Source: Gemmatimonadota bacterium
GTDB taxonomy: Bacteria; Gemmatimonadota; Gemmatimonadetes; Longimicrobiales; Gaopeijiaceae
Direction of reading: 5' to 3'
Length of the DNA: 52,642 nt
Assembly: GCA_028873815.1 (NCBI GenBank)
Contig: JAPPNN010000025.1
Span: 1 to 52,642, forward strand
A program made the translations under genes and the position numbers. Below, piece after piece: positions 1 through 52,642 of this stretch (its first letter is position 1; the number at the start of each line of letters is the position of its first letter). Under the pieces are notes generated by a model. That model worked only from the letters and a program-made list of their open reading frames with translations. It was not told the DNA's origin and did not search any database.

Positions 1-177
1 GGCAATGAACCGGCGGACTTCGAGCTCGCCGACCGCACCTCGGCCTACGCCTTCCTTGCGCCGCACGCTGGTCCGCTTCGAGTTACCACGGCCCCTTGCG
101 GCCTGCCAGCCTATCGATCCGACTGAGCGCCCGCTCCGGCTCGCTCCGCTCGCCTCTGCGGGCGCTCAACAGCCCTG

Positions 178-270
178 GGAGGGCTGTCCAAGCGCGAGGT
201 GATGCGCTGCCTGAAGTGCTACGTGGCACGCGAAGTCTACCGCGTGCTCACCGCGCCATCGCTCACTTGA
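178..270 (+). pseudogene. IS110-type transposase C-terminal remnant
   Basis: The short in-frame stretch GLSKREVMRCLKCYVAREVY followed by a TGA stop resembles the conserved tail of IS110-family transposases (S-K-E-x-x-R-C-L-K-R-x-x-A/S-x-x-x-Y). The sequence further upstream does not stay open in the same frame, so at most the last 30 codons survive in this window. It could also be a chance match; no IS end is visible. Residues 1-177 of the window and 271-399 hold no other gene I can support. Confidence 0.4.
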
Positions 271-399
271 CAAACATGAGAGCGTCAACGGCAGCGAATA
301 CGTCAACGACCGCATGGCCGCGCTGGCTCAACCAGCTCCACATCGGCGTCTTCACCAAATCCCGGTTCCGCCACCCCAACGGCCAACGCGCATGCCCGA

Positions 400-1119
400 T
401 CACAAGCGCTGCTGACGCGCGATCGCGATTGCCCGCGCGACATGCTTCGCCGAGAACTTCGACCCGCCGGTCAGCTTGCGGAGGTGCTCGACATGAATCT
501 CTCGGTGCTCCAACGCCATTTCCCGCGCACGCTTCGATGAAAACGTGACGAGGAACAGTCCGCGCAGCCGGTGCAGTTCCCTGCCAAGGTTTCGGTTGAT
601 CTCGACCAGCATGTCGCGTTCGCTCCGTAGCGTGTTCCGCTCCTTGGCGCACTCGTCGTGGTTCCGCTTTTCCTGGTTGTACAGTCCTTCGAACCTCAGC
701 TTACCCTTGGTCTCCGACGCCATAGTCGCTTTGAGCGACTCGACGATCACCTCGAACTCGCAGATCTCGGGGCCCTGCGCATCATGCGTCTTCCACGACA
801 CGCCGATGAACTTACCGCCAAGATGGCTCAGCCTCTTGATCAACCTGCCGGCGAACAGCCGGTGCAGCCACCCGCCCGGTCGTCCCTTGCCTTTTACACC
901 AAGTGCGGCGTCGCGCACATCAGTCAGTGCGGCGACTCCTTGATGGCGTTCGCCTTGTACGGATACGAAGCGCGCAACGGAAGTGCAGCCCTGCCCTCTT
1001 TGTACTGGAGCGGACGAAACCGCACGACGGCTACACGGCTTGAGGGGCTCTACTCGGATCCTTTGCACACTCGCTTCGCGGCTTTTCCCAGCTGCAAGTC
1101 GAAGCTGCTTCGCCTTCAA
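400..1119 (-). CDS. Coiled-coil protein downstream of methyltransferase
   Basis: TTG start overlaps the methyltransferase stop by four bases (TTGA), so translation is probably coupled, although the N-terminal 90 residues look poorly coding and a later start is possible. The central part (about residues 120-190) is charged and helical, with E-R-x-T-L-x-x-E-R-D-x-L and N-R-x-L-x-R patterns typical of a coiled coil. The same block recurs in the protein at 32690-33208 (F-E-x-L-Y-N followed by E-R-x-T-L and I-N-R-x-L), so the two are paralogues. No enzymatic motif is seen. It may be an accessory subunit of the neighbouring methyltransferase or a structural phage-like protein. Confidence 0.55.
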   Translation of the reverse strand: MKAKQLRLAAGKSREASVQRIRVEPLKPCSRRAVSSAPVQRGQGCTSVARFVSVQGERHQGVAALTDVRDAALGVKGKGRPGGWLHRLFAGRLIKRLSHLGGKFIGVSWKTHDAQGPEICEFEVIVESLKATMASETKGKLRFEGLYNQEKRNHDECAKERNTLRSERDMLVEINRNLGRELHRLRGLFLVTFSSKRAREMALEHREIHVEHLRKLTGGSKFSAKHVARAIAIARQQRL

Positions 1120-2579
1120 GCGAACAGTTCTCCCTGGTTGAGAGGTCTACCCGTATACGGGTCCGTCATCGTTGGAAGGTGGGGCCTGCGGCCCTCAAAA
1201 TAGTCCGCGATCGACCACAACTGACAGCGCGGATATTCCTCTGCCCCCACTCTGACAGTGCGCGCCTTCCACGTTTCTTGCTGCGCTCCCTTGGTTCGCA
1301 CGGGATTGAGCGTGACGTATACGCCGAGTGCAGCCTTCTCACGGTTCGTGACATGCAGGAAGTCCCTGAGTTGCGACAGGCTGAACCGGCCTCCCTTTAC
1401 CTGCGCCAGCGCTAGCCGGGAATCGTGGTCGCTCGGCTTCACCGCGAGCGTGGCGCGTCCGTCAACACCGCCGTCCCTCCCCCTAACGGTATTGGGACGA
1501 AATCCAGCCATTCGCATGATCGCCCAAGACTCGAACTCGAACGGGCGCTCCCTTGCCAGCCGCTCGGCGGCTTTGAGGCTGAACGGAGTGCCCTTGACCT
1601 CGATGTGCTGGTCGGCCATGCGCCGATCGCAGATCAGGTCGATGGCAAACGACGAAATGTCGATGCCGGCCCACCGGCGGTTCAGCCGGTTGGCCGCGTC
1701 CACCGCTGTCCCGCATCCGCAGAAAGGATCAAGGACAAGATCGCCGGGGTTGGTGCTGGCCGATATGACACGATCCAACAACTTCAGGGGCTTCTGCGTT
1801 GGGTAGCCGAGACGCTCCTTGGATGCTGGCTGGAGACAGGGAATCCGCCACACATTGTCGATGGTGCGCCTCCGCTTCGTCTGATACATCAGCTTCCCAT
1901 GTTGGTCTCGCGCGTTCACCATCTTCCCGCGCACCTTCTTGCGGACTAGTTGGCGGACTGGCTTTTCGCGAATCTCGGTAAGTTGGCGAAACGTGAAATC
2001 GGAACCGATATCCCGAACGTAAAACAACATAGTGTCGGAGGCCGCCGCGAAGAGTTTCTTTCGGCGATCGTGCATCTTGTTATAATAGTACCAATGCACT
2101 TCGTTGCGGAAATTGGGCACGCCGAACACAGCGTCCATCAATACCTTGAGGTAGTGAGACGCTGTCGGGTCGCAGTGCAGATAGATGGATCCCGTGGGTT
2201 TGAGAATGCGCTTCATCTGCTCCAGACGCTCGGCCATGTAGGTCAGATAGGCCAGCATCCCGCATTCGCCGAGCACCTCGTATAATCCGAGTACCGCACG
2301 TCGGGCTGGTCGGGCCGCCGCGCCCTGATACACCGCAAGTCGCGCCTCCGCACGATCATTCCAATGCCAAGTGTCATCGAAGGCCCGGTACTGTGCCTTC
2401 CCGGCACCTCGGTCCCGAAAAAGGATGTTGTAGTTGGCGTCCGATTTGAACGGCGGATCCAAGTAGATCAGGTCGACCGTTTTATCGTCCCATTGGGTCA
2501 TCCAAGTAAGGCAGTCGCCGTAGTAGAGAGTCCGGTCCTCTGGACCGCCACCAGCACCAAAGAGGCTGTGCTGACTCAT
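1116..2579 (-). CDS. DNA methyltransferase fused to Mrr-like nuclease domain
   Basis: 487 aa. Methylates adenine-N6 or cytosine-N4 in DNA: catalytic motif IV DPPF is near residue 40 and the SAM-binding motif DPFCGCGTA near residue 288, the motif order (IV, target region, I) of beta-class enzymes. Residues about 347-420 add a second domain with FESWAIMRMAGF, GGVDG and AQVKGG. This is the D-x(n)-Q-x-K pattern of PD-(D/E)xK (Mrr-like) restriction nucleases, so cutting and modification may sit in one chain. The start overlaps the upstream Zn-ribbon gene (ATGA) and the stop overlaps the downstream gene. It is a plausible single-polypeptide restriction-modification enzyme or a solitary mobile-element methylase. 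Methyltransferase call very firm; nuclease activity inferred. Confidence 0.93.
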   Translation of the reverse strand: MSQHSLFGAGGGPEDRTLYYGDCLTWMTQWDDKTVDLIYLDPPFKSDANYNILFRDRGAGKAQYRAFDDTWHWNDRAEARLAVYQGAAARPARRAVLGLYEVLGECGMLAYLTYMAERLEQMKRILKPTGSIYLHCDPTASHYLKVLMDAVFGVPNFRNEVHWYYYNKMHDRRKKLFAAASDTMLFYVRDIGSDFTFRQLTEIREKPVRQLVRKKVRGKMVNARDQHGKLMYQTKRRRTIDNVWRIPCLQPASKERLGYPTQKPLKLLDRVISASTNPGDLVLDPFCGCGTAVDAANRLNRRWAGIDISSFAIDLICDRRMADQHIEVKGTPFSLKAAERLARERPFEFESWAIMRMAGFRPNTVRGRDGGVDGRATLAVKPSDHDSRLALAQVKGGRFSLSQLRDFLHVTNREKAALGVYVTLNPVRTKGAQQETWKARTVRVGAEEYPRCQLWSIADYFEGRRPHLPTMTDPYTGRPLNQGELFA

Positions 2580-2980
2580 GTAACGAACGTCCCTGGGCGA
2601 CGGCCCAACCTAACCAGTGGATGCTGAGCGGTTGTCCACTCAAACAGCGCACGAGTCACCTCCTCGGGCGTGCATCCGCCCGAACACTGGATCTCGACCG
2701 ATTGCAGCAGCCTTTCAACCCGTTCCGTCCGCAGGAACCCCTCGGCGCCGCGAATGTAGAGCCGGTCGTCGCCGCCGCAATGAAAGCAAGGGCCGCGCCA
2801 TTCACGCTCGCCCAGCTCTTTCCCGCCACGGTACCGCATGGACTCGAACCATGCTTCGAACCAAGGCAGGAAGTGGATATGTTTCTTCGACCGGCCTTCT
2901 CGCACTTGGCACGGCGTGTCGTCCATTTCCTCTCCAGAATCCATAAGTCGTTGCTCCACTGAAGTTAACGGGATTGACAT
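2576..2980 (-). CDS. Small Zn-ribbon protein, primase-type finger
   Basis: Up to 134 aa. A CFHCGGDDR ... CSGGC pattern (two Cys pairs about 45 residues apart, with the G-G-D-D-R turn) resembles the zinc ribbon of phage and plasmid primases, which binds single-stranded template. No TOPRIM or AEP domain follows, so the finger is free-standing. The ATG at 2980 lacks an evident ribosome site; the ATG at 2926 is preceded by GGAGAGGAA and may be the true start. The stop overlaps the methyltransferase start by ATGA, so the two are co-translated. Confidence 0.65.
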   Translation of the reverse strand: MSIPLTSVEQRLMDSGEEMDDTPCQVREGRSKKHIHFLPWFEAWFESMRYRGGKELGEREWRGPCFHCGGDDRLYIRGAEGFLRTERVERLLQSVEIQCSGGCTPEEVTRALFEWTTAQHPLVRLGRRPGTFVT

Positions 2981-3017
2981 CTATCGATAAGCCCCACCAC
3001 CGCCCTGCGTGGGTTGG

Positions 3018-5873
3018 TCACCGTCGCCACGCAGCCGGGGAGGGTATCCCCCGGCTCGTCACCACGTCCAGCGCAACACCGGCCAAGGGGCCGCCCAAAC
3101 CACCGTCCGCCTGCACCGGATCGCCCTGCAGGATGGCCCGCACCTTGCCCTCCACATCGCGGTAGATCGACATGGGCCGATCCGTCGATTCGTCGAGGGT
3201 CGCCGTGCCCCCCGGTCCTGACAGCGTGACGCTGGCCAGGTTCTCCAACCCCGGCCGGACCGGCAGCGTGTAGGCGAAGCTGCCGGCATCCTGGCCCGCG
3301 TCGGCGATCTCGGGCATGGCGAACGGCAGTGTGAACAGCACCCGCCCGCCGGTGTCCCGTCCCTCGATCGTCCACGGGCCGGATTGCTCGGGGAGCGACG
3401 GGGGCGCGTCCACGACGAAGACGGGTTCGAGGTATGCGCCCGCCCCGGTGTCGAATCCGCCCCACAGCAGGAGGCTTCGAACCGGAGATTGCGAAAGCGC
3501 CACTAGGGGCGATCCGGCACCATCGTTCTGGATCCGGAAGTCAAAGGACCGCGAGAAATGGTAATCGCTGATCCACCCGGTAGTACCCTCGGGGTAGCTG
3601 GACATCATCAGATCTTGCGTGTAGGGGCCGAGGGTCTGTCCTCGGTGGACGGTTGCAACGGTATCCATCACATATCTGTTCAACTCCCAATCCTCAAAGC
3701 GCTCCTCCACGAAGTGGCTTCGGACAGCAAACCCCCATGCGCCGATGGCACGGGATTGATGCGGATACTCGGGGTCCTGCATCGGGTGCAGGAGGCCGAA
3801 GTTATGTCCCACCTCATGCGCGATTACGGTGGGGGCAGGACGCGCTACCACGGTGATGGTGCCGTATAGTTGAGCAATCCCCCCGAGGCAACAAACCGGC
3901 CCCATGGGTTGGCCCAAGCCCATCCAGTGTCCTGTACCCCCGCTCATCGCCCGCACAGCGGCGACCACTCGAAGGGATCCGTAATTCAGGCCCAAGGTAT
4001 CCTGATTGAGTACAATGGGCGGGTGCTTCGTGACCACAATCGCGCGCACTGGAAGCAGATCAACAAGGCTGCGTAACCTCCAGTAGTCCTTGGGGTCCGC
4101 AGCAGCCATGCTGTCGGCAATCGCCGCGTTGCGGGAGTCCATCTCAGGAAAACTCCGTTCGCCTTGGTTTTCGAGAAACAGCGGGACGACGGTGAGGTTG
4201 AACGACGGGACTTCCCGCACGTCCACCTCTTGCCTGCCCGTAGCAGGGAACCGGCGATCGTCTCCCTCGACGACAAACTCCAAACCGGGACGAACCAGGT
4301 GGCCGGGGATCCACCCCTCGGCACTCATGTTCGAGTCGGGTCCAGCGACTACCGCCGCGGTCGTGCCGGCGTCAAAGGCGATGCTGGCGATCTCGACCGT
4401 ATGGACCAAGCCGCCGTTGAGGTAGAACCGCGCTTGAAGCGGCGGCGACATTCCGAAAAGGCGGAGCGCGGCCGGCTCGCCCGCAACCAAGGGAACGAAT
4501 GGTTCTCTCGCCTGCACGGCCTGCACCAAGTGCGCCTGCATTGCGCCGTCGCAAGGGCGCGGGACTCGAAATGCGCTGTTGTAACCACTACCTTGGTTTT
4601 CGGGATTTCCTTCACCGGAGAACCGACTCAGCCATTTCCGCATCGACTCCGAAGGCACACACAGGTCGGCTTCGAAGGCGTCACAAACGTCGTAGTCCAA
4701 AGTGCCATTTCGAATTCCACCAAGGCGACCGCGAAGGCGGCAGAGGGAGCCGATATACAAGCCCGTGTAACTGTGGTTCCAATGGTTCGGCCCGTCCCAC
4801 CCGGGCCACGGAGTGTCCAGTGCTCCAAGGTTCTGCAACGTCGGAGGGAGCGGACCTGAAAGGTGTAGTCCGGCGAGACGCAGGTGTACGAGTTCTGACA
4901 GATCGCCAATTTCGGCGGGAACCGGGCCGGTCATGGAGCCCTCGATCCATAGAATCTTGAGGTCTGCAAGCCTACCTAGCTCCGAGGGTATGCTCCCCTC
5001 TATTCCTCCGTTCAAGATGAGATTCTCGAGTTTCGTCAAGTTCCCGAGTGTGGCCGGAATCGGACCCGTGAATGCCGACCATTTACCGTAACGCCTGTTG
5101 TCCAAGATCAGCACGCGCAGATTGCGCAGGTTCCCGAGTTCCTGAGGTATTTCCCCTAACAGCCCCGACAGAGCCAGAATTCTCAGTTGCGATAGCCTGC
5201 CGAGTTCCGGCGGTATCTCCAAGCCATAGGTCCGCAAGACCAATTCTTCCAAGCCCTCCAAGTCGCCCAGCTGCGGCAATCTCGGCTCTGGGTTGGCCCA
5301 CCAAGGTCGGCGCAAGCTGAGTTGGTCTTGTTGCTCTTTTCCGCACCAACCAAAGCAGGACACGCGGCCCGCCTCATTGACGTCTACTCCGTACCAATCG
5401 CCAAGCGGCGCGTCGGTCAGCCAGTTGTCGCGGTTCGGCCACCACCCGTCGGCATTCAGGTGTCCCCCGGTTGCCTCAAACACAGATTCGAGCGTGGCTC
5501 GGTCGGGATTCTCCACCACCGCCACGGGAAACGTCGCCTGAGCCTCCAGCCCTTCCGGATCCCGCGCCGTGATGGTGACGGTCGCTTCACCTCGGACGGG
5601 ACCGGCGAGGCTCAGCACCGGGCTTGGATGCAGCGCCACGGGCACGATGGTCGTGTCCGAACTGGCGACCATGTACGTCAGCGCGTCGCCATCCGGATCC
5701 ACGAACGCGCCGGTCAAGTCCACGTCCACCCGTCTCGCCCCATGCCACAGCGTTTGAGCGGGGATCCCCCGCATCAGGATCGGATGCCGGTTCGGGGGCG
5801 GCAGGTCAGGCGCGATCGTCTCTTCCTTGCAGCCCGCCAGAAGGACGGCGAGTAGCGCTGTTAGGCGGATCAA
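3018..5873 (-). CDS. LRR lipoprotein with HExxH metalloprotease domain
   Basis: 951 aa, TTG start with GAAAGG upstream. The signal peptide ends in the lipobox LLAGC (Cys15), so the protein is probably lipid-anchored outside the cell membrane. An Ig/cadherin-like segment (about 40-118, with D-P-D-G-D-A-L) leads to a region with repeated L-x-x-L-x-x-L-x-L and the plant-type G-x-I-P-x-x-L-G motif (about 150-350), which are leucine-rich repeats. Near residue 686 lies HEVGHNFGLLH, the metzincin zinc site HExxHxxGxxH, in a large C-terminal part. A surface protease using the LRR for substrate or cell contact is the simplest reading. It lies upstream of the Zn-ribbon operon on the same strand with a gap of about 40 bp, but appears unrelated in function. 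Confidence 0.88.
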   Translation of the reverse strand: MIRLTALLAVLLAGCKEETIAPDLPPPNRHPILMRGIPAQTLWHGARRVDVDLTGAFVDPDGDALTYMVASSDTTIVPVALHPSPVLSLAGPVRGEATVTITARDPEGLEAQATFPVAVVENPDRATLESVFEATGGHLNADGWWPNRDNWLTDAPLGDWYGVDVNEAGRVSCFGWCGKEQQDQLSLRRPWWANPEPRLPQLGDLEGLEELVLRTYGLEIPPELGRLSQLRILALSGLLGEIPQELGNLRNLRVLILDNRRYGKWSAFTGPIPATLGNLTKLENLILNGGIEGSIPSELGRLADLKILWIEGSMTGPVPAEIGDLSELVHLRLAGLHLSGPLPPTLQNLGALDTPWPGWDGPNHWNHSYTGLYIGSLCRLRGRLGGIRNGTLDYDVCDAFEADLCVPSESMRKWLSRFSGEGNPENQGSGYNSAFRVPRPCDGAMQAHLVQAVQAREPFVPLVAGEPAALRLFGMSPPLQARFYLNGGLVHTVEIASIAFDAGTTAAVVAGPDSNMSAEGWIPGHLVRPGLEFVVEGDDRRFPATGRQEVDVREVPSFNLTVVPLFLENQGERSFPEMDSRNAAIADSMAAADPKDYWRLRSLVDLLPVRAIVVTKHPPIVLNQDTLGLNYGSLRVVAAVRAMSGGTGHWMGLGQPMGPVCCLGGIAQLYGTITVVARPAPTVIAHEVGHNFGLLHPMQDPEYPHQSRAIGAWGFAVRSHFVEERFEDWELNRYVMDTVATVHRGQTLGPYTQDLMMSSYPEGTTGWISDYHFSRSFDFRIQNDGAGSPLVALSQSPVRSLLLWGGFDTGAGAYLEPVFVVDAPPSLPEQSGPWTIEGRDTGGRVLFTLPFAMPEIADAGQDAGSFAYTLPVRPGLENLASVTLSGPGGTATLDESTDRPMSIYRDVEGKVRAILQGDPVQADGGLGGPLAGVALDVVTSRGIPSPAAWRR

Positions 5874-6344
5874 TGGCGGGGCCTTTCTCTCTTGGTGGCA
5901 ATCCCTGGCTTCCGGACGTGGAGCCGGGCCTTTGCGACAATCACACAGGAGAAAAGCGGAAAGCCCTGCCTATTCACCCCGGCTGCCGGGAGCTACCCGT
6001 CGACCTTGATGGAGTTCTTGTATTCGGACAGGTGACCCGACATGGGCTCCCGTCTGATTGTCGCGCCGTCAGTATATGGGTCCCGCGCGATCCGCCACAA
6101 GGGGCAAGCAGGAAACCAGGCGAGAGGCGACTCCCCGAGCCGAGCCGTGAAATGGAAGTCAGGCGTCTAATGGTATCGTTTCCATACGACATTCCCGTAG
6201 GCCGTCCGGCGAGTGGGGGTCGCAGGCACCGGGGTGAACCAGTAGCTAATGGGGACGCGGCGCCGATGGGGTTTGACGCAGGCGCTGGTGAGTGAAGCCG
6301 ACGGCGCACCGGCCGGATGGATCGGTTCCGGCCTAGTCTATAGT
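5874..6344. other. Gene-free stretch
   Basis: No reading frame with convincing coding character and no strong hairpin. It should carry the promoter of the TTG-start lipoprotein at its left edge, but I cannot point to clear -35/-10 boxes. Confidence 0.5.
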
Positions 6345-6797
6345 CTAGCCTCCCAACTCCTTCGAGCCGTCCTTCGAGCGGACGACGACTGTCGCGCCGG
6401 ATGCTCGCTTCCGTTGGCCGGCGATGTGAGTGTCCGCCCGGTCGCTGCCCTTGCGACTGCGGCGGGGGTCGTACGACTTCTGCCCGAAGAGTGCCATGAC
6501 GTAGCCCATGGGGTCGCCATTGCATACGCTGTCGCGGACGTAGACGGATCGAGCGCGGCCGCGGGTCGGGACCAGGAGTAGCTCGGTGAAGTCCTCACAA
6601 TCTTCGCGCATCGTGAAACGCTGCACGAACTCCACGCTCACCAGCCCGTCGCGGGACATGGCGAAGTCCCGGGCGCTGGGCGGCGGGTCATACGGATCCA
6701 CGTCCTTCCGGTCGGGCCGGTAGGGCTCCAGCCCCGTCAGGCTCTTCGTGTCTTTCCACGGCTTCCACGCCTCCACCACGATCATTAGTCGCCTCAT
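6345..6797 (-). CDS. Unrecognised 150-aa protein of replication operon
   Basis: The ATG at 6797 overlaps the stop of the prim-pol gene (ATGA), which fixes the start and places it last in a three-gene replication operon. Sequence is basic toward the C-terminus (RRSRKGSDR, GQRKR), suggesting nucleic-acid contact, but no known domain was recognised. A role as replication accessory factor is only inferred from position. Confidence 0.7.
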   Translation of the reverse strand: MRRLMIVVEAWKPWKDTKSLTGLEPYRPDRKDVDPYDPPPSARDFAMSRDGLVSVEFVQRFTMREDCEDFTELLLVPTRGRARSVYVRDSVCNGDPMGYVMALFGQKSYDPRRSRKGSDRADTHIAGQRKRASGATVVVRSKDGSKELGG

Positions 6798-8026
6798 CAA
6801 TCTGCGCCCCCTGCGGGTTGAATCACTTCTTGGTATTCCACGCCCTCGATGATCACGCATCGCGGAGCGTCGCCAGCCCGGTTGGCGGGCGTCTTGAACT
6901 CGATCTTCATTGGTGCTCTGCGGGGTGGCGTGTAGACCCCCGTCTGGCGCCGCCATGCCGTGTCGGCCCGATCGGCGGCGTTCACCACTACCGGTGCGAT
7001 CATGGTGGGCTCTAGCCCTGCGGCCCGCGCTTTTTGCACAATCCCGGCCAGCTTCTTTTCATGCCCGTCCCGCACGGCCGCGTAAACCTCGCGGGCCAGC
7101 GTCGTCCTCCGGGCTCCCTCCCGCCACGCCTTCGCCCGCTGCTCCCGCGGCGTCGGCGGGTCGCGGTCCTCAAGCGGCTGCGGTACCTGCAGGCCGGCCC
7201 GCCAACCGCTTGTCATGGCGGTGCGGATTTCACCCGTTTTCATGCCCGTCGCCAACGCTGCCTCACGGATCCGGGCGCACAACCCCCGCCTGTCTGCCTC
7301 GGGGTGCGCCGCGCATCGCTGGGCGACGGCATAGGTCACCTCGTTGAGGCGGTTGTTGCGGTTGCCTTTGGGGGTCGCTGCAAGATCCGCGATCGCCTTG
7401 TCCGCCCATGTCTCGACCCGCTTGGCAATCCCCGTGGCCGGCGCCGGCGTCGGAACCGGTGCGGGGCGCCGCGGCTTTGCCGTCGGTCGCCTCACCTTGA
7501 TGTCGAGCAGGTCCAGCGGCGGCGGCTTCCCGGGTTCCGTCGGTGGGAACGCTCCCATGTCCCACAGCACCACATAGCCGTCCTCATGCCGGGTTTCCCC
7601 ACGCCTCCATGTCTCCGGCGTCGCCTTGTCCGTCTTGAGCCGCCAGTTGCCCTGCGGGATCGTGTCTCCCTTCCACTGATACCACAGGTGCAGCCCGCCG
7701 GATGGGGTGCGGTATTCCAGCGCCGCGGCGTCACGCAACGGCCGGATCGCCTCGATGTTCGTAAAGCAGCCCTTGTCAGGCTCTAAGTCGACGTCCAGGA
7801 CCACGGCCCTTCCGTCGGCCGGTCGCAAGCCGAACGGTCCCTCCGGGTACGCCTCGACACTCCGGGCGCAATCGTCTGGGTTCGTCCATGACAGCTTACC
7901 ACCGTCGTCCCGGGGCACGAGTCGCGGGGCCTTGCGCTTGTCCTTGTCCGGCCAGTCGGCCGGGTAGACAGCAAATGGATGCATCCCCCGCCTCTGGAGC
8001 CACCGGATAGCCGGGTGGAGGCTCAT
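6797..8026 (-). CDS. Bifunctional primase-polymerase (AEP/prim-pol)
   Basis: 409 aa. The N-terminal domain has the AEP prim-pol signature: an aspartate pair in VVLDVD near residues 73-80 and the downstream SGGLHLWY, equivalent to the S-G-G-x-H-x-x-Y motif of plasmid and phage prim-pols that make primers and extend them. The C-terminal 200 residues are helical and basic. The ATG at 8026 overlaps the helicase stop (ATGA), so the start is chosen over an upstream alternative. Together with the helicase it forms a self-contained replication initiation module of the kind found in satellites, plasmids and ICEs. Confidence 0.88.
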   Translation of the reverse strand: MSLHPAIRWLQRRGMHPFAVYPADWPDKDKRKAPRLVPRDDGGKLSWTNPDDCARSVEAYPEGPFGLRPADGRAVVLDVDLEPDKGCFTNIEAIRPLRDAAALEYRTPSGGLHLWYQWKGDTIPQGNWRLKTDKATPETWRRGETRHEDGYVVLWDMGAFPPTEPGKPPPLDLLDIKVRRPTAKPRRPAPVPTPAPATGIAKRVETWADKAIADLAATPKGNRNNRLNEVTYAVAQRCAAHPEADRRGLCARIREAALATGMKTGEIRTAMTSGWRAGLQVPQPLEDRDPPTPREQRAKAWREGARRTTLAREVYAAVRDGHEKKLAGIVQKARAAGLEPTMIAPVVVNAADRADTAWRRQTGVYTPPRRAPMKIEFKTPANRAGDAPRCVIIEGVEYQEVIQPAGGAD

Positions 8027-9534
8027 TGGTCGCTCTCCGGTTCGAACCGGAAGCCAGCCCACCCTGCGGCCTGCTTGCCACGTGCCCGCACCGGACTTGT
8101 ATCCGGCAGGGCGGGGTTGAGTTTCCGTAAGCGACGCGAGAACATCACCTTGGCGATATTCCCGGACTTCTGGTTCGCCTGGTCGTCCTCATTCAGCTTG
8201 CACCATGCCTCCCATACTTCACTCACGTGCACATTCCCGGTGCACGGCACCAGACGGGCAGCGAGTCCCCCGAGCATTCCGGCATCCGCTATTGCGCGGC
8301 TCGCGCTGGCCTGCTCCACGGACGGCACGGCGTCGGGTGGATCGCCCTGCGTCTTCGCGGCATACTGCACCAGCTTGTAGAGGATGGCCTCCTGCACCGC
8401 CGGCTCGCGACGGCACTGCTGCTTCAATTTCCGATCCTTCTTCGTGCCGGCGGGCAACCGCGGATACCGCAGCTCGAGATACCGATCACGCATCCCCTGG
8501 TCCGTGTCGACTCCGAAGCGCGGAACACTTTCCGGGTTAGCCACGAAGAAAATCGTCGCGGTCACCTCCGTCGTCACCGGTGCCTTGTTCTTTTCGTTCA
8601 GGAGGAACGACCCGCCACCCGTCAGCCGCTTCACGGTCGCCCTCGAGATCCCCCGCTTCGGCGCCTCGATCTCATCCAGCACGCAAATCCGCACGGGGAT
8701 GGTGATCGCCTTGGCCTCGGCATTCAGGGTGCCGCGCTCGCCCCCGCCCGCCAGCAGTTCACTGCTCCCGGCATGGAAGTAGGACCCCAGCGCACAACGG
8801 ATCCCCTCGAGCAACGTCGTCTTGCCGCCCCCGGGCTCGCCGACATAGCAGTACATGCGCCGGGCATGAGGACCCCACAATGCCGCACCGAACGCCTGCC
8901 ACAACCATTCGCGTTCCTGCTCCGGCATATGGGCCACCAGACGCTCCACAAGCGCCGCCGAGGCCGGCGACGGCTTCCGGTACTTCACCGCTGTCGAGTA
9001 CGTGACCAGGTGCTTCCGGGCCTCGTCTGCCGACAGCAGCTTTCCCGTTCTCAGACTCACAACCCCCGTGGGCGTCCCCAGATACGCGAGGTCCATGTCA
9101 AGTTCCCGACGCTTGCACACGGTCACCTTGGGCCACCGCGCCGGATTGTGGGCCGCCATCATCGCGTGCCGCACCGCTTGGACGAACGCGATCCCCTTGC
9201 CCTTCGCGCCCTGCAGCGCCTTGCGCAACTGCCAGATCTCCCGACCGTCCTGCCCCTCCGCAATCGCCACCCTTAACATGACGTACGTGAGCTCCTGGAG
9301 CAGACGATACCAGGTGTCCAGCCCTCCAATCCACAATCCCGTCTTCGAATCCAGCAGGTAGGCCGTCGACGGCTCGTCAATGTCCTCCGGTCGGCAGATC
9401 AGTATCGACGAGCCATGGTACTCAAGTGCCCATTGGGCCACGTCGATCGGCGCCGTCAGCATGGGCAGCCGCGGCCATTCGTCGGGCTCCGCAGACCCCG
9501 TGTCCGACGCTGTTTGAGTACCTGACAGTGTCAT
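8023..9534 (-). CDS. P4-type SF3 helicase / D5-like primase C-terminal protein
   Basis: 503 aa. Walker A GEPGGGKTT (about residues 232-240), Walker B-like ICVLDEIEAPKRG (about 285) and sensor-like TIFFVANPESVP define a superfamily-3 helicase of the phage P4/D5 group, an ATP-driven hexameric DNA unwinding enzyme acting at the origin. ATG is preceded by AAAGGAG with good spacing. First gene of the leftward replication operon, reading away from the AT-rich control region, which probably carries its promoter and the origin. Confidence 0.9.
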   Translation of the reverse strand: MTLSGTQTASDTGSAEPDEWPRLPMLTAPIDVAQWALEYHGSSILICRPEDIDEPSTAYLLDSKTGLWIGGLDTWYRLLQELTYVMLRVAIAEGQDGREIWQLRKALQGAKGKGIAFVQAVRHAMMAAHNPARWPKVTVCKRRELDMDLAYLGTPTGVVSLRTGKLLSADEARKHLVTYSTAVKYRKPSPASAALVERLVAHMPEQEREWLWQAFGAALWGPHARRMYCYVGEPGGGKTTLLEGIRCALGSYFHAGSSELLAGGGERGTLNAEAKAITIPVRICVLDEIEAPKRGISRATVKRLTGGGSFLLNEKNKAPVTTEVTATIFFVANPESVPRFGVDTDQGMRDRYLELRYPRLPAGTKKDRKLKQQCRREPAVQEAILYKLVQYAAKTQGDPPDAVPSVEQASASRAIADAGMLGGLAARLVPCTGNVHVSEVWEAWCKLNEDDQANQKSGNIAKVMFSRRLRKLNPALPDTSPVRARGKQAAGWAGFRFEPESDQ

Positions 9535-10896
9535 TGTCGGTCATCTCCTTTCGGGTCGCGGGTGCCAGTCTGTTGCCGCGGCCGGCACCCGCCCCGTACG
9601 GTACTCTAGTGATGAATGTGATTGCGCATTTCACCCTGACAATTTACCCTTAAGACCCCGGTGAGAAAAGTATATCCCCACTTCTGGGATTCATATTCAT
9701 CGGGAAGTCGATCCGATAAATCAGCCTTCAGATGTTCACCCGCTACTGGCCGCCCTTGTCCAGGTTGATCCGGTAGGTCTCCTACGGGGCGCTGTCGTGC
9801 CATTCCTCGGCCACGCTGAGGGGCTTGGTCAGGGGTTTGGACCCTCGGTAGCGAGCCGGAGCATTTCCGCCACCAGCGCGGTGTGTACGCAAAGCCTAAG
9901 ACGGATTAGCATCCGATCCCTCCCGGACTCTACCGAGCGGCCTACGGGCCGCGCATTGGTGTGGATGTGTGTCGCGGGGGACCCCCGTCCGCCGGAGTCC
10001 CATCGCTCGGATTTCTCGGCTAGGTCCGGGATCCCCGCGCCCCCCCGCCCCCCCGGCTGGCCGTCGGCGCCGCCGCCCGCCCGGTGCGCCGCCACGGCGC
10101 GGGCACGACCACGCCACCCGGTGCGCCGATGCCGCGCGGCTGCGCGCTACCGGGGAAGCAGCGCCCGAGCGCCCCCCGGCGACGCCATGCGATCCGGCCA
10201 ACCGTCACCCCGGCCATGCACCCGCACCATGCACGGGAAGAGAGGCACAGCGCCACCCCTCCCCTGTCGTCCTCGCCCTCGCCACTCGGCTGAATGCCGG
10301 GCCGCTCTTGAGCGCCGCCGACCGAGCACCCGGCCCCCGGCCTGCTCGTACTGTCGCGCCTCGGTCGCGGGACGGTGCGCCCCGCCCGAGCCAGTCAGTG
10401 CCCCGCCGCCGCGCCTGATCTTCGCGCCCGGCTGGACAGCTGGACGGACGCCGAGCCCGACCAGCGGGGGGGGCAGCTCGCCGGAACCGATCAAAGGAGG
10501 CAGGCAACCGGAGGAACCAGCGCCGCGCGCCCGGCGACCGACACACACCGACACCCCGGCCCGCTTGCGCCTTCCATCGGGGGCCACGGCTGACGCGCCC
10601 GGCGACCTGGACGCCGACCAGCCGGGTTAGGGCCGGAGGAAAGCAGGACCCGCCGCGCGACGGACTCACTCGGGAACACCCGGCGGGCCGTCCTCGATCA
10701 CCCGGCCACCCGAACCGTACCCCCTGCCCACCCCCGAGCCCCGACGGCGCGGGCTGAACCCAAGCCGACGCGAGGAACGCCGGAAACCCCACCGGCCCCG
10801 CCCGCGAACGAGGGTGAGAACCCGCCCGAAATGCCGCCCCAAAAGACTTTTATTCTGTATTGCATATGATTGCTCTTGCATTCTCAAGCATGACGC

Positions 10897-10912
10897 GATA
10901 ACTTCAGTTATC
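10897..10912. promoter_or_regulatory. Perfect 7-bp palindrome in AT-rich island
   Basis: GATAACT-TC-AGTTATC is a perfect inverted repeat with a two-base centre, the form of a dimeric repressor operator. It sits inside a roughly 90-bp AT-rich island in otherwise extremely GC-rich DNA, upstream of the array and the divergent replication operon. Confidence 0.5.
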
Positions 10913-11373
10913 AGAACAAGTAGGATGCTGATTTGACAGGGTGAGGTTGCACAGGCCGGGAAGGTCGGAGCCCGCAGGACTGCGGGAGGTTGCCGGGACA
11001 AGACGACCGGGGGACACGAGCCCTCGGAGGAGTGCGGGGGGTGGGCGAACCCGAAGCGGGGGCGCGGTCAAGGGTCACGCCGTAGCGTGGACCGGGGCCG
11101 GGCCGGACGCTTCCACACAGCCCACCGTCACCCCCGCCCGCTAGGTCGCCCGGATCACGGCCAGACCGCTTCAGGCCCCCACGGGATGAAGTCGGCCCGA
11201 ACCGCCGCCGCGACCACAGACCCCCCACGGATTTCCTGCAAAAACACGGGGCGCGGTTGTATTTCGCGCCCTACCAAATGGGAACGGTGCGCCCGTGGCC
11301 GGGCCTTGTCCCTCGATCCGGTGCGGGCCGTGGCGCTTGTCGCCGCGACCCCCCGACACACTCCGAAGGCATG

Positions 11374-11452
11374 AAGGCGGTTCGATTCCGTCCGCACCCT
11401 TGCCGCTGCCGATCCCCGGCGCGGCTTCACGACCTTGCAGGAGGTTTCCCCG
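11374..11452 (+). promoter_or_regulatory. Array leader 1 (degenerate)
   Basis: First member of the leader family. Stem A is weak (GGCGG/CCGTC around a TTCGATT loop). A TTGCCGCTGCC linker-like segment, a GGC-rich stem B and CCTTGCAGGAGGT follow; CCT can pair with AGG across TGC. Aligns the start at 11453. Confidence 0.55.
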
Positions 11453-11884
11453 ATGCTCGTAACGTTCAGACACGACGGGACCGGGTTCCGGCCCGCCGCC
11501 GCTACGTCGGTGGCCGTCGAGATCGCCGCAGCCGCGCACACCTACCACGCGGGCCAGCGGATGACGGGCCGTAACTGGCTTGTGTGGCCGCCTCTGGCCG
11601 AGACCGGCCCCTACCACGCCGACACGTTCGCCGAGGCGGTACACGCCGCCGCCGACGATGCCGCCGCCCTCATGGGCGGTGTGGTGCTCGCCACGGTGGC
11701 CGGTGTCGCGGTGCCGTCCGGTTGGGACGCCGTGGCGCTGCTCTCGGAGTCTGCGCAGGCGGACCCGCCGTTCAGCGACTGGCCCGAGGTCCTGGACCGC
11801 GCGCACCCCGACGCGGACGCCGACGACCGGGCCGATTGCCCGGTCTGCGGTCACTGGCCGGAATGGGCCTGTTGCTGCTGCTGA
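11453..11884 (+). CDS. Array ORF 1, Cys-rich C-terminus
   Basis: 143 aa, unrecognised. ATG 8 nt after AGGAGG is preferred over an upstream start inside the ribosome site. The last residues CPVCGH-x5-CCCC suggest a C-terminal metal-binding knuckle. The middle is Ala-rich and helical (A-E-A-V-H-A-A-A-D-D). First gene of the array. Confidence 0.75.
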   Translation: MLVTFRHDGTGFRPAAATSVAVEIAAAAHTYHAGQRMTGRNWLVWPPLAETGPYHADTFAEAVHAAADDAAALMGGVVLATVAGVAVPSGWDAVALLSESAQADPPFSDWPEVLDRAHPDADADDRADCPVCGHWPEWACCCC

Positions 11885-11978
11885 TCCCTTGCCCCGCTGT
11901 CGCCCTTCACCGGGCGGCGGCGGCCTGCCGTCCACGGTGGACGGCCTTCAACGCTCACACGCCACAGGAGGCGATCAC
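11885..11978 (+). promoter_or_regulatory. Array leader 2
   Basis: Stem A CCGCTGTCGCCC/GGGCGGCGGCGG (12 pairs, two G-U) with TTCACC loop; CCTGCC linker; stem B GCCGTCCAC/GTGGACGGC; then TTCAACGCTC and CAGGAGG. 94 nt between stop and start. Confidence 0.85.
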
Positions 11979-12218
11979 ATGAGCACGCAGGAAGAGACGA
12001 CGATCACCCACGACCTGCTAGACCGGTTGGGCGTGGATCACGACAGCACCGCGCGCGGCATGCTCGGCCAGCGTTGCACGGTCGAGACCATGCGCGGCGA
12101 CGACCCGCGCATCCCGCCCGCCGCGCAGCGGTTCACCGTCGCGGGCCGCTTGTACCGCGTGCTGCGCGGTCCCACCGGCGCGGTCCTGCACGGGACACCC
12201 GTAGACGCCGACGAGTAG
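11979..12218 (+). CDS. Array ORF 2, 79 aa
   Basis: Unrecognised. Opens MSTQEETTITHDLLDRLGV, a run shared in style with other array members, followed by a beta-rich half with RFTVAGRLYRVLRG. ATG 8 nt behind CAGGAGG. No catalytic motif or membrane segment. Confidence 0.7.
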   Translation: MSTQEETTITHDLLDRLGVDHDSTARGMLGQRCTVETMRGDDPRIPPAAQRFTVAGRLYRVLRGPTGAVLHGTPVDADE

Positions 12219-12329
12219 GCCCAACACCCCCGCAACCGCCCCCACGGTTCACCCCGTGCGGGCGGCCTGCCGATCCGCCCCGACCACCGGGGCGAACGGC
12301 TTTTCAACGCTCGACAGGAGGACCACACC
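12219..12329 (+). promoter_or_regulatory. Array leader 3
   Basis: Stem A CCGCCCCCACGG/CCGTGCGGGCGG (11 of 12 paired) with TTCACC loop; CCTGCC; long stem B CCGATCCGCCCCG/CGGGGCGAACGG; TTCAACGCTCGACAGGAGG. 111 nt, the longest spacer. Confidence 0.85.
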
Positions 12330-12833
12330 ATGAGCGACGCAGGAAAGGGGTACACGGAACCCGGCCCGATTCTCTGGGAGGCGGATGTCTTCGCCGGACT
12401 CAATCCATTCGTGGCCTTGACCGCCCGAACGCCCGAGCATCCGGCCACCGACCGGCGGTTCATGGTCCGGTATCGTGGCAGCGAGGCGCAGATCACCGAC
12501 CAGACCGACCCCGAGACGCCCGAGACATGGCCGACCTTGGCCCGTGCGATTCTCGAAGCCGAGGACACGATCCGCGCCGCATGGTACGAGGGCGGCGGCG
12601 GTGAGAAGGTCGCCGCACCGCTGACGCTGACCGCCGCCGAGTATCGCGGCATGATCGGGCGCGCCATCGACGAGCACGCGCTAACGGTCGAAGTGGCCGA
12701 CCGCTTGGGCGTAGAGTTGTGCCGCCCGTGCTTGGAAGACAACGGAGAATGCAGACTCCCCGACAGTTGCGGGAGGTACTGCGACGAGGCGGGCAGACAC
12801 GGCCCCGACTGGGGCAGGGAGGCCCCCGAGTAG
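12330..12833 (+). CDS. Array ORF 3, 167 aa, Cys-rich tail
   Basis: Unrecognised. The N-terminal half has a beta-hairpin-like FMVRYRGSEAQITDQTDPETP. The C-terminus carries five Cys in CRPCLEDNGEC and CGRYC, which could bind zinc. Preceded by GACAGGAGG at the usual distance. Confidence 0.75.
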   Translation: MSDAGKGYTEPGPILWEADVFAGLNPFVALTARTPEHPATDRRFMVRYRGSEAQITDQTDPETPETWPTLARAILEAEDTIRAAWYEGGGGEKVAAPLTLTAAEYRGMIGRAIDEHALTVEVADRLGVELCRPCLEDNGECRLPDSCGRYCDEAGRHGPDWGREAPE

Positions 12834-12940
12834 TACCCCCCCACCACACCCCCGCGACGGTTCGCCCCGTCGCGGGCGGCTTGCCGATCCCGCCCCGACC
12901 GGGGGCGGACGGCTTCAACGCTCGACAGGAGGCCATACCC
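12834..12940 (+). promoter_or_regulatory. Array leader 4
   Basis: Stem A CCCGCGACGG/CCGTCGCGGG (10 perfect pairs) with TTCGCC loop; CGGCTTGCC; stem B CCGATCCCGCCCC/GGGGGCGGACGG; TTCAACGCTCGACAGGAGG. Confidence 0.9.
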
Positions 12941-13366
12941 ATGAGCGCGCAGGAGAACGAAGGACGAGGCCGAGCCGCCGCACTGGCGACCGGTGCCGAC
13001 GCACTTACGCCCTTGGTGCTGACGCTGCGCCGGGCGCGGCAACTCGCCGCAGCCGCCGCGACGGAGCACGACGCGCCGAACGCGAACGCGCAGCCCGACC
13101 CGTGGAACCCGTTGGACATTCTGCGGCAGGCGGTGGGCGAGCGGTGGGACGGGCCGCTGACCGTGGGATGGTTCGCGGTGTGCGTGATGCTCGCCGCCGA
13201 TCCCGTGATACCGGACAGCGGAGGCGACCCCGAAACCGACCTGCTGGCCACGGTGCCGCACATGGGGCCGTGGGGCTTCGTGGCGCTGCTTTCCCGTGCC
13301 TACACGGGCGCGAGTGCCGCCCGGTACGTCCTCGACACCTTGGCCACCGAGGCCGAGGACGAGTAA
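12941..13366 (+). CDS. Array ORF 4, 141 aa, helical Ala-rich
   Basis: Unrecognised. Ala-rich helices (RRARQLAAAAATEH) and a hydrophobic segment VGWFAVCVMLAADPV that could be a buried helix rather than a true membrane span. Start follows GACAGGAGG. Confidence 0.75.
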   Translation: MSAQENEGRGRAAALATGADALTPLVLTLRRARQLAAAAATEHDAPNANAQPDPWNPLDILRQAVGERWDGPLTVGWFAVCVMLAADPVIPDSGGDPETDLLATVPHMGPWGFVALLSRAYTGASAARYVLDTLATEAEDE

Positions 13367-13471
13367 CCCCACACAACCCACACACCCCCGCGACGGTTCG
13401 CCCCGTCGCGGGCGGCTTGCCGTCCCCGGTTCGCGGGGGCGGCCGACCAAAGCCAACGCAGGAGGCTACCA
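13367..13471 (+). promoter_or_regulatory. Array leader 5
   Basis: Stem A identical to leader 4 (CCCGCGACGG/CCGTCGCGGG, TTCGCC loop), suggesting recent duplication; CGGCTTGCC; stem B CCGTCCCCGG/CGGGGGCGG; AAAGCCAACGCAGGAGG. Confidence 0.88.
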
Positions 13472-13738
13472 ATGGCACAAACGACCATCACCCCCCGGCC
13501 CGCCGAGGTGGCGGCGGTGGCGGCGCTCACGCCCGAGAGGCGGACCGAGTACCGGACCGCGCTGCTCGCCCCGTGCCCGCTCGACGGCAGGCGCGGCCAC
13601 ATCTGGACCGCCGACCGGGGCGACCCGAGGCGCTGGCGGTGCGCGGGCTGCACCGTGCGCCCGTTCGTGGCCGACGATCCCGCCCGGCGCGTAGCCGAGG
13701 CACTGGCGGCGCTTGAAGCCGTGGAGGCGGTCCAGTGA
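13472..13738 (+). CDS. Array ORF 5, putative zinc-knuckle protein
   Basis: 88 aa, unrecognised. CPLDGRRGHIW and CAGCTVRPF supply three Cys and a His spaced like a small zinc ribbon in the middle; the C-terminus is an Ala/Glu helix. Stop overlaps the next start (GTGA), so it forms a two-gene cassette with ORF 6. Confidence 0.75.
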   Translation: MAQTTITPRPAEVAAVAALTPERRTEYRTALLAPCPLDGRRGHIWTADRGDPRRWRCAGCTVRPFVADDPARRVAEALAALEAVEAVQ

Positions 13739-14121
13739 GCGCCGCAGAAGCCAAAGAGGCCAAGCCCCCGAGGCCGAGGCCGACGCGCAACTACGCGACC
13801 GCCGCGCAGCGGCTCGCCGAGCGCATGGGCTTCGGTCTCGAATCGTCGGGCCGTGCGTGGATACTGACCGCGCCGACCGGCTACTCGTACCCGCCGATGA
13901 ACGCGAAACGGGTACTCGGGCACCTGCTCGACATCGCGACCGCGCAGACTTGGGACACCGAGGCGCAGGAGTCCCGCCCGCCGATGCTCACCTATCGGCA
14001 ATGCGCCGCCGTGTGCCGCCTGTCGGTCCCGCCCCGCCTCATTGAGCCCCGGTATTGGTGGCTGTCGTGCGTCCTTCTCATGCAGAAGGCCGCGCACGCA
14101 CAGGACACCGCCGAACGCTGA
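13735..14121 (+). CDS. Array ORF 6, 128 aa
   Basis: GTG start overlapping the ORF 5 stop by four bases, hence no leader of its own. Pro/Arg-rich N-terminus, then a compact domain with YATAAQRLAERMGFGLESS and NAKRVLGHLLDIATAQ. No known family recognised. Confidence 0.75.
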   Translation: MSAAEAKEAKPPRPRPTRNYATAAQRLAERMGFGLESSGRAWILTAPTGYSYPPMNAKRVLGHLLDIATAQTWDTEAQESRPPMLTYRQCAAVCRLSVPPRLIEPRYWWLSCVLLMQKAAHAQDTAER

Positions 14122-14223
14122 ACCCTCCCCCAACTGCTCGAGCGTCCCTTCACCGGGGCGCTCGGGCCTGCCCGCTGCCCGTTCGGGGCGGCGGGGGACC
14201 GCAGGAAACAGGAGGAAAGACCC
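14122..14223 (+). promoter_or_regulatory. Array leader 6
   Basis: Stem A CTCGAGCGTCCC/GGGGCGCTCGGG (12 pairs) with TTCACC loop; CCTGCC; stem B CGCTGCCC/GGGCGGCG with GTTCG loop; GCAGGAAACAGGAGG. Confidence 0.88.
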
Positions 14224-14616
14224 ATGCCGGGACTTATCACCTATGGCGACGGCTTCAACGTCCTGGACGGCGCGCCGTGCGGCTGTCGGTATCTCCAGAC
14301 CGACGACGGCGAGGCGGAAAGGTGGCTGCACCGCTGCGGCGACCGCCGTCGCTGTGTCTACCGGGGCACCATCGCAAACGCCGACATTGCCATCACGCCG
14401 ACGCACGGCACCACGGGCCAACTCCCCGGCCATCGCACCGTCACGGTACACGGTGAGAACGTCGGGGCGCTCGTGCGCACCGCTGGCCGCTGGCGGGTTG
14501 CGCTGCCCGCTTGGCACGGCACGCGGCACGGCAGTTTCCAGACCGAACGGCAGGCCGCCCGGTACGTCCGCGACCTTCTCACCGAAGAGGGCCCGCGCGT
14601 ACTCGCTCGCGCCTGA
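14224..14616 (+). CDS. Array ORF 7, 130 aa, beta-rich
   Basis: Unrecognised. CGCRYLQTDD and CGDRRRCVYRG give four Cys in the first third; the rest alternates beta strands (RTVTVHGENVGALVRTAGRWRV has that pattern) and ends in a helix. The ATG follows AGGAGGAAAGACCC. Confidence 0.75.
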   Translation: MPGLITYGDGFNVLDGAPCGCRYLQTDDGEAERWLHRCGDRRRCVYRGTIANADIAITPTHGTTGQLPGHRTVTVHGENVGALVRTAGRWRVALPAWHGTRHGSFQTERQAARYVRDLLTEEGPRVLARA

Positions 14617-14713
14617 AACCCCTTCCCGATCCCGTCCGCGACCCTTCACCGGGCGCGGACGCTTGCCCGCTCCAGCCGGGGGCGGGTGTTTTCTCCATCA
14701 CAGGAGGCAGGAA
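14617..14713 (+). promoter_or_regulatory. Array leader 7, SD-pairing subtype
   Basis: Stem A GTCCGCGACCC/GGGCGCGGAC with TTCACC loop and one bulged A; GCTTGCC; stem B CCGCTCC/GGGGCGG with AGCCG loop; CTCC-ATCACA-GGAG can pair and hide the ribosome site CAGGAGGCAGGAAATG. Confidence 0.9.
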
Positions 14714-15433
14714 ATGGGACGCATGACGTACCGCGAGCGCCGAGAGCGCCGGGCGGCCCGCCGCGAGGAATGGGCCGAAGGGCGCGACAAGAAGGCCGAG
14801 GCCAGTTTCGCCGGTGCGGACCGGATCGCCGAGGGTATCCCGCCGGGGCAGCCGATTCTAGTAGGCCACCACAGCGAGAAGCGCCACCGCCGCGACCTGG
14901 ACCGCATCGACCGCGGCATGAGAAACGGTTTCGAGCATCGGAACATGGCGAAGCACCACCGCGAGCGAGCGGCGGGCATCCGTGACCAACTCGACCGGTC
15001 GATCTACCGCGACGACACCGACGAGGCCGAGAAGCTGCGCCAGCGCATCGCCGAGCGCGAAGCCGAGCGCGACCGTATGAAGGCCATCAACCGGACGGCG
15101 GCCAAGATCGCGCGCAAGCACGGTATCAAGCGCCGCACGGGCCATTGGCTGCACGCGCTGACCGACGAACAGGCCGAGACGCTGCAAACGGTCCTCGTCG
15201 AAGTCTGCAAGGCCGTCAAGGCGACCGGGCGCGAAGTCTCGGACATGGCCAGCGCCCTGCAGCACAACGGGACACTCGGCTACCCGGGTTACGCGCTGTC
15301 GAATCTCGGGGCGAACATCCGGCGCGACCGCAACCGGCTACCGGCTGCGGAGCGCCGCGAGGCCGACCGCGCCCGCGTGCGCGAGGCACTGGCCGCAGAG
15401 CGCGCCAAGGAAGCCGCCGAGCCCGCAGGCTGA
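14714..15433 (+). CDS. DUF3560 family protein
   Basis: 239 aa. The N-terminal block MTYRERRERRAARREEW, then IPPGQPILVGHHSEKRHRRD and the following coiled coil match the DUF3560 family, widespread on plasmids and conjugative elements with unknown function. The central 70 residues are a charged coiled coil (EAEKLRQRIAEREAERDRMK); the C-terminal half (KHGIKRRTGHWLHALTDEQ) is a separate helical domain. Its presence ties the array to conjugative or plasmid cargo. Confidence 0.85.
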   Translation: MGRMTYRERRERRAARREEWAEGRDKKAEASFAGADRIAEGIPPGQPILVGHHSEKRHRRDLDRIDRGMRNGFEHRNMAKHHRERAAGIRDQLDRSIYRDDTDEAEKLRQRIAEREAERDRMKAINRTAAKIARKHGIKRRTGHWLHALTDEQAETLQTVLVEVCKAVKATGREVSDMASALQHNGTLGYPGYALSNLGANIRRDRNRLPAAERREADRARVREALAAERAKEAAEPAG

Positions 15434-15533
15434 CCCCATCACCCCCCCAACCGGGCCGGGGCGTGTCACAGCGCCCCCGCCCCCTGTCTCGCCGTTCTGG
15501 CGGGACCGTCACCCTCTTGCAGGAGGTAGCACC
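15434..15533 (+). promoter_or_regulatory. Array leader 8
   Basis: Short stem A GGGGCG/CGCCCC with TGTCACAG loop; CCTGTC; stem B TCTCGCC/GGCGGGA with GTTCT loop; CCTC-TTGCA-GGAGG can pair over the ribosome site. Confidence 0.75.
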
Positions 15534-15695
15534 ATGAAGAAGGTCCAGACCTGCACGGTTGACCGCAACGGGCGCATACGGAAGCCGGACGGGACGTTCG
15601 GCACGCTGGCCGACGTGAAGCGCGTCAACGGTTGCCGGATCCGCCGCCAGTTGGCCCGCTGGCCCGGTGTGCGCGTGATCCCGTCCCGCGCGTGA
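15534..15695 (+). CDS. Array ORF 9, 53-aa basic protein
   Basis: Small basic protein with KKVQTCTVDRNGRIRKPDGT at its N-terminus and an RRQLARWPGVRV tail; possible nucleic-acid binder, function unknown. Start fixed by the leader (AGGAGGTAGCACC-ATG). The 3' end contains a direct repeat, GCGCGTGATCCCGTCCC twice in tandem, spanning the stop codon. Confidence 0.65.
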   Translation: MKKVQTCTVDRNGRIRKPDGTFGTLADVKRVNGCRIRRQLARWPGVRVIPSRA

Positions 15696-15788
15696 TCCCG
15701 TCCCGACCGTTCCGCCCTTTCACCGGGGCGGGACGGCTTGCGCCGCCCGTTCGGGGCGGGGCTTTCACTCCGTTACGGGAGGCAGGAA
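15696..15788 (+). promoter_or_regulatory. Array leader 9, SD-pairing subtype
   Basis: Stem A CGTTCCGCCC/GGGGCGGGACG with TTTCACC loop; GCTTGC; stem B CCGCCC/GGGCGG with GTTCG loop; CTCC-GTTACG-GGAG pairs over GGGAGGCAGGAAATG. Confidence 0.9.
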
Positions 15789-16379
15789 ATGGGCGACACG
15801 ACAACGGACAGGCCGTTCACCCATGCCGACGCGCTGGCCCTCATGCGCGAATGGCTGGCGGACGGGCCGCTTACGCTGGCGCAGATCGACGAGCGGATCA
15901 CCGAGCGGGCGCGAAACGACCACCGCGTGAGTTACCCCGACAAGGCAGAGCGGGCGTTCTCGCGCATCGTCCAGTACGATGGCCCCGAGGCGCAGCAGGA
16001 GGCGTACAGCCTCATGCTCGAATCGGGACCGCCCGAGGATTACCGCGAGTTGTTCCCGGTGCTGTACCATCGGCATATCGAGTGCCTGCTCGTGCAGGCG
16101 CGCGACGAGTGCCGGGACGAGGCCGACGCGCGCGCGGTAGACCGGATTCTCGCGGGCGAACCGCTGGACCCCGTCAAGCTCAAGGAAGAGGTCCGCGGAT
16201 ACGGCCACAGCCTGGAAAGGCTGTTGGAGATCGCCGGACAATGGAAAGAGACCGCCAGCCGGTACGCCGCGACCTACGGGCGCGAACATTTCCACACAAG
16301 GCAGGCCCGCCAGCACGCGGCAGCGTTCCGGCTGGTGGCCGCCGAGATCGACGTCGGGGCCGTGTACGGTCAGAAGTGA
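15789..16379 (+). CDS. Array ORF 10, 196 aa, all-helical
   Basis: Unrecognised, predicted largely helical: HADALALMREWLADG, LTLAQIDERI, AQQEAYSLMLESG, SLERLLEIAGQWKETASRY. No catalytic motif. Start placed by GGAGGCAGGAAATG. Confidence 0.75.
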   Translation: MGDTTTDRPFTHADALALMREWLADGPLTLAQIDERITERARNDHRVSYPDKAERAFSRIVQYDGPEAQQEAYSLMLESGPPEDYRELFPVLYHRHIECLLVQARDECRDEADARAVDRILAGEPLDPVKLKEEVRGYGHSLERLLEIAGQWKETASRYAATYGREHFHTRQARQHAAAFRLVAAEIDVGAVYGQK

Positions 16380-16468
16380 TCCCCCCCTGCTCGTTCCTTC
16401 ACCGGAGCGGGCGGGCTTGCCCCGGCCATTCGGGCCGGGGCTGAACCACCTTGCAGGAGGTACACGGG
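16380..16468 (+). promoter_or_regulatory. Array leader 10
   Basis: Stem A GCTCGTTCC/GGAGCGGGC with TTCACC loop; GGCTTGCC; stem B CCCCGGCC/GGCCGGGG with ATTCG loop; ACCT-TGC-AGGAGGT. Confidence 0.88.
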
Positions 16469-17092
16469 ATGAAATCCGACCATCCGATCTATGAAGCCGC
16501 CCGCGCCGACGCGCGCAGGCGCGCCGACGACCCGCATTTCCGTGCGGTGTCGGTGTCGCTCACGGACACGGCCAAGCTCGTGCGGGCCGCGCTGAAACGG
16601 AAGTTTCCAGACGTGCGGTTCTCGGTCCGGTGCGACCGCTACAGCGGCGGATCGTCCATTGATGTACGATGGACGAACGGCCCCCGCGAGCGTGACGTGG
16701 ACGCCGTGATCGGTGTCTATGCCGGACAGGGTTTCGACGGCATGACGGACAGCCGGTATTATAATGGCGCGTGGCTCCACGAGGACGGTAGCGCCAGCGT
16801 CCGGCGCACCGGGTCCAACGCGACGGCGGACCGGTTGCAGAAGGTCGCGACGCTCGACCGGGACGCCGTGCCGGTCAGTTTCGGGCCGTCCTTCGTCCAG
16901 TCCCACCGGACCGTATCCGCAGAGCGGTGGAGCGCCGCAATCAAGGCATACGGCGAGAAGATGGGCGACGCGCTGGGCGACGCCATCCGAGCGGGCACCG
17001 TGGCCAAGGTCTGCGACGCCTGCCACATCCGTGTCGAACCTGGATGGGGCGACATGGCGCTACGCCGGTTCGAGGCCGAAATGGCCACCTGA
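16469..17092 (+). CDS. LPD29-like domain protein
   Basis: 207 aa. TAKLVRAALKRKFPDVRFSV, YSGGSSIDVRWTNGP and VIGVYAGQGFDGMTDSRYY match the large-polyvalent-protein-associated domain 29 (LPD29), usually a module of giant polyvalent proteins delivered or encoded by phages and conjugative elements; here it is free-standing. Residues 160-207 add a Cys pair in VCDACHIRV. Biochemical role unknown. Confidence 0.8.
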   Translation: MKSDHPIYEAARADARRRADDPHFRAVSVSLTDTAKLVRAALKRKFPDVRFSVRCDRYSGGSSIDVRWTNGPRERDVDAVIGVYAGQGFDGMTDSRYYNGAWLHEDGSASVRRTGSNATADRLQKVATLDRDAVPVSFGPSFVQSHRTVSAERWSAAIKAYGEKMGDALGDAIRAGTVAKVCDACHIRVEPGWGDMALRRFEAEMAT

Positions 17093-17183
17093 TCCCCCCG
17101 CCCGTCATGGGTCACGCCGTGGCGGGCGCTTTGCCGGTCCTCAACCGGAGGACGGGTTATCACCCCACACACAGGGGGCAACC
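17093..17183 (+). promoter_or_regulatory. Array leader 11, variant SD
   Basis: Stem A CGCCCGTCATGG/CCGTGGCGGGCG (12 pairs) with GTCACG loop; CTTTGCC; stem B CCGGTCCTC/GGAGGACGG with AACC loop; the ribosome site is ACAGGGGGC, and a TTGCAGGAAG resembling the usual site falls just inside the reading frame. Confidence 0.85.
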
Positions 17184-17885
17184 ATGTTGCAGGAAGCCAA
17201 GGAAGGCAGCCCGACCAAGGCCGAGCGTGAAACCGCGTGGGATGCGGGCTTCAGCGATGCCACGGACGGCAAGCCAAAGCGCGAGGACTGGCCGGATGAC
17301 GGCACGGCGGGCGACTACGACGCCGGACACCAGGACGGACGGCACGCGGTGGCGCAGAACGTAAGGGCCGAAGAGCACGACGAGGCCGACGAAATGGCGC
17401 ACATTCGCGGGTGTTTCGCGACGCTCGAACGCAAGACGCTCAAGCGTTGCGAGGAGATCGCCGAGCGCGCCCGCACCGACGCCGGAGGGGCGGCGCTCGA
17501 CATCGCCGAGACCGTGGCGGTGCTGTGCCGCGAGTTGGTGGCCGCCATTGATCGCGGGGAGGGCCCCGAGGCCATCGTCGCCGCCCACGACACGCTGCGG
17601 CAGGTGAAGCCGATCGCCGCAGCGGAGACCACGAACCTGATCCCGCCCGGCCGCGACGCGACGCGCCGGGGGCTGGCGCGGCTGATCGGCAAGAAGCGCG
17701 CACAGTTGGCGCGGATGGACAGCAAGATCCCGCAGCGGATTCCGCCCGCATTCCTGGACGCGGACGGCGGGGACTTGTGGGACGCGCACACCAACGCCGA
17801 GACGCTGACCGACCCCAACGCCTACGGACGGCGCAGCGTGCGCCGCCAGCTGGACGCGCTCGTTCACGCTTGGGATGTCGCATAG
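17184..17885 (+). CDS. Array ORF 12, 233 aa, AW-GF-D repeat family
   Basis: Residues 15-55 read ETAWDAGFSDATDGKP...W...DYDAGHQDGRHA, a two-part motif shared with the pseudogene at 18215 and the protein at 19377. It loosely recalls ribosome-modulation-factor-like motifs, but that is a weak resemblance. The remainder is helical and acidic. The last 11 nt overlap the next gene. Confidence 0.75.
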   Translation: MLQEAKEGSPTKAERETAWDAGFSDATDGKPKREDWPDDGTAGDYDAGHQDGRHAVAQNVRAEEHDEADEMAHIRGCFATLERKTLKRCEEIAERARTDAGGAALDIAETVAVLCRELVAAIDRGEGPEAIVAAHDTLRQVKPIAAAETTNLIPPGRDATRRGLARLIGKKRAQLARMDSKIPQRIPPAFLDADGGDLWDAHTNAETLTDPNAYGRRSVRRQLDALVHAWDVA

Positions 17886-18117
17886 TCCGATGGCGACGTA
17901 CTACGAAACCGGCGTCACCGACAACGGCCCGTTGCGGTATCGCGTCCAGTTGCGCCAGCGCGAGCGGTACGTCGTGGACCAGCGCCACATCTGGTATCCG
18001 CCGACGCCGCACGTCTCGAAGCCGACAGCCGAGGACTGGATACCATCGGCGGGCCACCGCATCCCGGAGCACTTCCGGAAGGTCGCCGACCCCGACCGGG
18101 CGCTCGCAGACGCCTGA
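17875..18117 (+). CDS. Array ORF 13, 80 aa
   Basis: Starts inside the end of ORF 12 (ATG 17875, or 17890), so it is translationally coupled and lacks its own leader. Beta-rich: PLRYRVQLRQRERYVVD then IPEHFRKVADPDRAL. Unrecognised. Confidence 0.65.
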   Translation: MSHSPMATYYETGVTDNGPLRYRVQLRQRERYVVDQRHIWYPPTPHVSKPTAEDWIPSAGHRIPEHFRKVADPDRALADA

Positions 18118-18214
18118 ACCCCAACCGCTTCTCGCGCGGATCAAACCGGGCGGGAGGCTTGGCCGTGTTCCAGCCGGGAACACGGCACCCACCCCGAGAC
18201 ACAGGGGGAAAGCC
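18118..18214 (+). promoter_or_regulatory. Array leader 12, variant SD
   Basis: Stem A GCTTCTCGCGCGG/CCGGGCGGGAGGC (12 of 13 paired) with ATCAAA loop; GGCTTGGCC; stem B CCGTGTTCC/GGAACACGG with AGCCG loop; ACAGGGGGAAAGCC-ATG, with CAGGAGGC directly after the ATG, as in leader 11. Confidence 0.85.
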
Positions 18215-18706
18215 ATGCAGGAGGCACAGGACAGCGCCCAGGCGACCGCATGGGGCGAGGGCTAAAACGACGGAGCCGAGGGCCGACCGCAGTCATGGCC
18301 GGACGCCGACACGCTGCCGGACTACGAGGCCGGACACGCAGCGGGCAAGGAAGACGCCAGCGCGGCGGTGCTGGGGCCGTGGCGGATCACGGCGAAGACA
18401 TCGCGGGGCAGCGTGCCCGAACCGCCGCCGCGCGAGCGCCCGCTCGTGGACCTGGAATCCGAGACGGTAGGTAGCCGGTCGAGGCCGCGCACGCGGTTCC
18501 GCATCATCGTGGGCGGTGAAATCGTCGGCCATGTCGAGGCCGAGACGTCCGCCGCCGTGCGCGGCATCGTGCTGCGCGGCGACCCGTTCGGGCGGTACGG
18601 CAATCGCATTCTCGACCACGGCATCGACGTGCTGCTCGTGACCCGTTCCGAGCGCAGGCGGCTGGGCGAGACCATCCGCCGCATCATGGGCTTGCCGAAG
18701 GAGTAG
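18215..18706 (+). pseudogene. Array ORF 14 interrupted by in-frame TAA
   Basis: Reads MQEAQDSAQATAWGEG, then TAA at 18263-18265, then NDGAEGRPQSWPD...DYEAGHAAGK in the same frame to 18706. Alignment with ORF 12 (TAWDAGFSDATDG) shows the stop replaces an aromatic residue, so this is a single nonsense change in a gene otherwise intact (163 codons). The C-terminal domain (FRIIVGGEIVGHVEAETSAA) is beta-rich and unrecognised. Could be recent decay, a sequencing error, or translation restart at GTG 18368. Confidence 0.75.
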
Positions 18707-18799
18707 GCCCACGCGATCCCCCGCACCTTTCACCGGGTGCGGGGGACTTGCTCCCGGCCATTCGGGCCGGGGGCCGCACTCCGGACTGGAGGCAGGAAA
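18707..18799 (+). promoter_or_regulatory. Array leader 13, SD-pairing subtype
   Basis: Stem A CCCCCGCACC/GGGTGCGGGGG with TTTCACC loop; ACTTGCT; stem B CCCGGCC/GGCCGGG with ATTCG loop; CTCC-GGACT-GGAG pairs over TGGAGGCAGGAAAATG. Confidence 0.92.
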
Positions 18800-19282
18800 A
18801 TGGAAGTATCCGAGTTGCTGGCCGTCGAGCATGTACCGCGCAACGACCAAGGCGAAGCGGTCGCGATGGAGTACGGCGACCTCAACCGCGGGCCCGCGGC
18901 CAGGATCGTCAAGGCCCAAGGTGATTGGCTCATCGACCTGCACGAAGGCAACGGGCGCAAGGTCCGGCGCTTTGTGCGCCGCCGCGGACTGCTACGGCTG
19001 CGCGAAATGGCCGCCCGGTGGGCGACGAATCAGCGCCGCCTGTGTCTTGTGACCGTCTTCGTGGATGGCGACGAGGCGGGCCGGTTCACGGCGCTGGAAG
19101 GCAGCGACGCGGCCCACGATGTCGAGGCGTTGCTACCCGGCTGGCGCGTAGGCTGCCCGGTCTGGATCGTGCCGCACGACGACCGCGAGGCCGCGCACTT
19201 CCCGCGCAACGTCGTCACCGTGCGCGTCTCGGGTCCACAGGTTGCGCCCGACGCGCCCGGTTCGCTGTCCCACATGGCGTAA
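18800..19282 (+). CDS. Array ORF 15, 160 aa
   Basis: Unrecognised. Basic helix GRKVRRFVRRRGLLRLREMAA in the middle, followed by beta strands (LCLVTVFVDGDEAGRF). A nucleic-acid-binding role is possible from charge alone. Confidence 0.75.
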   Translation: MEVSELLAVEHVPRNDQGEAVAMEYGDLNRGPAARIVKAQGDWLIDLHEGNGRKVRRFVRRRGLLRLREMAARWATNQRRLCLVTVFVDGDEAGRFTALEGSDAAHDVEALLPGWRVGCPVWIVPHDDREAAHFPRNVVTVRVSGPQVAPDAPGSLSHMA

Positions 19283-19376
19283 CGCCCATTTTTCCCGCCT
19301 TCACGGGTCACACCGTGGGGGCGGTTTGCCGGTCCGTTAGGGACCGGCTGACACCGCAGGGACAGGAGGGCAGGAA
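19283..19376 (+). promoter_or_regulatory. Array leader 14
   Basis: Stem A CCGCCTTCACGG/CCGTGGGGGCGG (12 pairs) with GTCACA loop; GTTTGCC; stem B CGGTCC/GGACCG with GTTAG loop; GACAGGAGGGCAGGAAATG. Confidence 0.88.
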
Positions 19377-19973
19377 ATGAGAAGCTACGCGCAACAGGCC
19401 GCCGACTTGGTGACGGCCGGAAGGGACCTGCAACGGGCGCACCAAGAGACGCGGCTGCCGGACAAGGTGGCACGCCGCGCCTACGAGCTTGGCTTCGAGG
19501 ACGGGTTGCACGGCAAGCCCAAAGACGCCGAACAGCGCGGGCCGAAAGCGCCGGACTGGAAAGAGGGTCAATGGTCGCCCGAGCACTACCGCGAGGGCTA
19601 CGCCTTCGGGGCGCTAGTGCGGGCGACGGCGCGGGCGCTGCACGCCACATGCCGACCGAACAAGGCGCACGAGCGGCCCGAGACGCCGGAACCGGGCAGG
19701 TGTCACCGGCCCGCGCATGGCCCGCCCGTGAACGGCGCGCCACCTGGAGGCTTCATGTACGACGCGGGCGAGCGGGGCGCGCATGTTACGACACACAGCC
19801 GCGTCATCATGGACTTACCCGAATCGAAGGACGGCGGGATCGTCTATCGGTGGTGGGAGGGCTGCATCGGGTGCGGCGCGATCCGCCCGGTAGACGAGTA
19901 CCGGGGCGGGACCGTGAAATGGCGCGCATGGCGCTGGCCCGAGGGCGAGGGGCAGCAGGCGCTCGCGCTGTAG
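19377..19973 (+). CDS. Array ORF 16, 198 aa, AW-GF-D repeat family
   Basis: RRAYELGFEDGLHGKPKDAE and HYREGYAFGALVRA form the same two-part motif as ORFs 12 and 14. A C-terminal domain has CIGCGAIRPV and a Trp-rich strand pattern (KWRAWRWPEGEG). Function unknown; metal binding possible. Confidence 0.75.
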   Translation: MRSYAQQAADLVTAGRDLQRAHQETRLPDKVARRAYELGFEDGLHGKPKDAEQRGPKAPDWKEGQWSPEHYREGYAFGALVRATARALHATCRPNKAHERPETPEPGRCHRPAHGPPVNGAPPGGFMYDAGERGAHVTTHSRVIMDLPESKDGGIVYRWWEGCIGCGAIRPVDEYRGGTVKWRAWRWPEGEGQQALAL

Positions 19974-20061
19974 GAACCCGGGACGGTGGGGATCAAACCC
20001 CGCCGTCCCCTTGCCGGTCCCAGCCGGGGATCGGCCTTCACTCCGTAAGGAGGCAGGAAAA
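19974..20061 (+). promoter_or_regulatory. Array leader 15, SD-pairing subtype
   Basis: Stem A GGGACGGTGGGG/CCCCGCCGTCCC (12 pairs) with ATCAAA loop; CTTGCC; stem B CCGGTCCC/GGGGATCGG with AGCC loop; CTCC-GTAA-GGAG pairs over AGGAGGCAGGAAAAATG. Confidence 0.92.
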
Positions 20062-20676
20062 ATGCAGACAACCGTAGAAGTGCGTCTCGCGCTTCGCCAA
20101 GGGGGGCCCGTGCGATCGCTGGCGGCGCTGGTGCGGCTGGCGATCGAGGACGGGCGGCAGATGCTCGCCGACGGCAAGGTAAGGCCGGACTTCCGCTGGT
20201 TCATCATGCGTCACGAGGGCCGCGTGTGTTCCGCGTGTCTCGCCGGCGGCGTGATGTTCGGGACCTTGCGGATGACCGGCGAGATCGCGCCCGAAGGGTA
20301 CGCCGACCTCTTCGACCTCTTCCCCGAGCGGACCGCCTTTGCGCTGCTCGCGCTCGACGCCGTGCGGCGCGGCCAGTTGGTGCTGGCGTACCGGAGGATC
20401 CACGACGGCGACGACGACGACCGGCACAAGCCGACACCGATCGAGGAGGCCGTCCAAGGCTACGAGCGGGTGAAGGCTGGAGGCTCTGTCACTCACTCCG
20501 GTTTCATCGGGCCGGATGCGTTCCGGAAGCACCTTGCCAGTCTCGAAGGCCTGGCCGCCGACTTGGAGCAACTGGAGGACGCAGTGGGCTACGACGGGCC
20601 GCCGAGACCGACGAGTTACACCCTTCACCCCGATGGCCACCGGGTGATCGGCCATGCGCCCGAGGCGACACCGTGA
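20062..20676 (+). CDS. Array ORF 17, 204 aa, CSACLAGG motif
   Basis: Contains CSACLAGGVMFGTL, reminiscent of C-x-x-C-L-A-G-A motifs in phage and plasmid proteins of unknown function, set between a helix that opens the protein and a long C-terminal helical part (EAVQGYERVK, LEGLAADLEQLEDAV). The stop overlaps the next gene (GTGA). Confidence 0.75.
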   Translation: MQTTVEVRLALRQGGPVRSLAALVRLAIEDGRQMLADGKVRPDFRWFIMRHEGRVCSACLAGGVMFGTLRMTGEIAPEGYADLFDLFPERTAFALLALDAVRRGQLVLAYRRIHDGDDDDRHKPTPIEEAVQGYERVKAGGSVTHSGFIGPDAFRKHLASLEGLAADLEQLEDAVGYDGPPRPTSYTLHPDGHRVIGHAPEATP

Positions 20677-20876
20677 GCACCGCAGATCGCCCCCCGTCGC
20701 CGATTGCGCGACTACACGAGGCCATCCGGCGCGCCAAGGCCGTCGGGCTTTCGGTGACCCGCTACGGGAACCGCTGGCACATCCACGAAGACGACGGGCG
20801 CATCCGGGCCGAGACCGACGACTACACGCACATTCCCGCCATGCTCGACGAAATGGGAGTGCCGCCAGCGACCTGA
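20673..20876 (+). CDS. Array ORF 18, 67 aa
   Basis: GTG start overlapping the ORF 17 stop. A helix (ARLHEAIRRAKAVGLSVTRY) followed by a small beta segment (NRWHIHEDDGRIRAETDDY). Unrecognised; co-translated with ORF 17. Confidence 0.7.
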   Translation: MSTADRPPSPIARLHEAIRRAKAVGLSVTRYGNRWHIHEDDGRIRAETDDYTHIPAMLDEMGVPPAT

Positions 20877-20959
20877 TTTCCCCTACAGGACCGCCACGGG
20901 TCGAACCGTGGCCGTCCCCTGCTTACGCCGCCGTGGCGGGAGGGTAACCCCCTTGCAGG
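20877..20959 (+). promoter_or_regulatory. Array leader 16, decayed
   Basis: Stem A GGACCGCCACGG/CCGTGGCCGTCC (11 of 12 paired) with GTCGAA loop is intact, but the linker and stem B are disordered and the ribosome site is reduced to TTGCAGGGTGCC. Confidence 0.65.
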
Positions 20960-21252
20960 GTGCCTTCAACGTCGCGGTTACGGGCGGGCGGGCGGTGCCG
21001 TTACATCGAGCTTCCCGACCTGGACGGCCCAAAGCGGCTTGCGCATCGGTGGCGGGCCCCAAGCGCGTTCGCATTGAGCCGCATCGACGCCACCGAGCGC
21101 GACGCGGGACCATCGGCGTCCCTCACCGGCGAGGCCGCGGACAAGGGCCCACGATCCATCGCTTGAGCGGGCGGCGCTGAACTACCGGCAACCAAGGGGC
21201 GGGAAAGGTCCCGGCTCGGGCGGCTCGCCTTGCCCGAAGGAGTAGGCCCCAC
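20960..21252 (+). pseudogene. Decayed array cassette
   Basis: After the damaged leader, a frame from GTG 20960 to TGA 21166 has a coding-like stretch RYIELPDLDGPKRLAHRW but no proper start. It is followed by CCCGAAGGAGTAGGCCC, which matches the end of the pseudogene at 18690-18711 (TGCCGAAGGAGTAGGCCC). So the 3' end of an ORF 14 paralogue and its leader survive here while its body has been deleted. Confidence 0.5.
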
Positions 21253-21343
21253 CGACACCCCCCGCGTTCCTTCACCGGGCGCGGGGGGCTTGCTTCCCGG
21301 CCATTCGGGCCGGGGGATCGACTCCGAACAGGAGGGCGGGAAG
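21253..21343 (+). promoter_or_regulatory. Array leader 17, SD-pairing subtype
   Basis: Stem A CCCCCCGCGTTCC/GGGCGCGGGGGG with TTCACC loop; CTTGCT; stem B TCCCGGCC/GGCCGGGGGA with ATTCG loop; CTCC-GAACA-GGAG over AGGAGGGCGGGAAGATG. Closest to leader 13 but with compensatory stem changes. Confidence 0.92.
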
Positions 21344-21949
21344 ATGGAAGACCGGATCATCCACGACGGGACCGCGACGCTTGCGCCGGTCCCGGCTGGC
21401 CGAACGCTGAAGGTGGCGCGAACCGCCGCCGAGTGTCTGGACATGGCTGCGGCCCAGATCGAGCGGCACGGGCTGGTCTGCCGCGAGTGGGGCGAACGCG
21501 ACGGGCCTTGTTGCACGCTGGCCGCGATCAATGCCGCCGCCGGGCTGCCCGTGAGCAATGACACCACGCCCGCCGTCGTGGGCACGGCGGACGACATGGA
21601 CCGGGCGGGCTTCGCCGTACCGGACGTGGTAGAGGCCGAGCCCGACGGGCTGTACGTCGCCTACGCCTACGGAGCGCGGAAGCATGCGCACTACGCGCCC
21701 GTGTTCGCCGAGTACAAGCGGCGGCAGGCCGTGGCCTTCTCGGCGGTCGGGATGCTTTACGACTCGCTGCTGTGCCGGGGACGGCTGACCGACGACGGCA
21801 CGATCGTAGGCTCCAGCGCCCGTCGCTCCGCGCTGATGGCGTGGAGCGACGTTCACGACGGGAAGCTCGACGGTTGGGGCGCGGCGGACGTGGTGGCGCA
21901 CCTTCGGGCCGCCGCCGCGTTCGCCCGAGGCTGCACCGTCCACGGCTGA
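21344..21949 (+). CDS. DUF6197-like protein
   Basis: 201 aa. AAAQIERHGLVCREW followed by CCTLAAINAAAGLP resembles the DUF6197 pattern (helix, G-W/L, then C-x-L-G/A-A-I-x-x-A), common in actinobacterial and mobile-element proteins of unknown role. The C-terminal 100 residues are helical (YKRRQAVAFSAVGMLYDSLL). Confidence 0.7.
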   Translation: MEDRIIHDGTATLAPVPAGRTLKVARTAAECLDMAAAQIERHGLVCREWGERDGPCCTLAAINAAAGLPVSNDTTPAVVGTADDMDRAGFAVPDVVEAEPDGLYVAYAYGARKHAHYAPVFAEYKRRQAVAFSAVGMLYDSLLCRGRLTDDGTIVGSSARRSALMAWSDVHDGKLDGWGAADVVAHLRAAAAFARGCTVHG

Positions 21950-22148
21950 CCACGAGAACCCGCGCCCAGACGCCGCCGGAGGCCGTAACCGGGGGCACTG
22001 ACCCGCCCAAAGGCCTTCGAGGCCCGCACGGGCCGATTCTGGCCGCTCTCCGGCCATTTCCGCACCGTCCGCGCCTTTCACCGGGCGCGGAGGGCTTGCC
22101 CCGTCCGAATCGCGGACGGGCCGAACCCCATCACGGGAGGCAGGAACC
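21950..22148 (+). promoter_or_regulatory. Array leader 18 with 117-nt insertion
   Basis: 21950-22066 is extra sequence without coding character. The leader proper starts at 22067: stem A TCCGCGCC/GGCGCGGA with TTTCACCG loop; GGCTTGCC; stem B CCGTCCG/CGGACGG with AATCG loop; CCC-ATCAC-GGG over GGGAGGCAGGAACCATG. Confidence 0.85.
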
Positions 22149-22685
22149 ATGCAGAACCCAACCCCGAACGTCGAGGCGTTGCGGATGCTCGCGGACCACA
22201 TGGACGGCTTGCCGAGCCTTGGCGCGGCGGAGTACGAGGACGCCCCGGCGGTCTACATGTGCGCGTGGATCGACAACGACCACATGCGCGACGACTGCGG
22301 GACCGTCGGATGCATCGCCGGTCACGCGGTCGCGCTGGTGGACGGCCACGAGGCGGCGGTGCGGCTCGCCAGGGACGGTGGATGCTCCGACATCCCGACA
22401 AGGGCCAGGGCGATACTCGGACTCGTGGACCCCGAGGCGGAGGCCGGGGGCGACGCGACGCACCGGCTCGCCCGCGTGGCGCACGCGCTGATGTACCCGC
22501 CGGGCCAGCGCAGCGAGGAGCCGCGCATCCGCGAGGTCATCGACGCGATCAACGGAGCCGACTGCGCCCGGCTGCTGCGCCGCGTCGTTGACAACGCGGA
22601 CACCGTGACCGCCGTTGACGTGCGGCTCATGTGGGAGGACGTGAAGGACATCCGGCGCGCCGAGCTGTACGGAGGCGGACGGTGA
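22149..22685 (+). CDS. CGTVGCIAGH-motif protein 1
   Basis: 178 aa. EALRMLADHMDGLP, then CAWIDNDHMRDDCGTVGCIAGHAVAL. The CGTVGCIAGH core recurs at 23220 and 23840 and resembles C-G-T-x-x-C-x-A-G-W/H motifs of phage-encoded proteins of unknown function. C-terminal helical part. Stop overlaps the next gene (GTGA). Confidence 0.75.
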   Translation: MQNPTPNVEALRMLADHMDGLPSLGAAEYEDAPAVYMCAWIDNDHMRDDCGTVGCIAGHAVALVDGHEAAVRLARDGGCSDIPTRARAILGLVDPEAEAGGDATHRLARVAHALMYPPGQRSEEPRIREVIDAINGADCARLLRRVVDNADTVTAVDVRLMWEDVKDIRRAELYGGGR

Positions 22686-22930
22686 GCCCCGCCGCGCCGG
22701 TGGCCGAGACCGCCCGCGCCCCGGACGGCTGTTGGGCCGTGCTCGTCCACGGCGACAGCCGCGCCGACTTCACCGAGACGCCGGAAGGCGGCGAGTTCGA
22801 GGTGAGTTACCACAACGTGGCGACGGGACCGCGCCGCGCCGTCGTGGTGCTCAAGGACGAGCCGCCGTTCAGGTCCCGGATCACCGGTGGCTGGTGCGGT
22901 TGGGCGCGCTTCGTCGCGTGGGCCGAATGA
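22682..22930 (+). CDS. Array ORF 22, 82 aa
   Basis: GTG start inside the preceding stop. Beta-rich (CWAVLVHGDSRADF, GEFEVSYHNVATGP), unrecognised. Co-translated partner of the CGTVGCIAGH protein. Confidence 0.65.
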   Translation: MSPAAPVAETARAPDGCWAVLVHGDSRADFTETPEGGEFEVSYHNVATGPRRAVVVLKDEPPFRSRITGGWCGWARFVAWAE

Positions 22931-23038
22931 TTTCCCCCGCATTCCCCCCGCACGCCGGGGCGCTTTCAACGGCGCTCCGGCGAATGGCTCCCGCCATCCG
23001 GGCGGGCGCGACAACCCCCGATCAACGGGAGGCGGGAA
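22931..23038 (+). promoter_or_regulatory. Array leader 19
   Basis: Stem A CGCCGGGGCGC/GCGCTCCGGCG (11 pairs) with TTTCAACG loop; GGCTCC; stem B CCGCC/GGGCGG with ATCC loop; CCC-GATCAAC-GGG over GGGAGGCGGGAAATG. Confidence 0.88.
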
Positions 23039-23599
23039 ATGACCAAGTACGAAGCCACCTACATCGAGCCGGTCCGGCAGAAACTGCGCGAAGCCGCCGA
23101 GCACATGCGCGAAATGCCCGCGCACCGCGTGGACGGCGGCACGCTCGACGGCCACCGCGTGGACATGCTGACGTGGTTCGACGAGGACCATTGGCTGGAC
23201 AGGCCCGGCGACTGCGGGACCGTCGGATGCATCGCGGGCCATGTCGTGGCCATGCACGACGGCTACGACAAGGCGCGGCGGATGGCGACGGGCGTGCTGG
23301 AGTTCGAGTCCTCGTTCGGCATCCGGGCCGCCGAGTTGCTCGGCCTGAACGGCGGCCATGCCGACGACGCCGGAATCGCGAACGCGCTGTTCCACCCGCT
23401 CAAGGGTTGGGACAAGCCCGTGCAGCGCGAGATCGAGCGCCACATCGACGGCGAGCACTGCGCGCACATGCTGGAGTTCGTCGCCGACAACCTCTATCGC
23501 GAGGACGGCGGCAAGGTCACGCGGCTGACGGCGACCGCCGTGCGCTGTGAATGGCTGAACGTCCAGCACCGCATCGCCATCGCCGAAGAACTTGAGTAA
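23039..23599 (+). CDS. CGTVGCIAGH-motif protein 2
   Basis: 186 aa. KLREAAEHMREMPAHRVDGG, WFDEDHW and DCGTVGCIAGHVVAM align with the protein at 22149; the C-terminus (CAHMLEFVADNLYREDGG) matches its LLRRVVDNADTV segment. Paralogue by tandem duplication; function unknown. Confidence 0.75.
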   Translation: MTKYEATYIEPVRQKLREAAEHMREMPAHRVDGGTLDGHRVDMLTWFDEDHWLDRPGDCGTVGCIAGHVVAMHDGYDKARRMATGVLEFESSFGIRAAELLGLNGGHADDAGIANALFHPLKGWDKPVQREIERHIDGEHCAHMLEFVADNLYREDGGKVTRLTATAVRCEWLNVQHRIAIAEELE

Positions 23600-23693
23600 C
23601 CCCGATCCCGCCGGGGCGCTTCACCGCGTCCCGGCGGCCTGGCCGGACTCCAACCCGTGGAGACGGCATCACTCCCTCACAGGAGGCAGGAAC
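23600..23693 (+). promoter_or_regulatory. Array leader 20, SD-pairing subtype
   Basis: Stem A CCGCCGGGGCGC/GCGTCCCGGCGG (12 pairs, one G-U) with TTCACC loop; CCTGGCC; stem B CCGGACTCCA/GTGGAGACGG with ACCC loop; CTCC-CTCACA-GGAG over AGGAGGCAGGAACATG. Confidence 0.92.
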
Positions 23694-24173
23694 ATGCAGG
23701 ACACGACGCGACTTCTCGACATGGCGGACTTCCTCGACGGGCTGCCGAACGGCAGGAACGTCCACGCTGGCGACGACGCGGTCGACATGAGCGTCTGGCG
23801 GTGCTCGGTTCGCAGCAAGAGGCCCGGATGCGGGACCGTGGGCTGCATAGCGGGCCACACGGTGCTTCGCTACGACGGTACGGCCAAGATGCCCCGCATG
23901 GGGTGGGGCGCGCGGGCCGCGTTCCTTCTCGGGTTCTGCACCGAACAGGAGTACGGCAGGGCGCTGTTTGCGCGCAAGCCCACGAAGGACGCCGACGTTG
24001 AGCGGCGTGTCGGCGTGGTCGCCGAACTTTTCCATCCGGTGCAGCGGCCCAGCGATGCAATCGAGATCGACGGCAGCCAGTGCGCGACCGTGATGCGGGC
24101 CGTCGCCGAGCACGCCGACGCCATCACCGCCGCCGACGTGGCCGGGTTGTGGCGGCGGGCTATCGCCGGGTAG
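23694..24173 (+). CDS. CGTVGCIAGH-motif protein 3
   Basis: 159 aa. RLLDMADFLDGLPNGRNVH and GCGTVGCIAGHTVLRY repeat the family pattern; C-terminus CATVMRAVAEHADAITAADV parallels the two previous members. Third tandem paralogue. Confidence 0.75.
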   Translation: MQDTTRLLDMADFLDGLPNGRNVHAGDDAVDMSVWRCSVRSKRPGCGTVGCIAGHTVLRYDGTAKMPRMGWGARAAFLLGFCTEQEYGRALFARKPTKDADVERRVGVVAELFHPVQRPSDAIEIDGSQCATVMRAVAEHADAITAADVAGLWRRAIAG

Positions 24174-24266
24174 CACCCCACGGGGCCGGGGCGGATCGAA
24201 CCGCTTCGGCTCCCTGCGCCGTCCGTTCGGGACGGCGCGCAACTCCCCAACAGGAGGCAGGAATCT
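24174..24266 (+). promoter_or_regulatory. Array leader 21, SD-pairing subtype
   Basis: Stem A GCCGGGGCGG/CCGCTTCGGC with ATCGAA loop; CCTGC; stem B GCGCCGTCC/GGACGGCGC with GTTCG loop; CTCC-CCAACA-GGAG over AGGAGGCAGGAATCTATG. Confidence 0.9.
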
Positions 24267-24701
24267 ATGAGCGTACAGAGAGAGCGGGCCGACCTGGCCA
24301 AGGGCTACCGCCTGCTCAAGCGCAAGGGCCACGCCGTCGGCAACTACATTGCCGAACCGGACAGCGAAATGTGCATCCTTGGCGCGCTGGCCGTCGCGAT
24401 CGGCGGGTGTATCGTCTACATCGACGGGGAGATCCCGGTGATGAACGACACCGTGCCCAAGCGGTTCGTCGATGCGGCCAGGCGGTTCTGGTGCTTCATG
24501 CCGACCAAGTGGCACGACACGGGCCGGTCCATGCTCGAAGACATTCTCGAGTTCAGCGACGCCGACGAGTCCGCCGTGCGGGACCGGGTGTTCCGGCTCG
24601 CCATGAGCGACGCCGAACCGCCCGAGCATGAACACGACTGGCGCGACCTGGAGCTTGTGGGCGACACGCTGGCGGTCAAGACGCCCGAGGCGACCGCATG
24701 A
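24267..24701 (+). CDS. DUF6197-like protein, CILGAL motif
   Basis: 144 aa. YRLLKRKGHAVGNYIAEPD then MCILGALAVAIGG matches the C-x-L-G-A-L core of DUF6197 better than the protein at 21344. Helical remainder. The stop overlaps a 32-codon gene (ATGA). Confidence 0.72.
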   Translation: MSVQRERADLAKGYRLLKRKGHAVGNYIAEPDSEMCILGALAVAIGGCIVYIDGEIPVMNDTVPKRFVDAARRFWCFMPTKWHDTGRSMLEDILEFSDADESAVRDRVFRLAMSDAEPPEHEHDWRDLELVGDTLAVKTPEATA

Positions 24702-24796
24702 GCTTCCGGCGCTGGCTCGTCACGGTGAAGGGCTGGACCGCCGAGGCCGCAGCGTTGGAAGTGGCTCGCATCCGCGCAAAGATCGCGGCGATGTGA
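24698..24796 (+). CDS. Tiny coupled ORF, 32 aa
   Basis: ATGA overlap with the preceding stop. MSFRRWLVTVKGWTAEAAAL followed by a basic helix; possibly an amphipathic micropeptide. It ends where leader 22 begins, which supports it being a real coding unit rather than chance. Confidence 0.55.
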   Translation: MSFRRWLVTVKGWTAEAAALEVARIRAKIAAM

Positions 24797-24890
24797 CTCC
24801 CCCCGATCCCGCCGGAACGCTTCACCGCGTCCCGGCGGCTTGCTTCCGCCGTTCGGGCGGGGGCTTCACTCCGATCAAAGGAGGCAGGAA
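24797..24890 (+). promoter_or_regulatory. Array leader 22, SD-pairing subtype
   Basis: Stem A CCGCCGGAACGC/GCGTCCCGGCGG (11 of 12 paired) with TTCACC loop; CTTGCTT; stem B CCGCC/GGCGG with GTTCG loop; CTCC-GATCAAA-GGAG over AGGAGGCAGGAAATG. Near copy of leader 20 in stem A. Confidence 0.92.
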
Positions 24891-25295
24891 ATGAGTACAT
24901 CCCGAGTCCCCATCAGCGGCGACGCCCTGAAGCGCGTGAAGTGGCTCCGCAGCTACTACGATTCGCCGATGGGCAACGAGGACGGGCCGACCATGACCGA
25001 GGACGCCCGGGCGCTTCTGTGCAGCCAGCTCGACGACCTGGCCGCCATCGGGCGGGCGGACCACGGCAACGGCAGAATCATCATCACGGTTCGCCACGGC
25101 CCCGACATGCACGACGACGACATCGACATGGAGCAAGCCCGGCAGTGGGCCGCGTACCGGCTCGCCGAGTCCGGCGAGATCGAACTGCCCGACGACGACA
25201 GCGACCCCGACCCGTCCGGCATCGACGACGCGACCGTCGTACAGATGATCGCCGACGACATCGGCGCGAATCTCGACTACGAGAAACTGCGCTGA
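24891..25295 (+). CDS. Array ORF 27, 134 aa, acidic
   Basis: Unrecognised, strongly acidic: MHDDDIDMEQARQWAAYRL and LPDDDSDPDPSGIDD. The N-terminal half (GDALKRVKWLRSYYDSP) is basic. Acidity of this kind is common in DNA-mimic inhibitors, but nothing specific supports that here. Confidence 0.72.
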   Translation: MSTSRVPISGDALKRVKWLRSYYDSPMGNEDGPTMTEDARALLCSQLDDLAAIGRADHGNGRIIITVRHGPDMHDDDIDMEQARQWAAYRLAESGEIELPDDDSDPDPSGIDDATVVQMIADDIGANLDYEKLR

Positions 25296-25388
25296 CCCCC
25301 CTTCTCCCCGGCATGGGCACCGTCACGGGTGCCCATGCCCCTTGCTCCGCCGTTCGGGCGGCGCACTCACTCCGTAACAGGAGACAGC
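25296..25388 (+). promoter_or_regulatory. Array leader 23, intact hairpins, lost start
   Basis: Perfect 12-bp stem A GGCATGGGCACC/GGTGCCCATGCC with GTCACG loop (25310-25339); CCTTGCT; stem B CCGCC/GGCGG with GTTCG loop; CTCC-GTAACA-GGAG; but the ribosome site reads AGGAGACAGCAACG with no ATG. Confidence 0.88.
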
Positions 25389-25511
25389 AACGACCAGACG
25401 CCAAAGCGCCCGAGTGCGTGCGCGCGCGAAATCAGGCGGGACCGGCACCGGATCGAAATGCTGATCGCCCATGTGCAGCGCGAGGCCCGAGAGGCCGAAA
25501 AAGACGACTGA
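25389..25511 (+). pseudogene. Array cassette lacking a start codon
   Basis: The frame NDQTPKRPSACAREIRRDRH...EAREAEKDD ends at TGA 25509-25511 just before leader 24, as a cassette gene should, but no ATG, GTG or TTG is available at the leader end. A 39-codon basic/acidic helix remains. Likely a gene truncated at its 5' end, or an ACG-initiated micropeptide. Confidence 0.5.
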
Positions 25512-25598
25512 CCCCCTTCCGGCCGGGAGGTTTCACCGCCCCCCGGTCGCATGTTCCGTCACGAGGACGGGACTTCACTCCACACAAGGAGGCAGGAA
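25512..25598 (+). promoter_or_regulatory. Array leader 24, SD-pairing subtype
   Basis: Stem A GGCCGGGAGG/CCCCCCGGTC (9 of 10 paired) with TTTCACCG loop; stem B TTCCGTC/GGACGGGA with ACGA loop; CTCC-ACACAA-GGAG over AGGAGGCAGGAAATG. Shortest spacer (87 nt). Confidence 0.85.
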
Positions 25599-25904
25599 AT
25601 GGCGAACACCAATGTGCTCGCGGGCTGGGCGTGCCCGAAGTGCGGCCAGACCGAAGGGTTCCGCATCGCGGGAACCATCTGGCTCGACGTGACCGACGAC
25701 GGCACCGTGCCGTCCGACGAACCGGGCCGCACCGATCACGAGTGGGACGGCGACTCGACCACCGAGTGCCCTGGATGCGGCTACGTGGGGCGGCAGGCCG
25801 AGTTCCATGAAGACCTTGAGCTTGAACAGACGATCGCCGCGCTCAAAGAGGCCCCCCGGAACGTCAACAGCGAAACAGGCCGGAGAGTGAGGGGCTACCT
25901 ATGA
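25599..25904 (+). CDS. Zinc-ribbon protein, 101 aa
   Basis: CPKCGQTEGF and CPGCGYVGRQ, about 40 residues apart, form a standard two-knuckle zinc ribbon; an acidic loop lies between them. Possible nucleic-acid or protein adaptor. Stop overlaps the next ATG. Confidence 0.78.
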   Translation: MANTNVLAGWACPKCGQTEGFRIAGTIWLDVTDDGTVPSDEPGRTDHEWDGDSTTECPGCGYVGRQAEFHEDLELEQTIAALKEAPRNVNSETGRRVRGYL

Positions 25905-26458
25905 GCGAGCGACAGCCCCCCGACGACCTGTGGCATCCCATCGACATTGAGCCGCCCGAGAACTTCGAGCTTGAGATCGCGGTGCGCCAAGCGGCACGCG
26001 ACGACGAGCGGCACAACGCGCTCCGGCGCATCGTGAGCGTGCCGACGGAGGCGTACCTGTGGGTGCCCGAGGACGCGATCACGTTCACGCCGCCGCTTTC
26101 GGACGTCATCTACGGCGACGGTCGCGCCCTGTTGAGTTTGACGACCACCTTCGACCGGCCCGCGTTCTGGCTGATTCGGATCGACAGCCGGTGGGATGTC
26201 GGCCAGCCGTCGTACCCGAGCGAGGACGCGCCCGACATCAGGGAATACACCGACTACATGATGTCGAACCTGGTAGCGGAGTTCGGCGAGGGTGAGCCGG
26301 GATGGTACGACCACCAAGAGGAAGGCGAGCGCGAACCCTACCCGGCAATCTGGTCGGGTGACGGCTATTCATGGCGGTGGCACGGTTGGCCCGCCGAGGC
26401 GGGGCCGGTCGAGCCTCACCCGTACTGGCGGCACACCACCATCGCGGCAGCGCAGTAA
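25901..26458 (+). CDS. Array ORF 30, 185 aa
   Basis: ATGA overlap with the zinc-ribbon gene. Acidic, Trp/Tyr-rich (PAFWLIRIDSRWDVGQP, DGYSWRWHGWPAEAGP). No family recognised. Co-translated partner of the zinc ribbon. Confidence 0.75.
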   Translation: MSERQPPDDLWHPIDIEPPENFELEIAVRQAARDDERHNALRRIVSVPTEAYLWVPEDAITFTPPLSDVIYGDGRALLSLTTTFDRPAFWLIRIDSRWDVGQPSYPSEDAPDIREYTDYMMSNLVAEFGEGEPGWYDHQEEGEREPYPAIWSGDGYSWRWHGWPAEAGPVEPHPYWRHTTIAAAQ

Positions 26459-26549
26459 CCCCCTTTCCCCGTCCGTCACGGTTCAACCCGTGGCGGGCGC
26501 TTGCCCGGTCCATTCGGGACCGGGTTCACTCCGCAACAGGAGGCAGGAA
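26459..26549 (+). promoter_or_regulatory. Array leader 25, SD-pairing subtype
   Basis: Stem A CGTCCGTCACGG/CCGTGGCGGGCG (12 pairs) with TTCAAC loop; CTTGCC; stem B CGGTCC/GGACCG with ATTCG loop; CTCC-GCAACA-GGAG over AGGAGGCAGGAAATG. Confidence 0.92.
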
Positions 26550-27008
26550 ATGAGTGACACCAAGAAGAAGACGCCGGGCAAGTACGTCTGCCAAAGCTGC
26601 GGGGGCGATAATCTGTCGTTCTCCTTCAGCGGAACATGGGACGTCGAAAAGCAGGAATGGGACTACGATGACGACGGCGAGAAAGCCTTTTGCCAAGACT
26701 GCGAGTGCCGTGGCTGGTCGACGTTCGTCTCGCTCGGCGACACTCGGACCGAGCCGCAGTTGGGCCGCGACTTCTACGACGATCTGTTCGTCGTGGTGGA
26801 CGACGGCGGCGAACCGGTGGGACCGTATCACCTCTCACTCAAGCGGGCGCGAGAGTACCGCGAGGATCACGGCGACGGGGCCGAGCACTACCGCATCGCC
26901 AAACTCATGTACCGGGCGCTGCCCAACGAGGACGAGCCGGACGAGATCGTGGACGACCCGAGGCCGCAGCAGGAACCCAAGGAGCTTCCCGTGGAGATGT
27001 GGCCGTGA
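26550..27008 (+). CDS. Zinc-ribbon protein, 152 aa
   Basis: YVCQSCGGDNLSFSFSGTW and FCQDCECRGWSTF give a four-Cys ribbon in the first 60 residues; the C-terminal half is acidic with YREDHGDGAEHYRIAKLMYR. Overlaps the next gene (GTGA). Confidence 0.75.
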   Translation: MSDTKKKTPGKYVCQSCGGDNLSFSFSGTWDVEKQEWDYDDDGEKAFCQDCECRGWSTFVSLGDTRTEPQLGRDFYDDLFVVVDDGGEPVGPYHLSLKRAREYREDHGDGAEHYRIAKLMYRALPNEDEPDEIVDDPRPQQEPKELPVEMWP

Positions 27009-27184
27009 GCACCACCGACGAGAAGGAAGCGCCGAAGTTCGACTGTCCGCTGTGCCAGTTCGCCTACGAATGCGGGTCACGCGCATGGGAGTGCGGCTGC
27101 GGCCGCCGGGTTGATCTGCGCGAGGATTCGCAACTCGCGCTGATCCGCGACGACGGCGACGTGAACCGGCTCGCCAGCCAGTAG
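27005..27184 (+). CDS. Cys-rich 59-aa protein
   Basis: GTG start in the preceding stop. FDCPLCQFAYECGSRAWECG has five Cys and could fold around one zinc. Last gene of the array. Confidence 0.7.
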   Translation: MSTTDEKEAPKFDCPLCQFAYECGSRAWECGCGRRVDLREDSQLALIRDDGDVNRLASQ

Positions 27185-27225
27185 TTGCCGAACACCGGAA
27201 TGCCGGGGGTCGCACCCCGGCGTTC
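27185..27225 (+). repeat. Terminal lone stem A
   Basis: GGAATGCCGGGG/CCCCGGCGTTCC (12 pairs, one G-U) with GTCGCA loop follows the last array gene, but no stem B or ribosome site follows. So stem A belongs to the 3' end of each cassette and stem B plus the ribosome site to the next gene. Confidence 0.85.
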
Positions 27226-27473
27226 CCTTCTATCTGCGCTTCCGCGCGGCCCATGCGCACGAGGCGCGAGCCAGCCCCCGTCCCTTGGGGATACCAAGCC
27301 GCATCAAAGCGGCACAGACTGAAGCGCGATGACTCCCACTTCGACTCCGAAGTGCGGGGAAGATTCCGGCGATCACCAGGATTCGGCCCTCGATCTCGAT
27401 ACACTTACCTTGGATACCCGACCCGAGGCCGATGGGACTGAACCAGCCCGACGACCAGAGAGGAAAGGCCAAA

Positions 27474-28478
27474 ATGAAGCCTACGAAAGCAGCCCGTCCG
27501 GTACACGCTGCCGCCCGTTCCCAGCCAACCGACCTGAAGGAATCCCATGTCGAGGCCGTGGTCGCCGCCGCGGTGGAGTCCCACTCCCCGGCGACGCGCA
27601 GGGCCTACAAGACGGCCTGGCGCCAGTTCGCCGAATGGTGCCGGGAGGAGGGATACGAAGCCCTTCCAGCCGACCCGCAGACCGTAGCAGCCTACCTGGC
27701 CCGGCGCGCCGATCTGGGCGTGACGTTTTCCACGCTCAACGTAGATCGCGCGGGCATCCGCTACCATCACGAGACCCGAGGGGTCGACAGCCCCACGCAG
27801 TCGGCAGGCGTCAAGCGCGTGCTGCGCGGTCTCCGCCGCAGGGCAGCGGCATCCAAGCTGATTCAGGGCCGCGGACAGGTGACCGGACTCTCGCGGACGC
27901 ACCTGGCCGCGATCCGCGCGACCGCGCACCAGCGCCGGACCTACCGCAACGATACCCGGGAATCGGAGGCCAGGGCGCAACGGCGCGGCGACGTGGACAT
28001 CGCTCTCATCTCGGTGATGCGCGACGCGCTCCTGCGCCGTTCGGAGGCGATCAGCCTCACGTGGAAGGACATCGAGTTCAGCTCCGACGGATCGGCTCTG
28101 GTGACCATCCCCCGCTCGAAGACCGATCAGGAGGGCGCTGGTGCCGTCCAGTACATCGGACGGGACGCTGCGGACGCCTTGAAGGCCATCCGGCCCGACG
28201 CGGACGAGTCCATGGCTTCCCGACCGGTCTTCGGACTGAAGACCGGCGAGGCGGTGGCCAAGCGCATCCGTGCCGCGGCCGCGGCGGCAGGCCTCAATGG
28301 GCGCTTCCGTGGCCACAGCCCGCGTATCGGAATGAGCCAGGACCTGGCCGAGGCGGGGGCCTCCACGACCGACCTCATGATCGTCGGCAGATGGAGCGCG
28401 CACCGGATGCCGGCCGTCTATACGAGGGGCCAGCAGGCGCGCAGGGGGGCCGTGGCAAGGTATTACCAAGCCGGGTGA
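27474..28478 (+). CDS. Tyrosine recombinase / integrase
   Basis: 334 aa from the ATG after GAGAGGAAAGG; an in-frame ATG at 27432 is an alternative. N-terminal SAM-like core-binding domain (SPATRRAYKTAWRQFAEWC), catalytic Arg in ALLRRSEAISL, Lys in PRSKTDQEG, HSPRIGMSQ (H-x-x-R), GRW and the nucleophile region VYTRG. Catalyses site-specific strand exchange for integration or excision. Directly downstream of the array on the same strand, so probably the integrase of the element that carries it; it lacks any visible sign of the integron IntI-specific insertion. Confidence 0.93.
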   Translation: MKPTKAARPVHAAARSQPTDLKESHVEAVVAAAVESHSPATRRAYKTAWRQFAEWCREEGYEALPADPQTVAAYLARRADLGVTFSTLNVDRAGIRYHHETRGVDSPTQSAGVKRVLRGLRRRAAASKLIQGRGQVTGLSRTHLAAIRATAHQRRTYRNDTRESEARAQRRGDVDIALISVMRDALLRRSEAISLTWKDIEFSSDGSALVTIPRSKTDQEGAGAVQYIGRDAADALKAIRPDADESMASRPVFGLKTGEAVAKRIRAAAAAAGLNGRFRGHSPRIGMSQDLAEAGASTTDLMIVGRWSAHRMPAVYTRGQQARRGAVARYYQAG

Positions 28479-29591
28479 ACACGCCCGGACTCCTGACGTT
28501 CCTCGATACCCGGAACGTCGACGTTCTCGATGACGAATGTCGGCTACGTCCATCGCCGGCGGCGTGCACGACGGACCACGACGCCCGCCCGGAAAGAGTC
28601 GCGGGGGGCCACGCCACGGGACAGGCATCGGGGAACCCCGGACACCGGGAAGAGCGGGGAGACGGGGATCGCCCGCGCCGGTTGTGCAGTGGGGCAGTGT
28701 TGCCCGGTGTCGCGTGCTCCCGGTGACTAACGAGTCACCGGATTATTCACGGTTCGTTGGACTATCGGGTCTCCGGTACTGGCAGACGACCGGTATCTGT
28801 CCACCTACCAAGTAATAGGCGCGCGCCCGCGCACGCGAACCCCTCCAGCGCGCAGGATCGAACCCCCCGAAGTGTGACCGGTGTGACGCCGGGTGTGACG
28901 CTCGGGGCGGGTGATTGTCTCGGGGGTTCGGCCCTGCAAACTCGGCCCTACTCCCTATTCTGTGACGGTGTGACGGTGAAGGTAGGGGATAGCCCCATTT
29001 GCGCGAGGCGTGTGTGGCCCCTGGGGGGGGGCTGGGGCCGAAAAGGCCAGCGTAACCCCGGTCTGCGTAACCTCCCCGTTCGCCGACGGAGTGGGAGTGG
29101 GCGGGAGTGTCTGGTGGGAGGATCACAAGTCGTTGCGCATCAGCGTGTTTCGCATTTTTCCCCCCACTCCTCCCACTGATTTTAGAATAGCATTACATGT
29201 GTTGCAGAGGGGAAGCGTTGAAGGGGGGGCATGGAGCTCTCGGGCCGGTGCCTGCGGAAGAGAAAATGAGGTTGCCGGCTGGAGAGTGTGAGGACCGGGA
29301 GGCTCGCTCTGCAAGTCCTTCGGACAGCGAGAAGATACCGGCCTCCCACCAGGGCCTCCCGGAGGCGCTCCCACCCGCTACAGTGTGAGTGGTGCGGCAT
29401 CGTTTCGTCCGCCCTCGACGCCTGCACCTGTCTCGGCATTTCAGGCCTGCGCACCCGCCGCGACATGGTGCCCGTTCGCGCTCAAGGCCGGATGCCCGCG
29501 ACAGCCGAATCGGAACTTGCGCCGCCCGGCAAGTGTACGCCTACTGCATGCGACGATAGAAGGCCCGTCCCAAACGGAAAGGAGCTACGTC
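28479..29591. other. Gene-free stretch with repeats, candidate att region
   Basis: No convincing reading frame. It holds a perfect 9-bp inverted repeat CCGGTGACT/AGTCACCGG (28720-28741) and direct repeats GTGTGACCG, GTGTGACGC, GTGTGACGC (28872-28901) and TGTGACGG twice (28961-28976). This kind of periodic repeat beside an integrase suits arm-type binding sites or a directionality-factor site. Also GCGTAACC twice near 29050-29070. Confidence 0.45.
28720..28741. repeat. Perfect inverted repeat after integrase
   Basis: CCGGTGACT-AACG-AGTCACCGG, nine perfect pairs with a four-base centre and no T tract; more like a recombinase or repressor site than a terminator. Confidence 0.6.
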
Positions 29592-30170
29592 ATGCGTAGT
29601 TTGGTTCCTCTCTTCGCCCTGCTGGCGCTTGCGTGCGAGAGCCCTTTGGAGCCCCTCACCTGCGATCCGCCGACGGCCATCTACGCCATTCGCGACTACC
29701 CGATGGAATACGGTCTCTGCTTCGACGGTCAGGCCCTGTCGTACACCGTCGAAAGCTCCGATCCCGCGATTGTTACGGCCGAGACGGTCGGCGACGTGCT
29801 CATCGTGACCGCCCACGAGCAGGGTGAGGCCAGCGTCTTTGTGACCGCCGTGGCGACCGACGGTGCGACGGGCACCGTGGACTATCGGGTCGTGGCCAGG
29901 AACGTCTGGGACGGCAAGATCACGAAGTGCGCCATGACGCCGGCGCCGGAAGAGGGTACGGACTTCGAGGTCGACGCATGGATCAGGTCCAACATCAATC
30001 TCGTCAACGTCGAGGTTCGACACAACATCGGCGGGACCGAAGTCGCCACCGGCAAGATCGAGCGGATGTCCGAGGGCCAGACGATCAACTTGTTCACCAG
30101 CGGATGGATGGCGGCAGTGCCGTCCAACCCCGAGTGCACCCTGGATCTCGACTATCAGATCGCCGGTTGA
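29592..30170 (+). CDS. Small secreted lipoprotein
   Basis: 192 aa. The signal peptide MRSLVPLFALLALACES has a lipobox-like ALAC with Cys15. The middle is beta-rich and Ig-like (ALSYTVESSDPAIVTAE, VFVTAVATDGATGTVDYRVV), similar in flavour to the Ig-like segment of the LRR lipoprotein at 3018-5873. Start ATG lies behind AAAGGAG. No catalytic motif; a surface protein of unknown role. Confidence 0.82.
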   Translation: MRSLVPLFALLALACESPLEPLTCDPPTAIYAIRDYPMEYGLCFDGQALSYTVESSDPAIVTAETVGDVLIVTAHEQGEASVFVTAVATDGATGTVDYRVVARNVWDGKITKCAMTPAPEEGTDFEVDAWIRSNINLVNVEVRHNIGGTEVATGKIERMSEGQTINLFTSGWMAAVPSNPECTLDLDYQIAG

Positions 30171-30684
30171 CCGCAAGGGAAAACTCACGCGGGATTACGT
30201 CGGCCTCTTTTGGACAGCGGGCAAGCCCTCGTCCGGCAACACCCATGGCCGAATCCATCACCACCACCCACCGGATCGCCGCGATCCGGGCCCGAAATTC
30301 GCGGGACATCGAGCAGGCCCCCCCAAGCCACAAAGCCCTCCGGGTCGGCCAGGCCGGTTCGGGCTGGACCAACGCTTGACATGCCCACCCACTACGGACG
30401 GCAGGCCAGCGTCAAGCGCGGCCCGGTCGCCACGCGCCGGGCCGAAGAACCGCTGGGCGTGACCGGGGGGGTTACGGTCACCGCCCCTACCGCCTCCCCC
30501 GGAGTCGGCGTTCGACCCCCCCTCTGGAGGCACTCAAAGGTTCGCGGCCCAAGCGCGGTGGGGACCAAAACTCCGTTTCTCCCGCTGTACAGGTGGCCGT
30601 CCATTTGGACGAGCACGTCGGGTGCCATCGACGACCATGCCCCCCGAGTGATGGACGGTCGCGATTCGGCCGCTCGAAGGTTCC
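30171..30684. other. Gene-free stretch
   Basis: Convergent gap between the lipoprotein and the leftward barrel gene. Frames here are short and Pro/Arg/Ser-rich; no gene, strong hairpin or repeat seen. Confidence 0.5.
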
Positions 30685-31368
30685 CTAGCCGACCGGAAGG
30701 GTTACGCCCGTCCGAAGCGTCAGGACACGTTGCTTCGGCCCGCTCCAGTACGAGTCACCCTCTCCGATGGGGATCAGCCCGAGCGTGTAGAGCAGATCGA
30801 CACTCACGCCCGCCCGCTCCGTAACGCCGACCGCTATACCGCCGCCCACGACGACCCCGAGGTCCAGCGCGGCCTCGACTTCGTCGCGCCACCCCGCGTC
30901 ACAACCGCCGCCGGTGGTGACCCGCGCGGTTCCAAGCCAGGCCGATGCGCCGAAGTCGCAGTCGATTCGGCTCGCCATGGTGGGACCGGCGAAGAATCGG
31001 ACGGAGGAGCGATCCCACGAGGACAGGGCGAACGTCGGCACGGCCAGCAGCGAAAACTCGAAGTAGTCCAGCGCGATTTCACTGGTGACGAGGATGTCGC
31101 CGTCCAGTCCGCTCAACCTGCCGCCCTTCTGGGAGTATGCGACGCCAAGCTGCAATCCGAGGTGCTCCGAGACCGGGACGGTCGCCGCCAACCCGACGGA
31201 CATTCTCGTGAGGGACTCGGAACGCCAAACGGCGCCGCCGGGAGGGTCGGCGGTGATGGCCGTCCGGTTCAGGCCGCCGGTCAGCGACAGCGTGGTCTGC
31301 GCCAAGGCCGGAGAGGCGGCGGCGTGAAGGAACAGGATGGAGAGGAGAACGAGCGATCGCCTTTTCAT
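30685..31368 (-). CDS. Outer-membrane beta-barrel protein
   Basis: 227 aa. Signal peptide MKRRSLVLLSILFLHAAASP ending in ALAQ. Alternating strands with G-rich turns (LGLQLGVAYSQKGGRLSG, YFEFSLLAVPTFAL, GVVVGGGIAVGVTERAGVSV) and a final strand VLTLRTGVTLPVG suit the PorT/OmpW-like small barrel family with a C-terminal strand signal. Two Cys (IDCDFGASA, GGGCDAG) may form a disulphide. Probably in the outer membrane. Confidence 0.85.
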   Translation of the reverse strand: MKRRSLVLLSILFLHAAASPALAQTTLSLTGGLNRTAITADPPGGAVWRSESLTRMSVGLAATVPVSEHLGLQLGVAYSQKGGRLSGLDGDILVTSEIALDYFEFSLLAVPTFALSSWDRSSVRFFAGPTMASRIDCDFGASAWLGTARVTTGGGCDAGWRDEVEAALDLGVVVGGGIAVGVTERAGVSVDLLYTLGLIPIGEGDSYWSGPKQRVLTLRTGVTLPVG

Positions 31369-31850
31369 CGGGAAGCCTCCTGATGGATGTGGTGAACGAG
31401 ACCTACGGTCTGCTTACATGAAGAGCGGATGAAACGGGATTGACTACCTATCCCCAGGGCCTCCACTGCTAAGGCTGGCGGCGGGAACTACCGCTTCGAG
31501 CGTGTGGAGCAGGGCTCCCACACGGTGACGATCAGCGGATTCCCCGCGCCCATCTCCCCACCGTTCGCAAGGAAGCTGCGTCGGTCACTTCGAGCGCGTG
31601 TTCCGACCCGGAACGCGCCGGTGAACCACTGGATCAGGGGGCCTGCTCGCGTGGAGCGTTCGATAGGGGCTTTCATTCGGCAGGTAGCCCGACAAGGGCT
31701 CCGTTTGATTTAGAAATGCGGGGCAGCGTAGGCTCGGAATCCTAGGGCGCAGGAACGGAATTTTGCTACCAAGAAGGCATAACCTGATGGCGACACGCGG
31801 CCCTTCTGTCCTACTGTCGCATGCGTGGAAAATCGTGTAGACTGTCAGCC
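31369..31850. other. Gap with a 92-bp relic of the giant lipoprotein gene
   Basis: 31457-31548 matches 37512-37603 (5' part of the giant repeat lipoprotein) with 6 differences in 92 bases; the rest of the gap shows no gene. Likely a decayed duplicate of that gene or recombination debris. Confidence 0.7.
31457..31548 (+). pseudogene. Fragment of giant repeat lipoprotein gene
   Basis: Encodes a GNYRF...VEQGSHTVTISGFP run matching residues about 70-86 of the protein at 37343, then diverges abruptly at both ends. Confidence 0.7.
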
Positions 31851-32096
31851 ATGAAGAAGTTCCTGAAGTCATGGCGTGGTACGCTGGTGTTCGCGGTCGC
31901 TGCGGCGGGCGGTACTTGGCTTGTCGCCATGAGCATTGCGGATGTCCGGTCGGAACCGAGAGCCGACTTTGCCGCCTCGGAGTTGTGGATGGACAGCCGG
32001 TGGAGCGCCGTCGAAGCGAAGTTGGACCTGTTGATCGAGGCCGTGGACATCATGGCCGGGGAGGACGAGTGGACCCGACCGACATCATCTACCTAG
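31851..32096 (+). CDS. Small membrane protein, operon gene 1
   Basis: 81 aa. Basic N-terminus then one membrane helix (TLVFAVAAAGGTWLVAMSIA) and a soluble C-terminal helix (VEAKLDLLIEAVDIMAGED). Holin-like in size, but single-span. Overlaps the next gene by 28 nt. First gene of a long overlapping operon. Confidence 0.7.
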   Translation: MKKFLKSWRGTLVFAVAAAGGTWLVAMSIADVRSEPRADFAASELWMDSRWSAVEAKLDLLIEAVDIMAGEDEWTRPTSST

Positions 32097-32254
32097 CCGT
32101 CATCGCCTACACCATCGTGGCGGGGGTCGCGTTCAACCGGGCCGAAGAGCAGGCCAAGGCGGAGCGAAAGGTGCTCGAAGTCGACATCTCTGACTGTCCG
32201 CCGTTCCTGACCGACGAGAAGACCGGTGAGCCTGCTCACCGACAGGGACATTGA
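32069..32254 (+). CDS. Small membrane protein, operon gene 2
   Basis: 61 aa from GTG behind GGGGAGGA. One membrane helix (IIYLAVIAYTIVAGVAF) with a charged C-terminal tail. Pair of overlapping one-span proteins recalls holin or spanin pairs, not demonstrated. Confidence 0.6.
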   Translation: MDPTDIIYLAVIAYTIVAGVAFNRAEEQAKAERKVLEVDISDCPPFLTDEKTGEPAHRQGH

Positions 32255-32366
32255 CCGGATCGCCAAGAGAGTTCAGGCCGGTCTGGACCCTACCCGGATC
32301 GCCGACGCTTTACCGGCCCGAAGACTTATCCAGCTTGGCCGAGAGCGTGGCGGATATCCCCCCTGA
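32226..32366 (+). CDS. 46-aa helical ORF
   Basis: GTG start inside gene 2. LLTDRDIDRIAKRVQAGLDP is a plausible amphipathic or HTH-like helix pair. Weakly supported. Confidence 0.4.
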   Translation: MSLLTDRDIDRIAKRVQAGLDPTRIADALPARRLIQLGRERGGYPP

Positions 32367-32390
32367 TCGAAGCGGAGATCCGGCACGTCA

Positions 32391-32693
32391 ATGCAAGGCC
32401 CGGAGGCATCGAGGACGCGAAGGGGTGTGACACTGGCGGCTTTTGCGAAACCACGGTCCTCGGTGCGGGTTACGCATCGTTGGTATGAGGTAACGGTGAG
32501 CCCGTTCACTGCCCTCGGCTGTGCGTCACCGTGCTCGCGCTGGCGGAGACGGGATGGGTTCCGCGGGACTAACTCGGGGATCTTCGCCCCCGCGGCCCGC
32601 CGCTCTGCCATGGTTGGGCTGGTCATCTTAGGCGGCATCGCGCGCGGTGCCGCAGGGTCGTTGACGGACTCGCCCGAGGACCTGGACGCATGA
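32391..32693 (+). CDS. Uncertain ORF ending in ATGA overlap
   Basis: The C-terminal 30 residues (SAMVGLVILGGIARGAAGSL) are hydrophobic and the stop overlaps the next ATG, which argues for translation. The N-terminal part is Arg/Ser-rich and looks non-coding; a start near 32610 is possible. Confidence 0.3.
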   Translation: MQGPEASRTRRGVTLAAFAKPRSSVRVTHRWYEVTVSPFTALGCASPCSRWRRRDGFRGTNSGIFAPAARRSAMVGLVILGGIARGAAGSLTDSPEDLDA

Positions 32694-33208
32694 CCCGAGA
32701 CCTGCTGTACGCCCTCGTGCTGTTCCTCACCGGCGGACTCGGCTACGCGCTGGGCCGTGCCCACGCTCACGAGGCGTTCGACCGCGTGATGGGCGAGACG
32801 CTGGCGGCGATCCGCAAGCACCTGCGCGCAGAGGGCGGCGAGGCGCGGGAGATGCGGCGAGCTGCGGAGATGATGGCCCACGTGGCCGTGGGCTTCGCGG
32901 AAGCGGCGGAGACGGACTCCGCGGCCAAGGAACTCAAGGCTATCAACGAATCCCTTCAGCGCGCCAAGTCGGCGGAGACCACGGCAAAGGTCCGTTTCGA
33001 GCAACTGTACAATGGCGAGAGGAAGGCGCGGAAGGCTCTTGAGGGCGAACGTGACACGCTGGTCTACATCAACCGGTCTCTGAGCCGCAGGATGGCCGCC
33101 GCGTTCGCGATCTGCCGCAACGGTTGCTTGGAAGCTTCCGGACGTGCGAACACCGCGGCGGCGGAGGCGATTCGAGCGGACGACCCGGCAAACGGCGGCG
33201 ACCAGTGA
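32690..33208 (+). CDS. Membrane-anchored coiled-coil protein
   Basis: 172 aa. N-terminal membrane helix (LLYALVLFLTGGLGYALG) then a long charged coiled coil. FEQLYNGERKARKALEGERD and YINRSLSRR match the coiled-coil protein at 400-1119, which lacks the membrane helix. The stop overlaps the next gene (GTGA). Confidence 0.75.
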   Translation: MTRDLLYALVLFLTGGLGYALGRAHAHEAFDRVMGETLAAIRKHLRAEGGEAREMRRAAEMMAHVAVGFAEAAETDSAAKELKAINESLQRAKSAETTAKVRFEQLYNGERKARKALEGERDTLVYINRSLSRRMAAAFAICRNGCLEASGRANTAAAEAIRADDPANGGDQ

Positions 33209-33753
33209 CGACGGCCCGGGCTGCGGCGGAGGGAGGCGGCTTGGCATGGTCCCGGAGACCGCGCCCCCGACGGGGAGGACCGCCCTCGCGTCCAACCGGG
33301 AAAAGTTGTGAACGGTCGACAAAACCGGGTTCTCTTCCGTGCCATCCTGGGCCACCGGGAACTTCCCGCCGCGTGAACGAGCGCAGCTCCCTGAATAGAG
33401 CCGCCCTCGGCGTTTTCGACACAGGCGGTTTCGGGCCGCTTCCGGACGGCCAGCCGAGCCGAATCGCGCTGTTTAGCCTCACGCGCGATCTCGGGTTTGT
33501 GCCGCTTGGCCTGCGCACGTCGTTCCGAAACTGGTGCGCGGAGACCGGGGTTCGCAGGGAGGTTGCTTTGGCGTCCGGCGCCGTGGGTTGGGAGCGCGTG
33601 GGCAGATCCGGCATCACGCGCAAGATCGTCGATAATCCCGATGGCGTCGGCCTGACACGGGTCAGCGTCACGCACCGTTCGGACGGCCCGCGCCTCAACC
33701 TCGATCAGGCGCCGTGGGACAAGGAGTGGAGCAAGCCGGAGTGGCGCCCATGA
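33205..33753 (+). CDS. Integrase-derived ORF, catalytic His/Tyr lost
   Basis: 182 aa between GTGA and ATGA overlaps, which supports translation. Residues about 88-132 (GLRTSFRNWCAETGVRREVA) match the active-site stretch HGFRSSFRDWCAESGVAREV of the P4-type integrase at 49912-51117, but the catalytic His is Leu and no tyrosine region follows. The first 60 residues are Arg/Pro-rich. Either a decayed integrase piece read by chance or an integrase domain re-used without activity. Confidence 0.5.
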   Translation: MTTARAAAEGGGLAWSRRPRPRRGGPPSRPTGKSCERSTKPGSLPCHPGPPGTSRRVNERSSLNRAALGVFDTGGFGPLPDGQPSRIALFSLTRDLGFVPLGLRTSFRNWCAETGVRREVALASGAVGWERVGRSGITRKIVDNPDGVGLTRVSVTHRSDGPRLNLDQAPWDKEWSKPEWRP

Positions 33754-34104
33754 GCGCGGTGCTGCGCCGGTCCGATGTGGTCAGGATCCTCGCCCGGCAA
33801 TGCTCGCTGACGAGGGAGCAGGCCGAAGCGGTGAACGAGTTGTTCGGTTCGCTGACCGACAAGGGGGCATTGGGTGATCCGGGCCTTATTCAGGAGGCCG
33901 TCACTCACGGCATCGCGATCAAGCTCCGGTCGTTCGGCGAGTTCAACCGGCGTCTGTGGAAGGGCAAGCGGATACCGAAAGCTCCGGCCGGAGTCGAAGC
34001 GACCAATGACGCCGGACCGCTATGTTCCGTTCTTCAAGCCGGCGGTGCCGTTCAGGCGGGCCGTCGAGGGTCGCGCCGTTCGAGGACGAGGGAGGAGGGT
34101 CGGA
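33750..34104 (+). pseudogene. HU/IHF-like gene with frameshift
   Basis: Residues 1-90 follow the HU fold: SDVVRILARQCSLTREQAEA, then LRSFGEFNRRLWKGKRIPKA (the G-F-G-x-F arm). Near 34012-34018 the frame shifts: the next frame continues with RYVPFFKPAVPFRRAV, the expected HU C-terminal F-K-P-G region. Restoring one frame gives a complete HU-like protein. DNA bending protein if functional; the shift may be real, a sequencing error or programmed. ATG overlaps the preceding stop. Confidence 0.65.
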
Positions 34105-34353
34105 GTGAGCACGCTGGCGAAGTTCAGAATGCGGCCGGCTCGAGGACCGGCTCTTGTGATTCGGATGCTGCACCCCGACGAGAAAGTGAACACTGCGACC
34201 GGCATCGTCATTTCCGAGGGTGCCGAGAGGTGCCTGGCCCACGTGGGTACTGAACCAAGCAGAAGCGTGCCCTACGGGCGGACGTATCTGCTCGACCGGC
34301 ACCGCGACGTGATGGAAGCGTGGAGCGGCTACATCGGGGGTGCGCATGCGTGA
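34105..34353 (+). CDS. 82-aa operon protein
   Basis: GTG start 6 nt behind GGAGGAGG, an unusually strong site. FRMRPARGPALVIRMLHPDE, then YLLDRHRDVMEAWSGY. Unrecognised. It is in the frame of the shifted HU tail, so a fused product is possible if the shift is programmed. Confidence 0.65.
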   Translation: MSTLAKFRMRPARGPALVIRMLHPDEKVNTATGIVISEGAERCLAHVGTEPSRSVPYGRTYLLDRHRDVMEAWSGYIGGAHA

Positions 34354-34957
34354 TGATGCCGCCCTGGAAGACTTCACACGCAGGTGGTACCCAGATATGG
34401 CCGAGAGGCTCCTCGCGCTTCGGCGCCGGCTTCAACGCGAGACGCGAAGCGTCACCGATATGGAAGAGCAGGCACTGACCCTGATGGAACTCGAGCTGGC
34501 GATGATCCCCTCCATTGACCATGCGGCGGCACAGGTGGCTTTGGAGCTATGTGTCAGTCCGGCAAAATGGGATACTTTGGTGCTGGCATCGGAGCTCGAC
34601 CCCATGTCGTGGAAGATCTGCCGGGAGCTCGTCAGGCTGCTCCGCGGGTTCGCACCCACCTTGCTCGCGGCGTCACCGCTGTGGGACTGGGCGCTCGACG
34701 TGGCTCAAGGCACTCGGGTCGAACCCAGGAAGTGGGGGCGCCCCAAGAACCTTCCCGCGCACGACCTTGCGATTGCGGCCTGCGTACTGAATCTCCGCGA
34801 CATCGGCCACCGGTCCGCGACCGACCCCAACATTCCGAAGGGAACGGCCTTCGATTTGGTGGCCAAACGGCTGTATCGCTCGCCTGGAGCCGTGCGGGCC
34901 ATATGGCGGCGCCACCGCACGATGCTGGAAACGCACCATGGAGGCGAAACTCCATGA
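34346..34957 (+). CDS. 203-aa helical operon protein
   Basis: ATG behind GGGGG (an alternative GTG lies at 34340), overlapping the preceding stop. All-helical: MAERLLALRRRLQRE, ELELAMIPSIDHAAAQVALE, and a basic C-terminus KRLYRSPGAVRAIWRRHR resembling a DNA-binding helix. No family recognised. The stop overlaps the next ATG. Confidence 0.72.
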   Translation: MRDDAALEDFTRRWYPDMAERLLALRRRLQRETRSVTDMEEQALTLMELELAMIPSIDHAAAQVALELCVSPAKWDTLVLASELDPMSWKICRELVRLLRGFAPTLLAASPLWDWALDVAQGTRVEPRKWGRPKNLPAHDLAIAACVLNLRDIGHRSATDPNIPKGTAFDLVAKRLYRSPGAVRAIWRRHRTMLETHHGGETP

Positions 34958-35823
34958 TCATCTTGTACGCCGACCAAGGGGGGCTGAGGCAAATCATCCA
35001 GGGCCATGTCTCCGGCATGGCGCACCGGACCGCTCCGAGCGCGAGCGTGTTCCGCATTTTGATGGCTACCGAAGCGCGGATCGGCGTCGTCGGCACTCTC
35101 GATTGCACCGATGGACTCGTGCGGCTGCTCAAGTCCGCCCTCCAGCTCGACATGGCGGACGGACCGCGCTGCATCGTGGTCACGCGGGTCACGTTCGACA
35201 ATCTCAGGCACCTCCGGGACATCGAGGGCGACCGGCTCCACGTGGTGTGGATCGAGGAAATCGAGGAATGCCTGCCCAAGGTGCTTGACAAGGCGGTGCG
35301 GAAGGAGAGGGTGGAGGAACACCTTCCCCGACCGCTCGACCATGTGCTCCGGATTATCGAAGAGGCGGAGGAACCACACCGGCCCGACCCCCTTCGGCGC
35401 TTGGGGTTGTGGCTGCTCAGTGACCTCACGCTTGATCCGCCCCTGGCTCGTGCGGTTCGGCTCGTCTGCCGAGTCGAGGAAGACGACAACGGCTCGGTTC
35501 CGCCGGCCATGTCCGTGGCCGAACTGGCGAAACGGGTCGACCTTCACCCTGCGAAACTCGGTTATCTCTGGAAGACCAGAATCCCGCTGCGCTGCACCAT
35601 GCGCCAGATGATCCAGTGGAGCGCTCTTCTTTGGGCGATTCGCAACCGCAATGATCGCACTTGGAAAGACATCGCGCGAGAGATCGGCATCACCGGGCAG
35701 ACGCTGGGGCGCTACAGCCAGAGCCTCGCGCAGGCGCCACTCCACAAAACCACCACCGATGACCCCGCCCAATTCACACGTCGGTTCACGGAGTGGTTGT
35801 CCCGGGTCGCGACAAGTGAGTGA
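34954..35823 (+). CDS. AraC-like HTH protein
   Basis: 289 aa. The C-terminus (about 215-270) carries WKDIAREIGITGQTLGRYSQ, the second HTH of AraC-type regulators, preceded by a first HTH-like VAELAKRVDLHPAKLGYLWK. The N-terminal 120 residues alternate strands and helices like a degenerate receiver (IGVVGTLDCTDGLVRLLK, LHVVWIEEIEECLPK). Likely a transcription regulator of the operon. ATGA overlap upstream; 8-nt overlap with the TnpB-like gene downstream. Confidence 0.78.
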   Translation: MIILYADQGGLRQIIQGHVSGMAHRTAPSASVFRILMATEARIGVVGTLDCTDGLVRLLKSALQLDMADGPRCIVVTRVTFDNLRHLRDIEGDRLHVVWIEEIEECLPKVLDKAVRKERVEEHLPRPLDHVLRIIEEAEEPHRPDPLRRLGLWLLSDLTLDPPLARAVRLVCRVEEDDNGSVPPAMSVAELAKRVDLHPAKLGYLWKTRIPLRCTMRQMIQWSALLWAIRNRNDRTWKDIAREIGITGQTLGRYSQSLAQAPLHKTTTDDPAQFTRRFTEWLSRVATSE

Positions 35824-36895
35824 GGCTGGCCGAACTAGGACTGACGTTTTGGCCACCCGGCTCCGGACCTTCGGTTGTAGGCTCAAGATCTACCCGACGC
35901 GTGCTCAAGCGGAACGATTCGCAACATGGGCCGACGCGGGTAGCCATTTACGCGACATGCTGGTCGAGCGGGACAGGGCCTGCTACAGGAAGACAGCCAA
36001 GCGGCTGACCCGGCGCGAGCTGCAGGAGGTCGTATACGAGTTCGCAGAGGCGAATCCGGGTCTCGACTGGCTTGCTCATTCCCGCAACCAGCACGCACGG
36101 GACCACGACACCGCCATGCGTCGAGCGTTCGACCGAATGGAGGCGGGCAAGCGGGGCGCGGACGTGGGGTGGCCCAGACTTCGTAGTGGCCGTCCGGCGA
36201 CGATCTACGTGCCCAACCAGATGTTCCTGGCGAGTGAAGAAGCGTCCTACGTGCGGCTGTCGCGGGCGCGGCACGGGTGGACCCGCTATCGAGGCACGAT
36301 TCCGAGGGGCGTGATCCTTTCGGGCAGGGTTCGGCGTACCGGTTCCGGCTGGGTGCTCACGCTCTCCATGAGGGCTCCGCTGCCCAAATACATCGAGCCG
36401 ATCCGGGAGAAGTGTGACGTGATGCTCGAGCGGGACGGATCGGTGAGGGTGACGGACGGTGCCGCAACCGTGTGGTTTTCGGGCGCGCCACAGAATCGCC
36501 AGCATGCGAAGCGGCAGGCAAGGCTGGCGCGGCGCGCGAGAAGGCGATCGTGGCGGTGCGGGGAATGCGGCGCCCTGATGAGGAGTGACGTGCGATCCGG
36601 CCTCCTTGCCCGGGACAAGCGGCAGGCGCCGTGCGGTCACTGGATCGTGGACTACGTGAAGACGGAGCGGTTGAAGCATGCGGAAGCGGCGCTGTGGAGG
36701 TTACGCCGGCGGGACTGGAACCGTGCGAAGGACGCGGCCCACAATGCGACGGCCGCGCTCGTGCGCACGTATGGCGGCATCAACGTGGTCGGAAGGCCAG
36801 CGGACTCCGTGGTTGCCACGGAGCTCGAGCGCCAACTCGACTACAAGAGCGCTTGGCGCGGGAGGACGATTACGAGGAACGGTACCGCCGCGTAG
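35816..36895 (+). CDS. TnpB-like protein, RuvC acidic residues lost
   Basis: 359 aa from GTG. The N-terminal FGCRLKIYPTRAQAERFATW, the central beta part (YVRLSRARHGWTRYRGTIP) and ELERQLDYKSAWRGRT follow the TnpB/OrfB (IS605) layout closely. At RuvC motif I (G-I-D-x-G in TnpB) it has VMLERDG, with Glu205 at the Asp position; at motif II (V-x-E-D-L-N) it has INVVGRPADS, with Gly326 for Glu. It ends right after the Y-K-x-x-W-x-G-R motif, so the zinc finger and motif III Asp are missing. A Cys/His cluster (C248, C251, C273, H275) is inserted between motifs I and II. Probably nuclease-dead; by analogy with TldR proteins it may be an RNA-guided DNA binder or regulator. Translated with the AraC-like gene. 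Confidence 0.85.
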   Translation: MSEAGRTRTDVLATRLRTFGCRLKIYPTRAQAERFATWADAGSHLRDMLVERDRACYRKTAKRLTRRELQEVVYEFAEANPGLDWLAHSRNQHARDHDTAMRRAFDRMEAGKRGADVGWPRLRSGRPATIYVPNQMFLASEEASYVRLSRARHGWTRYRGTIPRGVILSGRVRRTGSGWVLTLSMRAPLPKYIEPIREKCDVMLERDGSVRVTDGAATVWFSGAPQNRQHAKRQARLARRARRRSWRCGECGALMRSDVRSGLLARDKRQAPCGHWIVDYVKTERLKHAEAALWRLRRRDWNRAKDAAHNATAALVRTYGGINVVGRPADSVVATELERQLDYKSAWRGRTITRNGTAA

Positions 36896-36942
36896 GCGGA
36901 AACCGGCCCTCCTCGCGAGGGCGAACGGACGTGGAGACGCCC

Positions 36943-37089
36943 ATGTCGGGGGTCTGCGAAGCGTCAATCCTAGCCGTGGACTTCGCGGTCACGGTAGGCG
37001 AGTACGATCTCGCCCTACCCAGCCGCATCTTCATGTGCGGCGAGTACGATCTGGCGCGACCTGGGGGCCGAGGGGGGGATTCTTACTAG
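36943..37089 (+). CDS. 48-aa ORF with duplicated GEYDLA
   Basis: ATG behind GGAGACGCCC. Contains VGEYDLALPSRIFMCGEYDL, i.e. GEYDLA twice 14 codons apart, matching a 14-bp DNA repeat (GGCGAGTACGATCT at 36997-37010 and 37039-37052). It may be a real micropeptide or part of a non-coding RNA at the 3' side of the TnpB-like gene. Confidence 0.4.
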   Translation: MSGVCEASILAVDFAVTVGEYDLALPSRIFMCGEYDLARPGGRGGDSY

Positions 37090-37342
37090 GGATCGGAAAT
37101 CCTTACAGGCAGGAGCAAAAACCGACGACTAGGCAGACTGTTTCGGCCTGTCTTCGGGCTGTATTGGCCGTTTGGGGCTTGTCGGGGCTGTTCCGGCGTT
37201 GGCACGCTGCTTGCACTGCACCTGGGACATGGAAATCCCTTTTCTCCGTCCCCCTGTTCGGTTTCCGGTTTCGGGGCGTGGACATAGATCTTCGGCCCAC
37301 TCGGGGCCGGATTCATTTCATTCCAACCGAAAGGACAGTGGA

Positions 37343-40300
37343 ATGAGAAGCAGATTCAGGCAGTACCTCGCGGCGGCAACTTTGCTGACGCTTCCGATCA
37401 TCGCCGCGTGCGGAGAGGACGTCATGCCTCCTCCGCCGACGGGCTCCATCGTGGGCCAGGTGTCGATCGAGGGCATGGGGATCGACGGTGTAACCGTCTC
37501 CCTTAGCAACGGGGCCTCCACTGCTACGGCTGGCGGCGGGAACTACCGCTTCGACACCGTGGAGCAGGGCTCCTACACGGTGACGATCAGCGGATTCCCC
37601 GCGGACGCCAGCTTCGATCAAACCTCAGCTCCCGCTAGCATCGGCGACACCGGCGGGACGGTCACCGTGGACTTCCGCGGCACCTACATCCGCACCGCCT
37701 CGATCATGGGGACGGTGACGGTGGAGAATATGGGTCTCGGCGGCGTCACCGTCATGCTCTCGGGCATGGCCGACGGCCAGACCACGACTGACGACAGCGG
37801 CCAGTATTCCTTCACGGGACTGCGGGCCGGGACGTACTCTGTCGAGATTTCGAGCTTCGACGCCAACGAGGTCGGCTTCTCGAGCACCTCGGGTGCGGCG
37901 ACGGTCGGCGTCGGCGAGTCGAAGGTCGTTAGCTTCGACGGCACGTATCTCCGCACGGCGGGGATCCAGGGCCAGGTGAGCGTTGACGGCGAGGGCCTTC
38001 AGGGCGTCACCGTGACGCTGATGGGCCACGGCGAAGAGGGAACCGCCATGACGGACGCGGGCGGACTCTACTCGTTCTCGAAGCTGCGCTCGGGCACCTA
38101 TCAGGTTGCGATTTCGGGCTACGACACCGACGACTACGAGTTCGCAACGACTTCGAAGACCGCGACGATCGCGACCGGCGAGACCGTCAATGTGCCGTTC
38201 GAGGGCACGCTGCTACGGACGGCCGGCATCGCGGGCCGGGTCAGCGTCGAAGGCATGGGCCTTAACGGCGTGACGGTCACGCTTGCGGGCGCTGCCGACG
38301 CGACGACCGAGACGGCGGGCGGTGGGCAATACTCATTCGCCGGTCTGGCGGCTGGTACCTACGTCGTGAGCATTGAAAACCCGGACGATGTCGCGTACAA
38401 CTTCGACGACGCCGAGACGACGAAGAACATCACGCTCGAGGACGACCAGTCCGCGATCGTGAACTTCAGCGGCACGCACACCCGCACCGCCTCGGTGACG
38501 GGCAAGATGTACCTCGACGAGGCGCCGCGGGACAAGGAGTACACGGCGAACGAGCCGGCGCTCGCGCACGCGGGTCTTCCGCTCATCCTGCAGGGTCCGG
38601 GCGTCAACGATGTAATGCTCGGCGTGACGATGGACGACGGCAGCTTTGCCTTTGAGGGTCTGATTGCCGGCTCCTACCGCGTGCTAGTCGACGTGACCGA
38701 AGAGGTGGCCACTGGACTGGCCGAGGCCGGGTACGCCTTCGCGGGCGACCTGACCGGTCAGGTGGTGAGTGTTGGAGCCGGTATGGAGGCTCAAGTCAAC
38801 TTCCCGTTCCGGATCACGACACAGACGATCATGGTCGGTGCCGTGATGGGCAACGCGGACGAGACCGGGGCTGCGGTCGCGGGCGTCGAGTTGGCGCTCT
38901 ACGCTAATGCCGACGAGACCGGCATGTTGAGCGAGGCGAAGACGGACGAGATGGGCATGGCGAAGTTCGACTTCGCCCGGGCCGACAACACCGGGCCGGG
39001 GGGCAACGACAACATCGTGTTCGTCAAGGTCAAGACGACCGGCCACGATGCGCTCATGGTGTCGGACAACGACTTCACCGAAGTGACCTACGCCGGCACG
39101 GATCGCGTCTCGAACGCTCCGGCGGCCGTGAAGCTGGTCAACGTGGCGGTCGCGTTCGACTTCTGGGTCAAGAGCAACGAGACGGCCCGTGACGGCGACA
39201 TGGGGCTGGGCGGTTGGAACACGCAGGTGTACATGGGCGATCCGAAGGCTAAGGACGCCATGCCGCTCATGATGGTTGACGAGGACGGCGACACGGTCAA
39301 CGCGACCATGCCGACGAACGACGGCAAGAAGAAGATGGCCGATCTCGGCAAGTCGTCGTTCGCGTACACGGTCGATCCGGCCATGCTGCCGGCGACGTTT
39401 ACGGTGATGGCGACGGAGGGCGACAAGGCCGGCCAGCCCGACATGGGCGAGGCGTGGATGCAGGGCGACGCGCTGATGCACACGCACACCGGTCTCGACC
39501 TGCCGTCGGACGACATGGCCGACCTCGGGCCAATCCGGATCACGTACACGACCCAGGCCATCTACGTGGGCGTGCACCGCGAACTGGACGACCGGACCGG
39601 GTACACGGACTATCATGGTGCCGGTGAAGGCGATGGTCGGCCGAGCGACAAGGGCCATGCCGACAACGAAGGCGCGGGCAAGATCACGATCACCCTGATG
39701 ACGGCCGACAGCCGCGGCCGGTTGAGAGCCTTCGAGTACGACCACGACGCCGATCCCAAGACGGACGATCAGGAGGCTGTCGCGACGGCGGGTGCCTCCG
39801 GCATGGTGTCGTTCAAGAACATCCCGGCGGACACCGAGATCACGGTCGTGGCCGATGAGGGAAGCGGCATGGTGGTCGTTCCGGATAGCCGGGCGTCAAG
39901 AGAGATCGACGCGTTCGGCGACCAGTTGGACGATTATCCGGACGGTGTAATGGTCGGCACGTTCGGCGAGGGCAGCGGTGCCCGCCCGGACGTGTGGATC
40001 TGCCCGCTGCAGCGGCAGAAGAGCGACGACCCCAACGAGGTGTGCTCGACCTACGCCTACAAGTGGACGACCGGGACGGTCAGTGGCACGGTCTCAAATC
40101 TCCGCAAGGGCGACAAGGCCACCCTCACCCTGGATCCGGTCAACAGCAACGACGACTATGCGGACGACCTCGCTAAGGACCAGGAAGTGACCGGGACCGG
40201 CAGCGGACCCGTGGCGTACTCCTTCGCGGGTGTGGCGGACGGCAATTACACGGTCACGCTCGAAGCCAAGGCGGGAAGCTGGAGCAAGAAGGAAGCCAAG

Positions 40301-42010
40301 GGCATCGAGGTCGTGCACGACGAGTCGAGCGCCGCGACCGATTACACCGGTGCTACCGACGGCGGCAACAATCTGTCCGTCACCGACCTGCGCGGCATCA
40401 TCAAGGGCCGGGTCGCGAACGAATCCAACAACCGTGACGGCCTCACGAGAGACGAGTCCAGGGCCGGCGTCGTGGTGAACCTCCACGCGGCGAGCAAGCC
40501 GATCGCGAGTGGCGCCAACCGTAACAGACGCACGATCGGCGCCAAGTTGGCAACCGCCGAGACCGACGGGGACGGCGTGTTCATGTTCGAAGGCCTGACG
40601 GTAGGCGGCTCCTACTTCCTGATCGCGGAGGAGACGGACCTTTACACCGCGGTCAGAACCGGCGAAACGCGGATCCCGGGCCAGAAGACGACGGACGTTG
40701 TGAAGCACGCACTCGCGAGTGCCATCGTGCCGCCCTCGCCGGCCCAGGAGCCTGGAACCCCGACGTGGAACCACCGCGCCAACACGGGCACTCCCAACGG
40801 CGCCAACAACTTCACCCTGCTCTACAAGGATGGCGAGGTCGAAGGCGACGTTTCGGATCCGAGCGCGCGGGCCGCGCACAGCCGCGCGGTCGCCGTGTTG
40901 CAGCTGTGCAGGACGGCTACCCCGGCAACCGGGGACATCACCGGGTGCAACGTCACCGGCACCCCCGTGGAGTTGGAGGCCGATGTGGACGCGGACGGCA
41001 ACTGGATCGCCGACGGTGTCCGGGAAGGCGTCTATAGGGTGATCGTGGACCGGCCGGCGGGCTACATCGCTGTGAGCAGCACCGGCACCACTGATGCAAG
41101 CGACGCCGGCTACTACACCCAGCAGTTCGTCGAACTCAAGGGTGGGCGTGCCGAAGCCGAAACAGAGACGTTCCACATCAAGGACGAGAACGCGGACGGT
41201 AATTCGATTCTCAACAGTGTGACTGTCGACAATAGCAGATGTGATACGGGAAGCTTGGACGCCGATGATCCCACCAGCAATGCGTGTGGCGACGATGTGG
41301 CTGGCTCGTTCAGCGTGACGGTCGATGCGAGCCCCGGGGCGGTGGTCCGGCTGAGCAACCTTGGTTCGGACGATGACGTGAACACCGGTGGAAACCGGTC
41401 TTTCGAGGTGAGGAACGGTCGCTCCTCGACGATCACGCTGGACGATGCGGGCTCGGAGAGCTTCTTCGTCCACGTCCGGTCCGCGGACGGCTATGGGACC
41501 AACGGATCGGCTGGTCTGAACAACCCGTCCACCGCAGGCTTCCATCTCCGGAAGAATGCCGACGCCCGGCTGGACGAGCTCACGCTTACGTTCGCCGGCG
41601 GCACGATCGTACTGGATCGCAGGGAACTCGGACTGGATCCGGGGAACCCGGACGGCGAGACGGGTCCCGTGACAGGAGCGCATCCCGTGGCCTACACGGT
41701 GGACGGGGCCGACGGAACCGGCAACGCGGTGCCCTCGGCCAACGAAGGTGTGGCCCTCACGGCCACCGGGAAGGATGGTGACTTCGACCTGGCGGCTTTT
41801 GAGACCTTGGCCACAGCCACCGCGCAATGCACCATCACCGGGGCTTCCGATGGCAACTCGCCGCATTCGATCACGCTGCCGGCCAACGCGGGCAGCGTGA
41901 AGGGGACCGCCAGGTTCTGCGTCGCCATCATAGACAGCAATGGCGCTGACCCCGCGGATGCGAACACCGACAACTACAACGTGTACCGCGTCGTTCTGAC
42001 CAGGAAGTAG
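37343..42010 (+). CDS. Giant repeat lipoprotein (CarboxypepD_reg-like)
   Basis: 1555 aa. Lipoprotein signal MRSRFRQYLAAATLLTLPII ending IAAC (Cys about 23). Four to five tandem repeats of about 85-90 residues follow (G-x-V-x-V-E-G-x-G-L-x-G-V-T-V-x-L ... G-x-Y-x-F-x-x-L-x-x-G-T-Y-x-V-x-I-S), typical of carboxypeptidase-regulatory/SdrD B-like beta sandwiches, then a long region of related Ig-like units and a C-terminal beta domain with five Cys. Probably exposed at the cell surface in adhesion or matrix binding. ATG behind AAAGGAC. Ends at a strong terminator. Confidence 0.88.
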   Translation: MRSRFRQYLAAATLLTLPIIAACGEDVMPPPPTGSIVGQVSIEGMGIDGVTVSLSNGASTATAGGGNYRFDTVEQGSYTVTISGFPADASFDQTSAPASIGDTGGTVTVDFRGTYIRTASIMGTVTVENMGLGGVTVMLSGMADGQTTTDDSGQYSFTGLRAGTYSVEISSFDANEVGFSSTSGAATVGVGESKVVSFDGTYLRTAGIQGQVSVDGEGLQGVTVTLMGHGEEGTAMTDAGGLYSFSKLRSGTYQVAISGYDTDDYEFATTSKTATIATGETVNVPFEGTLLRTAGIAGRVSVEGMGLNGVTVTLAGAADATTETAGGGQYSFAGLAAGTYVVSIENPDDVAYNFDDAETTKNITLEDDQSAIVNFSGTHTRTASVTGKMYLDEAPRDKEYTANEPALAHAGLPLILQGPGVNDVMLGVTMDDGSFAFEGLIAGSYRVLVDVTEEVATGLAEAGYAFAGDLTGQVVSVGAGMEAQVNFPFRITTQTIMVGAVMGNADETGAAVAGVELALYANADETGMLSEAKTDEMGMAKFDFARADNTGPGGNDNIVFVKVKTTGHDALMVSDNDFTEVTYAGTDRVSNAPAAVKLVNVAVAFDFWVKSNETARDGDMGLGGWNTQVYMGDPKAKDAMPLMMVDEDGDTVNATMPTNDGKKKMADLGKSSFAYTVDPAMLPATFTVMATEGDKAGQPDMGEAWMQGDALMHTHTGLDLPSDDMADLGPIRITYTTQAIYVGVHRELDDRTGYTDYHGAGEGDGRPSDKGHADNEGAGKITITLMTADSRGRLRAFEYDHDADPKTDDQEAVATAGASGMVSFKNIPADTEITVVADEGSGMVVVPDSRASREIDAFGDQLDDYPDGVMVGTFGEGSGARPDVWICPLQRQKSDDPNEVCSTYAYKWTTGTVSGTVSNLRKGDKATLTLDPVNSNDDYADDLAKDQEVTGTGSGPVAYSFAGVADGNYTVTLEAKAGSWSKKEAKGIEVVHDESSAATDYTGATDGGNNLSVTDLRGIIKGRVANESNNRDGLTRDESRAGVVVNLHAASKPIASGANRNRRTIGAKLATAETDGDGVFMFEGLTVGGSYFLIAEETDLYTAVRTGETRIPGQKTTDVVKHALASAIVPPSPAQEPGTPTWNHRANTGTPNGANNFTLLYKDGEVEGDVSDPSARAAHSRAVAVLQLCRTATPATGDITGCNVTGTPVELEADVDADGNWIADGVREGVYRVIVDRPAGYIAVSSTGTTDASDAGYYTQQFVELKGGRAEAETETFHIKDENADGNSILNSVTVDNSRCDTGSLDADDPTSNACGDDVAGSFSVTVDASPGAVVRLSNLGSDDDVNTGGNRSFEVRNGRSSTITLDDAGSESFFVHVRSADGYGTNGSAGLNNPSTAGFHLRKNADARLDELTLTFAGGTIVLDRRELGLDPGNPDGETGPVTGAHPVAYTVDGADGTGNAVPSANEGVALTATGKDGDFDLAAFETLATATAQCTITGASDGNSPHSITLPANAGSVKGTARFCVAIIDSNGADPADANTDNYNVYRVVLTRK

Positions 42011-42066
42011 GAAACGGTACCAACCCATCGGGGATTCCGCCGAGGAATCGCGATGGCGCAGCAAGC

Positions 42067-42110
42067 GTCGCCCCCGTCCGGTTCGCCGGGCGGGGGCGAC
42101 CTTCTTTGTT
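42067..42110 (+). terminator. Rho-independent-type terminator
   Basis: GTCGCCCCCG / CGGGGGCGAC stem around a short GC-rich loop, followed by CTTCTTTGTT, 57 bp after the giant lipoprotein stop. Confidence 0.75.
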
Positions 42111-42339
42111 CAGTAACGAAATCCCGTGAACCCTTCTCGGTGACGTTCCAGAGGCAGCGCGCGCGAGTGCGTCGTTGCCTGCGTCGCCTCGCACCCGGAT
42201 CCGGCGCGGCGATCAGGGCGGGCGAGCGTCCCGCCGATCCCGACCGACTGTTGCCGCTCGGTCCCGGTCAGGCCGGGGTGGACCGCGAGCGAAAGCGCGA
42301 ATCGCGCCCGCCTGGGTCCAAACGGCGCTGCCTGGCCTC

Positions 42340-42860
42340 GTCACGATCCACGACCCCGCGCGCTTGGCGTCGCGACCAGCCGAGGGAACGGGTGTCCGGT
42401 AAGCAGAAAATGGCCGTAGTTGGTTCGTTGTCATGTGCATCTCGTGACCGAGCGGGGTGCGCTCCAGTTCGGCGAGATTCACCACGCCCGGCGTTGTTCA
42501 GCAGGATTTCGAGCCGGTGCGCGTCAGGGACTCGACGCGCGCCCTGCGAACCGCTCGGCGCTCGCAGGATCGGTTAGGTCGAGCACGAGGCCCTCGACCT
42601 TCGCGCCGGGCAGGCCGCACAGAAGGGCTTCCACGGTGGCCCGCGCCTTGGCTTCGCTGCGGCTGGTGAGGATGACCCGCACGCCCCTGTGCGCCAAATT
42701 CGCGAACGAATCTGGAAACCAAGTCCCGTTTGCCGCCCGGTCACACCCACGACCGTGCGGCCGCGAAGCACCGGAATTGTCTTCAAATTCAAGTCTCCAA
42801 CCGGACATCGTGCTTACTGGGGGCGGTAGTTTGCGCACGATGTCCCGGATCAGGTGGACC
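42340..42860 (-). pseudogene. Short-chain dehydrogenase remnant
   Basis: On the minus strand, HRGVRVILTSRSEAKARATV and VEGLVLDLTDPAS match the NAD(P)-binding segment of SDR enzymes; a different frame continues with NNAG-like VVNLAELERTPLGHEMHMTT and NQLRPFSAY, the retinol-dehydrogenase-like G-H-E-x-x-x-x-x-N-x-L stretch. The frame change and missing catalytic Y-x-x-x-K show decay. Confidence 0.65.
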
Positions 42861-43479
42861 ACGGCGACCGAGCGCCATGACCGCCACGATTATCACCGCT
42901 ATTGTCATGGGTCGGAGGTCGCCTCCGGCGGGGGTTCCTGTCCGGTTGGAAAAGGGCCACCACGGTACGTCATAGCCCTTGTGCGGCGCAAGGACCATGA
43001 GAAGCGTAAAGATTCTCCGGCGCCTCGCTGTAGCGGCGGGGGCGCCCTGCGGCGAACTCGGGCTGAGCCGACCCCTACCTGTCCCGGGCCGTCGACACGC
43101 TTAGGGGGCGATTCTACGCCCTTCTCTTGCTGGGTGTCAATGGGCATCGAAAATGTCACACTTCTGGGTATTGAAAATGTCACACTTGGGAGGCTGCCCC
43201 GCAGAGAGAGCGTAGCGATCGGAGCGGGGCAGTTCACCGGGAGCAGAGCGGCGCTCGTGGCGCGGGCTCCTCCAAGCACCGAAGCATGGGTAATCCGCTC
43301 CGTCCCGCCCGAACCTTCATTCTTCCGCCGCGAGCGAGGGGTCCACGCCAGCCGGTTCCCGCCTCGCCTCCAGCCCCCCGCCGGCTCGCGTGAGGCCCTG
43401 CGGGTCGAACTCCCAAGCCCCGGCTCCCGCCCGGTCTATCCCGGTGCGATTCGCGTATTCAGTCACCGATGCGTCTGAG
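42861..43479. other. Gene-free stretch with IS21-type end repeats
   Basis: GAAAATGTCACACTT occurs at 43149-43163 and 43173-43187, followed by GGCTGCCCCGC...CGGAGCGGGGCA (43192-43232), a self-complementary block also found near 48207-48253. Multiple subterminal repeats of this kind are typical of IS21-family ends. No gene seen. Confidence 0.5.
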
Positions 43480-46269
43480 TCACGACCGTGCCCCGTCGCC
43501 GACCGGCAGAGACTTGATCGGCACGAGGGTGCCGCGAGCGTTCCTGAAGCTCCCGCTGACGTACCGTTGCTTTTGGCTGGCCACAGCCGATGGGATGGTT
43601 CGCAGCTTTCGGCGCCAGCCGTCGCGATACGGTGTGTTGCGGAGCCTCCTGTCCACCCACTTGCTCGTGTTGGCTATGAACAGGCTGTCCACGCGGATCT
43701 CCTCGTCGTAATTGGCCGGGTACACTCGCAAGCCCAACCGCTTCAGTGCGCCGGCCGCTTCCTTCGGCGTCAACTCGGTCGGCTGTGAATCACGATGGGG
43801 CGCACCGGCCGGCTGGACGATGTCCACGATCTCTCCGACGCTGAGCCTCCTGGCGGAGTCAACCTGCACCTCCGCCTGAAACAGCAGCTCAATGATCGCG
43901 AGGCCATCCTGAACCGGATCCGGCATGTAGGACTGTAGCCCCAGGTCCTTGACCCAATCCACCAACTCGTCAAGACGGGGGACGGCATCTGTCGTCAGCA
44001 TCTGCGCACCCGCGAGCAACGCGCCATACTGATCGGCGGCCCGCGCGTCGTTGAGCACGGTGCGAACGGCGCCGCGACAGTTCACCAGGAGCTTGTCGAA
44101 GCGGCCGTCCCTGAACCATTGGAGGGTGCGGGCCACAAGCAGACGGCCGGTGCGCACCGTGATTCGGTCGGCGATTTCCCGCTGAAGGCGGTTCCAGTTA
44201 TCCTCCCGACTCTGGTAATCGGTCGCGTCAGGAGACTTCAACTCGAGGATCGACGTTCGGTTGCGGTCGGCTTGTTGGCGAATCCCGACCACGGTGGACG
44301 AAAACAGGAACATCGACTTGGCCTCGTAGCGCATCTCCGTGCCGCCAGGCGTGCCCTTGGAGACGACCCCTCCCGACGATGCGGACCGTGCAAGCTGGAG
44401 CATGCCCTGGACCTTCGACTCGGCGTTCCTGTTGTGCTGTTCGACTTCGTCGATGAGGACCGGCAGTGCGTCGCCCTGTAGGGCCTGCCGGATTCCCGCC
44501 TCCGAGGTCAGGCCCTCCCGATGGACTCTCATGCCCCCCAGGAGAGGAATGACCATTTCGGTGACAACCGTGGTCTTGCCGCAGCTTGTAGGCCCCGTTA
44601 TCCAGACATGCGGGCGCCATTTCAGCGCCCCACAGTGGGGCGCCAGGGCACACCAGCCGGCAAGTAGCGTTCCCGAGGAGTAGGCCTCCCAGTCCAGACC
44701 TTGGAACAGGTCCGCGATCCGTTTCGATTCTCCTAGTGTCATTTGCCCGGTGCCGGCGGCCCCGGGAAGCCGCGCAAGGCGGGGATAAATGGCGTTCTGC
44801 TGCTTGTAGGAGTCGGGAGTCTGGTACTCGTCCTTGCCGGGGGCCAGAAGCCGGTCGCCAAGGTGCAGCACCACCCTGTCGTCCTCGTCGCGCCAGCATC
44901 CTCTTCCGCGTATTCCCTCTGGGCGGAAAATGCCCGCCGCGTCACATTCGGTGATGAGAGCGTCCGCGGCCCGTATCCAGCTCGGCCCTTTCCGCCCGCC
45001 AAACCACTCTTCCCACCATTCGAGTGGTGCGAGCTGTAAGAAGAACCCCCGCTTGCTTGGAAGCGTCGAGCCGGACGTGCTCAGAACCTGACCCTTCCTT
45101 CCGGCCATGAAGAAGTAGCGATCGTGATCGGTGCCAAGACACCGAAACGGAGCATCGGCGCTCCAGTCCCTGTCGTCCCTTTCCGCTTCCCTTTCGGACG
45201 CGACCGAAGTGTCCGATTTCGATTCGGGTTCCGGTTCCTCAGGCGGCGGGTCGTCCGGTTCTTCGGGCGCCGGTGGCGTGATCACGGCCTGGTCGGCCTT
45301 CGCCGGATCCAGCCGGTCTCGCACGACGGCGAGATCCGCGAGCTGTCGCAGGTCGTCGTAGTCGGTCGGCTTCGTCGACAGGTCGGGGAAGTCGGGGATG
45401 CAGTATTCGGCGTTCAGCGCCTGTGCCGCGTGCTTGGCCGCGTAGACGCCGATGTTGACCATCGCGCCGTCGCGCTTCACCAGCTTCCAGCGGTCGTTGT
45501 CCGCAGCGAACACGATTCTCGCCTCGGGATACTTCTCCTGGATGATCCTGCCGACCGTGAGCAGGCCGGAATAGGTGAACGCGACGATCACCGCGCAGCC
45601 GCTCGCCTTGTGGATCGTCCAGCCCGTGGCCCAGCCCTCGCAGATGTAGAGCGTCTTGCTCTGCATGTAGTTCTGCGAGCCGATCGTGTTGTAGAGACCC
45701 TTGACCCCGCCGGCCTGCGGCATGTACAGCCGGTCGCCGTTCGGCCAGACGCGCTGGAGGCACCGCAGTTCGCCCTCGGCGTTCCGCATCGGGATCAGGA
45801 GCATTTCCTGTTCCGTGTCGGGATCGATGATCGACCGGAGCAACGGCACGTCGCGGATGCCCTTGTTCCCGAGATAGGGGTGGTTGGCGCAGTCCTTCGC
45901 ACGCTCCCACAGGTTCCGGATGGCCCGAAGGTGCTTCCCCTCCTTCTCGGCGCGCTCCTTCTCGTACGCCTCCTGCTTCCGCCGCACCTCCTCGCCGGAC
46001 ATCGGCTTGAAGTGCTCCTTCATCCGCTCCTGAGCGCCGGCAAAGTCCTGTGGCCATTTCCACGACTGCCCCGTTCTCATGTCCATGAACAGGGCACCGC
46101 GCTGGTCGACGAACGCCTTGTAGCGCCCGCTGTCGCCACGCTTCTGGTCGATGCCCGGGAAGCGGTGCCAATTCGAGTCCCATAGGACCCCCTTCGGGTG
46201 CAGGCCGACTTCGGCCATCGCTTGCAGGAGTGCGGTGGTCGGGTCTGGGCAGGGAGGGCGGCGCGTCAT
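43480..46269 (-). CDS. TOPRIM primase fused to AAA/DUF927-like helicase
   Basis: 929 aa from the ATG at 46269. TOPRIM domain: TLYICEGWATGWTI (near residue 208, catalytic Glu) and IVFAADNDRW (near 256, D-x-D). An acidic linker (about 330-370, EEPDDPPPEEPEPES) leads to an ATPase: Walker A WITGPTSCGKTT (near 556), Walker B LPVLIDEVEQHN. This is the phage/plasmid primase-helicase layout that makes primers and unwinds DNA for element replication. Leftward, followed by no operon partner; the upstream gene is a degenerate TOPRIM paralogue. Confidence 0.9.
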   Translation of the reverse strand: MTRRPPCPDPTTALLQAMAEVGLHPKGVLWDSNWHRFPGIDQKRGDSGRYKAFVDQRGALFMDMRTGQSWKWPQDFAGAQERMKEHFKPMSGEEVRRKQEAYEKERAEKEGKHLRAIRNLWERAKDCANHPYLGNKGIRDVPLLRSIIDPDTEQEMLLIPMRNAEGELRCLQRVWPNGDRLYMPQAGGVKGLYNTIGSQNYMQSKTLYICEGWATGWTIHKASGCAVIVAFTYSGLLTVGRIIQEKYPEARIVFAADNDRWKLVKRDGAMVNIGVYAAKHAAQALNAEYCIPDFPDLSTKPTDYDDLRQLADLAVVRDRLDPAKADQAVITPPAPEEPDDPPPEEPEPESKSDTSVASEREAERDDRDWSADAPFRCLGTDHDRYFFMAGRKGQVLSTSGSTLPSKRGFFLQLAPLEWWEEWFGGRKGPSWIRAADALITECDAAGIFRPEGIRGRGCWRDEDDRVVLHLGDRLLAPGKDEYQTPDSYKQQNAIYPRLARLPGAAGTGQMTLGESKRIADLFQGLDWEAYSSGTLLAGWCALAPHCGALKWRPHVWITGPTSCGKTTVVTEMVIPLLGGMRVHREGLTSEAGIRQALQGDALPVLIDEVEQHNRNAESKVQGMLQLARSASSGGVVSKGTPGGTEMRYEAKSMFLFSSTVVGIRQQADRNRTSILELKSPDATDYQSREDNWNRLQREIADRITVRTGRLLVARTLQWFRDGRFDKLLVNCRGAVRTVLNDARAADQYGALLAGAQMLTTDAVPRLDELVDWVKDLGLQSYMPDPVQDGLAIIELLFQAEVQVDSARRLSVGEIVDIVQPAGAPHRDSQPTELTPKEAAGALKRLGLRVYPANYDEEIRVDSLFIANTSKWVDRRLRNTPYRDGWRRKLRTIPSAVASQKQRYVSGSFRNARGTLVPIKSLPVGDGARS

Positions 46270-46354
46270 TGCCCGAAGCCCCGCGCGCAACGCTCAAGTT
46301 TGGCGAAGCTCACTGGTGCTAGGTCGACCAGGGGCATCGCGACACTTCTCCCGT

Positions 46355-47479
46355 TCAGCGACCCTTCACGCCACCCTGGGGGGAACCGGCCAACGAAGTC
46401 AAGAACCAAAAACCGGTTAGCAGGTCTAGCGGAACGGCGGTTGCGCGACTGGTCAGAACTGGCGAAAAGTACGTGGCGGTCGTCGGTCGGGCACCCGGCA
46501 ATTCGCGAAGAAGGGACATCCAGGTGCGATGAGGCCAACGAGTCTCAAGTCTCTCGTGAAGCCAATCATCGCCAACGTTCGAAACCCGAACACACTCGTC
46601 GACCACCTTGATTCCGACGGCTCCAAGTATCCGAACCTCCTCCGCGACTTCCGTTCGTCTGGGGTCGGCGGATTCCGCAAGTGCGGTCGCGACCCGGTAA
46701 AGAAGCTCGCCGACCCTAGACGGCTCGTCAGAGTCCGGGAAGCGCGCATAATACACGACACCAAGGACATCGTGCCCCTCGAGTTGCCACTTTGCCGCCC
46801 CCGATCGCCCGGCGGTGAGCGATCGTGCCACGGCCTTCGTGCCTTCGCGAAGACGCAGGTCGTTGAAGCTGACCGGCTGCCCCTCAAGGCTCGAAAAGTC
46901 CGGTGCCACGAAGTCGCCGCCGACACGCTCCGCGGCCCTTGCGGCTGCCCGGTATCCCGGGTTTGGCCTCAGTCCGCTCCGGAACCGGTAGTAGGTCCAG
47001 CGCTCGTTGATTGCACACACGATCATGCGGTGCCGAGGATACCTGCGCCGAATGCCCTCGGCGACCGGAATCAACGCGGACCGATCGAAGACCACTACGA
47101 CCAAGGAGCCGGCAGCTTCGTGTATGGTCCATCCGTTCGCCCACCCCTCACAGACGTAGATCGCATCGCCACGTGAAAGTCGAGACTCTCCGCCGAAGGT
47201 ACTGAAAGTGTTCCTGACCTCGGCGCCTGGCAGGTATTCGACGTGACCGTGCCCGTCGACGAACCGCAGGTTGACCATTCCTTGTTCGATCGTGTACATC
47301 GGAATCGCGAGCGAGCCCTCGATGACCGTGACAGGTACCCCCGGTCGGCGAATGCCGTTTTTCTCCAGATACGGATGCGAATCAGGCGGCGACCCCTTTC
47401 TGTTCCACAGCTCGCTGATTCGTTCTGGAGGCCACTTTTCGGTTGTCACCCTGAGACTGCCGACTGGTGAGCTTTTCAT
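46355..47479 (-). CDS. Degenerate TOPRIM paralogue
   Basis: 374 aa from the ATG at 47479 behind AAGGGAA (an alternative is 47494). AIYVCEGWANGWTIHEAAGS aligns with the primase TOPRIM at 45645, but the D-x-D motif reads VCAINERW instead of FAADNDRW, so metal binding is probably lost. It has no helicase domain. The C-terminal half (LLREL, WLHERLETRWPHRTW) parallels the HxxSK-like end of the large protein (KWVDRRLRNTPYRDGW). It may be a regulatory paralogue or antagonist of the primase. Confidence 0.72.
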   Translation of the reverse strand: MKSSPVGSLRVTTEKWPPERISELWNRKGSPPDSHPYLEKNGIRRPGVPVTVIEGSLAIPMYTIEQGMVNLRFVDGHGHVEYLPGAEVRNTFSTFGGESRLSRGDAIYVCEGWANGWTIHEAAGSLVVVVFDRSALIPVAEGIRRRYPRHRMIVCAINERWTYYRFRSGLRPNPGYRAAARAAERVGGDFVAPDFSSLEGQPVSFNDLRLREGTKAVARSLTAGRSGAAKWQLEGHDVLGVVYYARFPDSDEPSRVGELLYRVATALAESADPRRTEVAEEVRILGAVGIKVVDECVRVSNVGDDWLHERLETRWPHRTWMSLLRELPGARPTTATYFSPVLTSRATAVPLDLLTGFWFLTSLAGSPQGGVKGR

Positions 47480-47645
47480 GGATGTTCCCTTCATGCGGTT
47501 GCCATTCAGGCCGTCTTTAATCGAAAAATCCGTGACGGGCATGTCGTCCATCGCGACGGCGGGGGTCGTCGTTGCCGAACTCCTCCCGAGAATGCTACCA
47601 TGGAGGGACCGGCGGTCTTCAGCCAACCTGCGAGAGGCAAACCAG

Positions 47646-47819
47646 ATGCCGAGAAAGGGCTACTTCCCCGATACGTACAGCATACGGCTACCGGAAGGAC
47701 TCCGCGACAAGATCGAGAGAGCGGCGGAAGAGAATAGCCAGAGTCCGTCCGAGTGGGTGCGCGATGCCATTCGGACGGCTCTAGAGGCTCAACGCAGGAA
47801 GGGTTCGCTCGACGCGTAA
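47646..47819 (+). CDS. Ribbon-helix-helix protein (CopG/Arc-like)
   Basis: 57 aa. YSIRLPEGLRDKIERAAEEN then SPSEWVRDAIRTALEAQRR is a canonical RHH fold: strand then two helices, a dimeric DNA-binding repressor. Divergent from the TOPRIM paralogue across 166 bp, which probably holds its operator. Confidence 0.85.
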   Translation: MPRKGYFPDTYSIRLPEGLRDKIERAAEENSQSPSEWVRDAIRTALEAQRRKGSLDA

Positions 47820-47858
47820 GGCTGGCGTCGCCATCCCGGGTGGTCATCATTCGCTGCA

Positions 47859-48092
47859 TTAGCCTTGAGGGGGCCGTTCATCCCCGCCGGCGAGGGGTCT
47901 ATTTTCGAGCCATTCCTCGACCTCGGAACGAGGCCACCCGACCGCGTTCTTGCTCAGACGCCGGGGCCGTGGAAAGCGACCTTGGCGCATGAGACGATAG
48001 ATTGTGGTCTTCGAAACGCCGACTATCCTCTCGACCTGAGAACACCTCAAGATCTCCAACACGGGCTGCTCCTCGCTGATATCCGCTGCCAC
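47859..48092 (-). CDS. AlpA-like HTH protein
   Basis: About 77 aa from GTG 48092; the frame stays open upstream, so the start is uncertain. RCSQVERIVGVSKTTIYRLM, then GRFPRPRRLSKNAVGWPRSE and EEWLENRP are the winged HTH of AlpA/excisionase-like regulators (S-x-x-T-I-Y-R-x-x-x-x-x-x-F-P). In P4-like satellites AlpA activates or directs excision; position between integrase and primase fits. Confidence 0.82.
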   Translation of the reverse strand: MAADISEEQPVLEILRCSQVERIVGVSKTTIYRLMRQGRFPRPRRLSKNAVGWPRSEVEEWLENRPLAGGDERPPQG

Positions 48093-48186
48093 CCACTGAT
48101 ACGGTGGCACCGGCAGCGACCCTATGTCATTAACAAAAAACCTCCGGTTTTCTGGCAACCGGCCCGTGGGAACCGCCAATCGGCAC

Positions 48187-48253
48187 GGAAAATGTCCCGA
48201 TTCTGCGGCTGCCCCGCGCGCGCGGGCGGGAGCAGAGCGACCGGAGCGGGGCA
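48187..48253. repeat. IS21-type end-like block
   Basis: GGAAAATGTCCCGATTC and GGCTGCCCCGC...CGGAGCGGGGCA resemble 43149-43232 in order and sequence. Confidence 0.45.
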
Positions 48254-48359
48254 ACGGGGCCGGGCGGGCGAGGTCGTCACATGACGGCCACTCTTCGGGA
48301 CGCCCGTGCTTCGGCTTTCATTCCGTCCTGCCCCGGCGGATGGATCGCCTCCTGAGCGT

Positions 48360-48550
48360 TCGGCGTGGCGCCGCATCCGGTAGCTATTGCCCGAATGTTC
48401 ACGATATGGCACCGGTCGAGGAGCGCGGCGGCCATGACCTTTTCGTCGCCGAAGGATCCGGCCCCACTCCTCGAAGACCTTGTTGGACATGAGCACGGTC
48501 GAGCCGTTGCCGACAGGGAATTGGCCACCGTTAGTAGGACTGCGAGCGAC
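48360..48550 (-). pseudogene. IS21 IstB-like remnant
   Basis: Split over two frames on the minus strand: GNGSTVLMSNKVFEEWGRI, then FGDEKVMAAALLDRCHIVNI, then GNSYRMRRHAE. This is the C-terminal signature of IstB helper ATPases (T-S-N-x-x-F-x-E-W-x-x-x-F-G-D, A-L-L-D-R, R-G-x-S-Y-R). At least two frameshifts; N-terminal ATPase absent. Confidence 0.72.
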
Positions 48551-48699
48551 TTTCGTCCGCGAACTGCTAGCGTTCCGCCGCCGGCCCGCTGCCTGCCGCT
48601 GGTGTTTCACCCAGATGTTTCGTATCGACTGAGGTGACATATGCATCTTCCGGGAGGCGAACTGATGCGGACTCGGGCGAAGCTGGGGGGAGCTGACGA

Positions 48700-49617
48700 T
48701 GCGGGTCGAGCTGCAGGCGGAGCTTCTCGAAAAAAGGTGGGTACGGGGACGAGCTGAGGAGGCTCTTGAAGCGGCTGGACGGGTGGGCCCGGCGACCCAC
48801 AGGCCGTACCCGTTGACGATGGTGTGCGAGACCTGGCGGGTGGCGCGGTCGAGCGTGTACGCGTTGCGGGCCAGGCTCGGCGAGCACCCGGAGTCCGAAT
48901 CGCCGGCAGCCCGCGAAGCGCGGCCCGAAGACGGCACTGAGCGACGAGGAGCTTCTGCAGGAGATCCGGACGGTGCTGAAGGCAAGTCCGTTCCTTGGCG
49001 AGGGCCACCGGAAGGTGAGGGCGCGGCTTGCGGCCAGGGGGATCCGGGTCGGCAAGAACCGGGTGCTGAGGCTGATGCGGGCCCATGAGCTGCTGGCGCC
49101 GGTGCGGCGGGGGCATCCCCGCGGGGACAAGACCCACAGCGGCCAGATCCGGACCGAGCGGCCGGACGAGCTCTGGGGCACGGACGCGTCGCGGTTCTGG
49201 ACCAAGGCGGAGGGCTGGTGCTGGTTCTTCGGGGCCGTCAACCACTGCGCCTCGGATGTCGTCGGCTGGCACGTGGCGAAGAAAGGAGACCGCTGGGCGG
49301 CGCTGGAGCCGGTCCGTCAGGGAGTGCGGGCCCACATGGGCGGCTTCGGCAAGGGCGATCGCCCTGGGTCGGGCTCCGGCACGACTGGGGTCCGCAGTAC
49401 AGGGCCAGGCAGTTCCAGGCCGAGATCAAGTGGCTCGGCATCCGCTCCACACCCACCTACGTGGGCGAGCCGGAGTGCAACGGCGTCGCGGAGCGCTTCA
49501 TCCGGACGCTCAAGGAGGAGTGCATCCATCTGTACGATTTCGAGACCCTCGAGGGAGGCCGGAGCGGTGATCGCGGCCTTCATCGACAATTACAACAACG
49601 GCTGGCTTCGCTAGCTC
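48700..49617 (+). pseudogene. IS3-family OrfB transposase pseudogene
   Basis: Pieces in three frames: HRPYPLTMVCETWRVARSSV; SPFLGEGHRKVRARLAARGI with DELWGTDASRFWTKAEGWCW (first catalytic Asp); then LRHDWGPQYRARQF with ECNGVAERFIRTLKEECIHL (second Asp and Glu); then FIDNYNNGW. Breaks lie near 48900, 49370 and 49555. Inactive DDE transposase. Confidence 0.82.
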
Positions 49618-49885
49618 TCGCAGCGATCCCTCCCGCGCCGCCTTCCGCCATGCCGACAGGTGCAAACTGTACAGCCCTTCGCGCCGTAGCAGCTCTCCGA
49701 TCTTCACCCGGCGTCTCGCAGGCGTCCGCCTTCTCCACGATCAACAGCTTGTACGCCGCAGTGAAGCGCCGCCTCGTCGCCTTCGCCGCAACCTCCGGGT
49801 CCGGCGGAGAAGCTGCCGCGCTTCGCTTGCCCTCCCCCGATGACCGGGGTGTTCCGTTCACCTTCATTCCTTCTCCTCTTCCCAT
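49600..49885 (-). pseudogene. IS3-type OrfA remnant, inverted
   Basis: RRRFTAAYKLLIVEKADACE and, after a frameshift near 49700, IGELLRREGLYSLHLSAWRK plus REGSLRELAKP match the HTH OrfA of IS3-like elements. It abuts the OrfB remnant tail in opposite orientation, so the two are rearranged pieces. Confidence 0.7.
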
Positions 49886-49911
49886 CCTGCTTCTCTCTGC
49901 CTCGCCCTACT

Positions 49912-51117
49912 CTAATCTCTTTCTCCTCTCGTGTCTCGCGCGTGTTGGCAGAGAGGGCGGCTCCGTGCGACGTAGCGTCCCCAGTCCTCCATGACTTGGC
50001 GACGGAGTTCCAGCAGATCCGAGCGGGCATAGGCCGCCTCCACCTTGTTTTTCACCACATGGGCCAGCGCGGCTTCCGCTACCTCGCGAGCAACTCCGGA
50101 CTCCGCACACCAGTCTCGGAACGATGAACGGAATCCATGCGGTACACATGCGATCTCCAAGGAGCGAATCAGTTTGGGAAACGTCGCCTGCCCGAGAGGC
50201 TTCAACCGGCGACCCGGAAACAGCAATCCGCCGTCGCCGAGCCCCTTGGCCTGCTCCAGAACCTCGACGGCCTCGGGGGACAACGGGATCCGGTGCGCCC
50301 TTCCCATCTTCATTCGCTCTTCCGGAATCGTCCAGATCGACGCCTCCAGATCAATCTCCTGCCAAGTGGCCTGGCGGACCTCACCGCTTCGGGTCGCCGT
50401 CAGTACGAGAAACCTGAGCGCCAGCTTGGTACTCTTCATCGCTTCGGATTCGTTGATGCGCCGCAACGCCCCAGCGACTTGGACATGGGGTAGCGCCGGC
50501 TGGTGCTTCACACGCGAACCGTTTTTCGGCAGTGCCGCGCTGATTGCATCGCCGGCGGGGTTGTCCTCGCGGAAACCTTGGGCAACAGCCCACTTCATGA
50601 CTGCCCCTATGCGCTGGCGAACCCTCCTCGCCGTCACACGTTTCGCGTTCCAGAAGTCGTCTGCGAGGAGCACCCCCATCACGTCCGCAGTGGTAATGGC
50701 GTTGACGCGCTTGTGGCCGAGGCGAGGAGCCATGTAGAGTCGCAACGTGGATCGCCACTCGGCTTCATTACCGTCCGAACGCCACGAGGGCCGGTGAATT
50801 GCAATCACTTTTTCCATAGCCTCGGTGAAGGTCGGGATGCCGCCCGCCCGAGGATCGCGCCCCTGAGCTACCGCCCTGCGGTTCTCAAGTACCTTTCTGC
50901 GGGCTTCCGCGAGCGTTACGACCGGATAGGCGCCAAGGCCGATGTTCACGGAGCGGCCGTGAATCCGTAGCCTTTGACTCCAGGTTTTGGACAGTCGCCC
51001 CGTGGTCGTCGGCTTCACGAGGAGCGACAAGCCGAATCCGCCTCGCCCATCACCGTATCGGCCAGACTGGCTCACAGTCCTCACGAATGACGCGCTGAGT
51101 CTCTTGGGACGCTTCAT
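49912..51117 (-). CDS. P4-type integrase
   Basis: 401 aa. The N-terminal arm-binding domain (DUF4102-like) has LVKPTTTGRLSKTWSQRLRI and NIGLGAYPVVTLAEARRKV; the catalytic domain has Arg in TATRSGEVRQATW, HGFRSSFRDW (H-x-x-R), H in ALAHVVKN and Tyr in EAAYARSD. Integrates mobile DNA, usually at tRNA or tmRNA genes; no such gene is visible here. C-terminal tail RSRPLCQHARDTRG is extended. Direct repeats upstream are candidate arm sites. Confidence 0.93.
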   Translation of the reverse strand: MKRPKRLSASFVRTVSQSGRYGDGRGGFGLSLLVKPTTTGRLSKTWSQRLRIHGRSVNIGLGAYPVVTLAEARRKVLENRRAVAQGRDPRAGGIPTFTEAMEKVIAIHRPSWRSDGNEAEWRSTLRLYMAPRLGHKRVNAITTADVMGVLLADDFWNAKRVTARRVRQRIGAVMKWAVAQGFREDNPAGDAISAALPKNGSRVKHQPALPHVQVAGALRRINESEAMKSTKLALRFLVLTATRSGEVRQATWQEIDLEASIWTIPEERMKMGRAHRIPLSPEAVEVLEQAKGLGDGGLLFPGRRLKPLGQATFPKLIRSLEIACVPHGFRSSFRDWCAESGVAREVAEAALAHVVKNKVEAAYARSDLLELRRQVMEDWGRYVARSRPLCQHARDTRGERD

Positions 51118-51149
51118 GTCATTATCCTTTCAGTTATCACAAAATCGTT

Positions 51150-51307
51150 GATACTGAACGATACTGGATGACACCGACTGACACAAGGGCTACTGCCGAA
51201 GACGCTGTGACGGATCGGTCATGTGTACTCATAACACACATTACAGTAATGTTTTAGGGTGTCTCCCTGACACCGCATGACACCGCTTGACACCGGCTGA
51301 CATGACT
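51150..51307. repeat. 10-bp-period direct repeats upstream of integrase
   Basis: Cluster 1 at 51150-51189: GATACTGAAC, GATACTGGAT, GACACCGACT, GACACAAGGG. Cluster 2 at 51268-51307: TGACACCGCA, TGACACCGCT, TGACACCGGC, TGACATGACT. One copy per helical turn, next to the integrase start, as in arm-type or directionality-factor sites. Confidence 0.65.
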
Positions 51308-51350
51308 AGCGCTGAAAACGAGGTATCATGGCTGCGGGTCACAACTATTG

Positions 51351-52412
51351 ATGAGAAGACTTCCGTTCCTGATTCCGGTTCTCGGCTTGGCCCTTGCCTT
51401 GGCCAACACCCTGTCCGCGCCACCTGCGGCCGCGCAGGAGACACGACAAGCCGCGGCGGTGACGGTGACCGGCAACGTGGTGGACGACGCAACCCGGCAA
51501 CCCGTCGCCGGTGTCGTGGTCGTTTTGGAACCGCTGGGCCGCACCCTCGTGACCGATGACCAAGGCCGGTTCGTCCTCGACAGCGTTCCTCGCGGCGTGT
51601 ACGACCTCCGATTGATTCACCAGGACTACCAGAGTCTTGACGGGGATCTGACGATCGACCGGCCTGGGGAGTTCTTCCTCGGCCTGACACCCATTGGAGA
51701 CACGGGCGCTGGAGACACGGGCGCGGGAATGATCACGGGGATCGTGGGGGTCGTTACGGATCAGGCGAGCGGGCAGCCGGTTCCCGAGGTCGTCGTCAGC
51801 GTTGACGGAATCGGTCGCGTGGCCAACACCGACCAGGACGGCCGCTTCAGCCTGTCCGAGATGGTCCCTGGGCGACACGATGTCGTGTTCACGTATCTCG
51901 GATACCGGCAGCGCTCGGTGTCGGTCGAGGTGGAGGCAGCCCATGTCGTCAAGCTGCACGTCGAACTGGCAGTCGACGCGATTGCGCTGGATCCGATCGA
52001 GGTGACCGTGCAAAGACTGGACAGGAATCTGCAGAGCGTGGGATTCTACCAGCGGGAAGAGGACGGCTGGGGTGACTTCCTGGATCGCGAGGATCTCGAA
52101 TACTGGAATCCTGTTCTGCTTACGTCTGCACTAACGCGGTTTCCAGGGGTGACGACCGTGGCCGATCCTCGGATGCCCAGCCGTGGTTTTCTTGCATTCC
52201 GCAGGCGCGGGACCAGTTGCATTCCGACCGTCTACCTTGACGGAGTCCGGATTGGCGGGGGCCGTGACCCGGCCGGGATCGACGACGTCGTAAACCCCGA
52301 TGTCGTAGCCGGCGTCGAGGTCTATCGCAACACGGCGGGGATGCCGCCGCAGTACTGGGGCACAGGCTCTGCCTGCGGCGTGGTGCTCATTTGGCTTCGC
52401 CGGGGCGGATAG
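51351..52412 (+). CDS. TonB-plug outer-membrane protein with two regulatory-like domains
   Basis: 353 aa from ATG 51351. Signal peptide (RRLPFLIPVLGLALALANTL, cleavage after AAAQ). Two carboxypeptidase-regulatory-like domains (VTGNVVDDATRQPVAGVVVV at about 40-115, and GVVTDQASGQPVPEVVVSVD at about 125-205), then a plug domain (LTRFPGVTTVADPRMPSRGF, PTVYLDGVRIGGG, VAGVEVYRNTAGMPPQYWG). No beta barrel follows, so it is a plug-only protein of the kind common in Gemmatimonadota and Bacteroidota-like surface systems, probably periplasmic or outer-membrane associated. Confidence 0.88.
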   Translation: MRRLPFLIPVLGLALALANTLSAPPAAAQETRQAAAVTVTGNVVDDATRQPVAGVVVVLEPLGRTLVTDDQGRFVLDSVPRGVYDLRLIHQDYQSLDGDLTIDRPGEFFLGLTPIGDTGAGDTGAGMITGIVGVVTDQASGQPVPEVVVSVDGIGRVANTDQDGRFSLSEMVPGRHDVVFTYLGYRQRSVSVEVEAAHVVKLHVELAVDAIALDPIEVTVQRLDRNLQSVGFYQREEDGWGDFLDREDLEYWNPVLLTSALTRFPGVTTVADPRMPSRGFLAFRRRGTSCIPTVYLDGVRIGGGRDPAGIDDVVNPDVVAGVEVYRNTAGMPPQYWGTGSACGVVLIWLRRGG

Positions 52413-52460
52413 GGGGACAGCACCGTCCGCGACATGTCGCTCCGGAGCAGCCGGGCGGGC

Positions 52461-52474
52461 GTTTCAGCTGAAAC
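52461..52474. promoter_or_regulatory. Palindrome GTTTCAGCTGAAAC
   Basis: Perfect 14-bp palindrome after the plug protein; a second inverted repeat CTAAAC-caatat-GTTTAG lies at 52503-52520. Candidate operators for a gene beyond the window end. The rest of 52413-52642 shows no gene. Confidence 0.4.
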
Positions 52475-52642
52475 TTCTTTGCGGCTCTCCAGGTGCCGAA
52501 TACTAAACCAATATGTTTAGCATTGTCCTGCACAAACCTTCACCGAACATTTCCCGAACTGTGGGGTACAAGGGGGTGAGAACGCAACCGACCACCCATG
52601 ACTTCGGGATCAGACCGCATGCCTATCGCCTCCGTCTCCACC

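Follow-up and report, generated by a model that had tools for sequence, protein, structure and literature searches.

A covarying double-hairpin element separates the genes of arrays found in one Gemmatimonadota genus

In the window (the whole 52,642-nt stretch of Gemmatimonadota DNA analysed here), about two dozen small genes of largely unknown function follow one another on the same strand. The gaps between them hold two hairpins that vary in letters, yet not in pairing, from one copy to the next. The locus raises the question of which nucleic acid is selected to fold in these gaps, and of what the hairpins may do for the genes that they separate.

Anatomy and occurrence of the element

Folding of the gaps yielded 24 copies in the window, each running from stem A through a CNUG linker to stem B and mostly on to a Shine-Dalgarno (SD) sequence; a 25th copy, consisting of stem A alone (27197-27226), closes the array. 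Stem A has 12 bp and a 6-nt loop (N-U-C-R-N-N), and stem B about 9 bp and a 5-nt loop. The first-pass annotation had described about 24 gaps of near-constant length (87-111 nt) with this order of parts, and the recount agrees: there are 24 copies, 21 of them in clean stop-to-start gaps of 87-111 nt. A gap of 199 nt precedes the start at 22149, and copies 20888 and 25310 lack a clear start codon after them. The hairpins reported there are real, and they extend beyond the reported span: the first array gene lies at 11453 with a tRNA-like leader upstream, and the element recurs in eight other genomes of the genus. The features are as follows.

11284..11426, +, array leader: tRNA-like 3' part GGTGCG ... 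GGCGG-TTCGATT-CCGTC-CGCACC, then TTG and stem B
11453..27184, +, array genes, mostly of unknown function
11894..11945, +, element 1 (stems A and B)
12236..12300, +, element 2
12849..12913, +, element 3
13385..13443, +, element 4
14137..14195, +, element 5
14632..14688, +, element 6, stem A bulged
15453..15506, +, element 7
15707..15762, +, element 8
16386..16441, +, element 9
17099..17157, +, element 10
18128..18186, +, element 11
18717..18774, +, element 12
19295..19348, +, element 13
19980..20035, +, element 14 (z -5.36)
20888..20943, +, element 15, stem B decayed and A intact, followed by no clear start codon
21257..21317, +, element 16, 7-nt loop
22065..22121, +, element 17, within the 199-nt gap
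22953..23009, +, element 18
23608..23668, +, element 19
24183..24238, +, element 20
24809..24864, +, element 21
25310..25365, +, element 22, usual ATG place empty (z -5.50)
25520..25573, +, element 23
26470..26525, +, element 24
27197..27226, +, terminal copy at the array end, stem A only, terminator-like by its tail
27474..28478, +, Cre-like tyrosine recombinase gene, directly 3' of the array (Pfam PF00589, 6.9e-13)

Stem A has at least 11 of its 12 pairs and a 6-nt loop in 23 of the 25 window copies, the irregular ones being 14632 (bulged) and 21257 (7-nt loop); stem B is decayed in copy 20888. Region 11885-27260 holds 27 hairpins of this 12/6 type, 23 of which coincide with gap copies; 30 Markov sequences average 2.4 and reach 4 at most. 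Chance or GC richness as the source of the hairpins is ruled out by controls with Markov sequences, shuffling and sliding. The geometry of stem A, linker and stem B is near-constant across copies, and so is the distance from the end of stem A to the start codon (median 53, interquartile range 52-56, in 104 copies); upstream of stem A, 109 of 111 copies have a stop triplet, in any frame, at a distance of 4-29 nt. A terminal stem A like that at 27197 also closes the arrays of genomes G014 and G022.

The search of related genomes proposed in the first-pass annotation found the element in eight of them, so that nine genomes of one genus, that of the window included, hold such arrays, with 155 elements. 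Outside the genus, the RNA-model family search returned one weak single match (G083); these genome searches score 14 to 150 of thousands of candidates per genome, and lone copies may be missed. Rfam 15 contains no family that matches at the gathering threshold anywhere in the window; sub-threshold matches fall at 11150-12400 and in three loci elsewhere (L035, L041, L061). Titles and abstract openings in the open-licence PMC literature yielded no description of the element. Whatever its function, this is a strongly covarying structured element without an Rfam match at threshold, and the present searches met its arrays in one genus only.

Covariation and the strand that folds

Among the window copies, 97.0% of the stem A cells are paired, compared with 54.4% after shuffling, and all 12 pairs vary on both sides (23 of the 25 copies were used, the two irregular ones being excluded, and they gave 22 distinct rows). 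A second set gives 98.2% against 53.7%, its 46 distinct rows comprising one from the window and 45 from four other genomes, the latter being 6-nt-loop copies chosen among the 81 elements there. Selection on structure with variable stem letters, as originally proposed, is borne out, every one of the 12 stem A pairs covarying. For stem B, scored as 7 pairs around a 5-nt loop, 70 of 111 copies have at least 6 Watson-Crick pairs, where shuffling gives a mean of 5.3; these hairpins are also picked up with loops set to 3 or 7 nt.

On the top strand, the stems show G.T 120 times and A.C 18 times. Because G.T so far exceeds A.C, the fold under selection is that of the + (coding) strand in single-stranded form, either as mRNA or, with lower likelihood, as single-stranded DNA (ssDNA) of the top strand. 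In a control against genes, the G.T:A.C counts were 149:190 in genes and 32:9 in stems, which rules out mutational bias behind the asymmetry; together, asymmetry and control exclude a double-stranded palindrome bound by a dimeric protein. Perfect hairpins kept only by template-switch copying are not favored either, as such copying would be expected to restore Watson-Crick pairs and not G.U. Of the initial alternative of RNA or folded-DNA structure, the single-stranded + strand fold stands and the double-stranded palindrome falls, and the strand evidence makes a post-transcriptional role the better half of it.

Start-associated sequences (SAS) of cluster K mycobacteriophages had been offered as a loose precedent. 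These are conserved 13-bp sequences, GGGATAGGAGCCC, next to starts, about half of them with 17-bp inverted repeats (ESAS), whose changes generally do not support pairing in the passages of PMC3203893 that deal with them. The likeness is that a repeated element precedes many starts, with inverted repeats in about half of the cases. However, SAS conserves its sequence and, in those same passages, ESAS repeats do not generally keep pairing, whereas the present element varies its sequence and keeps pairing; the precedent is a misfit. That earlier reading was made without the tRNA-like features, adjacent recombinase, gene exchange and SD hairpin described below.

Gene exchange and the adjacent recombinase

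A Cre-like recombinase gene follows an array end in all nine genomes. In a PDB sequence match, the nearest solved relative of the window's recombinase (27474..28478) is Cre, and its PDB relatives at E 0.001 include no integron integrase. The genes themselves vary in position: a homologue of window gene 24891-25295 sits elsewhere in G014, and gene 26550-27008, the last cassette in the window, is found mid-array in four genomes. Judging from these comparisons, the array genes are exchanged like cassettes. At base level, seven chosen junctions were resolved: four fall in the SD block and represent at least three events, another two lie in the A/B linker, and one precedes stem A. In four junctions, seen on comparing G014 with G030, the upstream gene retains both stem A and stem B. 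A pair table, with many uninformative cases in which neither A nor B was kept, had pointed to crossing over always in the A/B linker; this was discarded, since the base-level junctions favor the SD block.

These observations bring to mind a separately arisen integron-like system, in which + strand ssDNA hairpins would be recombined by the adjacent Cre-like recombinase, moving cassettes. The recombinase gene at every array end, genes that vary in position or presence between arrays, and the retention of A and B by the upstream gene in the four G014/G030 junctions, as with attC, all speak for it; moreover, the 12-6-12 geometry is reminiscent of lox and dif in the size of arms and spacer. In integron arrays, too, small genes point the same way and each precedes a site that varies in sequence and keeps its structure, with a tyrosine recombinase nearby and gene exchange, as set out in the pertinent passages of PMC2727003 and PMC9892861. 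The details differ, though. The R' box GTTRRRY was found in the 3' part of 0 of 111 copies and the R'' box RYYYAAC upstream in 1 of 111, both at or below shuffles. The selected strand is the top one, whereas attC, according to the relevant text of PMC2727003, recombines through its bottom strand. The element has two hairpins, its junctions are of several types that fit exchange through short similar stretches, and its recombinase, related to Cre by sequence, lies at the 3' end. The recombinase-proximal end of the array, variable in integrons, is conserved here among the window, G030 and G014, although between G016 and G017 this end is the less similar one. Furthermore, the 12 recombinase loci examined among the lower-scoring ones (48-58% identity; 8 of the 12 with at least 3 kb upstream) carry no such array, apart from one stray hairpin in L115. 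Taking both sides together, we regard an integron-like system as improbable. The sole viral recombinase relative found (L075) has no element at its locus.

tRNA likeness and candidate roles in the message

In its shape, stem A resembles the acceptor/T-arm minihelix of tRNA (7 + 5 bp). A 12-bp helix, the size of the acceptor and T-arm stack, with at least 11 of 12 pairs and a NUCR loop occurs in 97 + 20 of the 155 elements, and a scan of ten stretches gave seven finds of a 7-nt T loop, TTCRANY, closed by G-C. The U-C-R loop is shared with the tRNA top half as well; the element departs from it in that the loop usually has 6 nt, G53-C61 is not kept and there is no CCA, and from whole tRNA in that the D or anticodon part is usually absent. 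A strict T-loop mimic is ruled out for most copies, which have the 6-nt loop. ARAGORN called no complete cloverleaf in the window, and over 21 loci a single tRNA, outside the array. The leader at 11284..11426 keeps its outer stem and T arm in the best fold (z-score 0.41), while its full tRNA-like form, if forced, costs 1.8 kcal/mol. One opened tRNA-like form, in G012, is the unforced best fold, and three others lie 1.8-4.7 kcal/mol above theirs. An opened form drawn by eye at the last site of G012 was rejected as its best fold is a different one, which slightly lowers our confidence in the processing signal proposed next. Avoidance of a 13th pair, as a signature of RNase action, was not seen.

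We tentatively suggest, at somewhat less than an even chance, that the elements act like t-elements and are probably cleaved by RNase Z, RNase P or both. A long array transcript would be converted into single-gene messages by host RNase Z (its gene is present in the genome), with or without RNase P. Stem A would act as the tRNA-like cutting signal, RNase Z cutting 3' of it, within the linker, and RNase P possibly also 5' of it; each message would then carry hairpin B at its start and hairpin A at its end (module B-SD-gene-A). Needing no promoter of their own, such modules would withstand being exchanged, in keeping with the gene exchange observed from array to array. The varied stem letters would presumably make each hairpin fold on itself and render recombination between copies harder.

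In the t-elements of plant mitochondria and in mitochondrial tRNA punctuation, tRNA-like structures stand at the ends of coding units. Here, by comparison, the array is bacterial, most copies have just the 12-bp minihelix, with a loop of 6 nt and hairpin B next to it, and are not called as tRNA by the searches made, and cutting is predicted from form. RNase P is described, in the relevant parts of PMC11143913 and PMC2777011, as cutting polycistronic bacterial mRNA and acceptor/T-arm model hairpins, substrates that share intergenic position and minihelix shape with the element. They differ in that here a repeated covarying family stands between the genes throughout an array, no RCCA follows the stem and cutting is a prediction.

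The leaders offer a different lead. A third weak hairpin (C) can cover the SD in about half of the copies: four SD bases are pairable in 50 of 104, against a mean of 8.1 and a maximum of 17 in 200 shufflings of the leaders, and a mean of 39 and a maximum of 49 in 500 re-dealings of the SDs among copies. The hairpin pair might be bound by an RNA-binding protein devoted to it, or might control the ribosome, with no tRNA enzyme involved; A and B would be recognised by their geometry and loop, and hairpin C would mask the SD until opened. The near-constant geometry, the near-constant distance from stem A to the start codon and an SD pairing above both controls would all suit this. Yet the SD hairpin is absent from about half of the copies, no conserved RNA-binding protein was identified beside the arrays (where the recombinase alone was looked at closely), and the terminal stem-A-only copy and the T-loop copies are left unaccounted for; we consider this explanation unlikely.

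Plain mRNA hairpins would give the same module anatomy, with a stop triplet before A and stem B before the SD: A would guard the 3' end or stop reinitiation, B would guard the 5' end, and the linker would be cut by a general RNase (RNase E or J), or termination would occur at the last copy only. The terminal copy 27197 indeed has a T-rich tail and scores terminator-like. Against this, a general stabilizer needs no 12 bp, UCR loop and CNUG linker in more than 100 copies, and the data lend no support to intrinsic termination within the array: 9 of 111 copies have a T tract, with at least 4 T among the 8 nt that follow stem A, and a terminator scan made 9 finds, the terminal copy among them, with 8.8 expected. 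We judge plain hairpins quite improbable. Still less credence goes to a dual use, in which the hairpins would serve both as tRNA-like cutting signals in the message and, folded in coding-strand ssDNA, as sites where the adjacent Cre-like recombinase would shuffle cassettes, an independently evolved integron counterpart with sites built from a tRNA minihelix; we hold this to be very unlikely.

If processing by tRNA enzymes is true, a bacterial mobile element employs the tRNA-maturation enzymes of its host to cut messages in general, a parallel in bacteria to the tRNA punctuation of mitochondria. Any gene lying between a B and an A hairpin would then yield an independent message with no need for its own promoter. 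The more than 100 natural copies, with geometry kept and sequence varied, would form a test set for how RNase Z and RNase P read minihelices.

As for the array genes, the domains found among them are DUF3560, DUF6197 (twice) and LPD29. A phage blastn search found no relative of the array. Window protein 23039-23599 has no homologue except itself and no viral relative; one further array protein gave no viral relative either, and another matched three distant viral loci.

The array and its surroundings

The window constitutes contig C16 of the source genome (4.29 Mb, 87 contigs), and within it small genes on the plus strand follow one another from 11453 to 27184. By folding, 24 copies of the element show the same order: stem A, linker, stem B and, as a rule, a Shine-Dalgarno sequence with a start codon. 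No clear start codon lies behind the copies at 20888 and 25310, and the stem B of copy 20888 is decayed. Recounted from stop to start, the gaps measure 87-111 nt in 21 cases and 199 nt in one. We found stem A with at least 11 of 12 pairs and a 6-nt loop in 23 of 25 copies, the exceptions being 14632 (bulged) and 21257 (7-nt loop). Hairpins of 12 bp with a 6-nt loop number 27, 23 of them at the copies, where chance gives 2.4 (maximum 4 in 30 runs).

The array most likely lies in an integrative mobile element, since the contig also bears a methyltransferase, primase genes and a P4-type integrase; the integrase region is common to the window and two other genomes (G030 and G021).

Features of the window
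1116-2579 (-): N6_N4 methyltransferase with Mrr-like end
6797-9534 (-): Prim-Pol/D5-like pair
27197-27226: 25th copy of the element, stem A alone, at the array end
43480-46290 (-): primase-like gene, first of two
46355-47626 (-): primase-like gene, second of two
49912-51117 (-): P4-type integrase with Phage_int_M and Arm-DNA-bind_3 matches

The array proteins mostly have no Pfam family; DUF3560, DUF6197 (twice) and LPD29 were identified, and all conclusions on function are drawn from sequence. Three adjacent proteins (22149-22685, 23039-23599, 23694-24173) look alike when judged by eye, with a CGTVGC-IAGH motif in common, and make up a tandem family that has no Pfam match. The array gene at 18215-18706 looks broken, or starts elsewhere, because the frame from the expected ATG after element 11 meets a stop codon at 18263. 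The stretch 20877-21245 is decayed, with stem A retained, stem B poor and no clear gene before the element at 21257.

Distribution and consensus

A covariance model built from 7 copies (R1) recovered 24 of the 25 window copies at E < 0.005, all on the plus strand, the 7 training copies included. Among 121 genomes of the family, 10 had matches: nine of one genus, including the source genome, and one of a different genus (G083) with a weak single match. Class and phylum samples (394 and 395 genomes, overlapping) gave nine genomes with matches, all of the same genus; these scans score few candidates, and single copies can escape them. The named records for array loci are Gemmatimonadota metagenome assemblies.

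We listed 155 elements from nine genomes, of which 117 reach 11 of 13 points, 111 of these being distinct. The 38 below this threshold were inspected individually, and many proved to keep the 12-bp stem but to carry a loop of 7 nt. In the tally of elements with at least 11 of 12 pairs and NUCR, 97 have a 6-nt and 20 a 7-nt loop. Conserved letters among the 111 are loop U (106) and C (109) and linker C31 (100), T33 (109) and G34 (88). A single loop base separates orthologous elements of G021 and G022 in the two cases inspected.

Isolated elements occur by contig ends outside the main array (G030:C29:1547-2213, G014:C214:1265-1320). In the window, the gene (37172-42010) of a 1612-aa protein, which has SdrD_B and carboxypeptidase-regulatory repeats, is followed at 42069-42098 by a hairpin of 12 bp whose loop is TTCGCC and whose tail is T-rich.

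Pairing, selected strand and likeness to tRNA

In an ungapped alignment of 23 window copies of stem A (22 distinct), 97.0% of cells are paired versus 54.4% after shuffling, and the covariation score of 1.034 (0.252 shuffled) was reached by none of 500 shuffles; both sides change at every pair. A second set, chosen as 6-nt-loop copies (46 distinct rows, 45 from four other genomes), is 98.2% paired versus 53.7% shuffled. In both sets, only 44-53% of cells pair once the partner is slid. In 70 of 111 copies, against 5.3 expected, stem B shows at least 6 of 7 Watson-Crick pairs and a loop of 5 nt. Of 104 copies, 50 could form a short third hairpin over the Shine-Dalgarno (8.1 in shuffled leaders); its support is modest, because re-dealing the Shine-Dalgarnos among copies gives a mean of 39 and at most 49 in 500.

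For the strand test, copies were chosen automatically on Watson-Crick pairs only, giving G.T and A.C mismatches an equal chance. The 91 distinct copies contain 120 G.T versus 18 A.C cells in stem A and 39 versus 8 in stem B. Single changes in orthologous stems comprise 30 between Watson-Crick and G.T, 7 to A.C and 33 to other mismatches, part of which may reflect a loop that shifts between 6 and 7 nt. The genes neighbouring 39 orthologous pairs show no like skew (149 C/T and 190 A/G differences, against 32 and 9 in the stems). Selection thus acts on the coding strand in single-stranded form, either RNA or top-strand ssDNA; the data do not support a palindrome that is read in double-stranded DNA.

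The 12-bp length is constant while letters and loop size vary, which suggests that whatever reads stem A measures the distance from loop to foot. In tRNA, acceptor and T stems have 7 + 5 bp, U-C-R occupies T-loop positions 55-57, and the T arm opens away from the acceptor along the 5' strand. A search of ten stretches for GTTCRANYC plus a stem gave 7 places, all stem-A sites or array-end counterparts. One gap of genome G012 folds unforced as a mini-tRNA (z -3.79), in which an acceptor of 7 bp is joined by one extra arm and by an arm that is T-like although its loop reads UGCGACU. The opened form can also be drawn at three further sites: the first of the window (1.8 kcal/mol above the best fold), the first of G030 (3.1) and the last of G012 (4.7). 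Neither first site folds better than shuffled sequence (z 0.41 and -0.01). No tRNA was called at the opened sites by the tRNA program or at the Rfam threshold. Loop positions 1 and 6 among the 111 are mostly U.C (48), G.A (22), A.A (20) or G.G (9), so the usual loop departs from a strict T-loop. On these grounds the likeness extends to size, to the conserved U-C-R and, for few copies only, to topology, but not to a sequence family.

Trailers of the source genome's tRNA genes (L076-L093) begin with T or CT in 18 of 18 found, and some 12 kb beyond the array and recombinase of G022 a tRNA-SeC is predicted (L048:10013-10094, minus strand).

Gene exchange and the recombinase

A Cre-like tyrosine recombinase gene stands directly behind the window array, and all 9 array genomes have their best homologue behind an array, G019 on a second contig. 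Genes common to different arrays are 65-97% identical in nucleotides; their order is mostly kept, apart from individual genes that are absent or displaced. An integron-like system, in which cassettes would be exchanged at recombination sites, is a rival reading, not our preferred one. The array elements lack integron boxes. According to PMC2727003, recombination at integron sites uses the bottom strand, whereas the array stems are selected on the coding strand. Moreover, no such array was found at 12 lower-scoring recombinase loci (48-58% identical), 8 of which have at least 3 kb upstream. Seven chosen junctions, followed base by base, fall in the shared Shine-Dalgarno block (4, at least 3 events), the A/B linker (2) and before stem A (1). 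Since these positions differ, exchange through short similar stretches fits better than a single fixed crossing point.

Two further Cre-like paralogues of the source genome (G000:C44:103810-104736 and G000:C13:41849-42772) have no hairpin array within 10 kb upstream. The arrays of G016:C102 and G017:C210 are 96% identical over 13 kb and their recombinase ends 82%; this looks like an exchange of the array as one unit.
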